A stretch of DNA of 46,111 nt, from positions 1 to 46,111 of the forward strand of contig JAGRDY010000016.1 in assembly GCA_020446815.1 (NCBI GenBank). The letters are read 5' to 3'. The notes beneath the pieces were generated by a model that saw only the letters and a program-made list of their open reading frames with translations, did no database searches and was not told where the DNA came from. The position numbers were made by a program, and so were the translations under genes. Shown piece after piece: positions 1-46,111 of this stretch. Numbering within the stretch: the first letter of the stretch is position 1; each line of letters starts with the position of its first letter. The DNA comes from Paracoccaceae bacterium (GTDB taxonomy: Bacteria; Pseudomonadota; Alphaproteobacteria; Rhodobacterales; Rhodobacteraceae).

Positions 1-952
1 CCATGCCCAGATGCAGGCCCATGCCCGACAGCACTTCCTTGATCTCGTTCAGCGACTTGCGCCCGAAGTTCGGGGTGCGCAGCATCTCGGCCTCGGTCTT
101 CTGGATCAGATCGCCGATATAGACGATGTTGTCGTTCTTGAGGCAGTTGGCCGAGCGCACCGAAAGCTCCAGTTCGTCGACTTTCTTCAAGAGCAGCGGG
201 TTGAATTCAAGCCCGTCATCGGCATCCGCCTTCGACGCCGATTCAGGTTCGTCGAAGTTGACGAAGATCGACAGCTGATCCTGAAGGATGCGCGCTGCGT
301 AGGCCACGGCGTCATCGGGTGTCAGCGATCCGTCGGTTTCGATCTTGACCGTCAGCTTGTCGTAGTCGAGCACCTGGCCTTCGCGGGTCGGCTGCACTTC
401 GTAGCTGACCTTTTTTACCGGCGAGAAGATCGCATCGACCGGGATCAGCCCGATGGGCGCGTCCTCGGGGCGGTTCTTGTCGGCGGCAACATAGCCCTTG
501 CCGGTGGCGACGGTCAGTTCCATGAACACATCCGCGCCTTCGTCAAGATGGCAGATCACATGGTCCTTGTTGAGAACCTCGATGCCGTTCGATTCGGAAA
601 TGTCGCCCGCCGTGACGATCGCCGGGCCCTTGGCGGAAATCGTCAGGCGCTTGGGCCCTTCGACTTCCATCCTGAGGCTGACGCCCTTGAGGTTGAGCAC
701 GATGTCGGTGACGTCTTCGCGCACGCCGGCAACGCTGGAAAACTCGTGCAGGACATTGTCGATCTGGACGCTGGTGATGGCCGCGCCCTGAAGCGACGAC
801 ATCAGCACCCGGCGCAGGGCGTTGCCGAGCGTCAGGCCGAAACCGCGCTCCAGCGGTTCGGCGATCAGCGTCGCCTGACGCTGCGGGTCATTGCCGGGTT
901 TGACGTCAAGCTGCATCGGCTTGATCAGTTCTGCCCAATTCTTGTGGATCAT
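1..952 (-). CDS. rpoA: DNA-directed RNA polymerase subunit alpha (3' end outside window)
   Basis: Alpha subunit of RNA polymerase. It dimerises to nucleate core assembly, and its C-terminal domain contacts UP elements and activators. The reading frame starts at the ATG at 952 (protein begins [14 protein letters not shown]) and stays open to the left edge, giving 317 codons. The N-terminal assembly domain carries the family signature [20 protein letters not shown]. The CTD helices are visible near the edge ([30 protein letters not shown]). The usual length is about 338 residues, so only the last ~20 are missing. It is the most distal visible gene of the ribosomal cluster, after rpsK. Confidence 0.98.
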
Positions 953-1066
953 GCGTTCTGCCTCCATACCAGTTCCCGGCCCATGTCCTAAATCCGGGAA
1001 CGCCCGAGGAAATAAACGAATACATCCCGGATCACAGCTGCGCGCGATCCGGGCTGCGAAATCAAT

Positions 1067-1456
1067 TCAGACGCGGCGCCGTTTCGGCGGGCGGCATCCA
1101 TTATGCGCCATCGGCGTGACATCACGGATCGAAGTGATGTTGAAGCCGGCGGCGGCCAGCGCGCGCAGGGCGCTTTCACGGCCCGAACCGGGGCCCTGCA
1201 CCTCGACCTCTAGCGTTTTCACGCCGTGTTCCTGCGCCTTGCGGCCCGCGTCCTCGGCGGCCATCTGGGCGGCATAGGGGGTCGATTTGCGCGATCCCTT
1301 GAAGCCCATGGTTCCGGCCGACGACCAGGCGATGGCGTTGCCCTGAACATCGGAGATCAGGATCTTGGTGTTGTTGAACGAGGAATTCACATGCGCGACG
1401 CCGGCGGCGATGTTCTTGCGTTCCTTGCGCTTGATGCGGACTTTATCACGAGCCAT
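1067..1456 (-). CDS. rpsK: 30S ribosomal protein S11
   Basis: Small-subunit platform protein that binds 16S rRNA near the decoding and E-site region. The 129 residues match the full family length. It has the typical core [18 protein letters not shown] and the conserved C-terminal run [19 protein letters not shown]. It lies 14 bp after rpsM and 114 bp before rpoA in the same direction, the usual alpha-operon order (rpsM-rpsK-rpoA; rpsD is absent, as is normal in alphaproteobacteria). Confidence 0.98.
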
Positions 1457-1470
1457 CTGTCAACGCCCCC

Positions 1471-1839
1471 TTATTTCTTCTTGCCGGCAATGGCCTTTGC
1501 GGGGCCTTTGCGGGTGCGCGCGTTGGTATGGGTGCGCTGGCCGCGAACCGGCAGGTTGCGGCGGTGGCGCAGGCCACGGTAGCAGCCAAGATCCATCAGG
1601 CGCTTGACGTTGATCTGCACTTCGCGGCGCAGATCGCCCTCGACGGTGTAATGCGCGTCGATATGTTCGCGAATGGCCAGGACTTCCGCATCGGAAAGTT
1701 CGTTGACCCGGCGGTTGGCTTCGACATTGGTCGCCTCGCAGATCTTGCGGGCGGCATCGGGGCCTATGCCATGGATGTAGGTAAGGGCGATGGGGACACG
1801 TTTCCCCGTCGGAATGTTGACGCCAGCAATGCGTGCCAC
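1471..1839 (-). CDS. rpsM: 30S ribosomal protein S13
   Basis: Head protein of the 30S subunit that forms intersubunit bridges to L5. The 122 residues are full length. It begins [20 protein letters not shown], contains the helix-hairpin-helix-like [14 protein letters not shown] near residues 22-35, and ends with the basic tail [19 protein letters not shown]. rpmJ, which sits between secY and rpsM in many bacteria, is absent. The 179 bp gap to adk holds no gene. Confidence 0.98.
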
Positions 1840-2018
1840 GCGCGATTTCCTTTCGTTGCGGTTCCGTCGTGCCAGAACCTTTTTTCACAACATCGACCCG
1901 AGGCTCGTGCGCCTTCGGGCCGGCTCGGCTTTTCGGCCTTCGTGAATTGGCAAACACCAAATAAATCAGGCCGATTCTCTTGCGAGACGCCGTGACCTAG
2001 TGGGTTTCGAAGGCGGCG

Positions 2019-2678
2019 TCAAGTCGCCCGGGGCCGATCCAGCACATCGGCGATGGATTTCGCCACGTCATCCACGGCGGCCAGCCCGTCGACCGGGTGA
2101 AGAACCCCCTTGGCGTAGTAATAGCCGATCAGGGGGGCGGTCTTCTTGTAATATTCCATCAGGCGGATCTTCAGGCTTTCGGCGTTGTCATCGGCGCGGC
2201 GTTGCAGATTGGCCGAACCGCATTTGTCGCAGATTCCGGGCCGGGCGGTGGGCCGGGTGTCGTCGTGATAGACCTCGCCGCAATCGCCGCAGGTAAAGCG
2301 CCCGGCGATGCGCTTGACCAGTGCTGCGTCATCGACCTGCATTTCGATGACCGCATCGAGCCTGCGCCCGGAGCGTTCGAGCAACGCGCCCAGCGCATCG
2401 GCCTGCGCAAGCGTGCGCGGAAAGCCGTCGAAGATGAAACCGCCGCCCTTGCCGGATTGCAGATTTTCCTCGATCAGGCCGATGACGATCTCATCCGTCA
2501 CCAGATCGCCGCGGTCCATCACGGCGGCAACCGTCCTGCCCATCGCGGTTCCCGATGTGCGTGCCTCGCGCAGCATGTCGCCGGTCGACAGCTGAACCAT
2601 GCCGCGCCGGGCGACCAGCCTTTGCGCCTGCGTCCCTTTGCCCGCACCCGGCGGCCCGAGAAGGATGATATCGGTCAT
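2019..2678 (-). CDS. adk: adenylate kinase (zinc-finger LID type)
   Basis: Cytoplasmic enzyme interconverting ATP + AMP and 2 ADP. The 219 residues show the P-loop GPPGAGKGT at 8-16, the AMP-binding segment with FDGFPRT near 83-89, and a long-form LID. The LID carries four cysteines (C130, C133, C150, C153) in a CxxC...CxxC zinc-finger arrangement. It starts 7 bp after the secY stop, so it is co-transcribed with the translocase gene, a common linkage in alphaproteobacteria. No key residue is missing. Confidence 0.97.
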
Positions 2679-2685
2679 AAGCGTC

Positions 2686-4047
<1,362 letters not shown>

Positions 4048-4150
4048 TCGCGATCTCTTTCATGATCAGCGCCGCCGGACCGTTTTCCGGTCGGGCGGCG
4101 CTTGGAAAACTCATGCCTATGTAAGTGGCCTCATGGCTGCCGGCAACCCG

Positions 4151-4624
4151 TTATTCCGCGCCCGGCGCCATTGTGACCGAAAGCGAGCCGCCGGCCTTTT
4201 CCACCGCCGCGATCGCCGGTCTGGAGGCGCCGGTCACCGCCAGTTTCAGCTTGGCCGTCACCGCGCCCTTGGCCAGAACCCGGATTCCGTCGAGCTTGCG
4301 CCGCACGAGACCGCAGGCCACCAGCATCTCTTCGGTAATCTCCTTCTTGCCGTCGAGCTTGCCCGCGTCGACGAATTTCTGGATCAGGCCCAAATTGACC
4401 ACCGCGTAATGGCGGGCGTTCGGCTTGGTGAAGCCGCGCTTGGGCAGGCGCCGGTAGAGCGGCATCTGGCCGCCTTCGTAGCCCGCCAGGGCCACGCCCG
4501 AACGGGAGCTTTGCCCCTTGATGCCGCGCCCGGCGGTCTTGCCCTTGCCCGATCCGGGGCCGCGCGCGACCCGCATCCGTTTCTTGGCGGCGCCGGGATT
4601 GTCGTGCAGTTCGTTCAGTTTCAT
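4151..4624 (-). CDS. rplO: 50S ribosomal protein L15
   Basis: Large-subunit assembly protein. The start at 4624 was chosen because the protein then begins [19 protein letters not shown], the classic L15 N-terminus; the frame stays open upstream, but that sequence does not look like L15. The 157 residues include the glycine/lysine-rich [18 protein letters not shown]. An AAAGGAGAAGCGAC-type ribosome-binding site precedes the ATG. It is separated from rpmD by a GFA-family gene and a terminator, and has its own candidate promoter at 4720-4748. Confidence 0.97.
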
Positions 4625-4719
4625 GTCGCTTCTCCTTTGCCGGAAATGGCCCCCAGCGACGGGAGCGGCCAGACACGGCGTTTCTTGTTGATTCTGTGAC
4701 GGCAGGCCGCCACCGGGCG

Positions 4720-4748
4720 CGTATAGACGGGATGGCCGGGCAAGGCAA
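4720..4748 (-). promoter_or_regulatory. candidate promoter for rplO-secY-adk-rpsM-rpsK-rpoA
   Basis: Reading the minus strand, a -35 TTGCCT (4748-4743) is followed by exactly 17 bp and a -10 TATACG (4725-4720). This matches the housekeeping promoter style seen before rpmC and tRNA-Arg in this window. Transcription would start near 4713 and leave a leader of about 90 nt before the rplO ATG. Not experimentally supported. Confidence 0.6.
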
Positions 4749-4816
4749 GCGTCGGCGCCAGGGGCACCGCCGGCGCTCATAGGCGGGCGCGGGCCGCAGA
4801 CCGGCCGGTGACGCGC

Positions 4817-5257
4817 TCAGGCGCCTTTCGGCCAGGTGAAGCTGGGTTGCAGGCCCGCATGGACCGGCCGGCCGTCGTCGGGTTTGGCATAGCCCTTGGA
4901 CGTATCCCAGAAGGCATGATAGGTGGCCTTCGGAAACCTGGCGTCGTCATAGCCCATCACATTTGGCACCGCGACGCGGATGCGCTTTTGCTTGTCGTCC
5001 AGCATCAGGACGGCATTGCACTTTTCACACAGGCAGATTTCCAGCGGGCCGTCGGGGTTGTCGGCGTTGAAGGGTACGCGTTTCATCGCGGCTTCGTTGC
5101 TGGTCTTGATGTCTGCGTGATTGAAGAAGGCGACATGGGTCACCTGCTGGCCGGTGACCTTCTTGCAGACATTGCAGTGGCATTCGTGATTGTCGATCGG
5201 TTCGGCCGTGGCATGAACCTTGTGATGTTCGCAGCCCCCCGAATACTTGTCCGTCAT
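4817..5257 (-). CDS. GFA/CENP-V-type zinc-binding protein inserted in the spc operon
   Basis: A 146-residue protein of the glutathione-dependent formaldehyde-activating (GFA)/CENP-V-type fold. The zinc-ligand pattern is visible: GGCEHHK near the N-terminus, CHCNVCKKVTGQ at about 27-38, and CLCEKCNAV in the middle. The original GFA member of Paracoccus was linked to S-hydroxymethylglutathione formation, but that role is disputed and most relatives have no known substrate. A strong AGGAGG Shine-Dalgarno lies 5 bp before the ATG at 5257. The gene stands between rpmD and rplO, where no gene is usually found. It could serve formaldehyde or thiol metabolism, but the sequence does not show this. Confidence 0.85.
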   Translation of the reverse strand: MTDKYSGGCEHHKVHATAEPIDNHECHCNVCKKVTGQQVTHVAFFNHADIKTSNEAAMKRVPFNADNPDGPLEICLCEKCNAVLMLDDKQKRIRVAVPNVMGYDDARFPKATYHAFWDTSKGYAKPDDGRPVHAGLQPSFTWPKGA

Positions 5258-5392
5258 TTGAACCTCCTGTCATCTTGGTTGCAGGTTTCGATCAGGACCG
5301 ATGCCCATCCGACTCGGGCTGGCACCCCTGACGCGGGGTCAACCTAGCATGGTTTTCGCCGGACGCTCAGGCCGATCATGCCGCTGGACGCA

Positions 5393-5423
5393 AAAACGCC
5401 CCCGCTGATGGCAGGGGCGTTTT
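5393..5423 (-). terminator. intrinsic terminator after rpmD
   Basis: A perfect 10-bp inverted repeat (AAAACGCCCC at 5393-5402, GGGGCGTTTT at 5414-5423) with an 11-nt loop. On the minus strand the stem is followed by a run of five T. It lies 52 bp after the rpmD stop and upstream of the GFA gene. The T/A flanks are symmetrical, so it could also act on plus-strand transcripts. Confidence 0.8.
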
Positions 5424-5439
5424 CTGTTGAAGGGCCGAA

Positions 5440-5460
5440 GCCCCGGATCGGGTCCGGGGC
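5440..5460. repeat. dispersed palindromic repeat, copy 1
   Basis: Palindrome with core CCCCGGATCGGGTCCGGGG (7-bp arms around TCGGG), flanked by G and C to give 21 identical bases. The same 21 bases recur at 6317-6337. GC-rich palindromes of this general form (CCCCGGA...TCCGGGG) are common intergenic repeats in alphaproteobacteria. It sits between rpmD and the terminator. Confidence 0.75.
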
Positions 5461-5475
5461 GGCGCGGCGATGGCG

Positions 5476-5670
5476 TCAGCCGCGCTCTTCGATGATCTCG
5501 ACCAGATGCGGGATCTTGGCGACCATGCCGCGCACCGAAGGCGTGTCTTCCAGTTCGCGGGTGCGGTTCATCTTGTTCAGACCGAGACCCTTGAGCGTTG
5601 CGCGCTGATCGGCGGGGCGGCGGATCGGCGAGCCGACCTGCTTGACCACGATGGTTTTCTTGCTTGCCAT
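5476..5670 (-). CDS. rpmD: 50S ribosomal protein L30
   Basis: Small 64-residue large-subunit protein. It begins [19 protein letters not shown] and has the family core [20 protein letters not shown], which packs against 23S rRNA. It starts 12 bp after rpsE and is the last gene before the terminator at 5393-5423, so it would end the upstream transcription unit. Confidence 0.97.
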
Positions 5671-5682
5671 TGTCCGGGCTCC

Positions 5683-6261
5683 TTACGCTTCTGCGGTTGC
5701 GGCGGTTTCGGTGGAGCCGTCGGTTTCGGGCTTTTTCAGGATCTCGGCGACCTTCTTGCCGCGGCGCTGCGCGACCATGCGGGGGCTCGATTCCCGTTTC
5801 AGCCCGTCGATGGTGGCCCGGATCATGTTATAGGGGTTGGCCGAACCCAGCGACTTGGCCACCACGTCCTGAACGCCCAGCATCTCGAATACGGCGCGCA
5901 TCGGGCCGCCGGCGATGATGCCGGTGCCGGGAACCGCGGTGCGCATCACCACCTTGCCGGCGCCGTGGCGGCCGTGGGTATCGTGATGCAGCGTGCGCCC
6001 GTCGCGCAGCGGCACACGGATCAGCGAGCGCTTGGCCTGTTCGGTCGCCTTGCGGATCGCCTCGGGCACTTCCTTGGCCTTGCCCTTGCCGAAGCCGACG
6101 CGGCCGCGCTGGTCGCCAACCACGACGAGGGCCGCGAAGCCAAAGCGCTTGCCGCCCTTGACGGTCTTCGACACGCGGTTGATCGCCACCAGGCGATCGG
6201 CGAATTCCGGTGTTTCCTCGCGGCTGTCGCGGCGGTCCCGGCGGTTGTCTCTCTCTGCCAT
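5683..6261 (-). CDS. rpsE: 30S ribosomal protein S5
   Basis: Decoding-fidelity protein of the 30S subunit. It has 192 residues, with a charged N-terminal extension rich in R/D. The S5 double-stranded RNA-binding part is [21 protein letters not shown] at about 41-61. The C-terminal domain has [17 protein letters not shown] and [15 protein letters not shown]. It is separated from rplR by 114 bp that carries a second copy of the dispersed palindrome. Confidence 0.98.
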
Positions 6262-6316
6262 GGGGCATTCCTTCGTTTGGTGGCGCGGTCACCGCGCCGT
6301 AGGGGCCGATCCTGGT

Positions 6317-6337
6317 GCCCCGGATCGGGTCCGGGGC
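6317..6337. repeat. dispersed palindromic repeat, copy 2
   Basis: Identical over 21 bases to 5440-5460 (core CCCCGGATCGGGTCCGGGG). It lies in the 114 bp gap between rplR and rpsE, so in the transcript it would form a hairpin just before the rpsE ribosome-binding region. It is not followed by a T-tract and is not a typical terminator. Confidence 0.75.
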
Positions 6338-6375
6338 CCGGATCATCGGGGTGGCGCTGCCGCCACCCGCATGTA

Positions 6376-6735
6376 TCAGAACTTCAGTCCACCTTCACGG
6401 GCGGCCTCGGCCAGAGCCTTGATGCGCCCATGAAAGAGAAACCCGCCACGGTCGAAATAGCAGCTATCGACCCCGGCCTTCCTGGCGCGCTCGGCAATCG
6501 CCTTGCCGATCTTCGCCGCCGCTTCGACGTTGTTCTTGCCTACGACGCCCAAAGCCTTTTCCAGCGATGAGGCCGAGGCGAGGGTCACGCCATTGGTATC
6601 GTCGATCAGCTGCACGCTGATGTTCTTGGAGGAACGATGAACCGAGAGGCGTGCGCGCCCGTCGGCCATTTTCCGCAGTTTGTTCCGAACGCGCAGGCGG
6701 CGCTTGAGGAACAGTTCCCGTTTGCTGTTTGCCAT
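6376..6735 (-). CDS. rplR: 50S ribosomal protein L18
   Basis: 5S-rRNA-binding protein of the central protuberance. The 119 residues are full length. It begins [20 protein letters not shown] and contains [18 protein letters not shown] and the C-terminal [20 protein letters not shown]. It lies 12 bp after rplF. No oddities were seen in the gene itself; the wide gap to rpsE downstream is unusual for this operon. Confidence 0.98.
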
Positions 6736-6747
6736 TTTATCGCGTCC

Positions 6748-7281
6748 TTACTTCTTCTTGCCTTCCTTGCGGAAGATGAACTCGTCCTTGTATTTGATGC
6801 CCTTGCCCTTGTAGGGCTCGGGGGCGCGCCATTCGCGGATATTCGCCGCGACCTGGCCGACGAGTTGCTGGTCGATACCTTCCACAACGATTTCGGTTTG
6901 CTTGGGGGCGCTCACCGTCACGCCTGCCGGCACCTCGAAGTTCACTTCGTGGCTGTAGCCAAGCGAGAGTTTCAGCACATTGCCCTGCATGGCGGCGCGG
7001 TAGCCCACGCCATTTATCTCAAGCTCGGTCTTGAAGCCTTCGCTGACCCCGGTCACCAGATTGGCGACCATCGAGCGGGACATCCCCCATTGCTGGCGGG
7101 CCCGCTTGGAGGTGCCGCGCGGGGTGATGGTGATTTCCTGGCCATCGAGCTTGATCGTCACGTCATCGGTGGCGGTGAAGCTGCGGGTGCCTTTCGGCCC
7201 CTTCACTTCCACGCGCTGACCCGACACGGTGGCCGAAACGCCCTTGGGCAGTGCGACCGGTTTCTTTCCTATCCGGGACAT
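6748..7281 (-). CDS. rplF: 50S ribosomal protein L6
   Basis: Large-subunit protein near the factor-binding site. The start at 7281 was chosen because the product then begins [15 protein letters not shown], the family N-terminus; an open frame continues upstream but overlaps rpsH. The 177 residues contain the two L6 repeats and the C-terminal signature [20 protein letters not shown]. It lies 10 bp after rpsH. Confidence 0.98.
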
Positions 7282-7291
7282 CGTGACCTCC

Positions 7292-7690
7292 CTAGAATAC
7301 GGTGCAGAGCACTTCGCCGCCGACATTGGCGGTTCGTGCGGCGGCATCGGACATGACGCCTTTCGGCGTGGAGACGATCGACACACCCAGCCCGTTGCGG
7401 ACATTGGGGATATTCCGAACACCGGCATAGACGCGGCGGCCGGGGGTCGATACGCGCTTGATTTCGCGGATCACCGGGGTGCCTTCGACGTATTTCAGGC
7501 TGATTTCCAGCTCTGGCAGGCCGCTGGCCCCCGTCACCTTTTCATAGCCGCGGATATAGCCTTCGCCCGCCAGCACATCGAGAACCCAGGCGCGCAGCTT
7601 GGAGGCCGGTGTGCGGACCGTGGACTTGCCCCGCGACTGCGAGTTGCGGATGCGGGTCAGCATATCGCCGAGAGGATCGTTCATCGACAT
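7292..7690 (-). CDS. rpsH: 30S ribosomal protein S8
   Basis: Primary 16S-rRNA-binding protein. In E. coli it is the translational repressor of the spc operon; whether that control exists here is not visible. The start at 7690 gives [18 protein letters not shown], preceded by an AAGGGGGA ribosome-binding site about 7 bp upstream; an internal ATG at 7684 (MNDPL) is an alternative. The 132 residues end with the family motif [22 protein letters not shown]-type C-terminus. Confidence 0.97.
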
Positions 7691-7703
7691 TTCCCGTTCC
7701 CCC

Positions 7704-8009
7704 TTACCAGCTCGACTTGACCATGCCGGGGATCTGGCCCATCGAGGCCAGATCACGCAGCATGATGCGCGACAGTTTCAGTTTGCGGTAATAGGCATGC
7801 GGGCGGCCCGTCATCAGGCAGCGGTTGTGCAACCGCGTCGCCGATGAGTTGCGCGGCAGTTGCGCGAGTTTCATCGTTGCCTTGAACCGTTCTTCCATCG
7901 GCTTGGATTGGTCTTCGATGACCGCTTTCAGCGCCGCCCGCCTAGCCGCATATTGCTTGACCAGCCTGGCGCGCTTGACTTCGCGGTTCACCATGGATTT
8001 TTTTGCCAT
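7704..8009 (-). CDS. rpsN: 30S ribosomal protein S14 (zinc-free type)
   Basis: Head protein of the 30S subunit. The 101-residue long form lacks the CxxC...CxxC zinc ligands of the short form, so it is the zinc-independent type. It contains [20 protein letters not shown] at the N-terminus and the conserved [20 protein letters not shown] near residues 63-82. It lies 13 bp before rpsH and 19 bp after rplE. Confidence 0.98.
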
Positions 8010-8028
8010 TGTCTCTTTCCTTCCGCGA

Positions 8029-8589
8029 TCAGCTGTTGAAGGGCATGTTGAAATGCTTCAACAGCGCCTTCGCTTCCGCGTCGCTCCGCGCGGTGGTGCA
8101 GATGATGATGTCCATGCCGAGAATCTCGTCGACCTTGTCGAAGTTGATTTCGGGGAACACGATTTGTTCCTTCAGGCCCATCGCGAAGTTGCCGCGCCCG
8201 TCGAAGGACGTGCCCCTGACGCCGCGAAAGTCGCGCACGCGGGGCAGGGCGATGGTGATCAACCGGTCGAGGAATTCATACATCCGGTCGCCGCGCAGCG
8301 TCACCTTGACGCCCAGCGGCATTTCCTCGCGGACCCGGAAACCCGCGATGGATTTCTTGGCATAGGTGATCAGCGCCTTCTGGCCGGCGATCAGCGACAG
8401 CTCTTCCTGGGCGCCCTTCACCTTCTTGGTGTCCTTGACGGCCTCGCCGACGCCCATGTTCAGGACGATCTTGTCGAGGCGCGGGATCTGCATGGCGTTC
8501 TTGTAGCCAAACTCTTCCCGCATCGCCGGGGCGATCACGTCCTTGAAGATCGTCTTAAGACGCGGGGTATATTTTGCCTGGTCGAGCAT
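8029..8589 (-). CDS. rplE: 50S ribosomal protein L5
   Basis: 5S-rRNA-binding protein that contacts S13 across the subunit interface. The 186 residues include [19 protein letters not shown] and [15 protein letters not shown]-like segments, and the protein ends in [19 protein letters not shown]. Its ATG overlaps the rplX stop by one base (TGATG), so translation is probably coupled. Confidence 0.98.
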
Positions 8590-8894
8590 CAGAGCGCCTC
8601 CCCCGTGGTTTTGGCAAAGCGCACCTTCTTGCCCTCTTCCATGCGAAAGCCGACGCGGGTTGCCTTGCCGTTCTTGTCGGTCACCGCGAGGTTCGACAGA
8701 TCGACCGGCATCGCCTTGGGCTGGCGGCCGCCCTGGTTGGTCTGGGTCTGGCGCTGATGACGGATGGCGATGTTGATTCCCTCGACCACGGCCTTGCCGG
8801 CCTTCGGGTCGACGGACTGGATTTCGCCCTTCTTGCCCTTGTCCTTGCCGGCAAGAACGATGACCGTGTCACCTTTTTTGAGTTTTGCGGACAT
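8589..8894 (-). CDS. rplX: 50S ribosomal protein L24
   Basis: Assembly-initiator protein of the 50S subunit with an N-terminal KOW motif ([18 protein letters not shown], residues about 5-22). The 101 residues are full length. Both ends overlap neighbours by one base (rplN stop/rplX start at 8894 and rplX stop/rplE start at 8589), implying translational coupling. Confidence 0.98.
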
Positions 8895-9262
8895 CAGAGC
8901 ACCTCCGGCGCCAGCGAGATGATTTTCATGAAGTTCTTGGCGCGCAGTTCGCGCACCACCGGGCCGAAGATACGCGTGCCGACCGGCTCGCCCTGGTTCG
9001 ACAGGATGACGGCGGCGTTGCGATCGAAACGGATCGAAGTGCCGTCTTCGCGGCGCACTTCCTTGGCGGTACGCACGACGACAGCCTTGCGCACGTCGCC
9101 CTTCTTGACCTTGCCGCGCGGAATGGCTTCCTTCACCGACACCACGATAATGTCACCGACACTGGCGTAACGACGGTGGGAACCACCCAGAACCTTGATG
9201 CACTGGACCCGGCGCGCGCCGGAGTTGTCAGCCACATCCAGGTTGGTCTGCATCTGGATCAT
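8894..9262 (-). CDS. rplN: 50S ribosomal protein L14
   Basis: Intersubunit-bridge protein of 122 residues beginning [20 protein letters not shown]. It has the conserved [15 protein letters not shown] and the C-terminal [16 protein letters not shown]-like end. It lies 61 bp after rpsQ and overlaps rplX by one base. No unusual feature was seen. Confidence 0.98.
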
Positions 9263-9323
9263 TTGGTTTCTCCCGACCTTTGGGAATCATTCCCAGGGTT
9301 TCGATTGAGCGTTCGGGTCGTGC

Positions 9324-9563
9324 CTAGGCCGAGGCTTCGGTCACTACCGTCCAGCGTTTGGTTTTCGAGATCGGCGCGCATTCCTCGATGCGCACGGTAT
9401 CGCCGACCTTGAACTGGTTATTGGCATCGTGGGCCCGGTATTTCTTGGACTTGCGGATGGTCTTTTTCAGAACCGGATGGGTAAAGCGGCGCTCGACCAG
9501 GACGGTGACCGTCTGTTCGTTCTTGTCCGAGGTCACGGTGCCTTGCAGGATACGTTTTGGCAT
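9324..9563 (-). CDS. rpsQ: 30S ribosomal protein S17
   Basis: OB-fold 16S-rRNA-binding protein of 79 residues. It begins [19 protein letters not shown] and contains [20 protein letters not shown] and the S17 motif [19 protein letters not shown]. It starts 11 bp after rpmC. Confidence 0.98.
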
Positions 9564-9574
9564 TTGCGCGCTCC

Positions 9575-9778
9575 TCAGTTCGCCGCCGCTTCGGCGGCTT
9601 TCTGGTTCATGACGGTCTTGATGCGGGCGACGTCGCGGCGGACGGCGCGCATGCGGGCGGTGTTCTCAAGCTGGCTGGTCGCCTGCTGGAAGCGCAGGTT
9701 GAACGCTTCCTTCTTCAGCGCCACCAGCGCATCGCGCAGCTGGTCGGGCGTCTTGTTCTTCAATTCATCGGCGTTCAT
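9575..9778 (-). CDS. rpmC: 50S ribosomal protein L29
   Basis: Small helical protein at the polypeptide exit tunnel. The start at 9778 was chosen because the product then begins [19 protein letters not shown], the family N-terminus, with a GAAAGGAAA ribosome-binding site upstream. The 67 residues include [20 protein letters not shown]. rplP normally precedes rpmC, but here no further ribosomal gene follows upstream. rpmC heads the cluster and is driven by the candidate promoter at 9889-9917. Confidence 0.97.
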
Positions 9779-9856
9779 GTCGCCATTTCCTTTCAAAACA
9801 CCAGAAGGCCCCCTGACACGGGTCACCCTTGACCTGGTGGATAAATGATGCCGTGC

Positions 9857-9876
9857 GAATCCGGTGTACCGGAATC
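9857..9876. repeat. imperfect palindrome in the rpmC leader
   Basis: GAATCCGGTGTACCGGAATC pairs in 8 of its 10 arm positions with one internal mismatch and a central GT. It begins about 13 bp downstream of the rpmC -10 box, so it would fold at the very 5' end of the ribosomal-protein mRNA, or serve as a DNA operator. Function unknown. Confidence 0.5.
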
Positions 9877-9888
9877 GCAAGATGCGTC

Positions 9889-9917
9889 CCTATATGGGAG
9901 CGCCGGGGGAAGGGCAA
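9889..9917 (-). promoter_or_regulatory. candidate promoter for the rpmC...rpmD ribosomal operon
   Basis: On the minus strand, -35 TTGCCC (9917-9912), a 17-bp spacer and -10 TATAGG (9894-9889). The predicted start near 9882 leaves a leader of about 105 nt before rpmC. The rest of the 291 bp between rpmC and the DeoR gene (9918-10069) shows no gene and no clear terminator. Confidence 0.65.
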
Positions 9918-10069
9918 GGGAAAAGGTTCGCAATGCGGGCGGGTTTGCCCGAAACCGCGCCTTTCGGGGCCGGCGCCGCAGCGGGCCGCCGCCGGTCAGG
10001 CCGGCGCGGCGATGCCGTTTCGCGGCCATTTCATGGGCAGACCGGTTGCGTCGCGCGGCCTGGCCGGGC

Positions 10070-10852
10070 TCACCCCGGCGACCCGGCAATGGTGAGGGGG
10101 GCGCCCGATCTTAGCATGGATGCGGTGATCCTTTCTGCCGGTGCGGCATTGCTGATCAGGGTCACGCCTGGCGACCATGGCGCAACCACCTGAAGGGCGC
10201 GCTTGTCGAACTTCGACGCATCCGCCAGGATCAATGTCCGTTCGGAACTGGCGACCATGGCGGTATAGACCTGGGCGGCGGACATCAGGGCCTCGCTGGT
10301 GCCGGCCGCATCGACGCCGGAGGCGCCCAGAACCGCCACCGAGGCGCGATAGCGCATGATCGCGGCGACCGTTTCGGGGCCCTGAACCATCCCTTCCTTA
10401 CCATCGACGATGCCGGGAAGCGCCATCACCTGAACTAGCGGGTTGGCCGACAGTTCGGTCGCGATGCTGAACGAAGGCGTAAGTACCAGCAGGCGGCGCG
10501 CGGCGTTGCGCAGGGCGCGGGCGAAATGCAAGGTGGTCGCGCCGCCGCCGATGAAGATGCTGTCGGCGTCGCCCAGCGCCGCCACCGCGGCGGTGGCGAT
10601 GGCCTGGCGTTCCTTGACGTGCAGCTTGAGTCTTTCTGCCAGCGCCGGTTCGAAAACCTGACTGCGGATCGCACCGCCATAGGTGCGGTTGATGCTGCCG
10701 GCGCGATCGAGCTCTGCGAGGTCGCGCCGGATGGTCTCGGCCGAGACATCCAGCGTTTCCGACAGTTCCACCACCCGCATCGCCGGATTTCCGTCCAGAG
10801 CCGCCAGAATATGCTCGTGCCGCAGGTTTTTCTTGGATTTCGCACGCGCCAT
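10070..10852 (-). CDS. DeoR-family transcriptional regulator
   Basis: A 260-residue regulator. An N-terminal DeoR helix-turn-helix lies at about residues 24-60 (VVELSETLDVSAETIRRDL, then RTYGGA), followed by the DeoR C-terminal sensor domain with IFIGGGATTLHFARAL and ILADASKFDKRALQ. DeoR proteins usually bind phosphorylated metabolites and repress a neighbouring operon. This one is divergent from the aminotransferase/BMC operon and separated by 130 bp, so it probably controls it. A phosphorylated amino alcohol made by the APH kinase would be a reasonable inducer, but that is inference. Confidence 0.92.
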   Translation of the reverse strand: MARAKSKKNLRHEHILAALDGNPAMRVVELSETLDVSAETIRRDLAELDRAGSINRTYGGAIRSQVFEPALAERLKLHVKERQAIATAAVAALGDADSIFIGGGATTLHFARALRNAARRLLVLTPSFSIATELSANPLVQVMALPGIVDGKEGMVQGPETVAAIMRYRASVAVLGASGVDAAGTSEALMSAAQVYTAMVASSERTLILADASKFDKRALQVVAPWSPGVTLISNAAPAERITASMLRSGAPLTIAGSPG

Positions 10853-10873
10853 TCGGTCTCTCCCCGGGCGAGT

Positions 10874-10913
10874 ATATGCCCAAAGTTTGCGATGTCGAGC
10901 GTCAAATATGCCC
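10874..10913. promoter_or_regulatory. candidate operator: ATATGCCC direct repeat
   Basis: ATATGCCC occurs at 10874-10881 and again at 10906-10913, 32 bp apart (about three helical turns), each followed within 5-7 bases by TTGC. Both lie in the 130 bp between the divergent DeoR gene and the aminotransferase gene, where a DeoR operator would be expected. An AT-rich TATATT at 10928-10933 may be part of the plus-strand promoter, but no convincing -35 partner was found. Confidence 0.4.
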
Positions 10914-10982
10914 GACTTGCAACATTTTATATTTCCAAGGCGGAAGCAAAAGCGTATTCTTCACACGTCAGGAGGGAATCAC

Positions 10983-12263
10983 GTGTTCAACTACGGATAT
11001 TTCAGTTTCGACTCGAAAGAGGCGCTTCTCGAAAAGGCCGCCGAGTATTGGAATCCCGGCAAGACCAAGTTCTGGCAGGATGCCGGCACCCCGATGGTGA
11101 TCGATCGCCGCGAAGGCTATCTGCTTTACGATATGTCGGGCAAACGCCTGATCGACCTGCATCTGAACGGCGGCACCTACAATTTCGGCCATCGCCACCC
11201 GGAACTGGTCGAGACCCTGAAATCCGGGCTCGATTATTTCGACATGGGCAATCACTGGTTTCCGTCGGTCGCGCGGGCGGCCTTCGCCGAAAAGCTGGTG
11301 AAGACCGCGCCCCACATGAAATATGCGATCTTCGGATCGGGCGGTGCCGAGGCGGTGGAAATCGCGCTGAAAACCGCCCGCTATGCGACGCAAAGGCGCA
11401 AGATCGTGTCGATCATCAAGGGCTATCACGGTCATTCCGGGCTGTCGGTCGCCACCGGTGACGACCGGTTCAGCAAGATCTTCCTGTCGGACCGGCCCGA
11501 CGAATTCATTCATGTGCCCTTCAACGACGCCGATGCGCTGGAACAGGTGCTGCGCCAGGGCGATATTGCCGCCTTCATCATCGAAACCATTCCCGCGACC
11601 TACGGCTTTCCGATGCCCCATGACGGCTATCTGCAACGGTGTCAGGATTTGTGCCGCAAATACGGGGCCAAGTTCATTTCCGACGAGGTGCAGACCGGGC
11701 TGATGCGCACCGGGGTGATGTGGGGCTGGCAGGGCTATGGGCTCAAGCCCGATATCTTCGTGACCGGCAAGGGGCTGGGCGGCGGCATCTATCCGATCAG
11801 CGCCTGCATGGTGACCGAGGAATGCGGCGGCTGGCTGCATGTGGACGGGGCGGCCCATATCAGCACTTCGGGGGGATCGGAGCTTGGCTGTCTTGTCGGG
11901 CATCACGTTCTGGAAATGCTGGAACGGCCCGAGGTGATTTCCAACACCGCCTTCGTGGCCGAATATTTCGCCCAGTCCATGCGGGAAATGATGGATCGCC
12001 ACAGCGACATCTTTGTCGGCGTGCGTCAGCGCGGCGTGGTGCTGGGGCTGGAATTCGACCACCCCGAAGGGGCTGTCGCCGTGTCGCGGGCGCTATATGA
12101 AAACGGCGTCTGGGCGATTTTCTCGTCGCTGGACAAACGGATCCTGCAATTCAAGCCGGGCGTTCTTCTGGATGTCGATCTGTGTCAGGAAATCATGGAC
12201 AGGTTCGATGCGGCGATGCCACGGGCGCGGCAACTCCTGAAATCGGCAAGGCGGGCGGCATGA
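10983..12263 (+). CDS. class III PLP enzyme (aminotransferase / amino-alcohol phosphate phospho-lyase-like)
   Basis: Fold-type I PLP enzyme of the class III aminotransferase family. The GTG at 10983 is chosen because a strong AGGAGGG (10970-10976) sits 6 bp upstream; the open frame extends further 5' into the DeoR gene. The 426 residues contain GSGGAEAVEIALKTARY near 118-134, the PLP-nitrogen aspartate D234 in ISDEVQTG, and the Schiff-base lysine K263 in TGKGLGGG. In RMM-type BMC loci a class III homologue is thought to act as a phospho-lyase. It would convert phosphorylated 1-amino-2-propanol to propionaldehyde, phosphate and ammonia. The APH kinase in this locus supports that role; ordinary transamination remains possible. 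It overlaps the aldehyde dehydrogenase gene by ATGA. Confidence 0.88.
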   Translation: MFNYGYFSFDSKEALLEKAAEYWNPGKTKFWQDAGTPMVIDRREGYLLYDMSGKRLIDLHLNGGTYNFGHRHPELVETLKSGLDYFDMGNHWFPSVARAAFAEKLVKTAPHMKYAIFGSGGAEAVEIALKTARYATQRRKIVSIIKGYHGHSGLSVATGDDRFSKIFLSDRPDEFIHVPFNDADALEQVLRQGDIAAFIIETIPATYGFPMPHDGYLQRCQDLCRKYGAKFISDEVQTGLMRTGVMWGWQGYGLKPDIFVTGKGLGGGIYPISACMVTEECGGWLHVDGAAHISTSGGSELGCLVGHHVLEMLERPEVISNTAFVAEYFAQSMREMMDRHSDIFVGVRQRGVVLGLEFDHPEGAVAVSRALYENGVWAIFSSLDKRILQFKPGVLLDVDLCQEIMDRFDAAMPRARQLLKSARRAA

Positions 12264-13801
12264 CGCTTCAATCCCCTCCCAATCCATCGCTTCTGCATGT
12301 ACCGGACCGCAATCTGTCGTCGGCCAACATGAAGGTCGGGCGCGCCGGTTGGGCGGTTCGCTATTACAGCACCTTTACCCGCGATGCGGTCCTCGGTATC
12401 GCCGAGGCGGTGGCGCGCGCCGGCCATGAAAAGGCGGGGTTCTATGCCGATTGGGCGGTGCGTGAAACCGGCTTTGGCGTGGCCGAGCACAAGAAGCTCA
12501 AGAACGAGCTGAGCGCGCTGCCGCTGCTCGATTATTACCGCGACCTTGACCTGGTCACGCCGCGCATCGACGCCGGGCGCAAGATCGTCGATCTGCCCAA
12601 GCCTGCCGGGGTGATTTTCGCGCTGACACCGGCCACCAACCCGATCGCCACGCTTTACTACAAGACGATGCTGGCGATCCTGAGCCGCAACGCGATGGTG
12701 ATCAGCCCGCATCCGGCGGCACGCGAATGCAGTCTGGATGCCGCCCGGCACCTGGCGGCGGCGGCCGAAAAGGCCGGGGCGCCCGCCGGGCTGATCCAGT
12801 GCATCGAGGAACCATCGGTGCCATTGGTGCAGGAACTGATGCGTTCGGACAAGATTGCCGTGATCATGGCCACCGGCGGCACGCCGATGGTGCGCGCCGC
12901 CTATTCGTCGTCGAACCCGGCGATCGGGGTGGGGCCGGGCAATGCGGTGGCCTATGTCGACCCCAGCGCCAATGTCGACCGGGCGGCGCGGCGGATCGTC
13001 GAATCCAAGAGCTTTGACAACTCGGTCCTGTGCACCAATGAAAGCATCGTCCTGACGCTGGATTGCAGTCACGGAAACCTGGAGCGGGCGCTGCGCACCG
13101 CGGGGGGGCATATCTGCAACGAGGCCGATACCGGGCGGCTGCGCGACTATCTGTTCCCCGCGTCGGGGTTCAATGTGGCGGCCATCGGCAAGAGCGCCTG
13201 CTGGATCGCCGAAAAGGCGGGGCTGCGCGTCAGCCCCGGCACCAAGGTGCTGGTTCCGGTCATTCGCGCGCCCGGACAGGATGACGTGCTGTTTCGCGAA
13301 AAGCTTTGCCCGGTGCTGCCGCTGACTTCGGCGGTGGATTTCGAACAGGCCCTGACATTCGCCAAACAGACGATGAGGCGCGGCGCGGGCCATTCGGCGG
13401 CGTTCCATGGCGAGGACAGCGCGCGCATCCTGCGCTTTTCGCAGGAACTGCCGGTATACCGCGTGGTGGTGAATGCCCCTTGTTCGCAGGGTGCCGCGGG
13501 TTTTGCCACGCATCTGCCACCCTCGTTCATGATCGGCACGGGGTTCAAGGGGCGGTCGTCGATCGGCGAGAATGTCGGGCCGCAGCATCTGGTCCACTGG
13601 ACCTCGATCGCGTATAACAGCGACGCATCGGTGCCCTTCGGAAGCTTCGACCTTTCGTCCGTCACGACGCCTGCGAAACGCCCCGCGCGCCAGGCCGGCG
13701 CCCTCCCGGAACCGCAAGCCGCTGCGGCCGAGATTGACCGCGACATGCTGCGCCAGCTGATCCTGGAAGAATTGCGCGGGCTGAACGGGGGCAGGTCATG
13801 A
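12260..13801 (+). CDS. CoA-acylating aldehyde dehydrogenase of a microcompartment (PduP/EutE-like)
   Basis: A 513-residue member of the acylating aldehyde dehydrogenase family (aldehyde + CoA + NAD+ to acyl-CoA). The ATG at 12260 overlaps the upstream stop. Visible motifs are TPATNPIATLYYK near 123-135, NAD-site ATGGTPMVRAAYSSSNP, GVGPGNAV, and the catalytic cysteine C258 in SFDNSVLCTNES. After residue ~470 a Pro/Ala-rich linker leads to an amphipathic helix (DRDMLRQLILEELRGL, about 494-509), which looks like an encapsulation peptide. It is therefore the likely lumen enzyme. The gene overlaps the following shell gene by ATGA. Confidence 0.93.
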   Translation: MTLQSPPNPSLLHVPDRNLSSANMKVGRAGWAVRYYSTFTRDAVLGIAEAVARAGHEKAGFYADWAVRETGFGVAEHKKLKNELSALPLLDYYRDLDLVTPRIDAGRKIVDLPKPAGVIFALTPATNPIATLYYKTMLAILSRNAMVISPHPAARECSLDAARHLAAAAEKAGAPAGLIQCIEEPSVPLVQELMRSDKIAVIMATGGTPMVRAAYSSSNPAIGVGPGNAVAYVDPSANVDRAARRIVESKSFDNSVLCTNESIVLTLDCSHGNLERALRTAGGHICNEADTGRLRDYLFPASGFNVAAIGKSACWIAEKAGLRVSPGTKVLVPVIRAPGQDDVLFREKLCPVLPLTSAVDFEQALTFAKQTMRRGAGHSAAFHGEDSARILRFSQELPVYRVVVNAPCSQGAAGFATHLPPSFMIGTGFKGRSSIGENVGPQHLVHWTSIAYNSDASVPFGSFDLSSVTTPAKRPARQAGALPEPQAAAAEIDRDMLRQLILEELRGLNGGRS

Positions 13802-14409
13802 CCGATCTTCGCGCGTCGATCTTCATCGACCAGTTGCAGCCGCAGACATTGGCCTATGTGTCCACCTGGATGCGCGGGTCGCTGCCGCGCGCGCGCATGG
13901 CCGCGCAGATCATCGAAATCGCGCCGGGGCTGGATATCGAGGCGCTGACCGATGTGGTGCTGAAAAGCGCCGATGTGCGGGCGGGCCTTCTGGTCGTCGA
14001 AAGGCAATTCGGGACATTGCAGTTTCATGCCCATTCCACGGCCGAGGTTCATGCCGGTGCCGCAGCGGTTCTGCGATCGCTTGGCAAGACCATGAATGAC
14101 ATCGAAAAACCCCGGATTCTTGCGTCGAAACTGGTGACGCGGGTCGAGGATCAGCACGCCTTTCTGATGAACCGCAACAAGCTGGGGTCGATGGTCCTGG
14201 GCGGCGAAAGCGTCTACCTGCTGGAATGCCAGTCGGCGGCCTATGCCATTCTGGCCTGCAACGAGGCGGAAAAGGAGGCGGATATCAAGCTGATCGACAT
14301 GCGCATGATCGGCGCCAACGGGCGGCTGTATCTGGCCGGGACCGAGGCCGACGTGCGCAATGCCCGCGGCGCCGCGGAAGCCGCCCTGCGTCTGGCGGGG
14401 GCCGGTTGA
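13798..14409 (+). CDS. tandem-domain BMC shell protein (BMC-T), copy 1
   Basis: A 203-residue protein with two BMC-like halves, as in trimeric shell tiles that form pseudohexamers. The halves show related patterns: EALTDVVLKSADVRAGLLVVERQFG in the first, and AYAILACNEAEKEADIKLID followed by GRLYLAGTEADV in the second. The order of elements resembles the circularly permuted (EutL/PduB-like) arrangement rather than plain tandem BMC-H. It is a paralogue of the protein at 15412-16065 (shared start MT-LR and IxxLQPQ). It is translationally coupled at both ends (ATGA overlaps). Confidence 0.85.
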   Translation: MTDLRASIFIDQLQPQTLAYVSTWMRGSLPRARMAAQIIEIAPGLDIEALTDVVLKSADVRAGLLVVERQFGTLQFHAHSTAEVHAGAAAVLRSLGKTMNDIEKPRILASKLVTRVEDQHAFLMNRNKLGSMVLGGESVYLLECQSAAYAILACNEAEKEADIKLIDMRMIGANGRLYLAGTEADVRNARGAAEAALRLAGAG

Positions 14410-14834
14410 TGTCGGCGATACGCGATGAGATACGCGCGATCCTGCGTGAGGAGATCGCCACGCTGCGGTCCGCGCCATCGGGGCCGGTGACGGAAACCGT
14501 GCAGATAATCACGGGCGCCGATCTGACCCGCTTTGCCTGCGAAATCGTCGCGCGCGCAAAGGATCCCGCCTTTGCCGCCGATGTGGCCAATGGAAGGGTC
14601 AGGTTCGATATCGCGCCACCGGACGGAGGCGGCCCGCGCGGCACGGCGATCGTGACCAGCCCGGCAAGGCCGCAAGGCCCGGAACTGGACAAGGCGCTGA
14701 TCACCGAAAGGGATATCGCCGAACTGGCCGCCGACCGGCGCATCCTGCGGATCGGCAAGGCGAGCCGCCTGACGCCTCTGGCACAGGACGAGGCCCGCCG
14801 CAGAGGCATCAGAATCGAAAGGTCTGCATCATGA
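14409..14834 (+). CDS. unrecognised BMC-associated protein with encapsulation-like N-terminal helix
   Basis: A 141-residue protein of no family I can name. Residues 1-21 (MSAIRDEIRAILREEIATLR) form an amphipathic helix with I/L spacing like known BMC encapsulation peptides. A short linker is followed by a compact middle part (ITGADLTRFACEIVARAKD). The C-terminal segment ITERDIAELAADRRIL / ASRLTPLAQDEARRRGI resembles a recurrent module found in several BMC-associated proteins, of the general pattern vTerdv...TPlArdeAr..gI. It is locked between BMC-T and BMC-P genes by one-base and four-base overlaps. A cargo adaptor or small lumen protein is possible; no catalytic motif is visible. Confidence 0.8.
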   Translation: MSAIRDEIRAILREEIATLRSAPSGPVTETVQIITGADLTRFACEIVARAKDPAFAADVANGRVRFDIAPPDGGGPRGTAIVTSPARPQGPELDKALITERDIAELAADRRILRIGKASRLTPLAQDEARRRGIRIERSAS

Positions 14835-15085
14835 TCAAGGGACGCGTTTCGGGAAAGGTCTGGTCGTCGCGCCGTATCGGCAGTGTTCCCTCCGGGCCCC
14901 TGCTCGAGGTAAGGACCGAAAAGGGCGATACCCTGATCGCCTATGACCCTCTTGGCTGTGCCCCCGGCGAACAGGTGCTGATCACCCAGGGATCGGTGGC
15001 CGCAGGGTATTTCACCGACCGTCCGGCGCCCGTTGACGCACTGATCATCGGTTCTATCGACGAAGACACCATCCAGAAATCCTGA
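14831..15085 (+). CDS. BMC vertex protein (EutN/CcmL family, BMC-P)
   Basis: An 84-residue pentameric shell-vertex protein. The EutN/CcmL pattern is clear: [20 protein letters not shown] at the start, a conserved [20 protein letters not shown], and the end [12 protein letters not shown]. Pentamers cap the icosahedral vertices of the microcompartment. The ATG overlaps the stop of the upstream gene (ATGA), so shell stoichiometry is set partly by coupling. A stronger free ribosome-binding site follows for BMC-H. Confidence 0.95.
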
Positions 15086-15096
15086 AGGAGAAAAAC

Positions 15097-15381
15097 ATGG
15101 CGAATCTGGCAATCGGAATGATCGAAACCAAGGGCTATGTACCGGCCCTTTCGGCCGCCGACGCAATGGTCAAGGCGGCCAATGTCGAAATCGTGGCGCG
15201 CAACGAAGTGGGCGGCGGGCTGGTTTCCGTCGTCGTGCGCGGTGACGTGGGGGCCGTCAAGGCGGCGACCGAAGCGGGCGCCGAAGCCGCCGCTCAGGTG
15301 GGTGAAGTGACCGCCGTGCATGTCATTCCGCGCCCGCATGCGGATCTGGCCAAGCATTTCGAAGCCGCCGGCGCCAAGTGA
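15097..15381 (+). CDS. hexameric BMC shell protein (BMC-H)
   Basis: A 94-residue single-BMC-domain protein, the main facet tile. It begins [20 protein letters not shown], has the pore-loop motif [18 protein letters not shown] at about 46-63, and ends with [25 protein letters not shown] ribosome-binding site lies 4-7 bp before the ATG. This is the only gene of the cluster here with a free start, in keeping with the high dose needed for the major shell tile. It is the only BMC-H in the window. Confidence 0.96.
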
Positions 15382-15411
15382 TCCTGAACGGACCCCACCG
15401 GGAGCAAGAGC

Positions 15412-16065
15412 ATGACTGAACTTCGCGTCTATCTGCCGATCGAAGACCTGCAACCGCAATTCGCGGCCTACCTGTCTTCGCCGACGCGGGCGCGCGGTTA
15501 TCCGCCCTTCAAGGGGCAGAATTCGCTGATCATCGAGGTTTCCCCGGCGCTGAGCATTCACCGGATCACCGATCTTGCCCTGAAGGCGGCGCCCGAGATG
15601 GAGCCGGGCATCCTGTTTACCGAACGGCAATTCGGATTGCTGGAGCTTCACGCCGACAGCATGACGGATCTCGAGGCGGCGGGGCGCGCCATTCTGAGGG
15701 GCATCAAGGCGCGGCCCGAGGATCAGCTTGCGCCCGAGATCCTCTATCACGACATCATCGAGAACCTGTCCGATCAGCACGCCATCATCCTCAACCGGTC
15801 GCGGGACGGCTCCATTCTCGTGCCGGGGGTGGCGCTCCTGATCTATGAGATGGCCCCGGCGCTGTTTGCCTGCGTTGCCGCCAACGAGGCGGAAAAGGCG
15901 GCCCCGAAGGCCATCGTCAATGACGTTCAGATGATGGGGGCGACGGGGCGCATCTTCATGTCCGGCACGGTCGCGGAAATGAAGGTCGCGCGCGACACGA
16001 TCACCCGAAAACTGGAAAGCATTGAGGGGCGCAAGGCCCGTCAAGGGGGTTCGGGAAAACCCTGA
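15412..16065 (+). CDS. tandem-domain BMC shell protein (BMC-T), copy 2
   Basis: A 217-residue paralogue of the BMC-T at 13798-14409. Shared features include MTELR at the start, IEDLQPQFAAYLS, a first half with RITDLALKAAPEMEPGILF and ERQFGLLELHADS, and a second half with DQHAIILNRSRDGSI, CVAANEAEKAAPKAIVND and GRIFMSGTVAEMKV. The C-terminus has an extra basic tail (about 15 residues). Two different BMC-T proteins suggest separate tiles or a stacked trimer with distinct pores. It is the last gene of the plus operon and converges on the minus operon 73 bp away. Confidence 0.85.
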   Translation: MTELRVYLPIEDLQPQFAAYLSSPTRARGYPPFKGQNSLIIEVSPALSIHRITDLALKAAPEMEPGILFTERQFGLLELHADSMTDLEAAGRAILRGIKARPEDQLAPEILYHDIIENLSDQHAIILNRSRDGSILVPGVALLIYEMAPALFACVAANEAEKAAPKAIVNDVQMMGATGRIFMSGTVAEMKVARDTITRKLESIEGRKARQGGSGKP

Positions 16066-16100
16066 TCCGTCACGCATCGTCACAGGCCCGAAGGCGCCGG

Positions 16101-16130
16101 CGGCGTGCCGGGGTGCGGCGTGCCGGGGTC
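16101..16130. repeat. 15-bp tandem duplication between the convergent operons
   Basis: CGGCGTGCCGGGGTG (16101-16115) is followed directly by CGGCGTGCCGGGGTC (16116-16130), 14 of 15 identical. It lies in the 73 bp gap where the two BMC operons converge. No T-tract terminator was found here. Confidence 0.7.
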
Positions 16131-16138
16131 TTGCCGAT

Positions 16139-16864
16139 TCAGGGGCCTGGCGAGACGCCATCGACCGAAAGCTTCAGGCCCATGATCCGCGCCAGATCCG
16201 TGCTTGTCATGACGTGGCAATAGATCATGTTGATGATCTCCAGTTCCTTGCGGTGCAGATCGTCCGACCCGGCCGCACAGCAATCTTCCAGCACGATCAC
16301 CCCAAAGCTTTCATCCGCAAGGCTGCGCACGGTCGAGGACACGCATTGATCGGTGAAAATGCCGGTGCAGATGACGTTCCTGATGCCAAGATTGTGCAGG
16401 ATCAGCCGCAGATTGGTGCCGGTCAGGGCGGAATCGGTGGTCTTGGTGATCTCGATCTCATCGCCGACCGGGCTCAGTTCGGGCACCAGTTGCGATGGTT
16501 TGCCATGCTTGGGCAGCAACAGATTGTTCCATCCCGGCAGCTTTTGCGACAGCGACCGGTCGCGCCCGTCGTCGGTGTGGCAGGCGATCCGTGCGAAAAG
16601 GCATTCGATCCCCGCCGCCCGCGCCGCGGACAGAAGTGCTGCGGTGCGCGGGATCACCTGATGGTTCATCCGGTCATGGAACGGGGTCCAGGCATCATAT
16701 GCGGCCCGTTCGGCGGGGTCGAGGCGGGCGCGGTCGGGGCGTTCCAGATAGGTGTTCTGGATGTCGATGACCAAAAGCGCCGTATCCGCGGGCGACAGGC
16801 GCGGGTCATCCGGCTCCGGGGCGCCCGCATAATAGATCGAGCGAAAATCGGTTTTCCAGTTCAT
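16139..16864 (-). CDS. isochorismatase-like cysteine hydrolase
   Basis: A 241-residue member of the isochorismatase-like hydrolase superfamily (amidases, ureido-group hydrolases, isochorismatases). The cysteine-hydrolase triad can be read: D34 in LLVIDIQNTY, K141 in ITKTTDSALTGTN and C174 in IFTDQCVSSTVR. Its GTNLRLILHNLGIRNVICTG is also typical. The substrate cannot be told from sequence. Its ATG overlaps the stop of the diol dehydratase small-subunit gene by four bases, so it is the last gene of the minus BMC operon. It may remove a carbamoyl or amide group from a pathway substrate; that is only a guess. Confidence 0.88.
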   Translation of the reverse strand: MNWKTDFRSIYYAGAPEPDDPRLSPADTALLVIDIQNTYLERPDRARLDPAERAAYDAWTPFHDRMNHQVIPRTAALLSAARAAGIECLFARIACHTDDGRDRSLSQKLPGWNNLLLPKHGKPSQLVPELSPVGDEIEITKTTDSALTGTNLRLILHNLGIRNVICTGIFTDQCVSSTVRSLADESFGVIVLEDCCAAGSDDLHRKELEIINMIYCHVMTSTDLARIMGLKLSVDGVSPGP

Positions 16865-17298
16865 GTCGCGCCCTCGCTCCGGCCTGCAAAAAAGCCGCGC
16901 CGGGCGTAGATTTCGGCGGCTTCGCGCAAAAAATCGGCAATCGCGGTGGCGTTGTAGTCATGCGCCAGCATATCGGCCCGCGCGATCAGGTCGGCGGGGT
17001 CGTTCACCCGCCCCGGCCGCAGCATCTCATAGGTATCCATGATGATATCCTGGGGCACATCGACCAGTTCCGCCGCCCGTTCGAAGTTTCGGGCAAGTGT
17101 CTGGCGGCCTGCCGCGCGGGCAATCCCGGCCTGGGCGAGCAGCGCCGCGGGGGTGATGCGCAGATCCTCCATGCCGATGTCGCCCGCCATGACAGCCTTG
17201 ACGGTGATCCGGTCGATCGGAATGCCGCGCGCGCCCCTGACCGTTTCGGGGCGCGTTTCGGCCAGCGGATAGTCGGCCAGGGTGAGTTCTGGGGTCAT
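16861..17298 (-). CDS. B12-dependent diol/glycerol dehydratase small subunit
   Basis: A 145-residue PduE/DhaB3-type gamma subunit. The family pattern is clear: LADYPLAETRPETV at the start, RITVKAVMAGDIGMEDLRITP at about 30-50, a helical middle with AGRQTLARNFERAAELVDVP, and YEMLRPGRVNDPADL. It has no extra N-terminal targeting helix of the kind that sends Pdu dehydratase into its shell. It is overlapped by four bases on both sides, with the large/medium fusion upstream and the hydrolase downstream, so expression is coupled. Confidence 0.93.
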   Translation of the reverse strand: MTPELTLADYPLAETRPETVRGARGIPIDRITVKAVMAGDIGMEDLRITPAALLAQAGIARAAGRQTLARNFERAAELVDVPQDIIMDTYEMLRPGRVNDPADLIARADMLAHDYNATAIADFLREAAEIYARRGFFAGRSEGAT

Positions 17299-19583
17299 CT
17301 TTTCATTCCTGTCGGCGGATCGAGAAAGGTGAGGTCGATTTCTTCGGGCGCCGCACCGTTCTGCACAAGTTCGGTTTCGATGGCGTGGATGAGTGCCGTC
17401 GGCGCGTGATAGCGCGCGCCCATCGCCTCGCCCCGCGTCGAAACCACGATCGGTTCGGGCTGTTCGCCCAGCGCATAGGCCGCTGCATTTGCGGCAAGTC
17501 CCGCATAGTGATCAAGCGTGGTAATCGGCGCGTTGGAAAAAAGCTCCAGGTTGTTGTGCGGCAAGCGGTCGGCGGAATGGATGACCGCCGTGCCCTTGGC
17601 CTGAAGGCCGATGCCGATGCCCGAGCCCGAGAGTTTTGCCGCCGACAGCCCGAGAAACGACGTATCGGCAGTATGATGCATCCGCACGAAGCGCACCGTC
17701 AGCCCGCGCGCCGCAATCGCGTCGGTCATGCGTCGGGCGACATCGGAAAGGTGATGGCCGGCGGTTGTGCGAAACAATCTGAGACCGAAGGCGGGGCTGA
17801 GGCCGATCACGACCTCGTTCCGGGCCGTGCCCGGCATGGCCGCCGATTTCGGCGTGTAAAGGATGCGCGCCGCCTCGCCCTTTTCAAAGCGCGCCTCTTC
17901 GCGCAGCACCGCCCCCTGATCGAGCGTGTCGCGAATCTCGACGATTTCGCGGCGGCGTTCCTCGGATGTCCGGTAACCGGTGCCGGGGCCCTGATAATCG
18001 TTCGGATCGTTGATTGCCGACAGAACCCGGCCATCGCGGATCACCGCCGAGGTTTGCAGGTAATCCCCCGATACCCGCAGCTTGACGACGCGAAGCAGGT
18101 TTTCGGCCTCGGCCTCATAGCCCCGTTCCTGAAGCGCGCGGATCACGTCGATGACGGTGATCCCGCGTTCCATGATCTTCTGACTGATCGCGGCGACCGC
18201 ACCGGGGCTGTAGCTGTCGGTATCGGCCGAGCCCGAGGCGGCGACGACGCTGGCCTTCATCGCTTCGCTCGGCCGGCCAAGATCGAGCGCCTCGAACACC
18301 GCAGACAGCGCATCGACGGCGCGCGCGCGCAAATCCAGCGTCTGGCCTTCGCCGACCGGCGTCAGGCCGCCATCCGCCTCGAAATCCCTTTGCAAGACAA
18401 GGAAGTCTTCCAGTTCTTCCCCATTGAATAGCGAGGGGTTGAAGGAATTGTCATAAGCCAGGATCGAGCCGAAACCGGAACAGATGAGATCGGAGCCGGA
18501 AATCAGATAGGGCAGGATCTTTGCGCCGACCCGGATTTCCGATTCGGTCGGGCGCGCGTCGTTGCCGCTGGCGCATTCCAGATCGAGCCAGACGGCAATC
18601 AGGTTTTCGGCCATCAGTTCGCGCATCCCGCCCGGCACGGTTGCCGTCACCGGCGCGCCGTCGATGCCGCCGTTCTGGGTGCCCTGCACACCCATGCCGC
18701 GTTGCAGGCACAGGCAGCGTGCCTCGAGGTAGAGCATGGATTTGGTTTCATGAAAGCCCATCAGCAGTTCCGAGCCCGCCCCGGAGGTGCAGCGCATCTT
18801 GACCCCACGCGACGCATAGGCCGCCGCCAGAAATGCCTTGGACCAGGGCGTATCATCGCCGTCGGCAAAGCTGCGTTCGGTGCCATAGACCGAAACCGTT
18901 TCGGCATAGGAGGTGAACCCGGCCATGGCGATTTTCAGTTCTTCGGCCTCTTCTGACGAACACTGAAACAACGTGCCCCAGCGCCCGACCGCCGCCCCGA
19001 CCGCACATGCCAGGGCATTCGACCAGGTGTTGCGCGACACGCGCATGGTGGTTTCAATCTCGTCAAAGCCCAGTGCCACGGCGATGGCCGCATCGGCGGC
19101 CATCTGCAAGGGATCGTCCTTGGCGTTGGTCACATGGGCCTGATTGCCAGGCGTCTTGCGGGCGCGCATCTTGGCATAGGCAAAGGCGATTTCGAGGGCG
19201 TTCAGCCGTGCCACCACATCGGCCAGCTTCGCCGGGGTCAGCCCACGTGCCAGCCGTACCAGATCGGTCCGCGGCAGGTTCATGTCCACCAGCATCCGCG
19301 CCAGCCGGTCCGAAGGGATCGCCATTGCTTCGGGGGTGATCGCGGGGTCAAGGTGATAGCGGGCGATGAAGGCGTCGATGATGTCGAAATCTTCGGCCGC
19401 CACCCCGTCCATGCTGACGATCTTGCCGGCCTTCAGTTCGGCGCCGGGTTTGGGATCGCTCGGGCTTGTGAAGGCGGCGAAACCATTTGCCGGATCTTCG
19501 CGGGCGAACTTGTCGAGCCGAAGCGGGCGGTTATCCCAGTCTTCGAACCGCTTCCACCGGTTGGGCCGCTGCACGTCGGTCAT
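17295..19583 (-). CDS. B12-dependent diol/glycerol dehydratase, large and medium subunits fused
   Basis: A 762-residue fusion. Residues 1 to about 540 are the catalytic large subunit (PduC/DhaB1 type) and about 545-762 the medium subunit (PduD/DhaB2 type). By motif matching to the Klebsiella oxytoca enzyme with a constant offset of 7, the active-site residues are all present: Q148 and H150 (NQAHVTN), E177 (GFDEIETT), E228 (SYAETVSVYGTE), Q303 (VQGTQNGG), D342 (ASGND) and S369 (ICSG). In the medium part K663 (GLQAKGTAVIH) matches the cobalamin-side lysine. The reaction is 1,2-diol (or glycerol) to aldehyde and water using adenosylcobalamin. No reactivating-factor genes are in the window. Confidence 0.94.
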   Translation of the reverse strand: MTDVQRPNRWKRFEDWDNRPLRLDKFAREDPANGFAAFTSPSDPKPGAELKAGKIVSMDGVAAEDFDIIDAFIARYHLDPAITPEAMAIPSDRLARMLVDMNLPRTDLVRLARGLTPAKLADVVARLNALEIAFAYAKMRARKTPGNQAHVTNAKDDPLQMAADAAIAVALGFDEIETTMRVSRNTWSNALACAVGAAVGRWGTLFQCSSEEAEELKIAMAGFTSYAETVSVYGTERSFADGDDTPWSKAFLAAAYASRGVKMRCTSGAGSELLMGFHETKSMLYLEARCLCLQRGMGVQGTQNGGIDGAPVTATVPGGMRELMAENLIAVWLDLECASGNDARPTESEIRVGAKILPYLISGSDLICSGFGSILAYDNSFNPSLFNGEELEDFLVLQRDFEADGGLTPVGEGQTLDLRARAVDALSAVFEALDLGRPSEAMKASVVAASGSADTDSYSPGAVAAISQKIMERGITVIDVIRALQERGYEAEAENLLRVVKLRVSGDYLQTSAVIRDGRVLSAINDPNDYQGPGTGYRTSEERRREIVEIRDTLDQGAVLREEARFEKGEAARILYTPKSAAMPGTARNEVVIGLSPAFGLRLFRTTAGHHLSDVARRMTDAIAARGLTVRFVRMHHTADTSFLGLSAAKLSGSGIGIGLQAKGTAVIHSADRLPHNNLELFSNAPITTLDHYAGLAANAAAYALGEQPEPIVVSTRGEAMGARYHAPTALIHAIETELVQNGAAPEEIDLTFLDPPTGMKR

Positions 19584-19621
19584 CGAATGTCCTTTCCGGC
19601 GCAGTCACGGTTGCGTTGCGC

Positions 19622-20626
19622 CTATCGCATGCGGGCAAGGTAATCGCTGGCCAGATCTGCGGTGACACGGGCAAAATGCGGGGCCATTGCCTGCGGTTCG
19701 GGCGCGTCGATATGGCTGCCGATCCAGGCCAGAAGCGCCATGCGGCGCAGCATGACGAAAGTGTCGATTTCACGCACGTCCTCGTCCGGCAGGTCGCGCA
19801 CGCGGCGATAGCCGTCGACCCAGGATTCCTTCAGCGCACCGACCTGCGGGTGATCTTCCATGAAGCTGATGCCGGTGGCGAAGTCATAAAGGAACCAGCC
19901 GAATCCGCAGTCGTCGAAGTCGATCAGGCGGGTCGTGGCGCCGTCAATCAACAGATTGGCCAGCCGCATGTCGGCGTGGATCAGCCCGTAACGGTCGGCC
20001 CCCTTGCCGAAATCCACCAGACGCTCGACGATACGGGCCTCGCACTGTTCGAGAACATCGCGGATCGGTGCCGTCATGTTCGGGGCGTCGCGCCAGTTTC
20101 CCCAGGTGGCGTCCGGCCCGAACACCGTATCCAGATCCCAGGTCAGCCGTTCGAAACCGGGCGGGCGCTGCCAGCCCAACGAATGGATATGGGTGCGCGC
20201 GGCAATGCCGCCAAGTTCGCGAAACGGTTCGACCAGATCATGGTCCGGGTCGGGCTGGTGGCCTTCGACAAAGTGAAACAGCACCATGAAGCGAGGCGCG
20301 GCCAGTGCCGCGATGCGCCCGGTCTGGATCGCGTCGCCGTTCTTGCCCGGATAGACGCCGGGCGTCACCACGCCGCCCCTGTCTTTCATGTCGCGCGCCC
20401 ACATCAGTTCGCATTCGATGGCGCGGTGGCTGTGATAGTTTTCCCGGTGGATGCGCAGCACGGCGCGAAAGCCATTCGGCGCCTCGACCAGATAGGTGGC
20501 ATTTTCCGATACATTGATCAGCCGCGCCCTGGCCCCTTCCGGCAAATCCCAAAGGTGCAGGGATTGGTTGGCCAGCACTTCCAGGTGGCCCAGAAGCTCG
20601 TCGAGCGGCATGTCGGTTGCGGTCAT
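19622..20626 (-). CDS. APH-family kinase (putative amino-alcohol kinase)
   Basis: A 334-residue member of the aminoglycoside phosphotransferase/choline-kinase-like fold. The catalytic loop is LIHADMRLANLLIDG with H217, D219 and N224, and the metal-binding DFDD starts at D236. An N-terminal lobe with SENATYLVEAPNGFRAVLRIHR matches the nucleotide-binding sheet. In RMM-type microcompartment loci an APH homologue is assigned as 1-amino-2-propanol kinase, and the SDR and class III PLP enzyme here support that reading. It lies 18 bp downstream of the SDR gene and 38 bp before the dehydratase fusion. Confidence 0.88.
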   Translation of the reverse strand: MTATDMPLDELLGHLEVLANQSLHLWDLPEGARARLINVSENATYLVEAPNGFRAVLRIHRENYHSHRAIECELMWARDMKDRGGVVTPGVYPGKNGDAIQTGRIAALAAPRFMVLFHFVEGHQPDPDHDLVEPFRELGGIAARTHIHSLGWQRPPGFERLTWDLDTVFGPDATWGNWRDAPNMTAPIRDVLEQCEARIVERLVDFGKGADRYGLIHADMRLANLLIDGATTRLIDFDDCGFGWFLYDFATGISFMEDHPQVGALKESWVDGYRRVRDLPDEDVREIDTFVMLRRMALLAWIGSHIDAPEPQAMAPHFARVTADLASDYLARMR

Positions 20627-20644
20627 GGTGCGGCGCCCCCAGGG

Positions 20645-21424
20645 TCAGATTTCACCCAGCGAATCGAGCGATTCAGGGATGATCTGGCCGCCGTCCACGA
20701 CAACCTGCTGGCCGGTGATGTAACCGGCCTCGTCGGACGCGAAGAACAACGCCGCATTGCCGATGTCTTCGACCGCGCCCAGCCGTTTCAGCGGGATCGA
20801 GGCAGCCATCGTGTCGAGATATTCCTGCCCCAGATCCTGAAGACCTTCGGTATAGATGTTGCCGGGCATCACGGCGTTGATCGTGGTGTTGTAGCGCGAC
20901 AGTTCCATCGCGGCGGTCTTGAGAAAGCCAAGCTGCCCGGCCTTGGATGCGCCATAATGCGACCAGCCCGGAAAGCCGGTGATCGGGCCGGTGATGGAGG
21001 AGGTCAGCACGACACGCCCCTTGCCGGCCCTGTCGAAATGGGGGATCGCGGCCTTCACGCACAAAAAGGCCGAGCGCAGGTTGGTGGCCAGCACCTGATC
21101 CCATTCGGCGACATCCATGTCGACGATCTTGGTTTGGGGAAATGCCCCGGCATTGGCGCACATCACATCAAGCCCGCCCTGCGCCTTGGCGGTGCTGTCG
21201 ACCATGGCGCGCACACTGTCCCAGTCGGAGACATCGCAGATTTCATAGCGGACAGTGCCGCCGGCCCTGTTCAGTTCGTCGCAGGTCTTTTTCAGGCTCT
21301 CCTCGCCACGCGCCGTGATCGTGACCCTGGCGCCCGTGGCGGCGAACACCTTGGCGATGCCCCGGCCAATGCCCTTCGATCCGCCGGTGACGATTACGCT
21401 GCGTCCCTTGAGTGATGTCAGCAT
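20645..21424 (-). CDS. short-chain dehydrogenase, 1-amino-2-propanol dehydrogenase-like
   Basis: A 259-residue classical SDR. The cofactor motif TGGSKGIGRG lies at 13-22, CANAGAF near 89-95, and the catalytic S143, Y157 and K161 in TSSITGPITG and SHYGASKAGQLGF. The stretch around SSITGPITGFPGWSHYGASK and the C-terminal VVDGGQIIPES closely match, from memory, the RMM-locus SDR of Mycobacterium smegmatis. That enzyme oxidises S-(+)-1-amino-2-propanol to aminoacetone. The substrate assignment is by similarity only. Confidence 0.9.
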   Translation of the reverse strand: MLTSLKGRSVIVTGGSKGIGRGIAKVFAATGARVTITARGEESLKKTCDELNRAGGTVRYEICDVSDWDSVRAMVDSTAKAQGGLDVMCANAGAFPQTKIVDMDVAEWDQVLATNLRSAFLCVKAAIPHFDRAGKGRVVLTSSITGPITGFPGWSHYGASKAGQLGFLKTAAMELSRYNTTINAVMPGNIYTEGLQDLGQEYLDTMAASIPLKRLGAVEDIGNAALFFASDEAGYITGQQVVVDGGQIIPESLDSLGEI

Positions 21425-21470
21425 CTTATGCTCCTGTCCTTGATCAAAACTTCTGGTCGGGTGAAATGCC

Positions 21471-22268
21471 TCATTCGGCCTGCCTGCCTTTTACCATCCA
21501 GCGCAGGGTGAAGGCCACGGCGATGATCACGAACGATCCCAGCACCGACAGGATGCCCAGGGTCGGCACAAGCGGCGAATAGCCGGAAACCATCTTGGCA
21601 TAAAGCCATTCGGGAAGGGTCGAATCCGCCCCGGTGGTAAAGAGCGAAAGCGGAAAGTTGCCCCAGCTCAGCAGGAAGGCGAACAGGCCCGCCGAAATGA
21701 TGCCGGGCATCAGCAACGGCAAGGTCACTTCGCGCAGGATGGCGAAGGTGGAGGCCCCCAGATCGCGCGCCGCCTCTTCCAGTGCAGGGTCGAAACCGTA
21801 GGCCCGGATGGCGATCACAAGCGTGGCGATCGGGGCGATCCACACCAGGTGGGCGACAACGGCCGTTTTCCAGGTCGGCACGATGCCGATGGTGTTGAAC
21901 CAGATCAGCAGCGCCAGCCCGAGAACGGTCTGGGGAAAGAAGATCGGCAGCAGGATGAGCTTTTGAAACAGCGGCCGGTACCGCCACTGATAGCGGGCAA
22001 AGGCCAGCGCGCCGAAAAACCCGACGATCATCGAGACGGCGGTGACGATAACGGCGATTTTCAGCGAGGTGTTGAACAATTCGATGACGGTGCTGCTGGC
22101 CAGCGCCTCGCCATACCATTTCGTTGCATAGGTCCTGATCGGAAAGCTCAGGTAGCGGGCCTTCGAGATCGAGGCGAAGCCGACCGAGATCAGTGGCAGA
22201 TAAAGCAGAAAGATCACCACGATCCCATAGACCAGAAGGGCCACGCGGGTTGAACGGCTGGCCCGCAT
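21471..22268 (-). CDS. ABC transporter permease (PotC/spermidine-putrescine type)
   Basis: A 265-residue inner-membrane permease with about six hydrophobic helices and the cytoplasmic EAA loop EEAARDLGAS...TLPLLMPGI near residues 162-190. It pairs with the permease directly upstream (one-base overlap at 22268), the usual PotB/PotC heterodimer. It lies 46 bp before the SDR gene in the same operon, which suggests that it imports the substrate of the microcompartment pathway. Confidence 0.92.
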   Translation of the reverse strand: MRASRSTRVALLVYGIVVIFLLYLPLISVGFASISKARYLSFPIRTYATKWYGEALASSTVIELFNTSLKIAVIVTAVSMIVGFFGALAFARYQWRYRPLFQKLILLPIFFPQTVLGLALLIWFNTIGIVPTWKTAVVAHLVWIAPIATLVIAIRAYGFDPALEEAARDLGASTFAILREVTLPLLMPGIISAGLFAFLLSWGNFPLSLFTTGADSTLPEWLYAKMVSGYSPLVPTLGILSVLGSFVIIAVAFTLRWMVKGRQAE

Positions 22269-23125
22269 CAGCGCTTCCTTCCCATGATCGTATCGAGATC
22301 GACGCGTGACAGTCCGACGACCGCCACGGTGCCGACAAGGATGATCAGCACCATCGCCAGCGCCGAGCCGAGCGGCCAGTTCTGCCCGAAGGTAAAGGCG
22401 GTTTCGACATCATCGGCCAGAACGATCACCACCTGCCCGCCCAGCAGCTTGGATTCCGCCATCGCCCCGGCGGCCAGGACGAAAGACAGAAGCGACCCGA
22501 CAAGGATGCCGGGGGCCGCCAGCGGCAGATCGATTTCACGAAACACCTGCCAGCGCGTTGCCCCCAGATCGGTGGCCGCCTGGCGGGCATCGTCGGGAAC
22601 CATGGATATGCCCTGGGCCAGCGGGAAAAGCATGAAGGGAAAATAGACGTAAACCAGCCCGAAGACGATGATCGGCACATTGTAAAGCATGCCGTCGGGA
22701 CCGGCCCCCAGATAGCTGCGCATGTATCCCTCGATCAGCCCGCCCTTCATCAGTGTCAGAACCCAGCCGAAAAGCCGGATGTTTTCCGACACGAAAAGCG
22801 TCATCACGACGGCGATCGTCAAGACCAGCGAAAACCGGCCAAACACCTTGGCCATCCCGTAGGCCAGCGGCCAACAGACCACGAGCAGGATCACCGTCGC
22901 GGCGAACGCCATGCTCAGCGACCAGAAAAGCGACCGGTAATAGCCCTGGCTGACAATGACCCCGAACGACGAGAAATCGGGCATGTTCAGAACGCTGAAC
23001 ACTTTTTGCGGCATGATGGAGAACAACGCCACCAGCAATAGCGGCGCCAGAAAGCTGACCGCCAGCAACGCCGTTATCGGCAGTGCGGCCAGCAGACCCT
23101 GACGGCGGTCGAGACGCTCCATCAT
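22268..23125 (-). CDS. ABC transporter permease (PotB/spermidine-putrescine type)
   Basis: A 285-residue permease with an N-terminal hydrophobic helix (LPITALLAVSFLAPLLLVAL), a larger first periplasmic loop as in PotB, and the EAA loop RQAATDLGATRWQVFREI followed by DLPLAAPGI. The ATG at 23125 overlaps the ATPase gene stop by four bases. It forms the membrane channel with the PotC-like partner. Confidence 0.92.
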   Translation of the reverse strand: MMERLDRRQGLLAALPITALLAVSFLAPLLLVALFSIMPQKVFSVLNMPDFSSFGVIVSQGYYRSLFWSLSMAFAATVILLVVCWPLAYGMAKVFGRFSLVLTIAVVMTLFVSENIRLFGWVLTLMKGGLIEGYMRSYLGAGPDGMLYNVPIIVFGLVYVYFPFMLFPLAQGISMVPDDARQAATDLGATRWQVFREIDLPLAAPGILVGSLLSFVLAAGAMAESKLLGGQVVIVLADDVETAFTFGQNWPLGSALAMVLIILVGTVAVVGLSRVDLDTIMGRKR

Positions 23126-24207
23126 TCGCCCCCGATCAGATGCGTGCTGTCGATATCGAAACCGAGAACGACCGCGTCGCCGATACCGCCGCCAAAGGCA
23201 TCCTCGCGCAGCTTCTCGACGGTGATCTGCACGCCGGAAGCGGTTTCGACATTATACTGGATACGCGACCCGAGCGCATATTGCGCCGTCAGAACGCCCT
23301 GCAGGATGATATCCGCCGTTTCGCCCGCGGGCAAAAAGCGCAAGGATTCCGGGCGCACCATCATCGTGAACCGCGCCTCTGGGCCAAGATCGAGACCATA
23401 ATCCCGGGCGACGCCATTCACATGGAGTTCGATTCCCTTGCCGACCAGGCCACCGTTGGGCGTGCCGTGCACATCGAACAGGTTCACCTCGCCCATGAAT
23501 TCCGCGACGAACCGGCTGACGGGGCGGGCATAAATCTCGTCCGCCGTGGCGATCTGTTCGAACCGGCCCGCCCGCATGATGGCGATGCGGTCGGACATCA
23601 CCATGGCCTCTTCCAGCGAATGGGTGATGTAGACGAAGGTTTTTCCGGTGCGCTCGTGAAGATCCTTCAGTTCCTTTTCAAGCGTCTTTCGCAGCCGGTA
23701 ATCCAGCGCCGAAAGCGGTTCGTCGAAAAACAGGATCTCCGGGTCGAAAGCCAGGGCACGCGCCAGGGCCACGCGCTGCTTTTCGCCGCCGGAACATTGT
23801 TGGATGCGTTTGCCATAAAACTCGCGCGGCAGGCGCAGAAGATCGAGCAGCTCGATCGCGCGTTCCTTGCGCTGTGCCGGTGCCACGCCGCGAATCTTCA
23901 GCGGAAATTCGATATTCTCGCCGACCGAACGGTGCGGAAAGAGGGCCAGCGACTGAAACACCATGCAGGTCGGGCGCAGATTGGCCGGCACCTGATCAAT
24001 GCGGTTGCCGCGCAGCGATATTTCACCTTCCGTCAGATCATCCATTCCGACCAGCAGACGGATGATTGTCGATTTGCCGCTGCCGGACGGGCCGACGATG
24101 GTAAAGAATTCACCTTCCTCGATTTCGAGGTCGATCCCGTGCAGAGCCGTGAAGTCGCCGAATTTCTTCTTGACGCCCTTGAGGCGGAGGATGATCGGTG
24201 CGGCCAT
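23122..24207 (-). CDS. ABC transporter ATP-binding protein (PotA type)
   Basis: A 361-residue ATPase. Walker A is GPSGSGKST at 39-47, the signature is CSGGEKQRVALARAL, Walker B is EILFFDEPLSALD, and the switch histidine is in YITHSLEEAM. The C-terminal ~120 residues form a TOBE-type regulatory domain, as in PotA/MalK subunits. It is separated from the binding-protein gene by 93 bp carrying a small hairpin, and overlaps the PotB-like gene by four bases. Confidence 0.94.
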   Translation of the reverse strand: MAAPIILRLKGVKKKFGDFTALHGIDLEIEEGEFFTIVGPSGSGKSTIIRLLVGMDDLTEGEISLRGNRIDQVPANLRPTCMVFQSLALFPHRSVGENIEFPLKIRGVAPAQRKERAIELLDLLRLPREFYGKRIQQCSGGEKQRVALARALAFDPEILFFDEPLSALDYRLRKTLEKELKDLHERTGKTFVYITHSLEEAMVMSDRIAIMRAGRFEQIATADEIYARPVSRFVAEFMGEVNLFDVHGTPNGGLVGKGIELHVNGVARDYGLDLGPEARFTMMVRPESLRFLPAGETADIILQGVLTAQYALGSRIQYNVETASGVQITVEKLREDAFGGGIGDAVVLGFDIDSTHLIGGE

Positions 24208-24242
24208 GGTTGTTCCGTGCAGTGACAGGGGCGACTCACCCC

Positions 24243-24257
24243 CGCGGCAAAGCCGCG
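24243..24257 (-). other. intercistronic hairpin between binding-protein and ATPase genes
   Basis: CGCGGC (24243-24248), AAA loop, GCCGCG (24252-24257). There is no T-run. Hairpins in this position often stabilise or partly terminate the transcript so that the periplasmic binding protein is made in excess. That role is inferred from position. Confidence 0.4.
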
Positions 24258-24300
24258 AAGGTGAGATAGTGGTGATCTTGATAGGGCAGGCTGTGTCCGG

Positions 24301-25431
24301 TCAACCGCGCCTTGCGGCCGTATAGATGTCGATCAGCGCGTCATAGTCGGGAATCACCTGATAATCGAGCGCGCGGGACAGTTCTTCTTCAAGGCTGTCC
24401 CACTGGATCGCGTCCAGTTCATCGGCATCAAAGAGCGCCAGGGTTTCGGGATTGCCCATTTGCGCCACCGGATTGTAGGTGCCTTCGGCAAAGCTGACGG
24501 CCTTGCAGATTTCCGGCTGCTGTACATATTCCAGGAACTGCGGCGCCAGGTTCGAGGGATCCGGGTTGTTGACCAGCGAGGTCAATTCGATCCAGACAAC
24601 CCCGCCCTTGCCGTCAACCGGCCCGGACTTGGGCGTGATGGCGCGCACATTTGTTGCACCATCATATCTCGCGGGCGATGCGGTATAGGTGCCGCCGGTG
24701 AAATAGGCGTCGATCTCGCCGTTGATCAGCGCGGTGTTCAGCGCCACGAGATCGTCCGACAGCAGCTTAGCGCCGCCGAATATCTGCGCGGCGGTTTCCT
24801 TGAACTTGGCCATCCCGGCCTCGTCCAGCGGCTTGAACGGGTCAAGACCGGCCGTCAGACACATATGCATGACGTTCCAGTTGTCATAGGTCAGGACAGC
24901 ATAACGCCCCGCCATGGCCGGATCGAGAAACAGATTCCAGCCCTGATCTTCGGCCGTTTCACGCGAAACCTTGTCGGTATTGACCACGAAGCTGAACGGG
25001 CCATAGCGCTGCGGCATCCCCAAAAGCGCGCCATCGTCGGCAAAGGCCAGCGGATAGGGTTTGGCGAATTCGGGCGACATCTTCTCGAAGAAAGGCATGA
25101 ACCTTTCCTTGTCGAGCGGCTTGATCAGGTTTTCAGGGTAAAGTTGATCGCGCGCCCAGGGCTGGTTGAGATTGATCAGATCCCAGACGTTGATCTCGCC
25201 GGCGCGGATCTTGTTGATCATGTCGGGGTCGGACGTGCCGCTTTCGGCCCTTACCGTTGCGCCGGGGTGCAGGTCACGAAACGGCCCGAGCACCTGATCG
25301 GTGTTATAGCCCTCCCAGCACAGGATGTTGAGCTGATCGTCGCGGGCCGCCATTGCACGCCGCGGCGCGAGGGTCGCCGCGCCCAATGCGCCAGCCATTC
25401 CCATCGAAAAGTCTCTGCGATTGATTTGCAT
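24301..25431 (-). CDS. periplasmic substrate-binding protein (PotD/spermidine-putrescine type)
   Basis: A 376-residue extracytoplasmic solute-binding protein. The start at 25431 gives MQINRRDFSMGMAGALGAAT, a Tat-like signal with twin arginines (NRRDFS) and an Ala-rich h-region ending near RRAMAA. The mature part has the PotD-like ILCWEGYNTDQVLGPF, and SGTSDPDMINKI, NLNQPWARDQLYPENLIKPL and PQRYGPFSFVVNTDKV. It is the first gene of the nine-gene minus BMC operon. By family it binds small cations or amino compounds. An amino alcohol would fit the neighbouring kinase and SDR. Confidence 0.93.
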   Translation of the reverse strand: MQINRRDFSMGMAGALGAATLAPRRAMAARDDQLNILCWEGYNTDQVLGPFRDLHPGATVRAESGTSDPDMINKIRAGEINVWDLINLNQPWARDQLYPENLIKPLDKERFMPFFEKMSPEFAKPYPLAFADDGALLGMPQRYGPFSFVVNTDKVSRETAEDQGWNLFLDPAMAGRYAVLTYDNWNVMHMCLTAGLDPFKPLDEAGMAKFKETAAQIFGGAKLLSDDLVALNTALINGEIDAYFTGGTYTASPARYDGATNVRAITPKSGPVDGKGGVVWIELTSLVNNPDPSNLAPQFLEYVQQPEICKAVSFAEGTYNPVAQMGNPETLALFDADELDAIQWDSLEEELSRALDYQVIPDYDALIDIYTAARRG

Positions 25432-25505
25432 GATATTCACTCCCCTGTTCTTGTTTTCCTGTTCTTGCTTTCCGTTAAAGCTTACGCCTGATTCGGATTT
25501 ACTGT

Positions 25506-25548
25506 CTTGACAGCGGGCGGGCAAAACTTGACATCAACCTGCGTCAAG
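25506..25548. promoter_or_regulatory. candidate AraC-type operator: CTTGAC repeats
   Basis: CTTGAC occurs at 25506-25511 and 25527-25532, exactly 21 bp apart, and its complement GTCAAG at 25543-25548, making an inverted pair with the second copy. Direct half-sites 21 bp apart (two helical turns) are typical for AraC-family dimers. The block lies between the divergent binding-protein and AraC genes. Some of these TTGAC elements could instead be -35 boxes, but no matching -10 at 16-18 bp was found. Confidence 0.4.
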
Positions 25549-25590
25549 CCGCCGTTTTCCGTCGAAAAGATACCATATCTTACACGAAGT

Positions 25591-25607
25591 GGGCAATTTT
25601 CTTGCCC
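25591..25607. repeat. GGGCAA/TTGCCC inverted repeat before the AraC gene
   Basis: GGGCAA (25591-25596), five-base TTTTC spacer, TTGCCC (25602-25607). It is a short hairpin or operator-like palindrome about 85 bp upstream of the AraC start. Function unknown. Confidence 0.35.
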
Positions 25608-25690
25608 GACCTCCAACTTTCTGACATTTTGGTCGAACCGCAGTCGCACCTTTGGGCCCTCTGAGCAGCAAGCCGGAAGTCACAAATCTG

Positions 25691-26737
25691 ATGTATCACG
25701 CGCCAACCAGGCCCGGCTATCGCAGCCCGACGAAGGTACTTTCGGCAGCGGCGACCGGCGCGGCCTCCCTGTTCCAAGAATATCATGGCGATGTCGATTC
25801 GATATTCGGGGTTGCGGGGATCGACCCCTGCGAAGTCGACGATCCGGTGAACGAACTGAATCTCGGGCAGTTCTGCAAGCTTTTCGAGGTCGCCGCGCGC
25901 AGAACCGGCAATGACAATATCGGTCTGGAATTCGGCCATGGCTTTCAGCCGCGCCATCTTGGCGCTCTGGGATTTGCGGCGATAAGTTCGCCGACGCTGG
26001 CATCGGCATTGCGAAATCTTGAGATGTTCTTTCCGGCCCACCAGGGAAAGACACAGTTTTCGCTGAGCCAGGACAGCGAAGTTCTTTGGCTGCGGTATCG
26101 TATCTATGATGAACGTATCGAGCAGCGCCGCCAGGACGCCGAGCTTTCTCTCGGCATGTTCTGCAACATTTTCCGCGAGGCGCTCGGCCCGCAATGGGCG
26201 CCGCTTGAAGTGCGCTTCGAACATGCCCGCCCGGACGGGCACAAGGACCACGAAAAGTGCTTTGGTGCACCGGTGAAGTTCGGCCGCCAGACCAATGCCC
26301 TGGCCTTCTTGCGGCGCGATCTGGACGCAAGAATGCCAAACCCGGATCCCTATCTTTTTTCCATGGTCCGGTCGTTTCTGGAATCCCGCCAGCCCGCCAA
26401 ACACGACGCCGAGGCATTTGCCGCGTGGATCCGCACCGAGATCTGCAGCCGGCTTGGCCGTGGCCTGCCGACATTTCACGATGTGGCCGAATATCTGGGC
26501 CTGCCCGAATCTGTCTTTCAGCAACAACTCAAACTCAACAACGTCGCCTTCAGCGATATCCAGCGTGCCGCACGCCAGGAGCTCGCGATGCACTATCTCG
26601 GCAACCCCGACATGACGCTTTCTGAAATAGCCTATGCACTTGGCTATTCCGAACTGTCGGCGTTTTCCAGGGCGTTCCGAAGCTGGACCGGCACGAGCCC
26701 ACAGCGCTACCGGCGGGGCAATGACTTGCGCGCATGA
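25691..26737 (+). CDS. AraC-family transcriptional regulator (OruR-like N-terminal domain)
   Basis: A 348-residue regulator from the ATG at 25691; an in-frame TTG at 25652 would add 13 residues but has no better ribosome-binding site. The first ~200 residues match the AraC ligand-binding domain found in OruR-like regulators (FCKLFEVAARRTGNDNIGLEFG, HLGALGFAAISSPTL). The C-terminal ~100 residues carry two helix-turn-helices ending in MTLSEIAYALGYSELSAFSRAF and TGTSPQRYR. It is divergent from the importer operon across 259 bp and most likely activates it. Confidence 0.92.
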   Translation: MYHAPTRPGYRSPTKVLSAAATGAASLFQEYHGDVDSIFGVAGIDPCEVDDPVNELNLGQFCKLFEVAARRTGNDNIGLEFGHGFQPRHLGALGFAAISSPTLASALRNLEMFFPAHQGKTQFSLSQDSEVLWLRYRIYDERIEQRRQDAELSLGMFCNIFREALGPQWAPLEVRFEHARPDGHKDHEKCFGAPVKFGRQTNALAFLRRDLDARMPNPDPYLFSMVRSFLESRQPAKHDAEAFAAWIRTEICSRLGRGLPTFHDVAEYLGLPESVFQQQLKLNNVAFSDIQRAARQELAMHYLGNPDMTLSEIAYALGYSELSAFSRAFRSWTGTSPQRYRRGNDLRA

Positions 26738-26787
26738 TGCGTGTTACAAACCGCGGTCGTCGTCGATAAAATGTCGTCGATGGAATA

Positions 26788-26864
26788 TGGCGCACCCGGA
26801 GCGATTCGAACGCCCGACCCTCAGATTCGTAGTCTGATGCTCTATCCAGCTGAGCTACGGGTGC
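26788..26864 (-). tRNA. tRNA-Arg (anticodon ACG), CCA encoded
   Basis: 77 nt. The acceptor stem GCACCCG (from 26864) pairs perfectly with CGGGTGC. The D arm is GCTCAGCTGGATAGAGC. The anticodon stem TCAGA/TCTGA holds loop CTACGAA with anticodon ACG, read as inosine-type arginine tRNA. The T arm contains TTCGAAT. Discriminator G is followed by a genomically encoded CCA (26790-26788). The 3' end points towards the BMC locus. Confidence 0.97.
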
Positions 26865-26873
26865 GTGGGGTGG

Positions 26874-26902
26874 CGTTTAGCCGCCCGTGCGCGGCATTGC
26901 AA
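26874..26902 (-). promoter_or_regulatory. candidate promoter of tRNA-Arg
   Basis: On the minus strand, -35 TTGCAA (26902-26897), 17-bp spacer, -10 TAAACG (26879-26874), with the tRNA 5' end 10 bp further on. Spacing and position fit a tRNA promoter. Confidence 0.55.
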
Positions 26903-27044
26903 GGGCAAAACCCGAGCCATTCAACGCGCGCAAGGCCGCGCCCGAACACGGCGGGCACATATCGGATACGGGACGCGGGCGGGTATCGTTAGGGGGGGGT
27001 CGCAATCTGGCGGCCTGCGCCCTTGCGGCCCCGGCGCGCGCCTC

Positions 27045-28466
27045 TCAGGACGGTTGCGACAACTGGGACTGGAACAGTTCGCGCGGAAGGTGGATGACAA
27101 ACTCGGTGCCGTCGCTTCCCGTGCGAAGCAGTTCAAGACGGCCGCCATGGCCGCGCACGAGTTCGGCGGCGATGGCGAGCCCAAGCCCCGTACCGCCTTT
27201 GCGGGTGCCCGCCTGGAAGGGCTGGAACAGATGCTCGCGGGCGCGTTCGGGAAGCCCCGGCCCGGTATCGCCGACCCTGATCCACCATCCGGCATCTTCA
27301 TCGCCGGCGCCGATCTCGATGGTGCCGGGCTGCCGCGTGGCGTCGATCGCCTGATGGGCATTGCGCACGAGATTGGTCAACACCCTGTGCAATTGCTCCT
27401 GATCGGCGCGAACCGACAGATTGGCGGGCACATCCGTGACAAATTCGATGTTTGTTTCGCCGGACGCCAGTTTTTCGCTTTCGATGACATCGCGCACCAG
27501 GCCGGACAGCATGAACCGGGTCATGGCGGGCGGCGGTTCTTCGGCCTTGCCGAAGGCAAGGGTGGTTTCGCACAGATTGACGGCGCGGCTGATCGAATTC
27601 ACCAGTTTCGGCGCCGCGCGCTTGACCATCGGATCGTCGCTACGTTCCATCCGGTCGGCGAAAAGCTGGGCGGTCGTCAGGATGTTGCGCAGATCATGGC
27701 TTATCTTGGCAACCGCTTCGCCCAGTTGCGCCAGACGATCCTTCTGGCGCAATGCGCTTGTCAGTTGGCGCTGCATCGTTTGCAGCGCGGCCTCGGCATC
27801 GTAAAGCTCGGTAACGCGTGCGCGCGGCTCGATGAAGCTGCGGGCGTCTTCGGGCGCATCGGCATAGGCGCTCATGTGGCTGACAACACGGCGAATGGGA
27901 GACACGATCAGCCTTTGAACGGCAAGAAACAACAGCAATGCCGTAAGAACCGAGATCACCGCCGAAAGCCCCAGAATCCTGATACCGTAATTGATCATGG
28001 CGGCGCGCATCGGGCCGGTATCCATCGTCACCTCGATCAGCAGACCGGCCCGTTTTACCGGATCGCCGATTACGCGGATCATCCGGTTTTGCGGGTCGAG
28101 CAAGCAGGCCACCGCATCGCGGATCAATTCCCAGGCCGGGGCATCGCGCAGATCGAAACTGCGCTCGATCGGTGCGGGGATCGGCGAGGACAGGACCAGT
28201 TGGCGCACCTCGTCGCGGCGCAAGACGACGTTGTAGACCTCGGCATTGGCCAAAAGCTCTCTTTCCAGGTTTTCGTCAATCATCTCGTCGGTGGCCAAAA
28301 GGGCGAGCGAGGCGATCTGCGCCCGCTCGAGCCGCGACAGGATGTAATCTTCGCGAAACCGCGCGACCGAAGGCACGAAGATCAACACTTCGGCGATCAT
28401 GACGAACAGGATCGTCAGTAACAGAAACCGGCCTGAAAGCGAGTTGAGAAACATCCGTCGTCCCAT
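27045..28466 (-). CDS. membrane sensor histidine kinase
   Basis: About 473 residues from the ATG at 28466; a second ATG at 28454 is equally plausible, and one at 28520 would lie only about 9 bp from the predicted transcription start. A first transmembrane helix is at about 13-33, a ~130-residue periplasmic sensor region follows, and a second helix is at 163-186. Then come a HAMP-like linker, a long helix, and the H box VAKISHDLRNIL with H257. The ATPase domain has NLVRNAHQAID, GDTGPGLP and GTGLGLAIAAELV. No response regulator is adjacent. It stands divergent from rpmH. Confidence 0.92.
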   Translation of the reverse strand: MGRRMFLNSLSGRFLLLTILFVMIAEVLIFVPSVARFREDYILSRLERAQIASLALLATDEMIDENLERELLANAEVYNVVLRRDEVRQLVLSSPIPAPIERSFDLRDAPAWELIRDAVACLLDPQNRMIRVIGDPVKRAGLLIEVTMDTGPMRAAMINYGIRILGLSAVISVLTALLLFLAVQRLIVSPIRRVVSHMSAYADAPEDARSFIEPRARVTELYDAEAALQTMQRQLTSALRQKDRLAQLGEAVAKISHDLRNILTTAQLFADRMERSDDPMVKRAAPKLVNSISRAVNLCETTLAFGKAEEPPPAMTRFMLSGLVRDVIESEKLASGETNIEFVTDVPANLSVRADQEQLHRVLTNLVRNAHQAIDATRQPGTIEIGAGDEDAGWWIRVGDTGPGLPERAREHLFQPFQAGTRKGGTGLGLAIAAELVRGHGGRLELLRTGSDGTEFVIHLPRELFQSQLSQPS

Positions 28467-28535
28467 GTTCGGCAAACCGGCGTTGCACAAGATGCCGGGC
28501 TCTTGGCTTGCGTGAACCATTTGTTGGCCAGCTAT

Positions 28536-28563
28536 AGAATAGGCAATTGAACCTGCTTGTAAA
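28536..28563 (-). promoter_or_regulatory. candidate promoter of the sensor kinase gene
   Basis: Minus strand -35 TTTACA (28563-28558), 16-bp spacer, -10 TATTCT (28541-28536). The predicted start near 28529 favours the kinase ATGs at 28466 or 28454. Confidence 0.4.
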
Positions 28564-28658
28564 ACCTCTCGTACGCATCAATCGTGCGCAGACCGCCCGA
28601 AGCGCCCATATGCCACCGATCTGGCGGCTGTTCGGGTGAAAATTCTCTGGCGGGCGAG

Positions 28659-28687
28659 TTGACTCGGTTGCCCTGTGGGTCTATGAG
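28659..28687 (+). promoter_or_regulatory. candidate promoter of rpmH-rnpA-yidD-ttcA
   Basis: -35 TTGACT (28659-28664), 17-bp spacer, -10 TATGAG (28682-28687). The transcript would start near 28694, about 60 nt before the rpmH ATG. Confidence 0.6.
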
Positions 28688-28754
28688 CCGGGCTTCGAAT
28701 GAATGTGGCCTTCGAATTCCCTGGATTTGGGCCCCCCCTACCGGAGTTGCCGCC

Positions 28755-28889
28755 ATGAAGCGTACTTTTCAACCTTCCAACCTCGTGCGTACCCGCCGCC
28801 ACGGTTTTCGCGCGCGGATGGCGACCAAGGGCGGGCGGCGCATTCTGAACGCCCGTCGGGCCAAGGGCCGCAAATCGCTTTCGGCCTGA
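28755..28889 (+). CDS. rpmH: 50S ribosomal protein L34
   Basis: A 44-residue, very basic protein that matches L34 over its full length: [20 protein letters not shown] at the start, then [19 protein letters not shown]. It heads the conserved rpmH-rnpA-yidD unit. It is 37 bp upstream of rnpA and is preceded by a clear promoter. Confidence 0.98.
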
Positions 28890-28926
28890 AGATAACAAAG
28901 GCTGAAGAAACTCAAAGGCAATCGGC

Positions 28927-29349
28927 ATGAAACCGCCGGAGGCACCCGTGCAAGGCCAGCCAGGCAGTGCTTCGGTGAAGCCCCCGGCGGTTGCGGTTTG
29001 CACCGTCTTGTCGAAGCGGCGCGATTTTCTTCTGGCGGCAAAGGCACGGCGTCGAGCCACGGCAGGGTTCCTTTTGCAGGCCAGACGGCGCCTTCGCGAT
29101 GAGAAGGTGGATGGCTCGATTCTCCGTATCGGCTATACCTGTTCCAGGAAACTGGGAAATGCCGTGACACGAAACCGGGCCAAGCGCAGGCTCAGGGCCA
29201 TTGCGCGCGATGTACTGCCGTCACATGGGCGGCAAGGCTGGGATTATGTGCTGGTCGGCCGCCCTGAAACCTCGGTGACCCGCGAATACGCATCATTGCG
29301 GGGTGATCTGGTCGCGGCGCTGGCCAAAATCCATGCCGGTGCGGCATGA
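28927..29349 (+). CDS. rnpA: ribonuclease P protein component
   Basis: A 140-residue protein subunit of RNase P that assists the RNA subunit in 5' maturation of tRNAs. The central RNR-type motif is visible in CSRKLGNAVTRNRAKRRLRA at about 71-90, preceded by RRDFLLAAKARRRAT and followed by WDYVLVGRPET. About 20 residues at the N-terminus (Pro/Ala rich) are a non-conserved extension. The stop overlaps the yidD start by four bases (ATGA). Confidence 0.96.
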   Translation: MKPPEAPVQGQPGSASVKPPAVAVCTVLSKRRDFLLAAKARRRATAGFLLQARRRLRDEKVDGSILRIGYTCSRKLGNAVTRNRAKRRLRAIARDVLPSHGRQGWDYVLVGRPETSVTREYASLRGDLVAALAKIHAGAA

Positions 29350-29591
29350 CCCCGCTGGCCCGGATCGTCGCGCTGCCGGTGCGTGCTTACCGGCTGTTGC
29401 TCAGCCCCTGGGTCGGTCACGGGTGCCGGTTTACCCCGACCTGTTCCGCCTATGCCTTGCAGGCGCTGGAAACGCATGGTGCCTTCAAGGGTAGCTGGCT
29501 TGCCGCAGGGCGCGTGTGCCGGTGTCATCCCTGGGGCGGGGCCGGGTTCGATCCCGTACCGGAACGAAAGAACGGGAAACCCGATGCTTGA
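29346..29591 (+). CDS. yidD: membrane protein insertion efficiency factor YidD
   Basis: An 81-residue protein of the YidD family, which helps YidC-dependent membrane insertion at the cytoplasmic face. The signature [19 protein letters not shown] is present, with further cysteines in [17 protein letters not shown]. It begins with the amphipathic [18 protein letters not shown]. It overlaps rnpA at its start and ttcA by 8 bp at its end. Confidence 0.97.
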
Positions 29592-30429
29592 TGAAAGCGA
29601 CGACATTCACCCCCTGTTCCAGGGCGCGCCCAAATCGACGTCATTCAGAAAGCTGCGCAAACGCATTGTCCGCCAGACCCGCGAGGCGATTGAGACTTAC
29701 GGCATGGTCGAGCGCGGCGCGCGCTGGCTGGTGTGCCTGTCCGGCGGCAAGGACAGCTATACTTTGCTGGCGGTGCTGCACGAACTGCAATGGCGCGGCC
29801 TGTTGCCGGTGGATCTGCTGGCCTGCAATCTCGATCAGGGGCAGCCGGGATTCCCCGCCACGGTCTTGCCGGAGTTTCTGGCCAGCAAGGGCGTCGCCCA
29901 TCGGATCGACTACCGTGACACCTATTCGATCGTCACCGACAAGATACCGGCGGGGCAGACCTATTGTGCGCTTTGTTCGCGGCTTCGGCGCGGCAACCTT
30001 TATCGGATTGCCCGTGAAGAAGGCTGTTCGACCGTGGTGCTGGGCCATCACCGCGACGACGTTCTTGAGACATTCTTCATGAACCTTTTTCACGGCGGCA
30101 GATTGGCAGCGATGCCAGCGAAGCTGATGAACGAAGAGGCGGATCTGGTCGTTTGCCGCCCCCTGGCCTTCGTCGCCGAGGCGGATTGCGAGAAATTCGC
30201 CAGGGCGATGAACTATCCGATCATCCCATGTGATCTTTGCGGATCCCAGGATGGGTTGCAGCGCCAGCAGGTCAAGAAGATCCTCGATGACTGGGAAACG
30301 CGCAGCCCCGGCCGTCGGCAGGTGATGTTCCGGGCATTGATGAATGCCAGACCGTCACATCTGCTCGATACGGCATTGTTCGATTTCGCGGCGCTTGCCC
30401 CGGCAAAGCCAACCGCAGATGATTTTTGA
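29584..30429 (+). CDS. ttcA: tRNA 2-thiocytidine(32) synthetase TtcA
   Basis: A 281-residue PP-loop ATPase that thiolates C32 of certain tRNAs using a [4Fe-4S] cluster. The start at 29584 ([12 protein letters not shown]) overlaps yidD. The PP-loop SGGKDS is at 53-58. The cluster-type CxxC is C128/C131 in [12 protein letters not shown], with further cysteines C216/C219 in [26 protein letters not shown] is the other family signature. It is a normal member of this alphaproteobacterial neighbourhood; tRNA-Arg, one of the known target types, is close by, perhaps by chance. Confidence 0.95.
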
Positions 30430-30450
30430 CGAAATTTCCGGAAAATTCGT
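30429..30450. repeat. near-perfect palindrome after ttcA
   Basis: Two 11-base halves, ACGAAATTTCC (30429-30439) and GGAAAATTCGT (30440-30450). Ten of the eleven pairs match and there is no loop. AT-rich in a GC-rich genome, it begins at the last base of the ttcA stop codon and lies 90 bp before the GGDEF/EAL gene. The lack of a loop suggests a protein-binding site more than a terminator. Confidence 0.6.
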
Positions 30451-30539
30451 GCTTGCGTGTTAACCCGGCAGTCACGGTCGCGAACTAGCGTCGGCGCGAG
30501 AGGGACCGCGATTGGTTCCCAAGCCCGGAGACTGGCCCC

Positions 30540-32090
30540 ATGCCTTTGCACAAGACGACCCAATCCATTGCCGCGGTTTCGCGGATACTGATGCGGTCGA
30601 GAATGGCGGAAATTGTGGTCATGGCGCCTGCCGCGGTGCTGGCCGGCCATTGGTTCGGGGCCGAGGGTCTGGTCATCGTGGCCGTCGCGGTGCTGCCCGT
30701 CGCGCTGCTCGGCCAGGGCCGTGATCAGTTGCGCGCCAAGGCGCCTGGCGGCCATCACCTGGATGATGTCACCGGCCTGCCGCCGCGCCAGTCGATCATC
30801 GCCGCGCTGGGGCAGGCTTTCGACCTTGGCAGGATAAGCGGCCGCAAATCGGCCTGCCTGATCGTCAGCCTGGATGAAACCCAGCGGTTGTTGAACGATT
30901 TTGGTCAATCGGCACATGATCACGTTTTGCAAAAAACCGGCGAACGCATCGCCGGCCTGCTGCGTGAAACCGATTTGCTGGCACGTCTGGAAGGCGACCG
31001 GTTCGCCCTTGCGCTGACCCCGACGCTTCGCATGGATCTTGAATCGGCCATTCAAATATCGGTACGGCTCAAGAAGGCCACAGCCGAGCCGATCAGGATT
31101 GATGCGCTCACCTATTATCCGTCAACGTCGGTCGGCTTTTGCCTGGCCAGCCGGTCGCCGCTGCAAAGCGGCGCCTCGATGCTTTCTGCGGCCGAACTCG
31201 CACTGGAAGATGCGCGGCGCAACGGGCCGGGGGCCATTCGCGCCTATTCGCCGGAAATCCAGCACGCGGCCCATCTGCGCGACAGTCTGCGCGAACGCGT
31301 GGGCGACGCCCTGGACAGTGGCGAAATCATCGCCTACTTCCAGCCGCAACTGTCGACCGATACCGGCGAAGTCACCGGCTTTGAGGCGCTGGCGCGATGG
31401 AACCACCCGGAGAGGGGTGTGCTGGCACCGGCCGAATTCATGCCCACGATCATGAGCAACGGCCTTTCCGAACGCCTGAGCGAGGTCATGCTGGTGAACG
31501 CACTTGCCGCGCTGCGGCACTGGGACAGGACCGATCAGCGCGTCGCGACGGTAGCGGTCAACTTTTCGCGAGAAGAACTTAGCAATCCGTCATTGGTCGC
31601 CAAGTTGAAATGGGAGCTCGACCGGTTCGACATCGCGCCGAATCGTCTGGCGGTCGAAATCCTCGAATCCGTTGTCGCGGATGCGCGCAATGACATGGTC
31701 GTGCAGAATATCGGCGCATTGGCGCAGATGGGCTGCATGATCGACCTCGACGATTTCGGCACCGGCCATGCCTCGATCGCCAATATTCGCCGGTTCGCCG
31801 TTGACCGCATCAAGATCGACAAGACTTTTGTCGCCAAGGTGGATAGCGATCCATCCCAGCAGAAGATCGTTTCAGCGGTCTTGTCGATGGCCGAGCGTCT
31901 GGGCATCGCGACAGTGGCCGAGGGCGTCGAAAGCATCGGCGAACATGCGATCCTGTCGCAGCTTGGCTGTAGCTTCGTGCAGGGTTTTGCCATCGCCCAT
32001 CCCATGCCGATCGGGGACACACAGGCCTGGCTGCACAGGCATCGTGCCAAATTGCAGTCCACCCCGCGCATGAACCGGCGTACGGGTTGA
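30540..32090 (+). CDS. GGDEF/EAL protein, probable c-di-GMP phosphodiesterase with degenerate GGDEF
   Basis: A 516-residue protein with one or two N-terminal hydrophobic segments (about 24-58). A GGDEF-like domain (about 74-240) follows, whose signature is EGDRF at 151-155, so cyclase activity is unlikely. A C-terminal EAL domain starts near 250. The EAL motif set looks intact: FEALARW (EAL at 282-284), an N in VAVNFSREE, an E in EILESVV, LDDFGTGHAS, KIDKTF and AEGVES. The protein would therefore degrade c-di-GMP, with the GGDEF part perhaps sensing GTP. It sits between ttcA and yidC. Confidence 0.93.
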   Translation: MPLHKTTQSIAAVSRILMRSRMAEIVVMAPAAVLAGHWFGAEGLVIVAVAVLPVALLGQGRDQLRAKAPGGHHLDDVTGLPPRQSIIAALGQAFDLGRISGRKSACLIVSLDETQRLLNDFGQSAHDHVLQKTGERIAGLLRETDLLARLEGDRFALALTPTLRMDLESAIQISVRLKKATAEPIRIDALTYYPSTSVGFCLASRSPLQSGASMLSAAELALEDARRNGPGAIRAYSPEIQHAAHLRDSLRERVGDALDSGEIIAYFQPQLSTDTGEVTGFEALARWNHPERGVLAPAEFMPTIMSNGLSERLSEVMLVNALAALRHWDRTDQRVATVAVNFSREELSNPSLVAKLKWELDRFDIAPNRLAVEILESVVADARNDMVVQNIGALAQMGCMIDLDDFGTGHASIANIRRFAVDRIKIDKTFVAKVDSDPSQQKIVSAVLSMAERLGIATVAEGVESIGEHAILSQLGCSFVQGFAIAHPMPIGDTQAWLHRHRAKLQSTPRMNRRTG

Positions 32091-32473
32091 GCGGCTGGCC
32101 CGCGGGCGCGATCGCAGCCGCGGCCCTGCCGCCAGGGCAATGCGCCCGCAACGGAAGATTTCGATACCCTGCCGCCGCTGCTGTTCCGATGGCATTTCGG
32201 AAAAACCCTAGGCCGCCGGGACGCTGCCGCGCCTCCGGCACCCTCGGGCCCCTGGCGCAGTTCGATGGATCGGGGTCTTGCCGAAACACCTTGACCCGGC
32301 ACTTGCCGGCACGTTTCGCAAGGGCCCTGAATCGCCCTTGCCCATCCGGGCCTCTCACTTTCACGCCATTGGCGGCAGGCGATGCCCCGGATATCCCCTG
32401 AAAGGCCTTGACCTTTCGCCACCCGTTCTGTTGAACCTCCACTGATCTTGGCTGGACGGATGGTAAGTCCCTT
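32091..32473 (+). other. 383-bp region without a recognisable gene
   Basis: GC-rich leader between the GGDEF/EAL gene and yidC. TTGACC occurs at about 32291 and 32408, but neither has a good -10 at 16-18 bp. No coding frame with family resemblance and no strong terminator were found. It probably carries the yidC promoter. Confidence 0.5.
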
Positions 32474-34291
32474 ATGGACGATCAGAACAAAAACCTCATA
32501 CTCGCGACGGCGCTCTCCTTTCTGGTGATCCTTGTCTGGTTCACCCTGTTTGCGCCCCCGGCGCCCGTCGCCGACCAGAATGCGCCTGCTTCCGAAACCC
32601 AGCCGGTGGCCGCGACGCCGGCGCCGGATGCGGTAACCACTGCCCCCGCCCCCGCCGAGGGGACCGAGGCCGCTGCCGAAATCGCCACGGCGCCACGCAT
32701 TCGGATCGACACGCCGATGCTGGTCGGTTCGCTGTCGCTGCTGGGCGGCCGCATCGATGATCTGTCGCTGAAGAAATACCAGGTGTCGCTCGACCCCGGT
32801 TCGCCCGACGTGCGCCTGCTGGCCCCGTTCGGCAGCACCGGTGCCGATGCAGCCAAGCCGTATTACGCGGTCTATGGCTGGCTTCCGGCCGGCGGGCTCG
32901 ATCCGGCGCTGGTGCCTGATCCGCGCACCCTTTGGCAACAGGAATCCGGTAACGTTCTGGCCCCCGGCAAACCCGTCACACTCAGATGGAACAACGGCGC
33001 GGGGCTGATCTTCCGGCGGACAATCGCGGTTGACGACGATTATCTTTTCACCATCAGCCAAAGCGTCGAGAATAGCTCCGCCGCGACCGTCCGCATGGCA
33101 CCCTACGGCATTGTCGCGCGCCACGGCATTCCCCAGGCCCGCCGCATCTATGTGCTGCACGAAGGTGTCGTGCGCCTGTCGGACGGCGAGTTGCAGGAAA
33201 TCAAGTACAGCGCCATGCCGAAGCTCGACCCGATCGACCGCGAGGGACAGGCCGAAGTGATTGATGTCGCCCATGACGGATGGGTCGGATTTACCGACAA
33301 ATACTGGATGACGACGCTTGTGCCCGAATCCGGCCAGGCTTTCAAATCCGTCGCGAAATTCGTGCCCGGATCAGACATCTATCAGACCGAAGCACGGCTG
33401 CCGGTCATGGAAATCGCCCCCGGTGCCAGTGCCGAGGCCACGACGCGGCTTTTTGCGGGCGCCAAGGAATGGGAAGCAATCAAGCATTATCAGGATGATG
33501 TCGGCATCAAGGGATTCGTCGATTCCATCGACTGGGGATGGTTCTTTTACCTCACCAAGCCGATGTTCCGATTGCTGCACTGGCTTCACGGCGTGATCGG
33601 CAATATGGGCCTGGCGATCATTGCGCTGACCTTCATCATCAAGGCGCTGGTCTTTCCGCTGGCGCGCAAATCCTACGTTTCCATGGCCAAGATGAAGGAA
33701 TTGCAGCCCGAGATGGAGGCCTTGAAGGAATCCGCCGGCGACGACCGCCAGAGGATGCAAAAGGGGATGATGGAGCTTTACAAGAAGAACAAGGTCAATC
33801 CGGCCTCGGGATGCTTGCCGATACTGCTGCAAATCCCGATCTTCTTTTCACTTTACAAGGTTATCTACGTCACCATCGAACTTTACCATGCCCCCTTCGT
33901 CGGCTGGATTCGCGACCTGTCGGCACCCGACCCTTCGTCGATCCTCAACCTCTTCGGACTGTTGCCGTTTGCCACGCCGGAACCGGGATCGCTGCTCTTC
34001 ATTCTGTCGCTGGGGGTCATGCCGATCTTGCTGGGTATCTCGATGTGGCTCCAGCAGAAACTGAACCCGGCCCCGACCGACCCGACCCAGCAGATGATCT
34101 TTGCCTGGATGCCGTGGGTCTTCATGTTCATGCTGGGCAGCTTCGCATCGGGTCTGGTGCTTTACTGGATCACCAACAACACGATCACCTTCATCCAGCA
34201 GTACACGATCATGTCGATGCACGGCAAAAGGCCCGATATCTTCGGCAATATCCGCAATAGTTTCAAACGCAACAAGGCAGTCAAGAAATGA
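32474..34291 (+). CDS. yidC: membrane protein insertase YidC
   Basis: A 605-residue inner-membrane insertase. A first transmembrane helix (NLILATALSFLVILVWFTLF, about 7-26) is followed by a Pro/Ala-rich linker and the large periplasmic P1 domain. The conserved C-terminal core has FVDSIDWGWFFYLTKPMF, LVFPLARKSYVSMAKMKELQ, VNPASGCLPILLQIPIFFSL and LVLYWITNNTITFIQQY, about five helices in all. Its stop overlaps the MOSC gene by four bases. yidD, its helper factor, lies in the block upstream. Confidence 0.98.
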   Translation: MDDQNKNLILATALSFLVILVWFTLFAPPAPVADQNAPASETQPVAATPAPDAVTTAPAPAEGTEAAAEIATAPRIRIDTPMLVGSLSLLGGRIDDLSLKKYQVSLDPGSPDVRLLAPFGSTGADAAKPYYAVYGWLPAGGLDPALVPDPRTLWQQESGNVLAPGKPVTLRWNNGAGLIFRRTIAVDDDYLFTISQSVENSSAATVRMAPYGIVARHGIPQARRIYVLHEGVVRLSDGELQEIKYSAMPKLDPIDREGQAEVIDVAHDGWVGFTDKYWMTTLVPESGQAFKSVAKFVPGSDIYQTEARLPVMEIAPGASAEATTRLFAGAKEWEAIKHYQDDVGIKGFVDSIDWGWFFYLTKPMFRLLHWLHGVIGNMGLAIIALTFIIKALVFPLARKSYVSMAKMKELQPEMEALKESAGDDRQRMQKGMMELYKKNKVNPASGCLPILLQIPIFFSLYKVIYVTIELYHAPFVGWIRDLSAPDPSSILNLFGLLPFATPEPGSLLFILSLGVMPILLGISMWLQQKLNPAPTDPTQQMIFAWMPWVFMFMLGSFASGLVLYWITNNTITFIQQYTIMSMHGKRPDIFGNIRNSFKRNKAVKK

Positions 34292-35040
34292 CCGGGAAGC
34301 TGGCCGCGATCTACCGGCATCCCCTGAAGTCGCACGGGCGCGAGAGGCTGGAGACGGTAATGCTTGCCGCTGGCAGGGAAGTCCCCTGGGACCGGCATTG
34401 GGCCGTGGCGCATGACGCAGCCAGGCTGACCGAAGGCGCATGGAATCCTTGCGCGAATTTTTCGCGTGGCGCAAAGGCGCCCGGCCTGATGGCGATCAAC
34501 GCCCGGCTGGATGAGGGCGCGGAACGGCTGACGTTGAGCCATCCTGAACGCGCTGAGTTGACCTTTCGCCCGGACGATCCGGATGAAGCGGCTCGTTTCA
34601 TTGATTGGGTACGCCCGATCAGCCCGACCGACCGCGCCTTGCCGGCCCGCATATACACGGTCAAGGGGCGGTCGATGACCGATACCGATTACCCGTCGGT
34701 TTCGCTGATCGGGCTGGCTTCCAACCGCGCGCTTGGCGAATACATGGGGATGGACCTGTCGCCGCTGCGCTGGCGCGCGAATCTCTGGGTCGAGCATCTG
34801 CGCCCCTTCGAGGAGCAAGACTGGATCGGGCAGCAGGTGTGTCTGGGCGAAGCCGTTCTGCATGTCGAAGAACCGATCGTGAGATGTTTGGCGACTGCCG
34901 CCAACCCCGACACGGGCCAGCGCGACGCCGACACGCTCAAGGCGCTGAACGCGATGCGCGGCCATCAGCAGTTCGGTGTTTATGCACGGGTGATCAAGGG
35001 CGGGGCCATCCATATCGGCGACCGGCTGGAACGGGTCTAG
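34288..35040 (+). CDS. MOSC-domain protein
   Basis: A 250-residue protein with an N-terminal MOSC beta-barrel (LAAIYRHPLKSHGRERLETV) and a C-terminal MOSC domain (PSVSLIGLASNRAL, RWRANLWVEHLRPFEEQDW, and the cysteine in EEPIVRCLATAANPDTG). MOSC proteins handle sulfur carried by molybdenum cofactor or related chemistry; this member has no assigned substrate. It overlaps yidC (4 bp) and shares a base with the engB start, so it is part of one translationally coupled unit. Confidence 0.92.
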   Translation: MTGKLAAIYRHPLKSHGRERLETVMLAAGREVPWDRHWAVAHDAARLTEGAWNPCANFSRGAKAPGLMAINARLDEGAERLTLSHPERAELTFRPDDPDEAARFIDWVRPISPTDRALPARIYTVKGRSMTDTDYPSVSLIGLASNRALGEYMGMDLSPLRWRANLWVEHLRPFEEQDWIGQQVCLGEAVLHVEEPIVRCLATAANPDTGQRDADTLKALNAMRGHQQFGVYARVIKGGAIHIGDRLERV

Positions 35041-35690
35041 TGCAGGTCGCTTTCCCTCTCGCCCAGGAGCCGGACCTTGCGACGCGCGAAAAGGGCCGGC
35101 GCCTGTTTGCCGGGCCGGTCGAATTCCTGAAAGGCGTCGTGGAACTCGACGCGCTGCCGCCCGCCAATCGGCTGGAAGTCTGCTTTGCCGGCCGCTCCAA
35201 TGTCGGAAAATCCAGCCTGATCAATGCACTTACCGGTCGAAAGGCGCTTGCGCGCGCGTCCAATACGCCCGGCCGGACGCAGGAAATCAACTATTTCACC
35301 GCTGGCCCTGATCATTATCTGGTCGATCTGCCCGGCTACGGGTTTGCCCAGGCCCCGGTGGCCGTGGTCGAAAAATGGCAACGCCTGCTGCGCGCCTACC
35401 TCGCTGGCCGCCAGACATTGCGGCGCGTTTTCGTGCTGATTGATACGCGTCACGGGATCAAGGCGGTCGATGATGACATCATGGCTCTGCTCGACAAATC
35501 TGCTGTCGCCTTTCAGGTCGTGATGACCAAGGCGGACAAGGTCAAGCCATCCGAGAGCGCCAAAATCCTCGGTCAGGTTCGCGGCGCGCTGCAAGGACAC
35601 CCGGCGGCCTTTCCGGAAATCATCCTGACATCATCCGAAAAGGGCGATGGCATTGAAACGCTCAGGGCCATCATCGCGGCACTTGAATGA
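35040..35690 (+). CDS. engB: ribosome biogenesis GTP-binding protein EngB (YihA)
   Basis: A 216-residue GTPase for 50S assembly. The GTG at 35040 overlaps the MOSC stop and gives the normal family length; the longer frame upstream lies inside the MOSC gene. G1 is AGRSNVGKSSLINALTG, G2/G3 are NTPGRTQEIN and DLPGYGFA, G4 is TKADKV, and G5 is near LTSSEKGDGI. The usual YihA segment EKWQRLLRAYLAGR is present. Confidence 0.97.
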   Translation: MQVAFPLAQEPDLATREKGRRLFAGPVEFLKGVVELDALPPANRLEVCFAGRSNVGKSSLINALTGRKALARASNTPGRTQEINYFTAGPDHYLVDLPGYGFAQAPVAVVEKWQRLLRAYLAGRQTLRRVFVLIDTRHGIKAVDDDIMALLDKSAVAFQVVMTKADKVKPSESAKILGQVRGALQGHPAAFPEIILTSSEKGDGIETLRAIIAALE

Positions 35691-35751
35691 CCCGGCGCGG
35701 GCAACGGCGCCCCGGCGCGGTGCCCCTAGTTCGATTGGCCGAAATGGATGG

Positions 35752-35779
35752 TTGCGGCCGCGCGCCGCTGCAATATGAT
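35752..35779 (+). promoter_or_regulatory. candidate promoter of argB
   Basis: -35 TTGCGG (35752-35757), 16-bp spacer, -10 TATGAT (35774-35779). The predicted start near 35786 leaves a ~79-nt leader. It lies in the 174 bp between engB and argB, which holds no gene. Confidence 0.5.
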
Positions 35780-35864
35780 CCAGACAATCCAGCCGTTGTC
35801 GGGTCGGGCCAGCGCTGGCACCGGCCCGGCAATCGGCCGGCAAAGACCCTGCAAGGGATGCCCG

Positions 35865-36758
35865 ATGAGAAAGCAAGACATGGACCGTGACTGGATCGCA
35901 ACCGCCCGCACCCTGTCAGAGGCGCTGCCCTATCTGCAACGTTTCAGCGGCGCCATCGTCGTCATCAAGTTCGGCGGCAACGCCATGGGCGATGCGGAAG
36001 CCATGGCGGAATTCGCACGCGATATCGTGCTGATGCGGCAGGTCGGCGTGAACCCCGTCGTGGTACATGGCGGCGGCCCGATGATCAATGAAATGCTGGA
36101 CCGGTTGGGCATCAAGTCGGAATTCGTCCGTGGCAAACGGGTCACCGACAAGGCCACGGTCGAGGTCGTGGAAATGGTACTGACCGGCCTGGTCAACAAA
36201 CGTATCGTTCAGGCCATCATGGACGAAGGCGGCCGTGCCGTCGGCCTTTCCGGCAAGGATGACGACTTGATGGTCTGTGAGGCCGACGACCCCGAACTCG
36301 GGTTTGTCGGCAAGGTGGTGGAGATGAACGTGCAGGTGCTGCGTGATCTCTTCAACGCCGGGATCATCCCCGTGGTCGCCCCAGTCGCGACGGGCATGGC
36401 GGAAAACGAAACCTTCAACGTCAATGGCGATACGGCGGCGGGGGCGATTGCCGGAGCGCTGAAGGCCGACCGGCTGTTGCTGTTGACCGATGTGTCTGGC
36501 GTGAAGGACGAAACCGGCACCGTGTTGACCGAACTCACCCCCGAACAGGTGCTGGAAATGACCGCAAGCGGCATCATCGCGGGCGGCATGATCCCCAAGA
36601 CGGAAACGGCTCTGGCAGCGCTCGAACAGGGTGTGCGCGCCGTATCGATTCTTGACGGCCGCCTGCCGAACGCCTCGCTTCTGGAATTGTTCACCGATCA
36701 TGGCGCAGGCTCGATGATCCGGTCGACCGCCTCGCGCATGAAGCCGCGGCACAAGTGA
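35865..36758 (+). CDS. argB: acetylglutamate kinase
   Basis: A 297-residue kinase for the second step of arginine synthesis (N-acetylglutamate to N-acetylglutamyl phosphate). The ATG at 35865 has an AAGGGA site upstream; the open frame extends further 5' with non-family sequence. Motifs: [64 protein letters not shown] (read in parts), and [14 protein letters not shown]. The N-terminal helix ([13 protein letters not shown]) is of the arginine-sensitive hexameric type, so feedback inhibition by arginine is likely. Confidence 0.97.
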
Positions 36759-37411
36759 CCGTGCTGACAGATATCGCCGCCGGCGCAAGGACGCATTGCC
36801 TTGATATCCTTGGGGCATTTCACACGGAACCGGCCGACAATCTGCCCGGCGGCGCCGGAACCGTGGTTCTGCTCGGGCCGTCAGAGCCGGGGTTCTGGCG
36901 GCATGTAAACGCGCAACCGGAATGGCAGGATGGTGCCCCCGACCCGCTCGACCGATGGTCGGCGCGCGCCATCGGCGAATTGGCCAGCGGATGTGGCGGT
37001 CAGGCGCTTTTTCCGTCCGATGGCCCGCCCTATTGGCCGTTTTACCAATGGGCCCTTCGAAGCGGCCGAGCCTTTGTATCACCGGTTACCATGCTGGTGC
37101 ATGATCGGGCGGGGTTGTTCGTTTCCTATCGCGGGGCGATTGCCCTGCCGGAAAGGATTGCGCTGCCGACACCGCCGTCGCGGTCGCCATGCGATACCTG
37201 CGCCGGCAAACCCTGCCTTGCGGCCTGCCCCGTCGGTGCGCTTGCCGGCAATGGTTATGATGTATCGCTGTGCCACGCCTTTCTGGACAGCGCGGACGGC
37301 AAAAGCTGTCTTTCAATGGGCTGCCAAGTTCGTCGCGCTTGCCCATTGTCCCAGGCCTATGGCAGGCTGCCGGAGCAATCCGCCTATCACATGGGACAGT
37401 TTCACAAATGA
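36755..37411 (+). CDS. 4Fe-4S ferredoxin-type protein
   Basis: A 218-residue protein starting with a GTG at 36755 that overlaps the argB stop. A [4Fe-4S] motif C146-x2-C149-x4-C154-x3-C158P ([18 protein letters not shown]) is followed by C185, C190 and C196 ([14 protein letters not shown]), which may bind a second cluster incompletely. The N-terminal ~140 residues are a non-ferredoxin domain with [18 protein letters not shown]. The partner is unknown. The layout recalls, weakly, the tail of epoxyqueuosine reductase-like proteins. Confidence 0.85.
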
Positions 37412-37926
37412 CACCCGCAGGACACCGCCGGCTGATCCTCACCCGGCACGCGAAATCCGCCTGGGATGAGCCCGCAACGGAAGATCACGCGCGCCGCCTC
37501 AACCCGCGCGGACGGCGTGCGGCGCTGGAGCTGGGTGAGTGGCTGCACTCCCGTGGTTATGAGCCGGACGAGGTCTTGTGCTCATCGGCGCGGCGCACCT
37601 CCGAAACCTGGCAAACCTTGGCGGCGGCACCGCTCGAAGTGACCCCCAGGATCAGCTATCTGGATGCGCTTTATCAGGCATCGCCGGAGGTCATGCTAAA
37701 ACACCTGACCAAGGCGGCTGGCGATTGCGTGATGATGATCGGTCACAATCCGGGCATCGCCGAACTGGCGGCCCGCCTCTGCGCGAAACCGCCGGTGCAT
37801 CCAAGCTTTCGGCGATACCCGACCGCCGCCACACTTGTCGTCGACTTTCAAATCGATGACTGGGCGGAGTTGCGCCCGGGAACAGGCAGCACGCTTGATT
37901 TCTATGTGCCGGGCGGCAAGGGGTGA
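37408..37926 (+). CDS. SixA-like histidine phosphatase
   Basis: A 172-residue histidine-phosphatase-superfamily protein. The RHG-type motif is LTRHAKSAWDEP (catalytic H14), with SSARRTSETW and the second histidine in MIGHNPGIAEL. Family members of this length include SixA, which dephosphorylates histidine phosphotransfer domains, but the substrate here is not shown. Its ATG overlaps the stop of the ferredoxin gene. Confidence 0.9.
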   Translation: MTPAGHRRLILTRHAKSAWDEPATEDHARRLNPRGRRAALELGEWLHSRGYEPDEVLCSSARRTSETWQTLAAAPLEVTPRISYLDALYQASPEVMLKHLTKAAGDCVMMIGHNPGIAELAARLCAKPPVHPSFRRYPTAATLVVDFQIDDWAELRPGTGSTLDFYVPGGKG

Positions 37927-38017
37927 AGGCCGCAACGAGACCGCTTGTGGCGTTTCGAAAAATCCTGAAACGGCAAGGCGATGGTATTCGGCCCTTGCCG
38001 CATCAGGCAGGCGGCTG

Positions 38018-38164
38018 TCATTCCGCGGCCAGTCCGGTGAAGATCACGCCCCAGCCGCCCTCGACCTTGATTGCGCGCATCTCGGCGGCGGCCGAAGGAT
38101 CGCGGTAGCCGCCGCCATTGCAGTGCGGCACCTGATCGAAGCGGTTTTTCGCCTTCACCGGGCC
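38018..38164 (-). pseudogene. remnant of a trimethylamine/dimethylamine dehydrogenase-type flavoenzyme
   Basis: On the minus strand, about 48 codons read GPVKAKNRFDQVPHCNGGGY, then RDPSAAAEMRAIKVEGGWGV and IFT, followed by an unrelated short end and a stop. This matches residues ~14-55 of the FMN domain of TMADH-type dehydrogenases (family pattern RNRFyQVPHC...aEGGWg). Nothing of the remaining ~650 residues is found. The upstream N-terminal part is lost or frame-shifted. The whole gap 37927-38261 holds no other gene. Confidence 0.7.
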
Positions 38165-38261
38165 GCGCGGCGCGCAGCCGCATGTAGAAGCGCAGCGCCC
38201 CGGACTTTGGCCGCCGGTCCCGGTGGCGGCGATCGATCGAATACGATCTTTCCTTCCTGTT

Positions 38262-38936
38262 CTATTCGTCGCCCGGAACCCCATAGGAAGGCGCCTCGCG
38301 CGGGTCGAGCGCGCGCTGGATATAGGCATCGGACTGCGGTTTGTAGATGCCCCATGCCGTCGCGATGTTTTCTATCGGGCAATTCTCGGTCCAGTCGCAG
38401 CGCAGATCGGCGATCGGCCAACTGACCCTGTCGACGATCTTCATGCCTGCCGAATGGATCGGCCCCGCCTCTCCGCCCGCCGCCAAACCGGCACGCATCG
38501 CGGCGATCAAACGATCGCCGATATGGCCAATGGCGGAAAGATAGCCGTCGACAATGGCCTGCGGTACGCGTGCATCGGCCAGCAGGTTCCCGCCGGACGC
38601 GACATTTTCTGCCTGCGCATCGGCCCAGATACCCAGCGAGTTAGGCCCGGAGTGAATCGCCGTGCCGCCCGCCTTGTCCACTGCCAGCACCTGCCGGTAT
38701 TCGATGAACCTTGCCTGCGCGCGCATCTGCGTGATGGCATCGCACGCGCTCAATCCACCCTGCATCAGATCCAGCATCAACGGCCCCAGCGTCGGGTCCG
38801 TCACGTTCTGCGAGGCAACGGCCCCTGTCCCTGCGCGTGCGTAAGAACAGCGCGCGGCGACTGCGGGCGATGATGACGCAATCGCAACCCCGAACATGCC
38901 GGTATCGGGGCAACGGGCAACCAGTGAAAACGTCAT
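38262..38936 (-). CDS. DUF1028-family protein
   Basis: A 224-residue protein starting at 38936 (MTFSLVARCPDTGMFGVAIA), the family N-terminus. Further family features are YARAGTGAVASQNVTDPTLG, GGLSACDAITQM and HSGPNSLGIWADAQ. DUF1028 proteins resemble N-terminal nucleophile hydrolases and often occur near RidA and amine-catabolic genes, with no established reaction. It overlaps the RidA gene by four bases. Confidence 0.92.
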   Translation of the reverse strand: MTFSLVARCPDTGMFGVAIASSSPAVAARCSYARAGTGAVASQNVTDPTLGPLMLDLMQGGLSACDAITQMRAQARFIEYRQVLAVDKAGGTAIHSGPNSLGIWADAQAENVASGGNLLADARVPQAIVDGYLSAIGHIGDRLIAAMRAGLAAGGEAGPIHSAGMKIVDRVSWPIADLRCDWTENCPIENIATAWGIYKPQSDAYIQRALDPREAPSYGVPGDE

Positions 38937-39349
38937 GCCGGAATTACCGCCGTGGCGTCGATTTCGACCAGCCATTCAGGGCGCGCCAGCGCCTGCACCA
39001 CGATGCCCGTGGACACCGGATGCACACCTTTGATGTATTGTCCCATCGTGCGATAGACAGCCTCGCGGTGGCGAATGTCGGTGATGTAGACGACAACCTT
39101 TACCAGATGCTCCATCTGCCCGCCGGCCTCTTCGATCAGCTGCTTGATGTTTTGCATGACCTTGTGGGTCTGTTCGGCCGGATCGCGGCTGTCGATGTTT
39201 TGCGCATCATCCAGGCTTTGCGGGCACTGGCCGCGCAACCAGACGGTCTTGCCGCCCTGTGTGACCACCGCCTGACAGAGGTCGTTGTCCAGATTCTGCT
39301 CGGGGTATGTATCAGAGGTGTTGAATTTTCGGATGCGTGTATGGGCCAT
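38933..39349 (-). CDS. RidA/YjgF-family protein
   Basis: A 138-residue member of the Rid family. Rid proteins often hydrolyse reactive enamine/imine intermediates released by PLP- or flavin-dependent amine enzymes. Visible segments: VWLRGQCPQSLDDAQNI, QTHKVMQNIKQLIEEAGGQM, HLVKVVVYITDIRHREAVY and QALARPEWLVEIDATAVIPA. The context (flavin monooxygenase 15 bp upstream, DUF1028 overlapping) suggests clean-up of imines made in amine degradation. Confidence 0.92.
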   Translation of the reverse strand: MAHTRIRKFNTSDTYPEQNLDNDLCQAVVTQGGKTVWLRGQCPQSLDDAQNIDSRDPAEQTHKVMQNIKQLIEEAGGQMEHLVKVVVYITDIRHREAVYRTMGQYIKGVHPVSTGIVVQALARPEWLVEIDATAVIPA

Positions 39350-39364
39350 TTTCCTGATCCTGAA

Positions 39365-40642
39365 TTAGGTGCGGGCGGCTGGAACGATGGCAGCGTTGCC
39401 ACCATAGCTTAGGTAGGAACGCTGGATGGCGATCTGGTCCGCGACATATTTCGCATCATGCCAGACGCCCCAAAGAAAGGACGATCCACGGCGCGAAAGC
39501 CACGGCAGGCCGAGAAAATACACATCCGGCTCAATACAGCAGCCGCGTTGATGAATCGGCGCGCCCCGGGCATCGAAGCCATCCACCTTGAGCCAGTCGA
39601 AATCCTGGCGAAACCCGGTTGCCCATATGATCGAGGTCACGCCTTCGCCGGCCAGATCAATGTGGCTAAGGGGATTGGTCAGGCAGTCGGGGTCGGGGAA
39701 TGCCTGGCGCGCTTCTGGTTCTTCGGGCAAATCGAGGCCGGTACGCGCGACATAGGCATCGGCCTGATCCAGCAGCCCAAGATAGTTCGCATCGCCGCCA
39801 GCCACATTGGCCGCAAGATCGGCGGAAAAGCTCAGAACTCCATCCGCATAGCTCTTGGTAAGCCCGGTCAGGGTCACGCCTTCGCCGCCCAGCCTGCGGA
39901 AATCCATTGTATGCCCGCCATAGGCGCCGCTGACCGAAATCGTCACATGCTCGGTGCCCGGTGCGGGGGCCGCGATATCCCACAGGCCAAGAACACCCAG
40001 CCACCAGACAAAATCGCGCCCGCGATAGCGGCGCGGCGGGCGGTCGTGCGGCCCCACGGACAAGAACACCTTTCGGCCCGCGCGGTTGAGCTCATCCGCT
40101 ATCTGCGCCCCTGACGAGCCCGCGCCCACGACCATCACCGCCCCGTCGGGAAGTTGCTGCGGGTTCTTGTAGTGAAACGAATGAATCTGCACGATCCCAC
40201 TGGATTGGGGGACGATGGGCGGGATCACCGGATGCTGAAAGGCGCCGGTAGCCGCGACAACGCGCCTGGCTTCGAAATCGCCCTGACTGGTCCTGACCAG
40301 AAATCCACCCTTTCCGGGCTGCCGGGCGGCCTCGATCACCTCGACCCCCTCACGGATGGGCGCCCTGATCATCGCGGCATAATCGACAAGATACCGGGCA
40401 AAGCGGTCCTTGGAGACGAATTCATCCGGGTCGTTGCCTTCGAATTGCAGGTTCGGGAACCGATCGTGCCAGGCTGGGCCATTCGCCACCAGCGTGTCCC
40501 AGCGCCCGGTGCGCCAGGCCTCGGCGGTTCTGTTCTTTTCAAGCACAAGATGCGGCACACCGGCATTGCTCAGATGCTCGCTGATCGCGATGCCGGCCTG
40601 CCCACCCCCGACCACCAGTGTATCTGTCTGTTCTGCGGGCAT
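39365..40642 (-). CDS. flavin-containing monooxygenase-like protein
   Basis: A 425-residue two-dinucleotide-fold flavoprotein. The FAD motif is VVGGGQAGIAISEHL near 10-24, the NADPH motif VVGAGSSGAQIADEL near 170-184, and the later ATGFRQDFDWL is the typical ATG strand. It belongs to the FMO/CzcO-like NAD(P)/FAD monooxygenases, which hydroxylate nitrogen, sulfur or carbonyl compounds. Its substrate is unknown; the neighbours suggest an amine. It heads the minus unit monooxygenase-RidA-DUF1028. Confidence 0.9.
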   Translation of the reverse strand: MPAEQTDTLVVGGGQAGIAISEHLSNAGVPHLVLEKNRTAEAWRTGRWDTLVANGPAWHDRFPNLQFEGNDPDEFVSKDRFARYLVDYAAMIRAPIREGVEVIEAARQPGKGGFLVRTSQGDFEARRVVAATGAFQHPVIPPIVPQSSGIVQIHSFHYKNPQQLPDGAVMVVGAGSSGAQIADELNRAGRKVFLSVGPHDRPPRRYRGRDFVWWLGVLGLWDIAAPAPGTEHVTISVSGAYGGHTMDFRRLGGEGVTLTGLTKSYADGVLSFSADLAANVAGGDANYLGLLDQADAYVARTGLDLPEEPEARQAFPDPDCLTNPLSHIDLAGEGVTSIIWATGFRQDFDWLKVDGFDARGAPIHQRGCCIEPDVYFLGLPWLSRRGSSFLWGVWHDAKYVADQIAIQRSYLSYGGNAAIVPAART

Positions 40643-41159
40643 GTCAGCATTCCTTTAATGGTCAAACCGTATCTGCGCCCCGGTGCGGGGCTGTTACCAC
40701 TGGTCCTGGCAACAGTGGGCCATACATGGAATGCCATCGCTTGCAGCACAGGTCCGCCTACCCCTGAAAGGTGGTCCATGTCGCCACCGCCGCGCAGGCC
40801 GTGGATGGTGTATATTCATAGGCCGTCGCCGATCCGATGCAAGCGCTTCCGGGCTGAATGACGGATAGGCGCATCGCTCGGCCGGGAAAACCGCGACGGG
40901 CGACGGTTCCTTCTTTCGGCGCATTGTCACCGGCGGCCGCTTGCCGGCCGTCATCAGATTGTTGCGCGCAATGATGCCAGCATGTGCCCGATGCCGCGAT
41001 ACCCCTGATCATTTCCGTTGTCCGGCCGTGTGGCCGCAAGGCAGTATGATCTGTCGATGCCGATCAGGGGCGCCACGCCCCCCTTGGGGCATTGCCTATC
41101 GACTGGCCGGGGATCTATTGGTCGCAGAACGGGCATGCGCCGTGACGCAGGAGGGATGT
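40643..41159. other. 517-bp divergent intergenic region
   Basis: It lies between the monooxygenase gene (minus) and the LysR gene (plus). A GCCCCG-GTG-CGGGGC hairpin is at 40677-40691 in the monooxygenase leader, and several GC-rich inverted repeats occur near 40930 and 41070. Open frames exist but resemble no family. A decayed gene cannot be excluded. A LysR binding site would be expected here but I could not single one out. Confidence 0.5.
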
Positions 41160-42080
41160 TTGAAAAAGCCGAGGTTACCGCCCTTGTCGTTGCTCAGCAC
41201 CTTCGAAGTGGTCGCCCGCCGCCGCAGTTTCACGCATGCGGCGAATGAATTGTGCCTTACCCAAAGCGCTGTCAGCCGCCAGATCAAGGCGCTCGAGGGC
41301 GAACTGGGCCTGCCACTCTTCCGCCGTCTGCACCGGGCGATAGAACTGACCCCCGAGGGCCGGCGGCTTTTCGAGTCCGTGACCCGCGGACTTGGGGAAA
41401 TCGCCGGCGGTATCGAGGGTTTGCGCTCTGCCGCGGGGAATGCACAGATCACTGTAGCGGCTTCGGTCGCCTTTTCCTATTTCTGGCTGATGCCGCGACT
41501 CGAAAGGTTCAGCGCCGGGCACCCCGATATCGATCTGAGGATACTTGCGACGGACCAGCAGTTGGACCTTCGCCAGAAAGATGTCGATGTGGCGATATTG
41601 TACGGCAACGGTCAATGGAACGGTGTCCGGGCGCATCTTCTGTTCGGAGAGCGGATCTATCCGGTTTGCGGAGCGGCCTATCTGCGCGACCATCCAGATC
41701 TGCGCGTGCCTTGCGACCTGCTCGGCCAGACGCTGCTGCATCTCGAAGGTGGCGGCGATATCTGGGGCGGCGTCGACTGGCGTGTCTGGCTGATGTCGCA
41801 GGGCGTGACGGGCCAGCCGGTGCGGCGCGGCGTACGGATGAACAGCTATCCGATGATCCTTCAGGCCGCCGAGGCCAATCGCGGCGTGGCTCTGGGCTGG
41901 AGCTACATCACCGATGCGATGCTGGCGGACGGGCGGCTGGTCTGCCCGGTAGAAAAAAGCCTGGAAACCCGCGCGGGCTATTATATCGGTTCATTGGAAC
42001 AGGCGGTGGATATCCCCGCAGTCGCCAGTTTCTTGCAGTGGGTCATGGGCGAGGTTGCCGAGATGCCCGGATTGGCATGA
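41160..42080 (+). CDS. LysR-family transcriptional regulator
   Basis: A 306-residue regulator. The TTG at 41160 follows AGGAGGG (41149-41155) and gives MKKPRLPPLSLLSTFEVVAR; an in-frame GTG at 41142 is the alternative. The N-terminal winged helix-turn-helix has FTHAANELCLTQSAVSRQIK, then LEGELGLPLFRRLHRAIELT. The rest is a substrate-binding domain of the GcvA-like type (DVDVAILYGNGQWNG). It is divergent from the monooxygenase unit and 93 bp before the methyltransferase gene, so it may control both. Confidence 0.93.
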   Translation: MKKPRLPPLSLLSTFEVVARRRSFTHAANELCLTQSAVSRQIKALEGELGLPLFRRLHRAIELTPEGRRLFESVTRGLGEIAGGIEGLRSAAGNAQITVAASVAFSYFWLMPRLERFSAGHPDIDLRILATDQQLDLRQKDVDVAILYGNGQWNGVRAHLLFGERIYPVCGAAYLRDHPDLRVPCDLLGQTLLHLEGGGDIWGGVDWRVWLMSQGVTGQPVRRGVRMNSYPMILQAAEANRGVALGWSYITDAMLADGRLVCPVEKSLETRAGYYIGSLEQAVDIPAVASFLQWVMGEVAEMPGLA

Positions 42081-42173
42081 CCCCTGAGAATGCCATACAT
42101 GAGAATTGATCGTTTGCACCACGATTTCAATGCGCGTCATATGGGCCCTGGAAAAACCTGCCGCGAGCTGCCC

Positions 42174-43727
42174 ATGTCTGATCGCTCGATTCGTCGGCCG
42201 AACCGCCGGGGGCGCGGTGGCGCCGGGGCAACGGCCACGCCGCCCCCGGTCACGCCCGGCATGGCAGGGGGCCAATTCCAGCCGCTGACCCGGCCTGAGA
42301 CGGAGCGTATCCATCACCTCGCCCTGCGGCTTCTCGAGGATCTGGGCCTTTCGCAGGTCACGCCAAGCCTCGAGCGGCGCGCGACCGAGGCCGGCTGCCG
42401 TGTTGATGAGGATGGTCGCCTGCGGTTTCCGCGCGCGCTGGTCGAGGATGTCATCGCCCGCACGCGGCGCAGGTTCACGCTTCACGGCATTGACCCGATC
42501 CACGATCTGGAGATCGGCGCGAGGCGTGTACATACCGGCACCGGCGGTGCCGCCCCCACCATCATGGATTTCGAAACCGGCAAGTACCGCGAAAGCACCG
42601 TGGCCGATCTTTATGACATTGCCCGGCTTGTCGACCGGCTCGACAATATCCACTGGTACCACCGTTCGGTCGTGGCGCGCGACACCGAAACGGCCCTCGA
42701 TCTTGACATCAACACCACCTATGCCTGCCTGTCGGGTACCACGAAATCGATCGCCGTCAGCTATACCGACGGCAATTCTGTGCGCGCCGTGCAGCCGATG
42801 CTCGACATGGTCGCGGGCGGTGCGGGCAGGTATCGCGAACGGCCATTCTGCACGGCTGTCTGCTGTCACGTCGTGCCGCCGATGCGCTTTGCCACCGAAA
42901 GCTGCGACGCGCTTGAAGCGGCGGTGCTGGCGGGAATGCCGATCTTGCTGGTCGCGGCCGGTCAGGCGGGGGCCACGGCTCCGGCGGCGCTCGCCGGCGC
43001 TGTTGCACAATCCTGTGCCGAAGTCCTGGCCGGGCTGGTCCTGTGCAACATCATCGATACGAACTTCCGGGGCATCTTCGCGGCCTGGCCGTTCGTGTCG
43101 GACCTGCGCACCGGGGCGATGTCGGGCGGATCGGGGGAACAGGCACTTCTCTCGGCGGCCTGCGCGCAGATGGCGGGATTCTACGATCTGCCCAATTCCG
43201 TGCCCGCAGGCATGACCGACAGTAAACTGCCCGACGCGCAGTCAGGCGGCGAAAAGGGCTATACGATCTCGCTTGCCGCCCATGCAGGGGCCACGATGAT
43301 CCACGAATGTGCGGGGATGCAGGGCAGCCTGATGGGAACCGCGCTGGAAAGCTATGTGCTCGACAACGACCTTCTGGGGGCGATCCTGCGCACCGTGAAG
43401 GGGGTCGAGGTCAGCGAGGATACGTTGGACTTCGATATCATCCGCGACGTGGTGTTGGGGGCAGGTCACTTCCTCGGCCATCCCCAGACCTTCGCCCGCA
43501 TGAAGACCGACTATCTTTACCCCGAGATCGCCGACCGGCGCAGCATCGGCGAATGGCAGGATGCCGGCGCACCGGATGCCCGTGCCGTGACCCGGGACAG
43601 GGTTCGCCGCATTCTGGCCGAGCATTACCCGCGCCACATTGGCGACGATGTCGACTCTCGGCTGCGCGAACGCTACAACATCGTTCTGCCGAGAGCCCGA
43701 ATGCGTGTCGGAAACGGTGTCTGGTAA
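42174..43727 (+). CDS. MttB-family (non-pyrrolysine) trimethylamine/quaternary-amine methyltransferase-like protein
   Basis: A 517-residue member of the MttB superfamily. The ATG at 42174 (MSDRSIRRPNRRGRGG) is chosen; ATGs at 42090 and 42099 are alternatives with no clear ribosome-binding site. Family segments: LTRPETERIHHLALRLLEDL, HTGTGGAAPTIMDFETGKYR, DLYDIARLVDRLDNIHWYHR, and SVPAGMTDSKLPDAQSGGEKG. The frame has no internal amber codon, so it is the non-pyrrolysine type, whose characterised members demethylate glycine betaine and other quaternary amines to a corrinoid protein. No corrinoid protein gene is in the window. Confidence 0.9.
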   Translation: MSDRSIRRPNRRGRGGAGATATPPPVTPGMAGGQFQPLTRPETERIHHLALRLLEDLGLSQVTPSLERRATEAGCRVDEDGRLRFPRALVEDVIARTRRRFTLHGIDPIHDLEIGARRVHTGTGGAAPTIMDFETGKYRESTVADLYDIARLVDRLDNIHWYHRSVVARDTETALDLDINTTYACLSGTTKSIAVSYTDGNSVRAVQPMLDMVAGGAGRYRERPFCTAVCCHVVPPMRFATESCDALEAAVLAGMPILLVAAGQAGATAPAALAGAVAQSCAEVLAGLVLCNIIDTNFRGIFAAWPFVSDLRTGAMSGGSGEQALLSAACAQMAGFYDLPNSVPAGMTDSKLPDAQSGGEKGYTISLAAHAGATMIHECAGMQGSLMGTALESYVLDNDLLGAILRTVKGVEVSEDTLDFDIIRDVVLGAGHFLGHPQTFARMKTDYLYPEIADRRSIGEWQDAGAPDARAVTRDRVRRILAEHYPRHIGDDVDSRLRERYNIVLPRARMRVGNGVW

Positions 43728-43752
43728 GTATCAGAAAGCAAAGGAATTCAAC

Positions 43753-46111
43753 ATGCAATCTCATGCAAGAGTGGTCATTGTCGGCGGTGGCATGATGGGT
43801 GTGGGCCTTGCATATCACCTGGCCGAGGAAGGCTGGAAGGATGTGCTTCTGATCGAGAAGGGCGAACTGACCAGCGGGTCCACCTGGCACGCGGCGGGGC
43901 AATGCCCGTCGTTCATCGCCAACTACAACATGGCCAAGATCCACCACTATTCGAACACGCTCTATCCGCGCCTGGAAAAGCTGACCGGCCATCCCACGGG
44001 TTGGCACGGCTGCGGCGGCATCCGGCTGGCAACGACGCCCGAAGAGGTCGACTGGTTTCGTCATGTGGCTGGATTTGCTGCCAATATCGGCTTTCGGATG
44101 GAGATCATCGGCCCCAACCGGATCAAGGAGCTGAACCCCTGGCTTGTCACCGACGGCATCCTTGCCGGCGCGCATACCACGATGGACGGCCATGTCGACC
44201 CGGCCAGCGCCTGCAACGCCATGGCGGCGGGCGCACGGCAGATGGGGGCGACAATCATCCGCCACAACCGGGTCACGGGCATCAACCGGCTGCCCTCGGG
44301 CGAGTTCGAGGTGGTGACCGAGCAGGGCGCTGTCACCTGCGAACATGTCGTCAACGCGGGCGGCTGTTTTGCCCGCGAGGTGGGATCCTGGCTTGGCGTC
44401 GAAACGCCAATCACCAACATGGAGCACCAGTATATGGTGACCGAGCCCCTGGAGGCGTTAAAGGGCATCGAAAGCGAACTGCCGGTCATGCGCGACCCGT
44501 TCACGGCCGGATACTACCGGCAGGAACAGAAGGCCGGTCTTGTCGGCATCTACGAACACACCGGCGCGAAAGAGGCCTGGGCGGCGCGTGGCGGCTGGCC
44601 GGAATGGCAAAGCGAGAACGAGCTCTTCGAAGGCGACATCGACCGCATCGCGCCCTGGCTCGAAAAGGCGCTGGAACGGATGCCGATCTTTGCCGAGGCG
44701 GGCATCAAGCGCGTCATCAACGGCGCCATCCCACATACGCCCGACGGCAATCCGCTGGTCGGACCGGCCCACGGGGTGCCGAATGCCTGGCAGTGCTGCG
44801 GGTCGTCGATCGGCATCGCGCAGGGCGCGGGCTGCGGCAAGTACCTCGCGCAGTGGATGGTGCACGGCAATGCCGAGATCAACATGGCCAGCGTCGATCC
44901 GCGCCGCTTTGGCGGTTACGCCGACCGAGACTATACCCGCGCCAAGAGTTTTGACGATTATCACAACATGTTCGAAACCCCGCTTCCCGGTCGCGAAATC
45001 CACGCCGGCCGCCCGTGCCGGGTAACGTCGCTCTATGAGAAGTTGAAGGCCAAGGGCGCCGTCTACACCGAGGTTCACGGCTGGGAGCGGCCAAAATACT
45101 TCGCCCCGGCAGGTTTCGTCGAAAAGCTGCAATTCCGACGCAACAACACCTTCGATCTGGTGGACGCCGAATGCCGCGCGGTGCGCGAAAGGGTGGGCAT
45201 CATGGATCTGTCGAGCTTTGCCAAGTTCGACGTGACGGGCCGGGGCGCCGAGGCGCTTTTGAACCGCCTGACCGCCAACCGGATGCCGCGGAAGACGGGC
45301 GGCATCAACCTGACCCATGTCCTTTCGGACGGCGGACGGATCGAAGGTGAATGGACCATCACGCGCCTCGCAGATGATCGCTTCTATATCCTGACCGGCG
45401 CGGGTGCCGAACGCCAGGCGCTCGACCATCTGAAGGCCGCCGCCGGGGATGATGTGGGCGTCGCCAATGTCACCGATGATTTCGGCATGCTGGTTGTCGC
45501 CGGGCCAAGGTCGCGCGACACCCTGGCGCCTCTTGCCGACGCCGATCTGTCCAATGCATCCTTCCGCTGGCTGACGGGGCAGGAGATCACTCTCGCCGGA
45601 GTGCCGGTCCGCGCGCTTCGGGTGAACTATGTAGGCGAGCTTGGCTGGGAACTCCACGCGCCGATGGCCGAACTTGCCAGACTCTATGACGCGATCTGGG
45701 CTTCGGGCGAGGCGCATGGCATCGCCGATTTCGGCGGCCATGCGGTAAACTCGCTGCGATTGGAAAAAGGCTATCGCGGCTTTGGTGCCGAACTCACCAA
45801 CGAGATCACCCTCATCGAAGCCGATTGCGCGCGTTTCTATGCCGTCGGCAAAGGCGACTTCAACGGTCGCGCCGCGACCGAAGCCATCCGCGAGAACGGC
45901 ATCGGGACGAAACTTGTCTACGGCCAAGTCGCCGCGACCGATTGCGACATCTACGGTGGCGAGCCGGTGATGCGGGGGGGCCGGGTCGTTGGGGTCTGTA
46001 CCTCTGGCGGCTTTGGCCACGCGACAGGCAAGAGCCTTGCATTCGCCTATATCGAACCCGAAGACCCTGAAGAACTGGAGGTTGTCATTCTCGGCGAACG
46101 CCGTGCCTTCA
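43753..46111 (+). CDS. dimethylglycine/sarcosine dehydrogenase-like FAD protein with GcvT domain (3' end outside window)
   Basis: 786 codons are visible from the ATG at 43753 (AAGGA 7 bp upstream). The N-terminal FAD-binding domain begins VVIVGGGMMGVGLAYHLAEE, and H46 in TSGSTWHAAG is the usual position for covalent FAD attachment. The second half (from about residue 460) is an aminomethyltransferase/GcvT-type folate-binding domain with IMDLSSFAKFDVTGRGAEAL and YVGELGWELHAPM. Such enzymes oxidatively remove an N-methyl group and pass it to tetrahydrofolate. It follows the MttB-like gene by 25 bp, so stepwise demethylation of a methylated amine is likely. Expected full length is ~810-830, so little is missing. 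Confidence 0.93.
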   Translation, partial: MQSHARVVIVGGGMMGVGLAYHLAEEGWKDVLLIEKGELTSGSTWHAAGQCPSFIANYNMAKIHHYSNTLYPRLEKLTGHPTGWHGCGGIRLATTPEEVDWFRHVAGFAANIGFRMEIIGPNRIKELNPWLVTDGILAGAHTTMDGHVDPASACNAMAAGARQMGATIIRHNRVTGINRLPSGEFEVVTEQGAVTCEHVVNAGGCFAREVGSWLGVETPITNMEHQYMVTEPLEALKGIESELPVMRDPFTAGYYRQEQKAGLVGIYEHTGAKEAWAARGGWPEWQSENELFEGDIDRIAPWLEKALERMPIFAEAGIKRVINGAIPHTPDGNPLVGPAHGVPNAWQCCGSSIGIAQGAGCGKYLAQWMVHGNAEINMASVDPRRFGGYADRDYTRAKSFDDYHNMFETPLPGREIHAGRPCRVTSLYEKLKAKGAVYTEVHGWERPKYFAPAGFVEKLQFRRNNTFDLVDAECRAVRERVGIMDLSSFAKFDVTGRGAEALLNRLTANRMPRKTGGINLTHVLSDGGRIEGEWTITRLADDRFYILTGAGAERQALDHLKAAAGDDVGVANVTDDFGMLVVAGPRSRDTLAPLADADLSNASFRWLTGQEITLAGVPVRALRVNYVGELGWELHAPMAELARLYDAIWASGEAHGIADFGGHAVNSLRLEKGYRGFGAELTNEITLIEADCARFYAVGKGDFNGRAATEAIRENGIGTKLVYGQVAATDCDIYGGEPVMRGGRVVGVCTSGGFGHATGKSLAFAYIEPEDPEELEVVILGERRAF

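What the first reader, a model, noticed from the sequence alone, without database searches (positions are those of the whole stretch)
10070..26737. Hybrid microcompartment locus joining an amino-alcohol (RMM-type) pathway to a B12 diol dehydratase
Seen: shell genes (two BMC-T, one BMC-P, one BMC-H), acylating aldehyde dehydrogenase, class III PLP enzyme, APH kinase, aminopropanol-dehydrogenase-like SDR, fused diol dehydratase plus small subunit, isochorismatase-like hydrolase and a PotABCD-type importer, all in two convergent operons. Known: RMM loci use kinase, phospho-lyase, SDR and aldehyde dehydrogenase for 1-amino-2-propanol, while Pdu loci use diol dehydratase for 1,2-propanediol. Both signature routes in one locus would converge on the same aldehyde inside one shell. 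Alternatively the dehydratase may act on an unusual substrate. I know of no described alphaproteobacterial BMC of this composition.
Basis: partly seen in the sequence, partly recalled or inferred. Interest (0 to 1): 0.85.

Follow-up and report, generated by a model that had tools for sequence, protein, structure and literature searches.

The report
Amino-alcohol microcompartment with B12 dehydratase
A bacterial protein-shelled organelle for breaking down small amino alcohols carries, in the same gene cluster, an unusual vitamin-B12 diol dehydratase that has an altered substrate pocket and no recognisable repair protein, so what that dehydratase does becomes a directly testable question.

Summary
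Window 10070-26737 holds an RMM-type (Rhodococcus/Mycobacterium; aminoacetone/1-amino-2-propanol) microcompartment: its two BMC-T proteins match M. smegmatis MSM0275 and MSM0271 one-to-one. A fused diol dehydratase, its small subunit and an isochorismatase-like hydrolase share an operon with importer, SDR and kinase. The combination is not new: Axen 2014 defined RMM2 by an added diol dehydratase and suggested bifunctionality, and RMM2 is catalogued in the alphaproteobacterium Paracoccus yeei. Not found in print by my searches: (i) this dehydratase lies beside kinase or PLP genes without a shell in 25 of 45 full-flank loci (14 have shells); (ii) dehydratases of two lineages sit beside one shell type; (iii) catalytic residues are kept, but both residues around substrate C3 are changed (Ser301 to Asp in 80 of 80 loci, Gln336 to Ala/Thr/Cys); (iv) no reactivase passes the cut-off in 44 genome entries with fused enzyme (about 40 distinct), against 4 of 4 records with ordinary enzyme. 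I read it as a reactivase-free feeder enzyme for a polar, perhaps amino, 1,2-diol; 1,2-propanediol remains the main rival. New variant of a known kind.

The parts
10070..10852 (-). DeoR-family regulator, divergent from the shell operon
   Evidence: Pfam HTH_DeoR + DeoRC
10908..12263 (+). class III PLP enzyme (predicted amino-alcohol phosphate phospho-lyase)
   Evidence: PF00202 238 bits; start chosen by eye; best solved relatives are transaminases, an ethanolamine-phosphate phospho-lyase (6tor) is lower in the list; activity inferred
12260..13801 (+). acylating aldehyde dehydrogenase with C-terminal encapsulation-peptide-like helix
   Evidence: EutE/AdhE-type NCBIfam matches; tail DMLRQLILEELRGL, with a comparable tail in 17 of 18 relatives printed plus R. 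jostii; the 18th, L070, runs off its locus end (judged by eye)
13798..14409 (+). BMC-Tdp shell protein 1 (MSM0275-like)
   Evidence: top PDB match 5l39, 'RMM microcompartment shell protein MSM0275', 255 bits, next 153
14409..14834 (+). conserved 141-aa protein of unknown function with EP-like N-terminal helix
   Evidence: relatives in L029, L051, L062, L063, L067, L069 and, more diverged, L011, L014, L032 and in R. jostii; no family hit in the longer frame that contains it
14831..15085 (+). BMC-P vertex protein
   Evidence: PF03319 66.5 bits
15097..15381 (+). BMC-H shell protein
   Evidence: PF00936 92.8 bits; PRPH motif present
15412..16065 (+). BMC-Tdp shell protein 2 (MSM0271-like)
   Evidence: top PDB match 5suh, 'MSM0271 protein', 273 bits, next 148
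16139..16864 (-). isochorismatase-fold cysteine amidohydrolase
   Evidence: PF00857 112 bits
16861..17298 (-). diol dehydratase small subunit, without N-terminal targeting extension
   Evidence: PF02287 142 bits; N-terminus compared by eye with homologs (readable in 16 of 20 rows)
17295..19583 (-). fused large+medium subunit of B12 diol dehydratase; D308 and A343 in place of Ser301/Gln336
   Evidence: PF02286 + PF02288; alignments
19622..20626 (-). APH-fold kinase (predicted amino-alcohol kinase)
   Evidence: top PDB match 6ef6, 275 bits, next 50
20645..21424 (-). SDR dehydrogenase (predicted aminopropanol dehydrogenase)
   Evidence: top PDB matches 6ci8/6ci9, 309 and 308 bits, next 273
21471..25524 (-). 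PotCBAD-type ABC importer
   Evidence: NCBIfam/Pfam; the binding protein is only a weak SBP_bac_6 match
25652..26737 (+). AraC-type regulator, QhpR family
   Evidence: NF049968 288 bits, cut-off 250

Best explanation
The locus is an RMM-type (also called Aaum or Aut) metabolosome of a Rhodobacteraceae bacterium. Proposed route: a Pot-type importer brings in an amine; the SDR interconverts aminoketone and amino alcohol; the APH kinase phosphorylates the alcohol; the class III PLP enzyme eliminates phosphate and ammonia to give an aldehyde; the EP-tagged acylating dehydrogenase turns it into acyl-CoA inside the shell. The added module, a fused and apparently reactivase-free B12 dehydratase, belongs with the SDR/kinase/PLP enzymes rather than with the shell, and dehydratases of two lineages sit beside this same shell type. 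It most likely feeds the pathway by dehydrating a 1,2-diol whose C3 carries a polar or cationic group (best guess an aminodiol such as 3-amino-1,2-propanediol), which the Asp at position 301 would bind. It probably works outside the shell or at its surface. Shown here: gene content, RMM shell identity, co-occurrence, changed pocket residues, no reactivase detected. Inferred: every reaction, the substrate, the location and the order of acquisition.
For: RMM shell and enzymes. Same-strand operon with SDR and APH in the window. All-in-one co-directional clusters (importer, SDR, APH, PLP, ALDH, shell, hydrolase, dehydratase): L029, L069, L071. Shell-less partnership: of 45 full-flank loci, SDR+APH in 33, APH or PLP without shell in 25; also Shinella and Agrobacterium plasmids. 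Shell state needs 8 changes on the dehydratase tree, 7 forced by starred branches (quick tree). Shell proteins of the window, six relatives and G287 form one 100/100 clade, yet the dehydratases of the window and those six are rejected as one clade (p-AU 2.8e-5). Pocket: Asp at 301 in 80 of 80 loci plus the window; 336 is Ala 71, Thr 7, Cys 2; Ser/Gln in Ilyobacter, Halomarina, Kosakonia and G770/L134. Ser301 and Gln336 lie at substrate C3, and the double Ala mutant has a 40-fold higher Km for 1,2-propanediol (0.06 to 2.4 mM; review PMC7674605, passages and Table 1). Reactivase PF08841: own genome 0 of 1, 0 of 39 over the cut-off, 0 of 4, 0 of 2 plasmids, against 4 of 4 records with unfused Ser/Gln enzymes.
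Against: No activity or substrate was tested. The changed Asp may pair with the neighbouring residue 337 (Arg in 79 of 80 loci) rather than bind a cation. Importers vary: sugar-type in Shinella and Agrobacterium, branched-chain type in L013, so an amine substrate is not implied by them all. Partners are partly distant: 29 of the 33 APH and 21 of the 32 PLP genes are close to the window's by tblastn; the rest belong to the same families only, were themselves used to build the profiles, and in Shinella/Agrobacterium SDR and PLP are 28-29% identical and APH gave no BLAST match. 6 of 45 full-flank loci have neither APH, PLP enzyme nor shell; in Ancylobacter L072 the dehydratase lies beside glycerol kinase, which hints at glycerol. 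The RMM2 strain P. yeei TT13 grows on propylene glycol (PMC5773746, whole text). A closely related shell operon (G287) stands without dehydratase. One of the 39 genomes (G423) had a sub-cutoff DDR match (20.8 bits, cut-off 24.6). 44 genome entries are about 40 distinct genomes, because four pairs share a contig length. G087, fused but with Ser301, also lacks reactivase, so absence goes with fusion at least as well as with Asp301. The tree group was chosen after seeing the quick tree.
Confidence: 0.5

Rival explanations
1. One reading: the dehydratase makes propanal from 1,2-propanediol (or 3-hydroxypropanal from glycerol) and the amino-alcohol branch makes the same aldehyde, both finished by one ALDH in one shell.
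For: Catalytic residues intact; Axen 2014 offered a bifunctional RMM2; RMM2-bearing P. yeei TT13 grows on propylene glycol; dehydratase adjacent to shell genes in 5 of the 6 same-order genomes that have a dehydratase; glycerol kinase beside the dehydratase in L072.
Against: Both C3-side residues changed, which as Ala mutations in the K. oxytoca enzyme weaken 1,2-propanediol binding (Asp was not among the mutants listed); present without shell in many loci; no targeting extension on the small subunit; Lim 2018 infers a lactate route for P. yeei.
Confidence: 0.3
2. The dehydratase acts on the amino alcohol itself or on an N-substituted ethanolamine/propanolamine (a lyase-like use of the diol dehydratase fold).
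For: Frequent company of amino-alcohol-type genes and, in many loci, Pot- or APC-type importers.
Against: The seven residues compared, which bind the metal and the two hydroxyls or take part in catalysis, are kept (roles), as in diol enzymes; the kinase/PLP route should already handle amino alcohols.
Confidence: 0.1
3. Dehydratase genes are passengers without a functional link to the shell pathway.
For: G287 and G139 have related shells without dehydratase.
Against: Embedded in one operon with SDR and APH; association in several gene orders and two dehydratase lineages with one shell type.
Confidence: 0.07

Closest known systems
RMM2 microcompartment (Axen et al. 2014; Sutter et al. 2021; P. 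yeei TT13 in PMC8156839)
   Same: RMM shell, SDR, APH-type phosphotransferase, class III PLP enzyme, ALDH, plus diol dehydratase.
   Different: In Axen's RMM2 the dehydratase is on the strand opposite to the ancillary genes and the hydrolases of RMM1 are absent; here it is co-directional with SDR/APH and a hydrolase is present. Pot importer and DeoR/AraC regulators instead of amino acid permease and GntR. The residues of Axen's RMM2 dehydratases could not be compared.
RMM1 / Aaum / Aut microcompartment of M. smegmatis and Rhodococcus
   Same: Both BMC-Tdp proteins match one-to-one (5l39, 5suh); SDR and kinase have their best solved relatives in 6ci8 and 6ef6 (that these two are the M. smegmatis RMM enzymes is recalled).
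   Different: No dehydratase annotated in the 32.6 kb read around the R. jostii pRHL2 locus.
PDU microcompartment and its diol dehydratase PduCDE
   Same: Homologous dehydratase with the same catalytic residues.
   Different: Fused subunits, Asp301/Ala336, no reactivase found, no targeting extension on the small subunit, none of the other Pdu enzymes in the locus.
Soluble glycerol dehydratase DhaBCE (dha regulon)
   Same: Enzyme family.
   Different: Separate subunits with Ser/Gln and reactivase (Kosakonia).

Membership tests
RMM (RMM1/RMM2) microcompartment | RMM-clade BMC-Tdp shell proteins | tested here: met
   255 bits to MSM0275 and 273 bits to MSM0271, next best 153 and 148
RMM (RMM1/RMM2) microcompartment | aminopropanol-dehydrogenase-type SDR and APH kinase | tested here: met
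   best PDB matches 6ci8/6ci9 and 6ef6; identity of these entries with the M. smegmatis RMM enzymes is recalled, the PDB names shown are generic
RMM (RMM1/RMM2) microcompartment | class III PLP enzyme and EP-bearing acylating ALDH | tested here: met
   (EP judged by eye)
RMM (RMM1/RMM2) microcompartment | GntR regulator and amino acid permease (ancillary in RMM1) | tested here: not met
   DeoR, AraC and Pot ABC importer instead; an AA-permease gene is found in 19 related dehydratase loci (cluster 11; family checked on one member)
RMM2 subtype | diol dehydratase genes in the locus | tested here: met
RMM2 subtype | dehydratase on the strand opposite to the ancillary genes; hydrolases absent | tested here: not met
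   same strand as SDR and APH, isochorismatase-like hydrolase present; definition from PMC4207490
PDU microcompartment | separate PduC, PduD, PduE with reactivase PduGH | tested here: not met
   fusion; no PF08841 in the genome
PDU microcompartment | encapsulation peptide on dehydratase subunits | tested here: not met
   small subunit starts at about the same point as in shell-less homologs (by eye, 16 of 20 rows readable); the linker of the fused subunit was not analysed
any microcompartment | assembled shell with enzymes inside | not testable with these tools
   needs microscopy and purification

The most novel reading that the evidence does not exclude
An alphaproteobacterial subfamily of B12 diol dehydratases is an aminodiol dehydratase that has done away with its reactivase. 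Subunit fusion (which should block the beta-subunit swap) and replacement of both inactivation hot-spot residues (Ser301, Gln336) would give a suicide-resistant enzyme that works alongside amino-alcohol kinase/phospho-lyase pathways and has been taken up more than once by RMM organelles.
Probability: 0.3. Interest if true: 0.75.

Novelty: new variant of a known kind. Interest (0 to 1): 0.5.

Why it matters
Since 2014 it has been open whether the diol dehydratase of RMM2 loci belongs to the organelle's pathway. The co-operonic position, the shell-less partnership with kinase/PLP genes and the two dehydratase lineages beside one shell type say that it belongs to the amino-alcohol pathway, and point to a substrate class to test. 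Separately, diol dehydratases are limited in biotechnology by suicide inactivation. A natural family with fused subunits, substitutions at exactly the two residues that were engineered against inactivation, and no reactivase detected would be a useful starting point.

Tried and rejected
Canonical PDU operon: rejected (fusion, no reactivase, no other Pdu enzymes among the locus genes). Pure neighbourhood accident: unlikely. Hydrolase as a strict partner of the dehydratase: G287 lacks both (dehydratase in the genome; hydrolase in the 15 kb read), but Agrobacterium fabrum pAt has an isochorismatase-family gene beside its kinase/PLP/SDR/Pot genes and R. jostii has one about 13 kb from its kinase, both without dehydratase in the stretch read, so the link is loose. 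Substrate from the binding protein: no solved relative at E 0.001. Actinobacterial RMM2 dehydratases could not be reached: genome contigs allowed one scan, R. jostii shows none in the stretch read, and paper supplements were closed. Viral contigs gave one relative (L118), not analysed. My first reading, that L072-L081 lack the kinase, was wrong for four of them: profiles found APH and PLP in L074, L076, L078, L079. Literature (search listings): searches showed no description of the reactivase-free, Asp301 or shell-less family; one search matched 235 papers, of which 20 were listed. The library holds open-licence papers only. Of the Mallette and Kimber papers on the RMM enzymes, the kinase paper is not held and the others were not looked up.
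Full report
1. The observation. The plus-strand operon is class III PLP enzyme, acylating ALDH, BMC-T1, a 141-aa unknown, BMC-P, BMC-H, BMC-T2. The minus-strand operon is importer (PotD, A, B, C), SDR, APH kinase, fused PduC-PduD, small subunit, isochorismatase-fold hydrolase. Gaps on the minus strand are short (46, 18 and 38 bp between PotC, SDR, APH and PduCD; 4-bp overlaps after that; coordinates), so the dehydratase is most simply read as co-transcribed with the amino-alcohol genes. The genome is a 3.47-Mb draft with a single Dehydratase_LU gene.

2. What kind of shell. BMC-T1 matches M. smegmatis 'RMM microcompartment shell protein MSM0275' (5l39) at 255 bits, next best 153; BMC-T2 matches MSM0271 (5suh) at 273 bits, next best 148. 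SDR and kinase have their best solved relatives in 6ci8/6ci9 (309 and 308 bits, next 273) and 6ef6 (275 bits, next 50). That these are the RMM aminopropanol dehydrogenase and kinase of Mallette and Kimber is recalled; the PDB names shown are generic, and those papers were not read. The ALDH has a C-terminal LRxLILEEL-type tail; of 18 relatives printed, 17 show a comparable tail, as does R. jostii, and L070 runs off its locus end (by eye). Membership in RMM is therefore well supported.

3. What was already known. Axen 2014 (PMC4207490, passages) separates RMM1 from RMM2 by the diol dehydratase, notes that it lies on the opposite strand, prefers the view that it is not used, and offers bifunctionality as the alternative. 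Sutter 2021 (PMC8217296, two parts of seven read plus passages) keeps RMM2 and puts the RMM BMC-Tdp in clades of their own. PMC8156839 (passages) reports RMM2 in Paracoccus yeei TT13, and PMC5773746 (whole text) says that this strain grows on propylene glycol, finds no pdu operon and infers a lactate route. PMC6620236 (passages) proposes an Aut pathway and finds it in Actinobacteria, Firmicutes and Proteobacteria. So the hybrid composition is not new, and neither is RMM2 in Alphaproteobacteria.

4. The dehydratase and its company. A scan of genome contigs (84,980 species genomes) gave 145 relatives, of which the best 80 were kept (the search patterns do not include positions 301 or 336). With profiles for each partner, the 45 loci with full 10-kb flanks show: small subunit 45, SDR 39, APH 33, PLP enzyme 32, hydrolase 28, shell 14; SDR and APH 33; APH or PLP without shell 25; none of APH, PLP, shell 6 (L013, L038, L072, L073, L075, L081). 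29 of the 33 APH and 21 of the 32 PLP genes are close relatives of the window's; the rest are of the same families but distant, and some were used to build the profiles. Shinella and Agrobacterium plasmids carry dehydratase, small subunit, sugar-type ABC importer, SDR, phosphotransferase and class III PLP enzyme in one shell-less run; their SDR and PLP are 28-29% identical to the window's and their kinase gave no BLAST match. On the dehydratase tree shell presence needs 8 changes, 7 forced by starred branches, and the early-branching clade has none (quick method, shells sought only within about 10 kb, two short shell-bearing loci kept on purpose).

5. Two dehydratase lineages beside one shell type. 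In G099, G074, G130 and G228 the order is DeoR, then PLP-ALDH-shell-Pot-SDR-APH-hydrolase in one strand, with dehydratase and small subunit beside DeoR. In L029, L069 and L071 everything including the dehydratase is co-directional. The window has a third order. The four shell proteins of the window, L051, L060, L062, L063, L096, L097 and G287 form a 100/100 clade (the window with the six but without G287 has only 74/59). The dehydratases of the window and those six are rejected as one clade (log-likelihood 103.5 lower, p-AU 2.8e-5; group chosen after seeing the quick tree). Two acquisitions or one replacement would both give this. G287 has this shell operon with SDR and kinase, without dehydratase and, in the 15 kb read, without the hydrolase. 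Among 390 genomes of the order, 11 have a BMC-T match, 7 of them with two copies; 5 of these 7 have the dehydratase. One further genome (G087) has a distant fused dehydratase without this shell.

6. The active site. By alignment to the glycerol dehydratase, window residues Q148, H150, E177, E228, Q303, D342 and S369 correspond to Gln141, His143, Glu170, Glu221, Gln296, Asp335 and Ser362 of the K. oxytoca enzyme (the review lists the metal ligands with glycerol-dehydratase numbers, one higher). All are kept. Ser301 is Asp (window D308) in 80 of 80 loci and the window; Gln336 is Ala in 71, Thr in 7, Cys in 2. Ilyobacter, Halomarina, Kosakonia and G770 have Ser and Gln. The review PMC7674605 (passages) says that the C3-OH of glycerol points to Ser301 in the inactivating conformation, and its Table 1 gives a Km for 1,2-propanediol of 0.06 mM in wild type and 2.4 mM in S301A/Q336A. 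The Ala mutants inactivate more slowly with glycerol, but kcat/kinact of the double mutant is not better (0.006 against 0.009 for wild type, in units of 10^4). Asp at 301 was not among the mutants listed. Position 337 is Arg in 79 of 80 loci (Ala in L019; Lys on the two plasmids), so a salt bridge with Asp301 is possible.

7. No reactivase found. The reactivase family PF08841 is absent from the window's genome (99.98% complete), over the cut-off in 0 of 39 further genomes (one sub-cutoff match; a fortieth handle, L023, was not held), 0 of 4 from the phylum sample and 0 of 2 plasmids with the fused enzyme (plasmids only, not their chromosomes). It is present in 4 of 4 records with an unfused enzyme. 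For most of the 39 no completeness is told. G087, a distant fused enzyme with Ser301 and Ala336, also lacks it, so absence goes with fusion at least as well as with Asp301. The proposed reactivation works by swapping the medium subunit (PMC7674605), which a fusion should block; that is my inference. A corrinoid adenosyltransferase is present in the genome.

8. Reading. The amino-alcohol route plus shell is the published RMM model carried over by homology. The dehydratase belongs with the SDR/kinase/PLP set rather than with the shell. Given the changed C3 pocket, Pot- or APC-type importers in many loci and amine-linked neighbours (a diverged glutamine-synthetase-like ligase in L013; a glutamine-amidotransferase-like hydrolase in Dongia L030; a QhpR-type regulator in the window), I think a polar or amino 1,2-diol is the likeliest substrate. 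I cannot exclude 1,2-propanediol or glycerol: importers are sugar-type in Shinella and Agrobacterium, Ancylobacter L072 sits beside glycerol kinase, and P. yeei grows on propylene glycol. How the product aldehyde joins the kinase/phospho-lyase route is not settled.

Noticed in passing
window 2686-9880 and 26788-26864: The locus lies between ribosomal protein genes (S17- and L29-like frames read by eye, L14, L5, L15) with SecY on the left and a tRNA-Arg on the right. The L16 gene is on another contig (C6), so the usual ribosomal operon may be split here; an island at a tRNA is possible.
   Followed up: partly
window 42090-43727 (Rfam hit 43212-43314): MttB-family methyltransferase homolog with an Rfam PYLIS_3 match but an open frame without an internal stop, as expected of a non-pyrrolysine homolog.
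   Followed up: no
window 14409-14834: Conserved 141-aa RMM-locus protein without family hit; EP-like N-terminus and a C-terminal RLTPLA-type motif that I recall from EutT-like proteins.
   Followed up: partly
L013 and L038 (Roseovarius): Dehydratase pair in a run with branched-chain-type ABC importer, glutamine-synthetase-like ligase and Fe-ADH (and an SDR in L013), without kinase or PLP enzyme (families checked on L013 only).
   Followed up: partly
L093 (G087): Distant fused dehydratase (45% identity) with Ser301 but Ala336, also without reactivase in the genome.
   Followed up: no
L119 (R. jostii RHA1 pRHL2): RMM locus with a duplicated run of BMC-T, unknown, BMC-P, BMC-H genes with identical protein accessions.
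   Followed up: no
L121 (Agrobacterium tumefaciens plasmid): Kinase/PLP/SDR/Pot set without annotated shell or dehydratase next to urea carboxylase and allophanate hydrolase.
   Followed up: no
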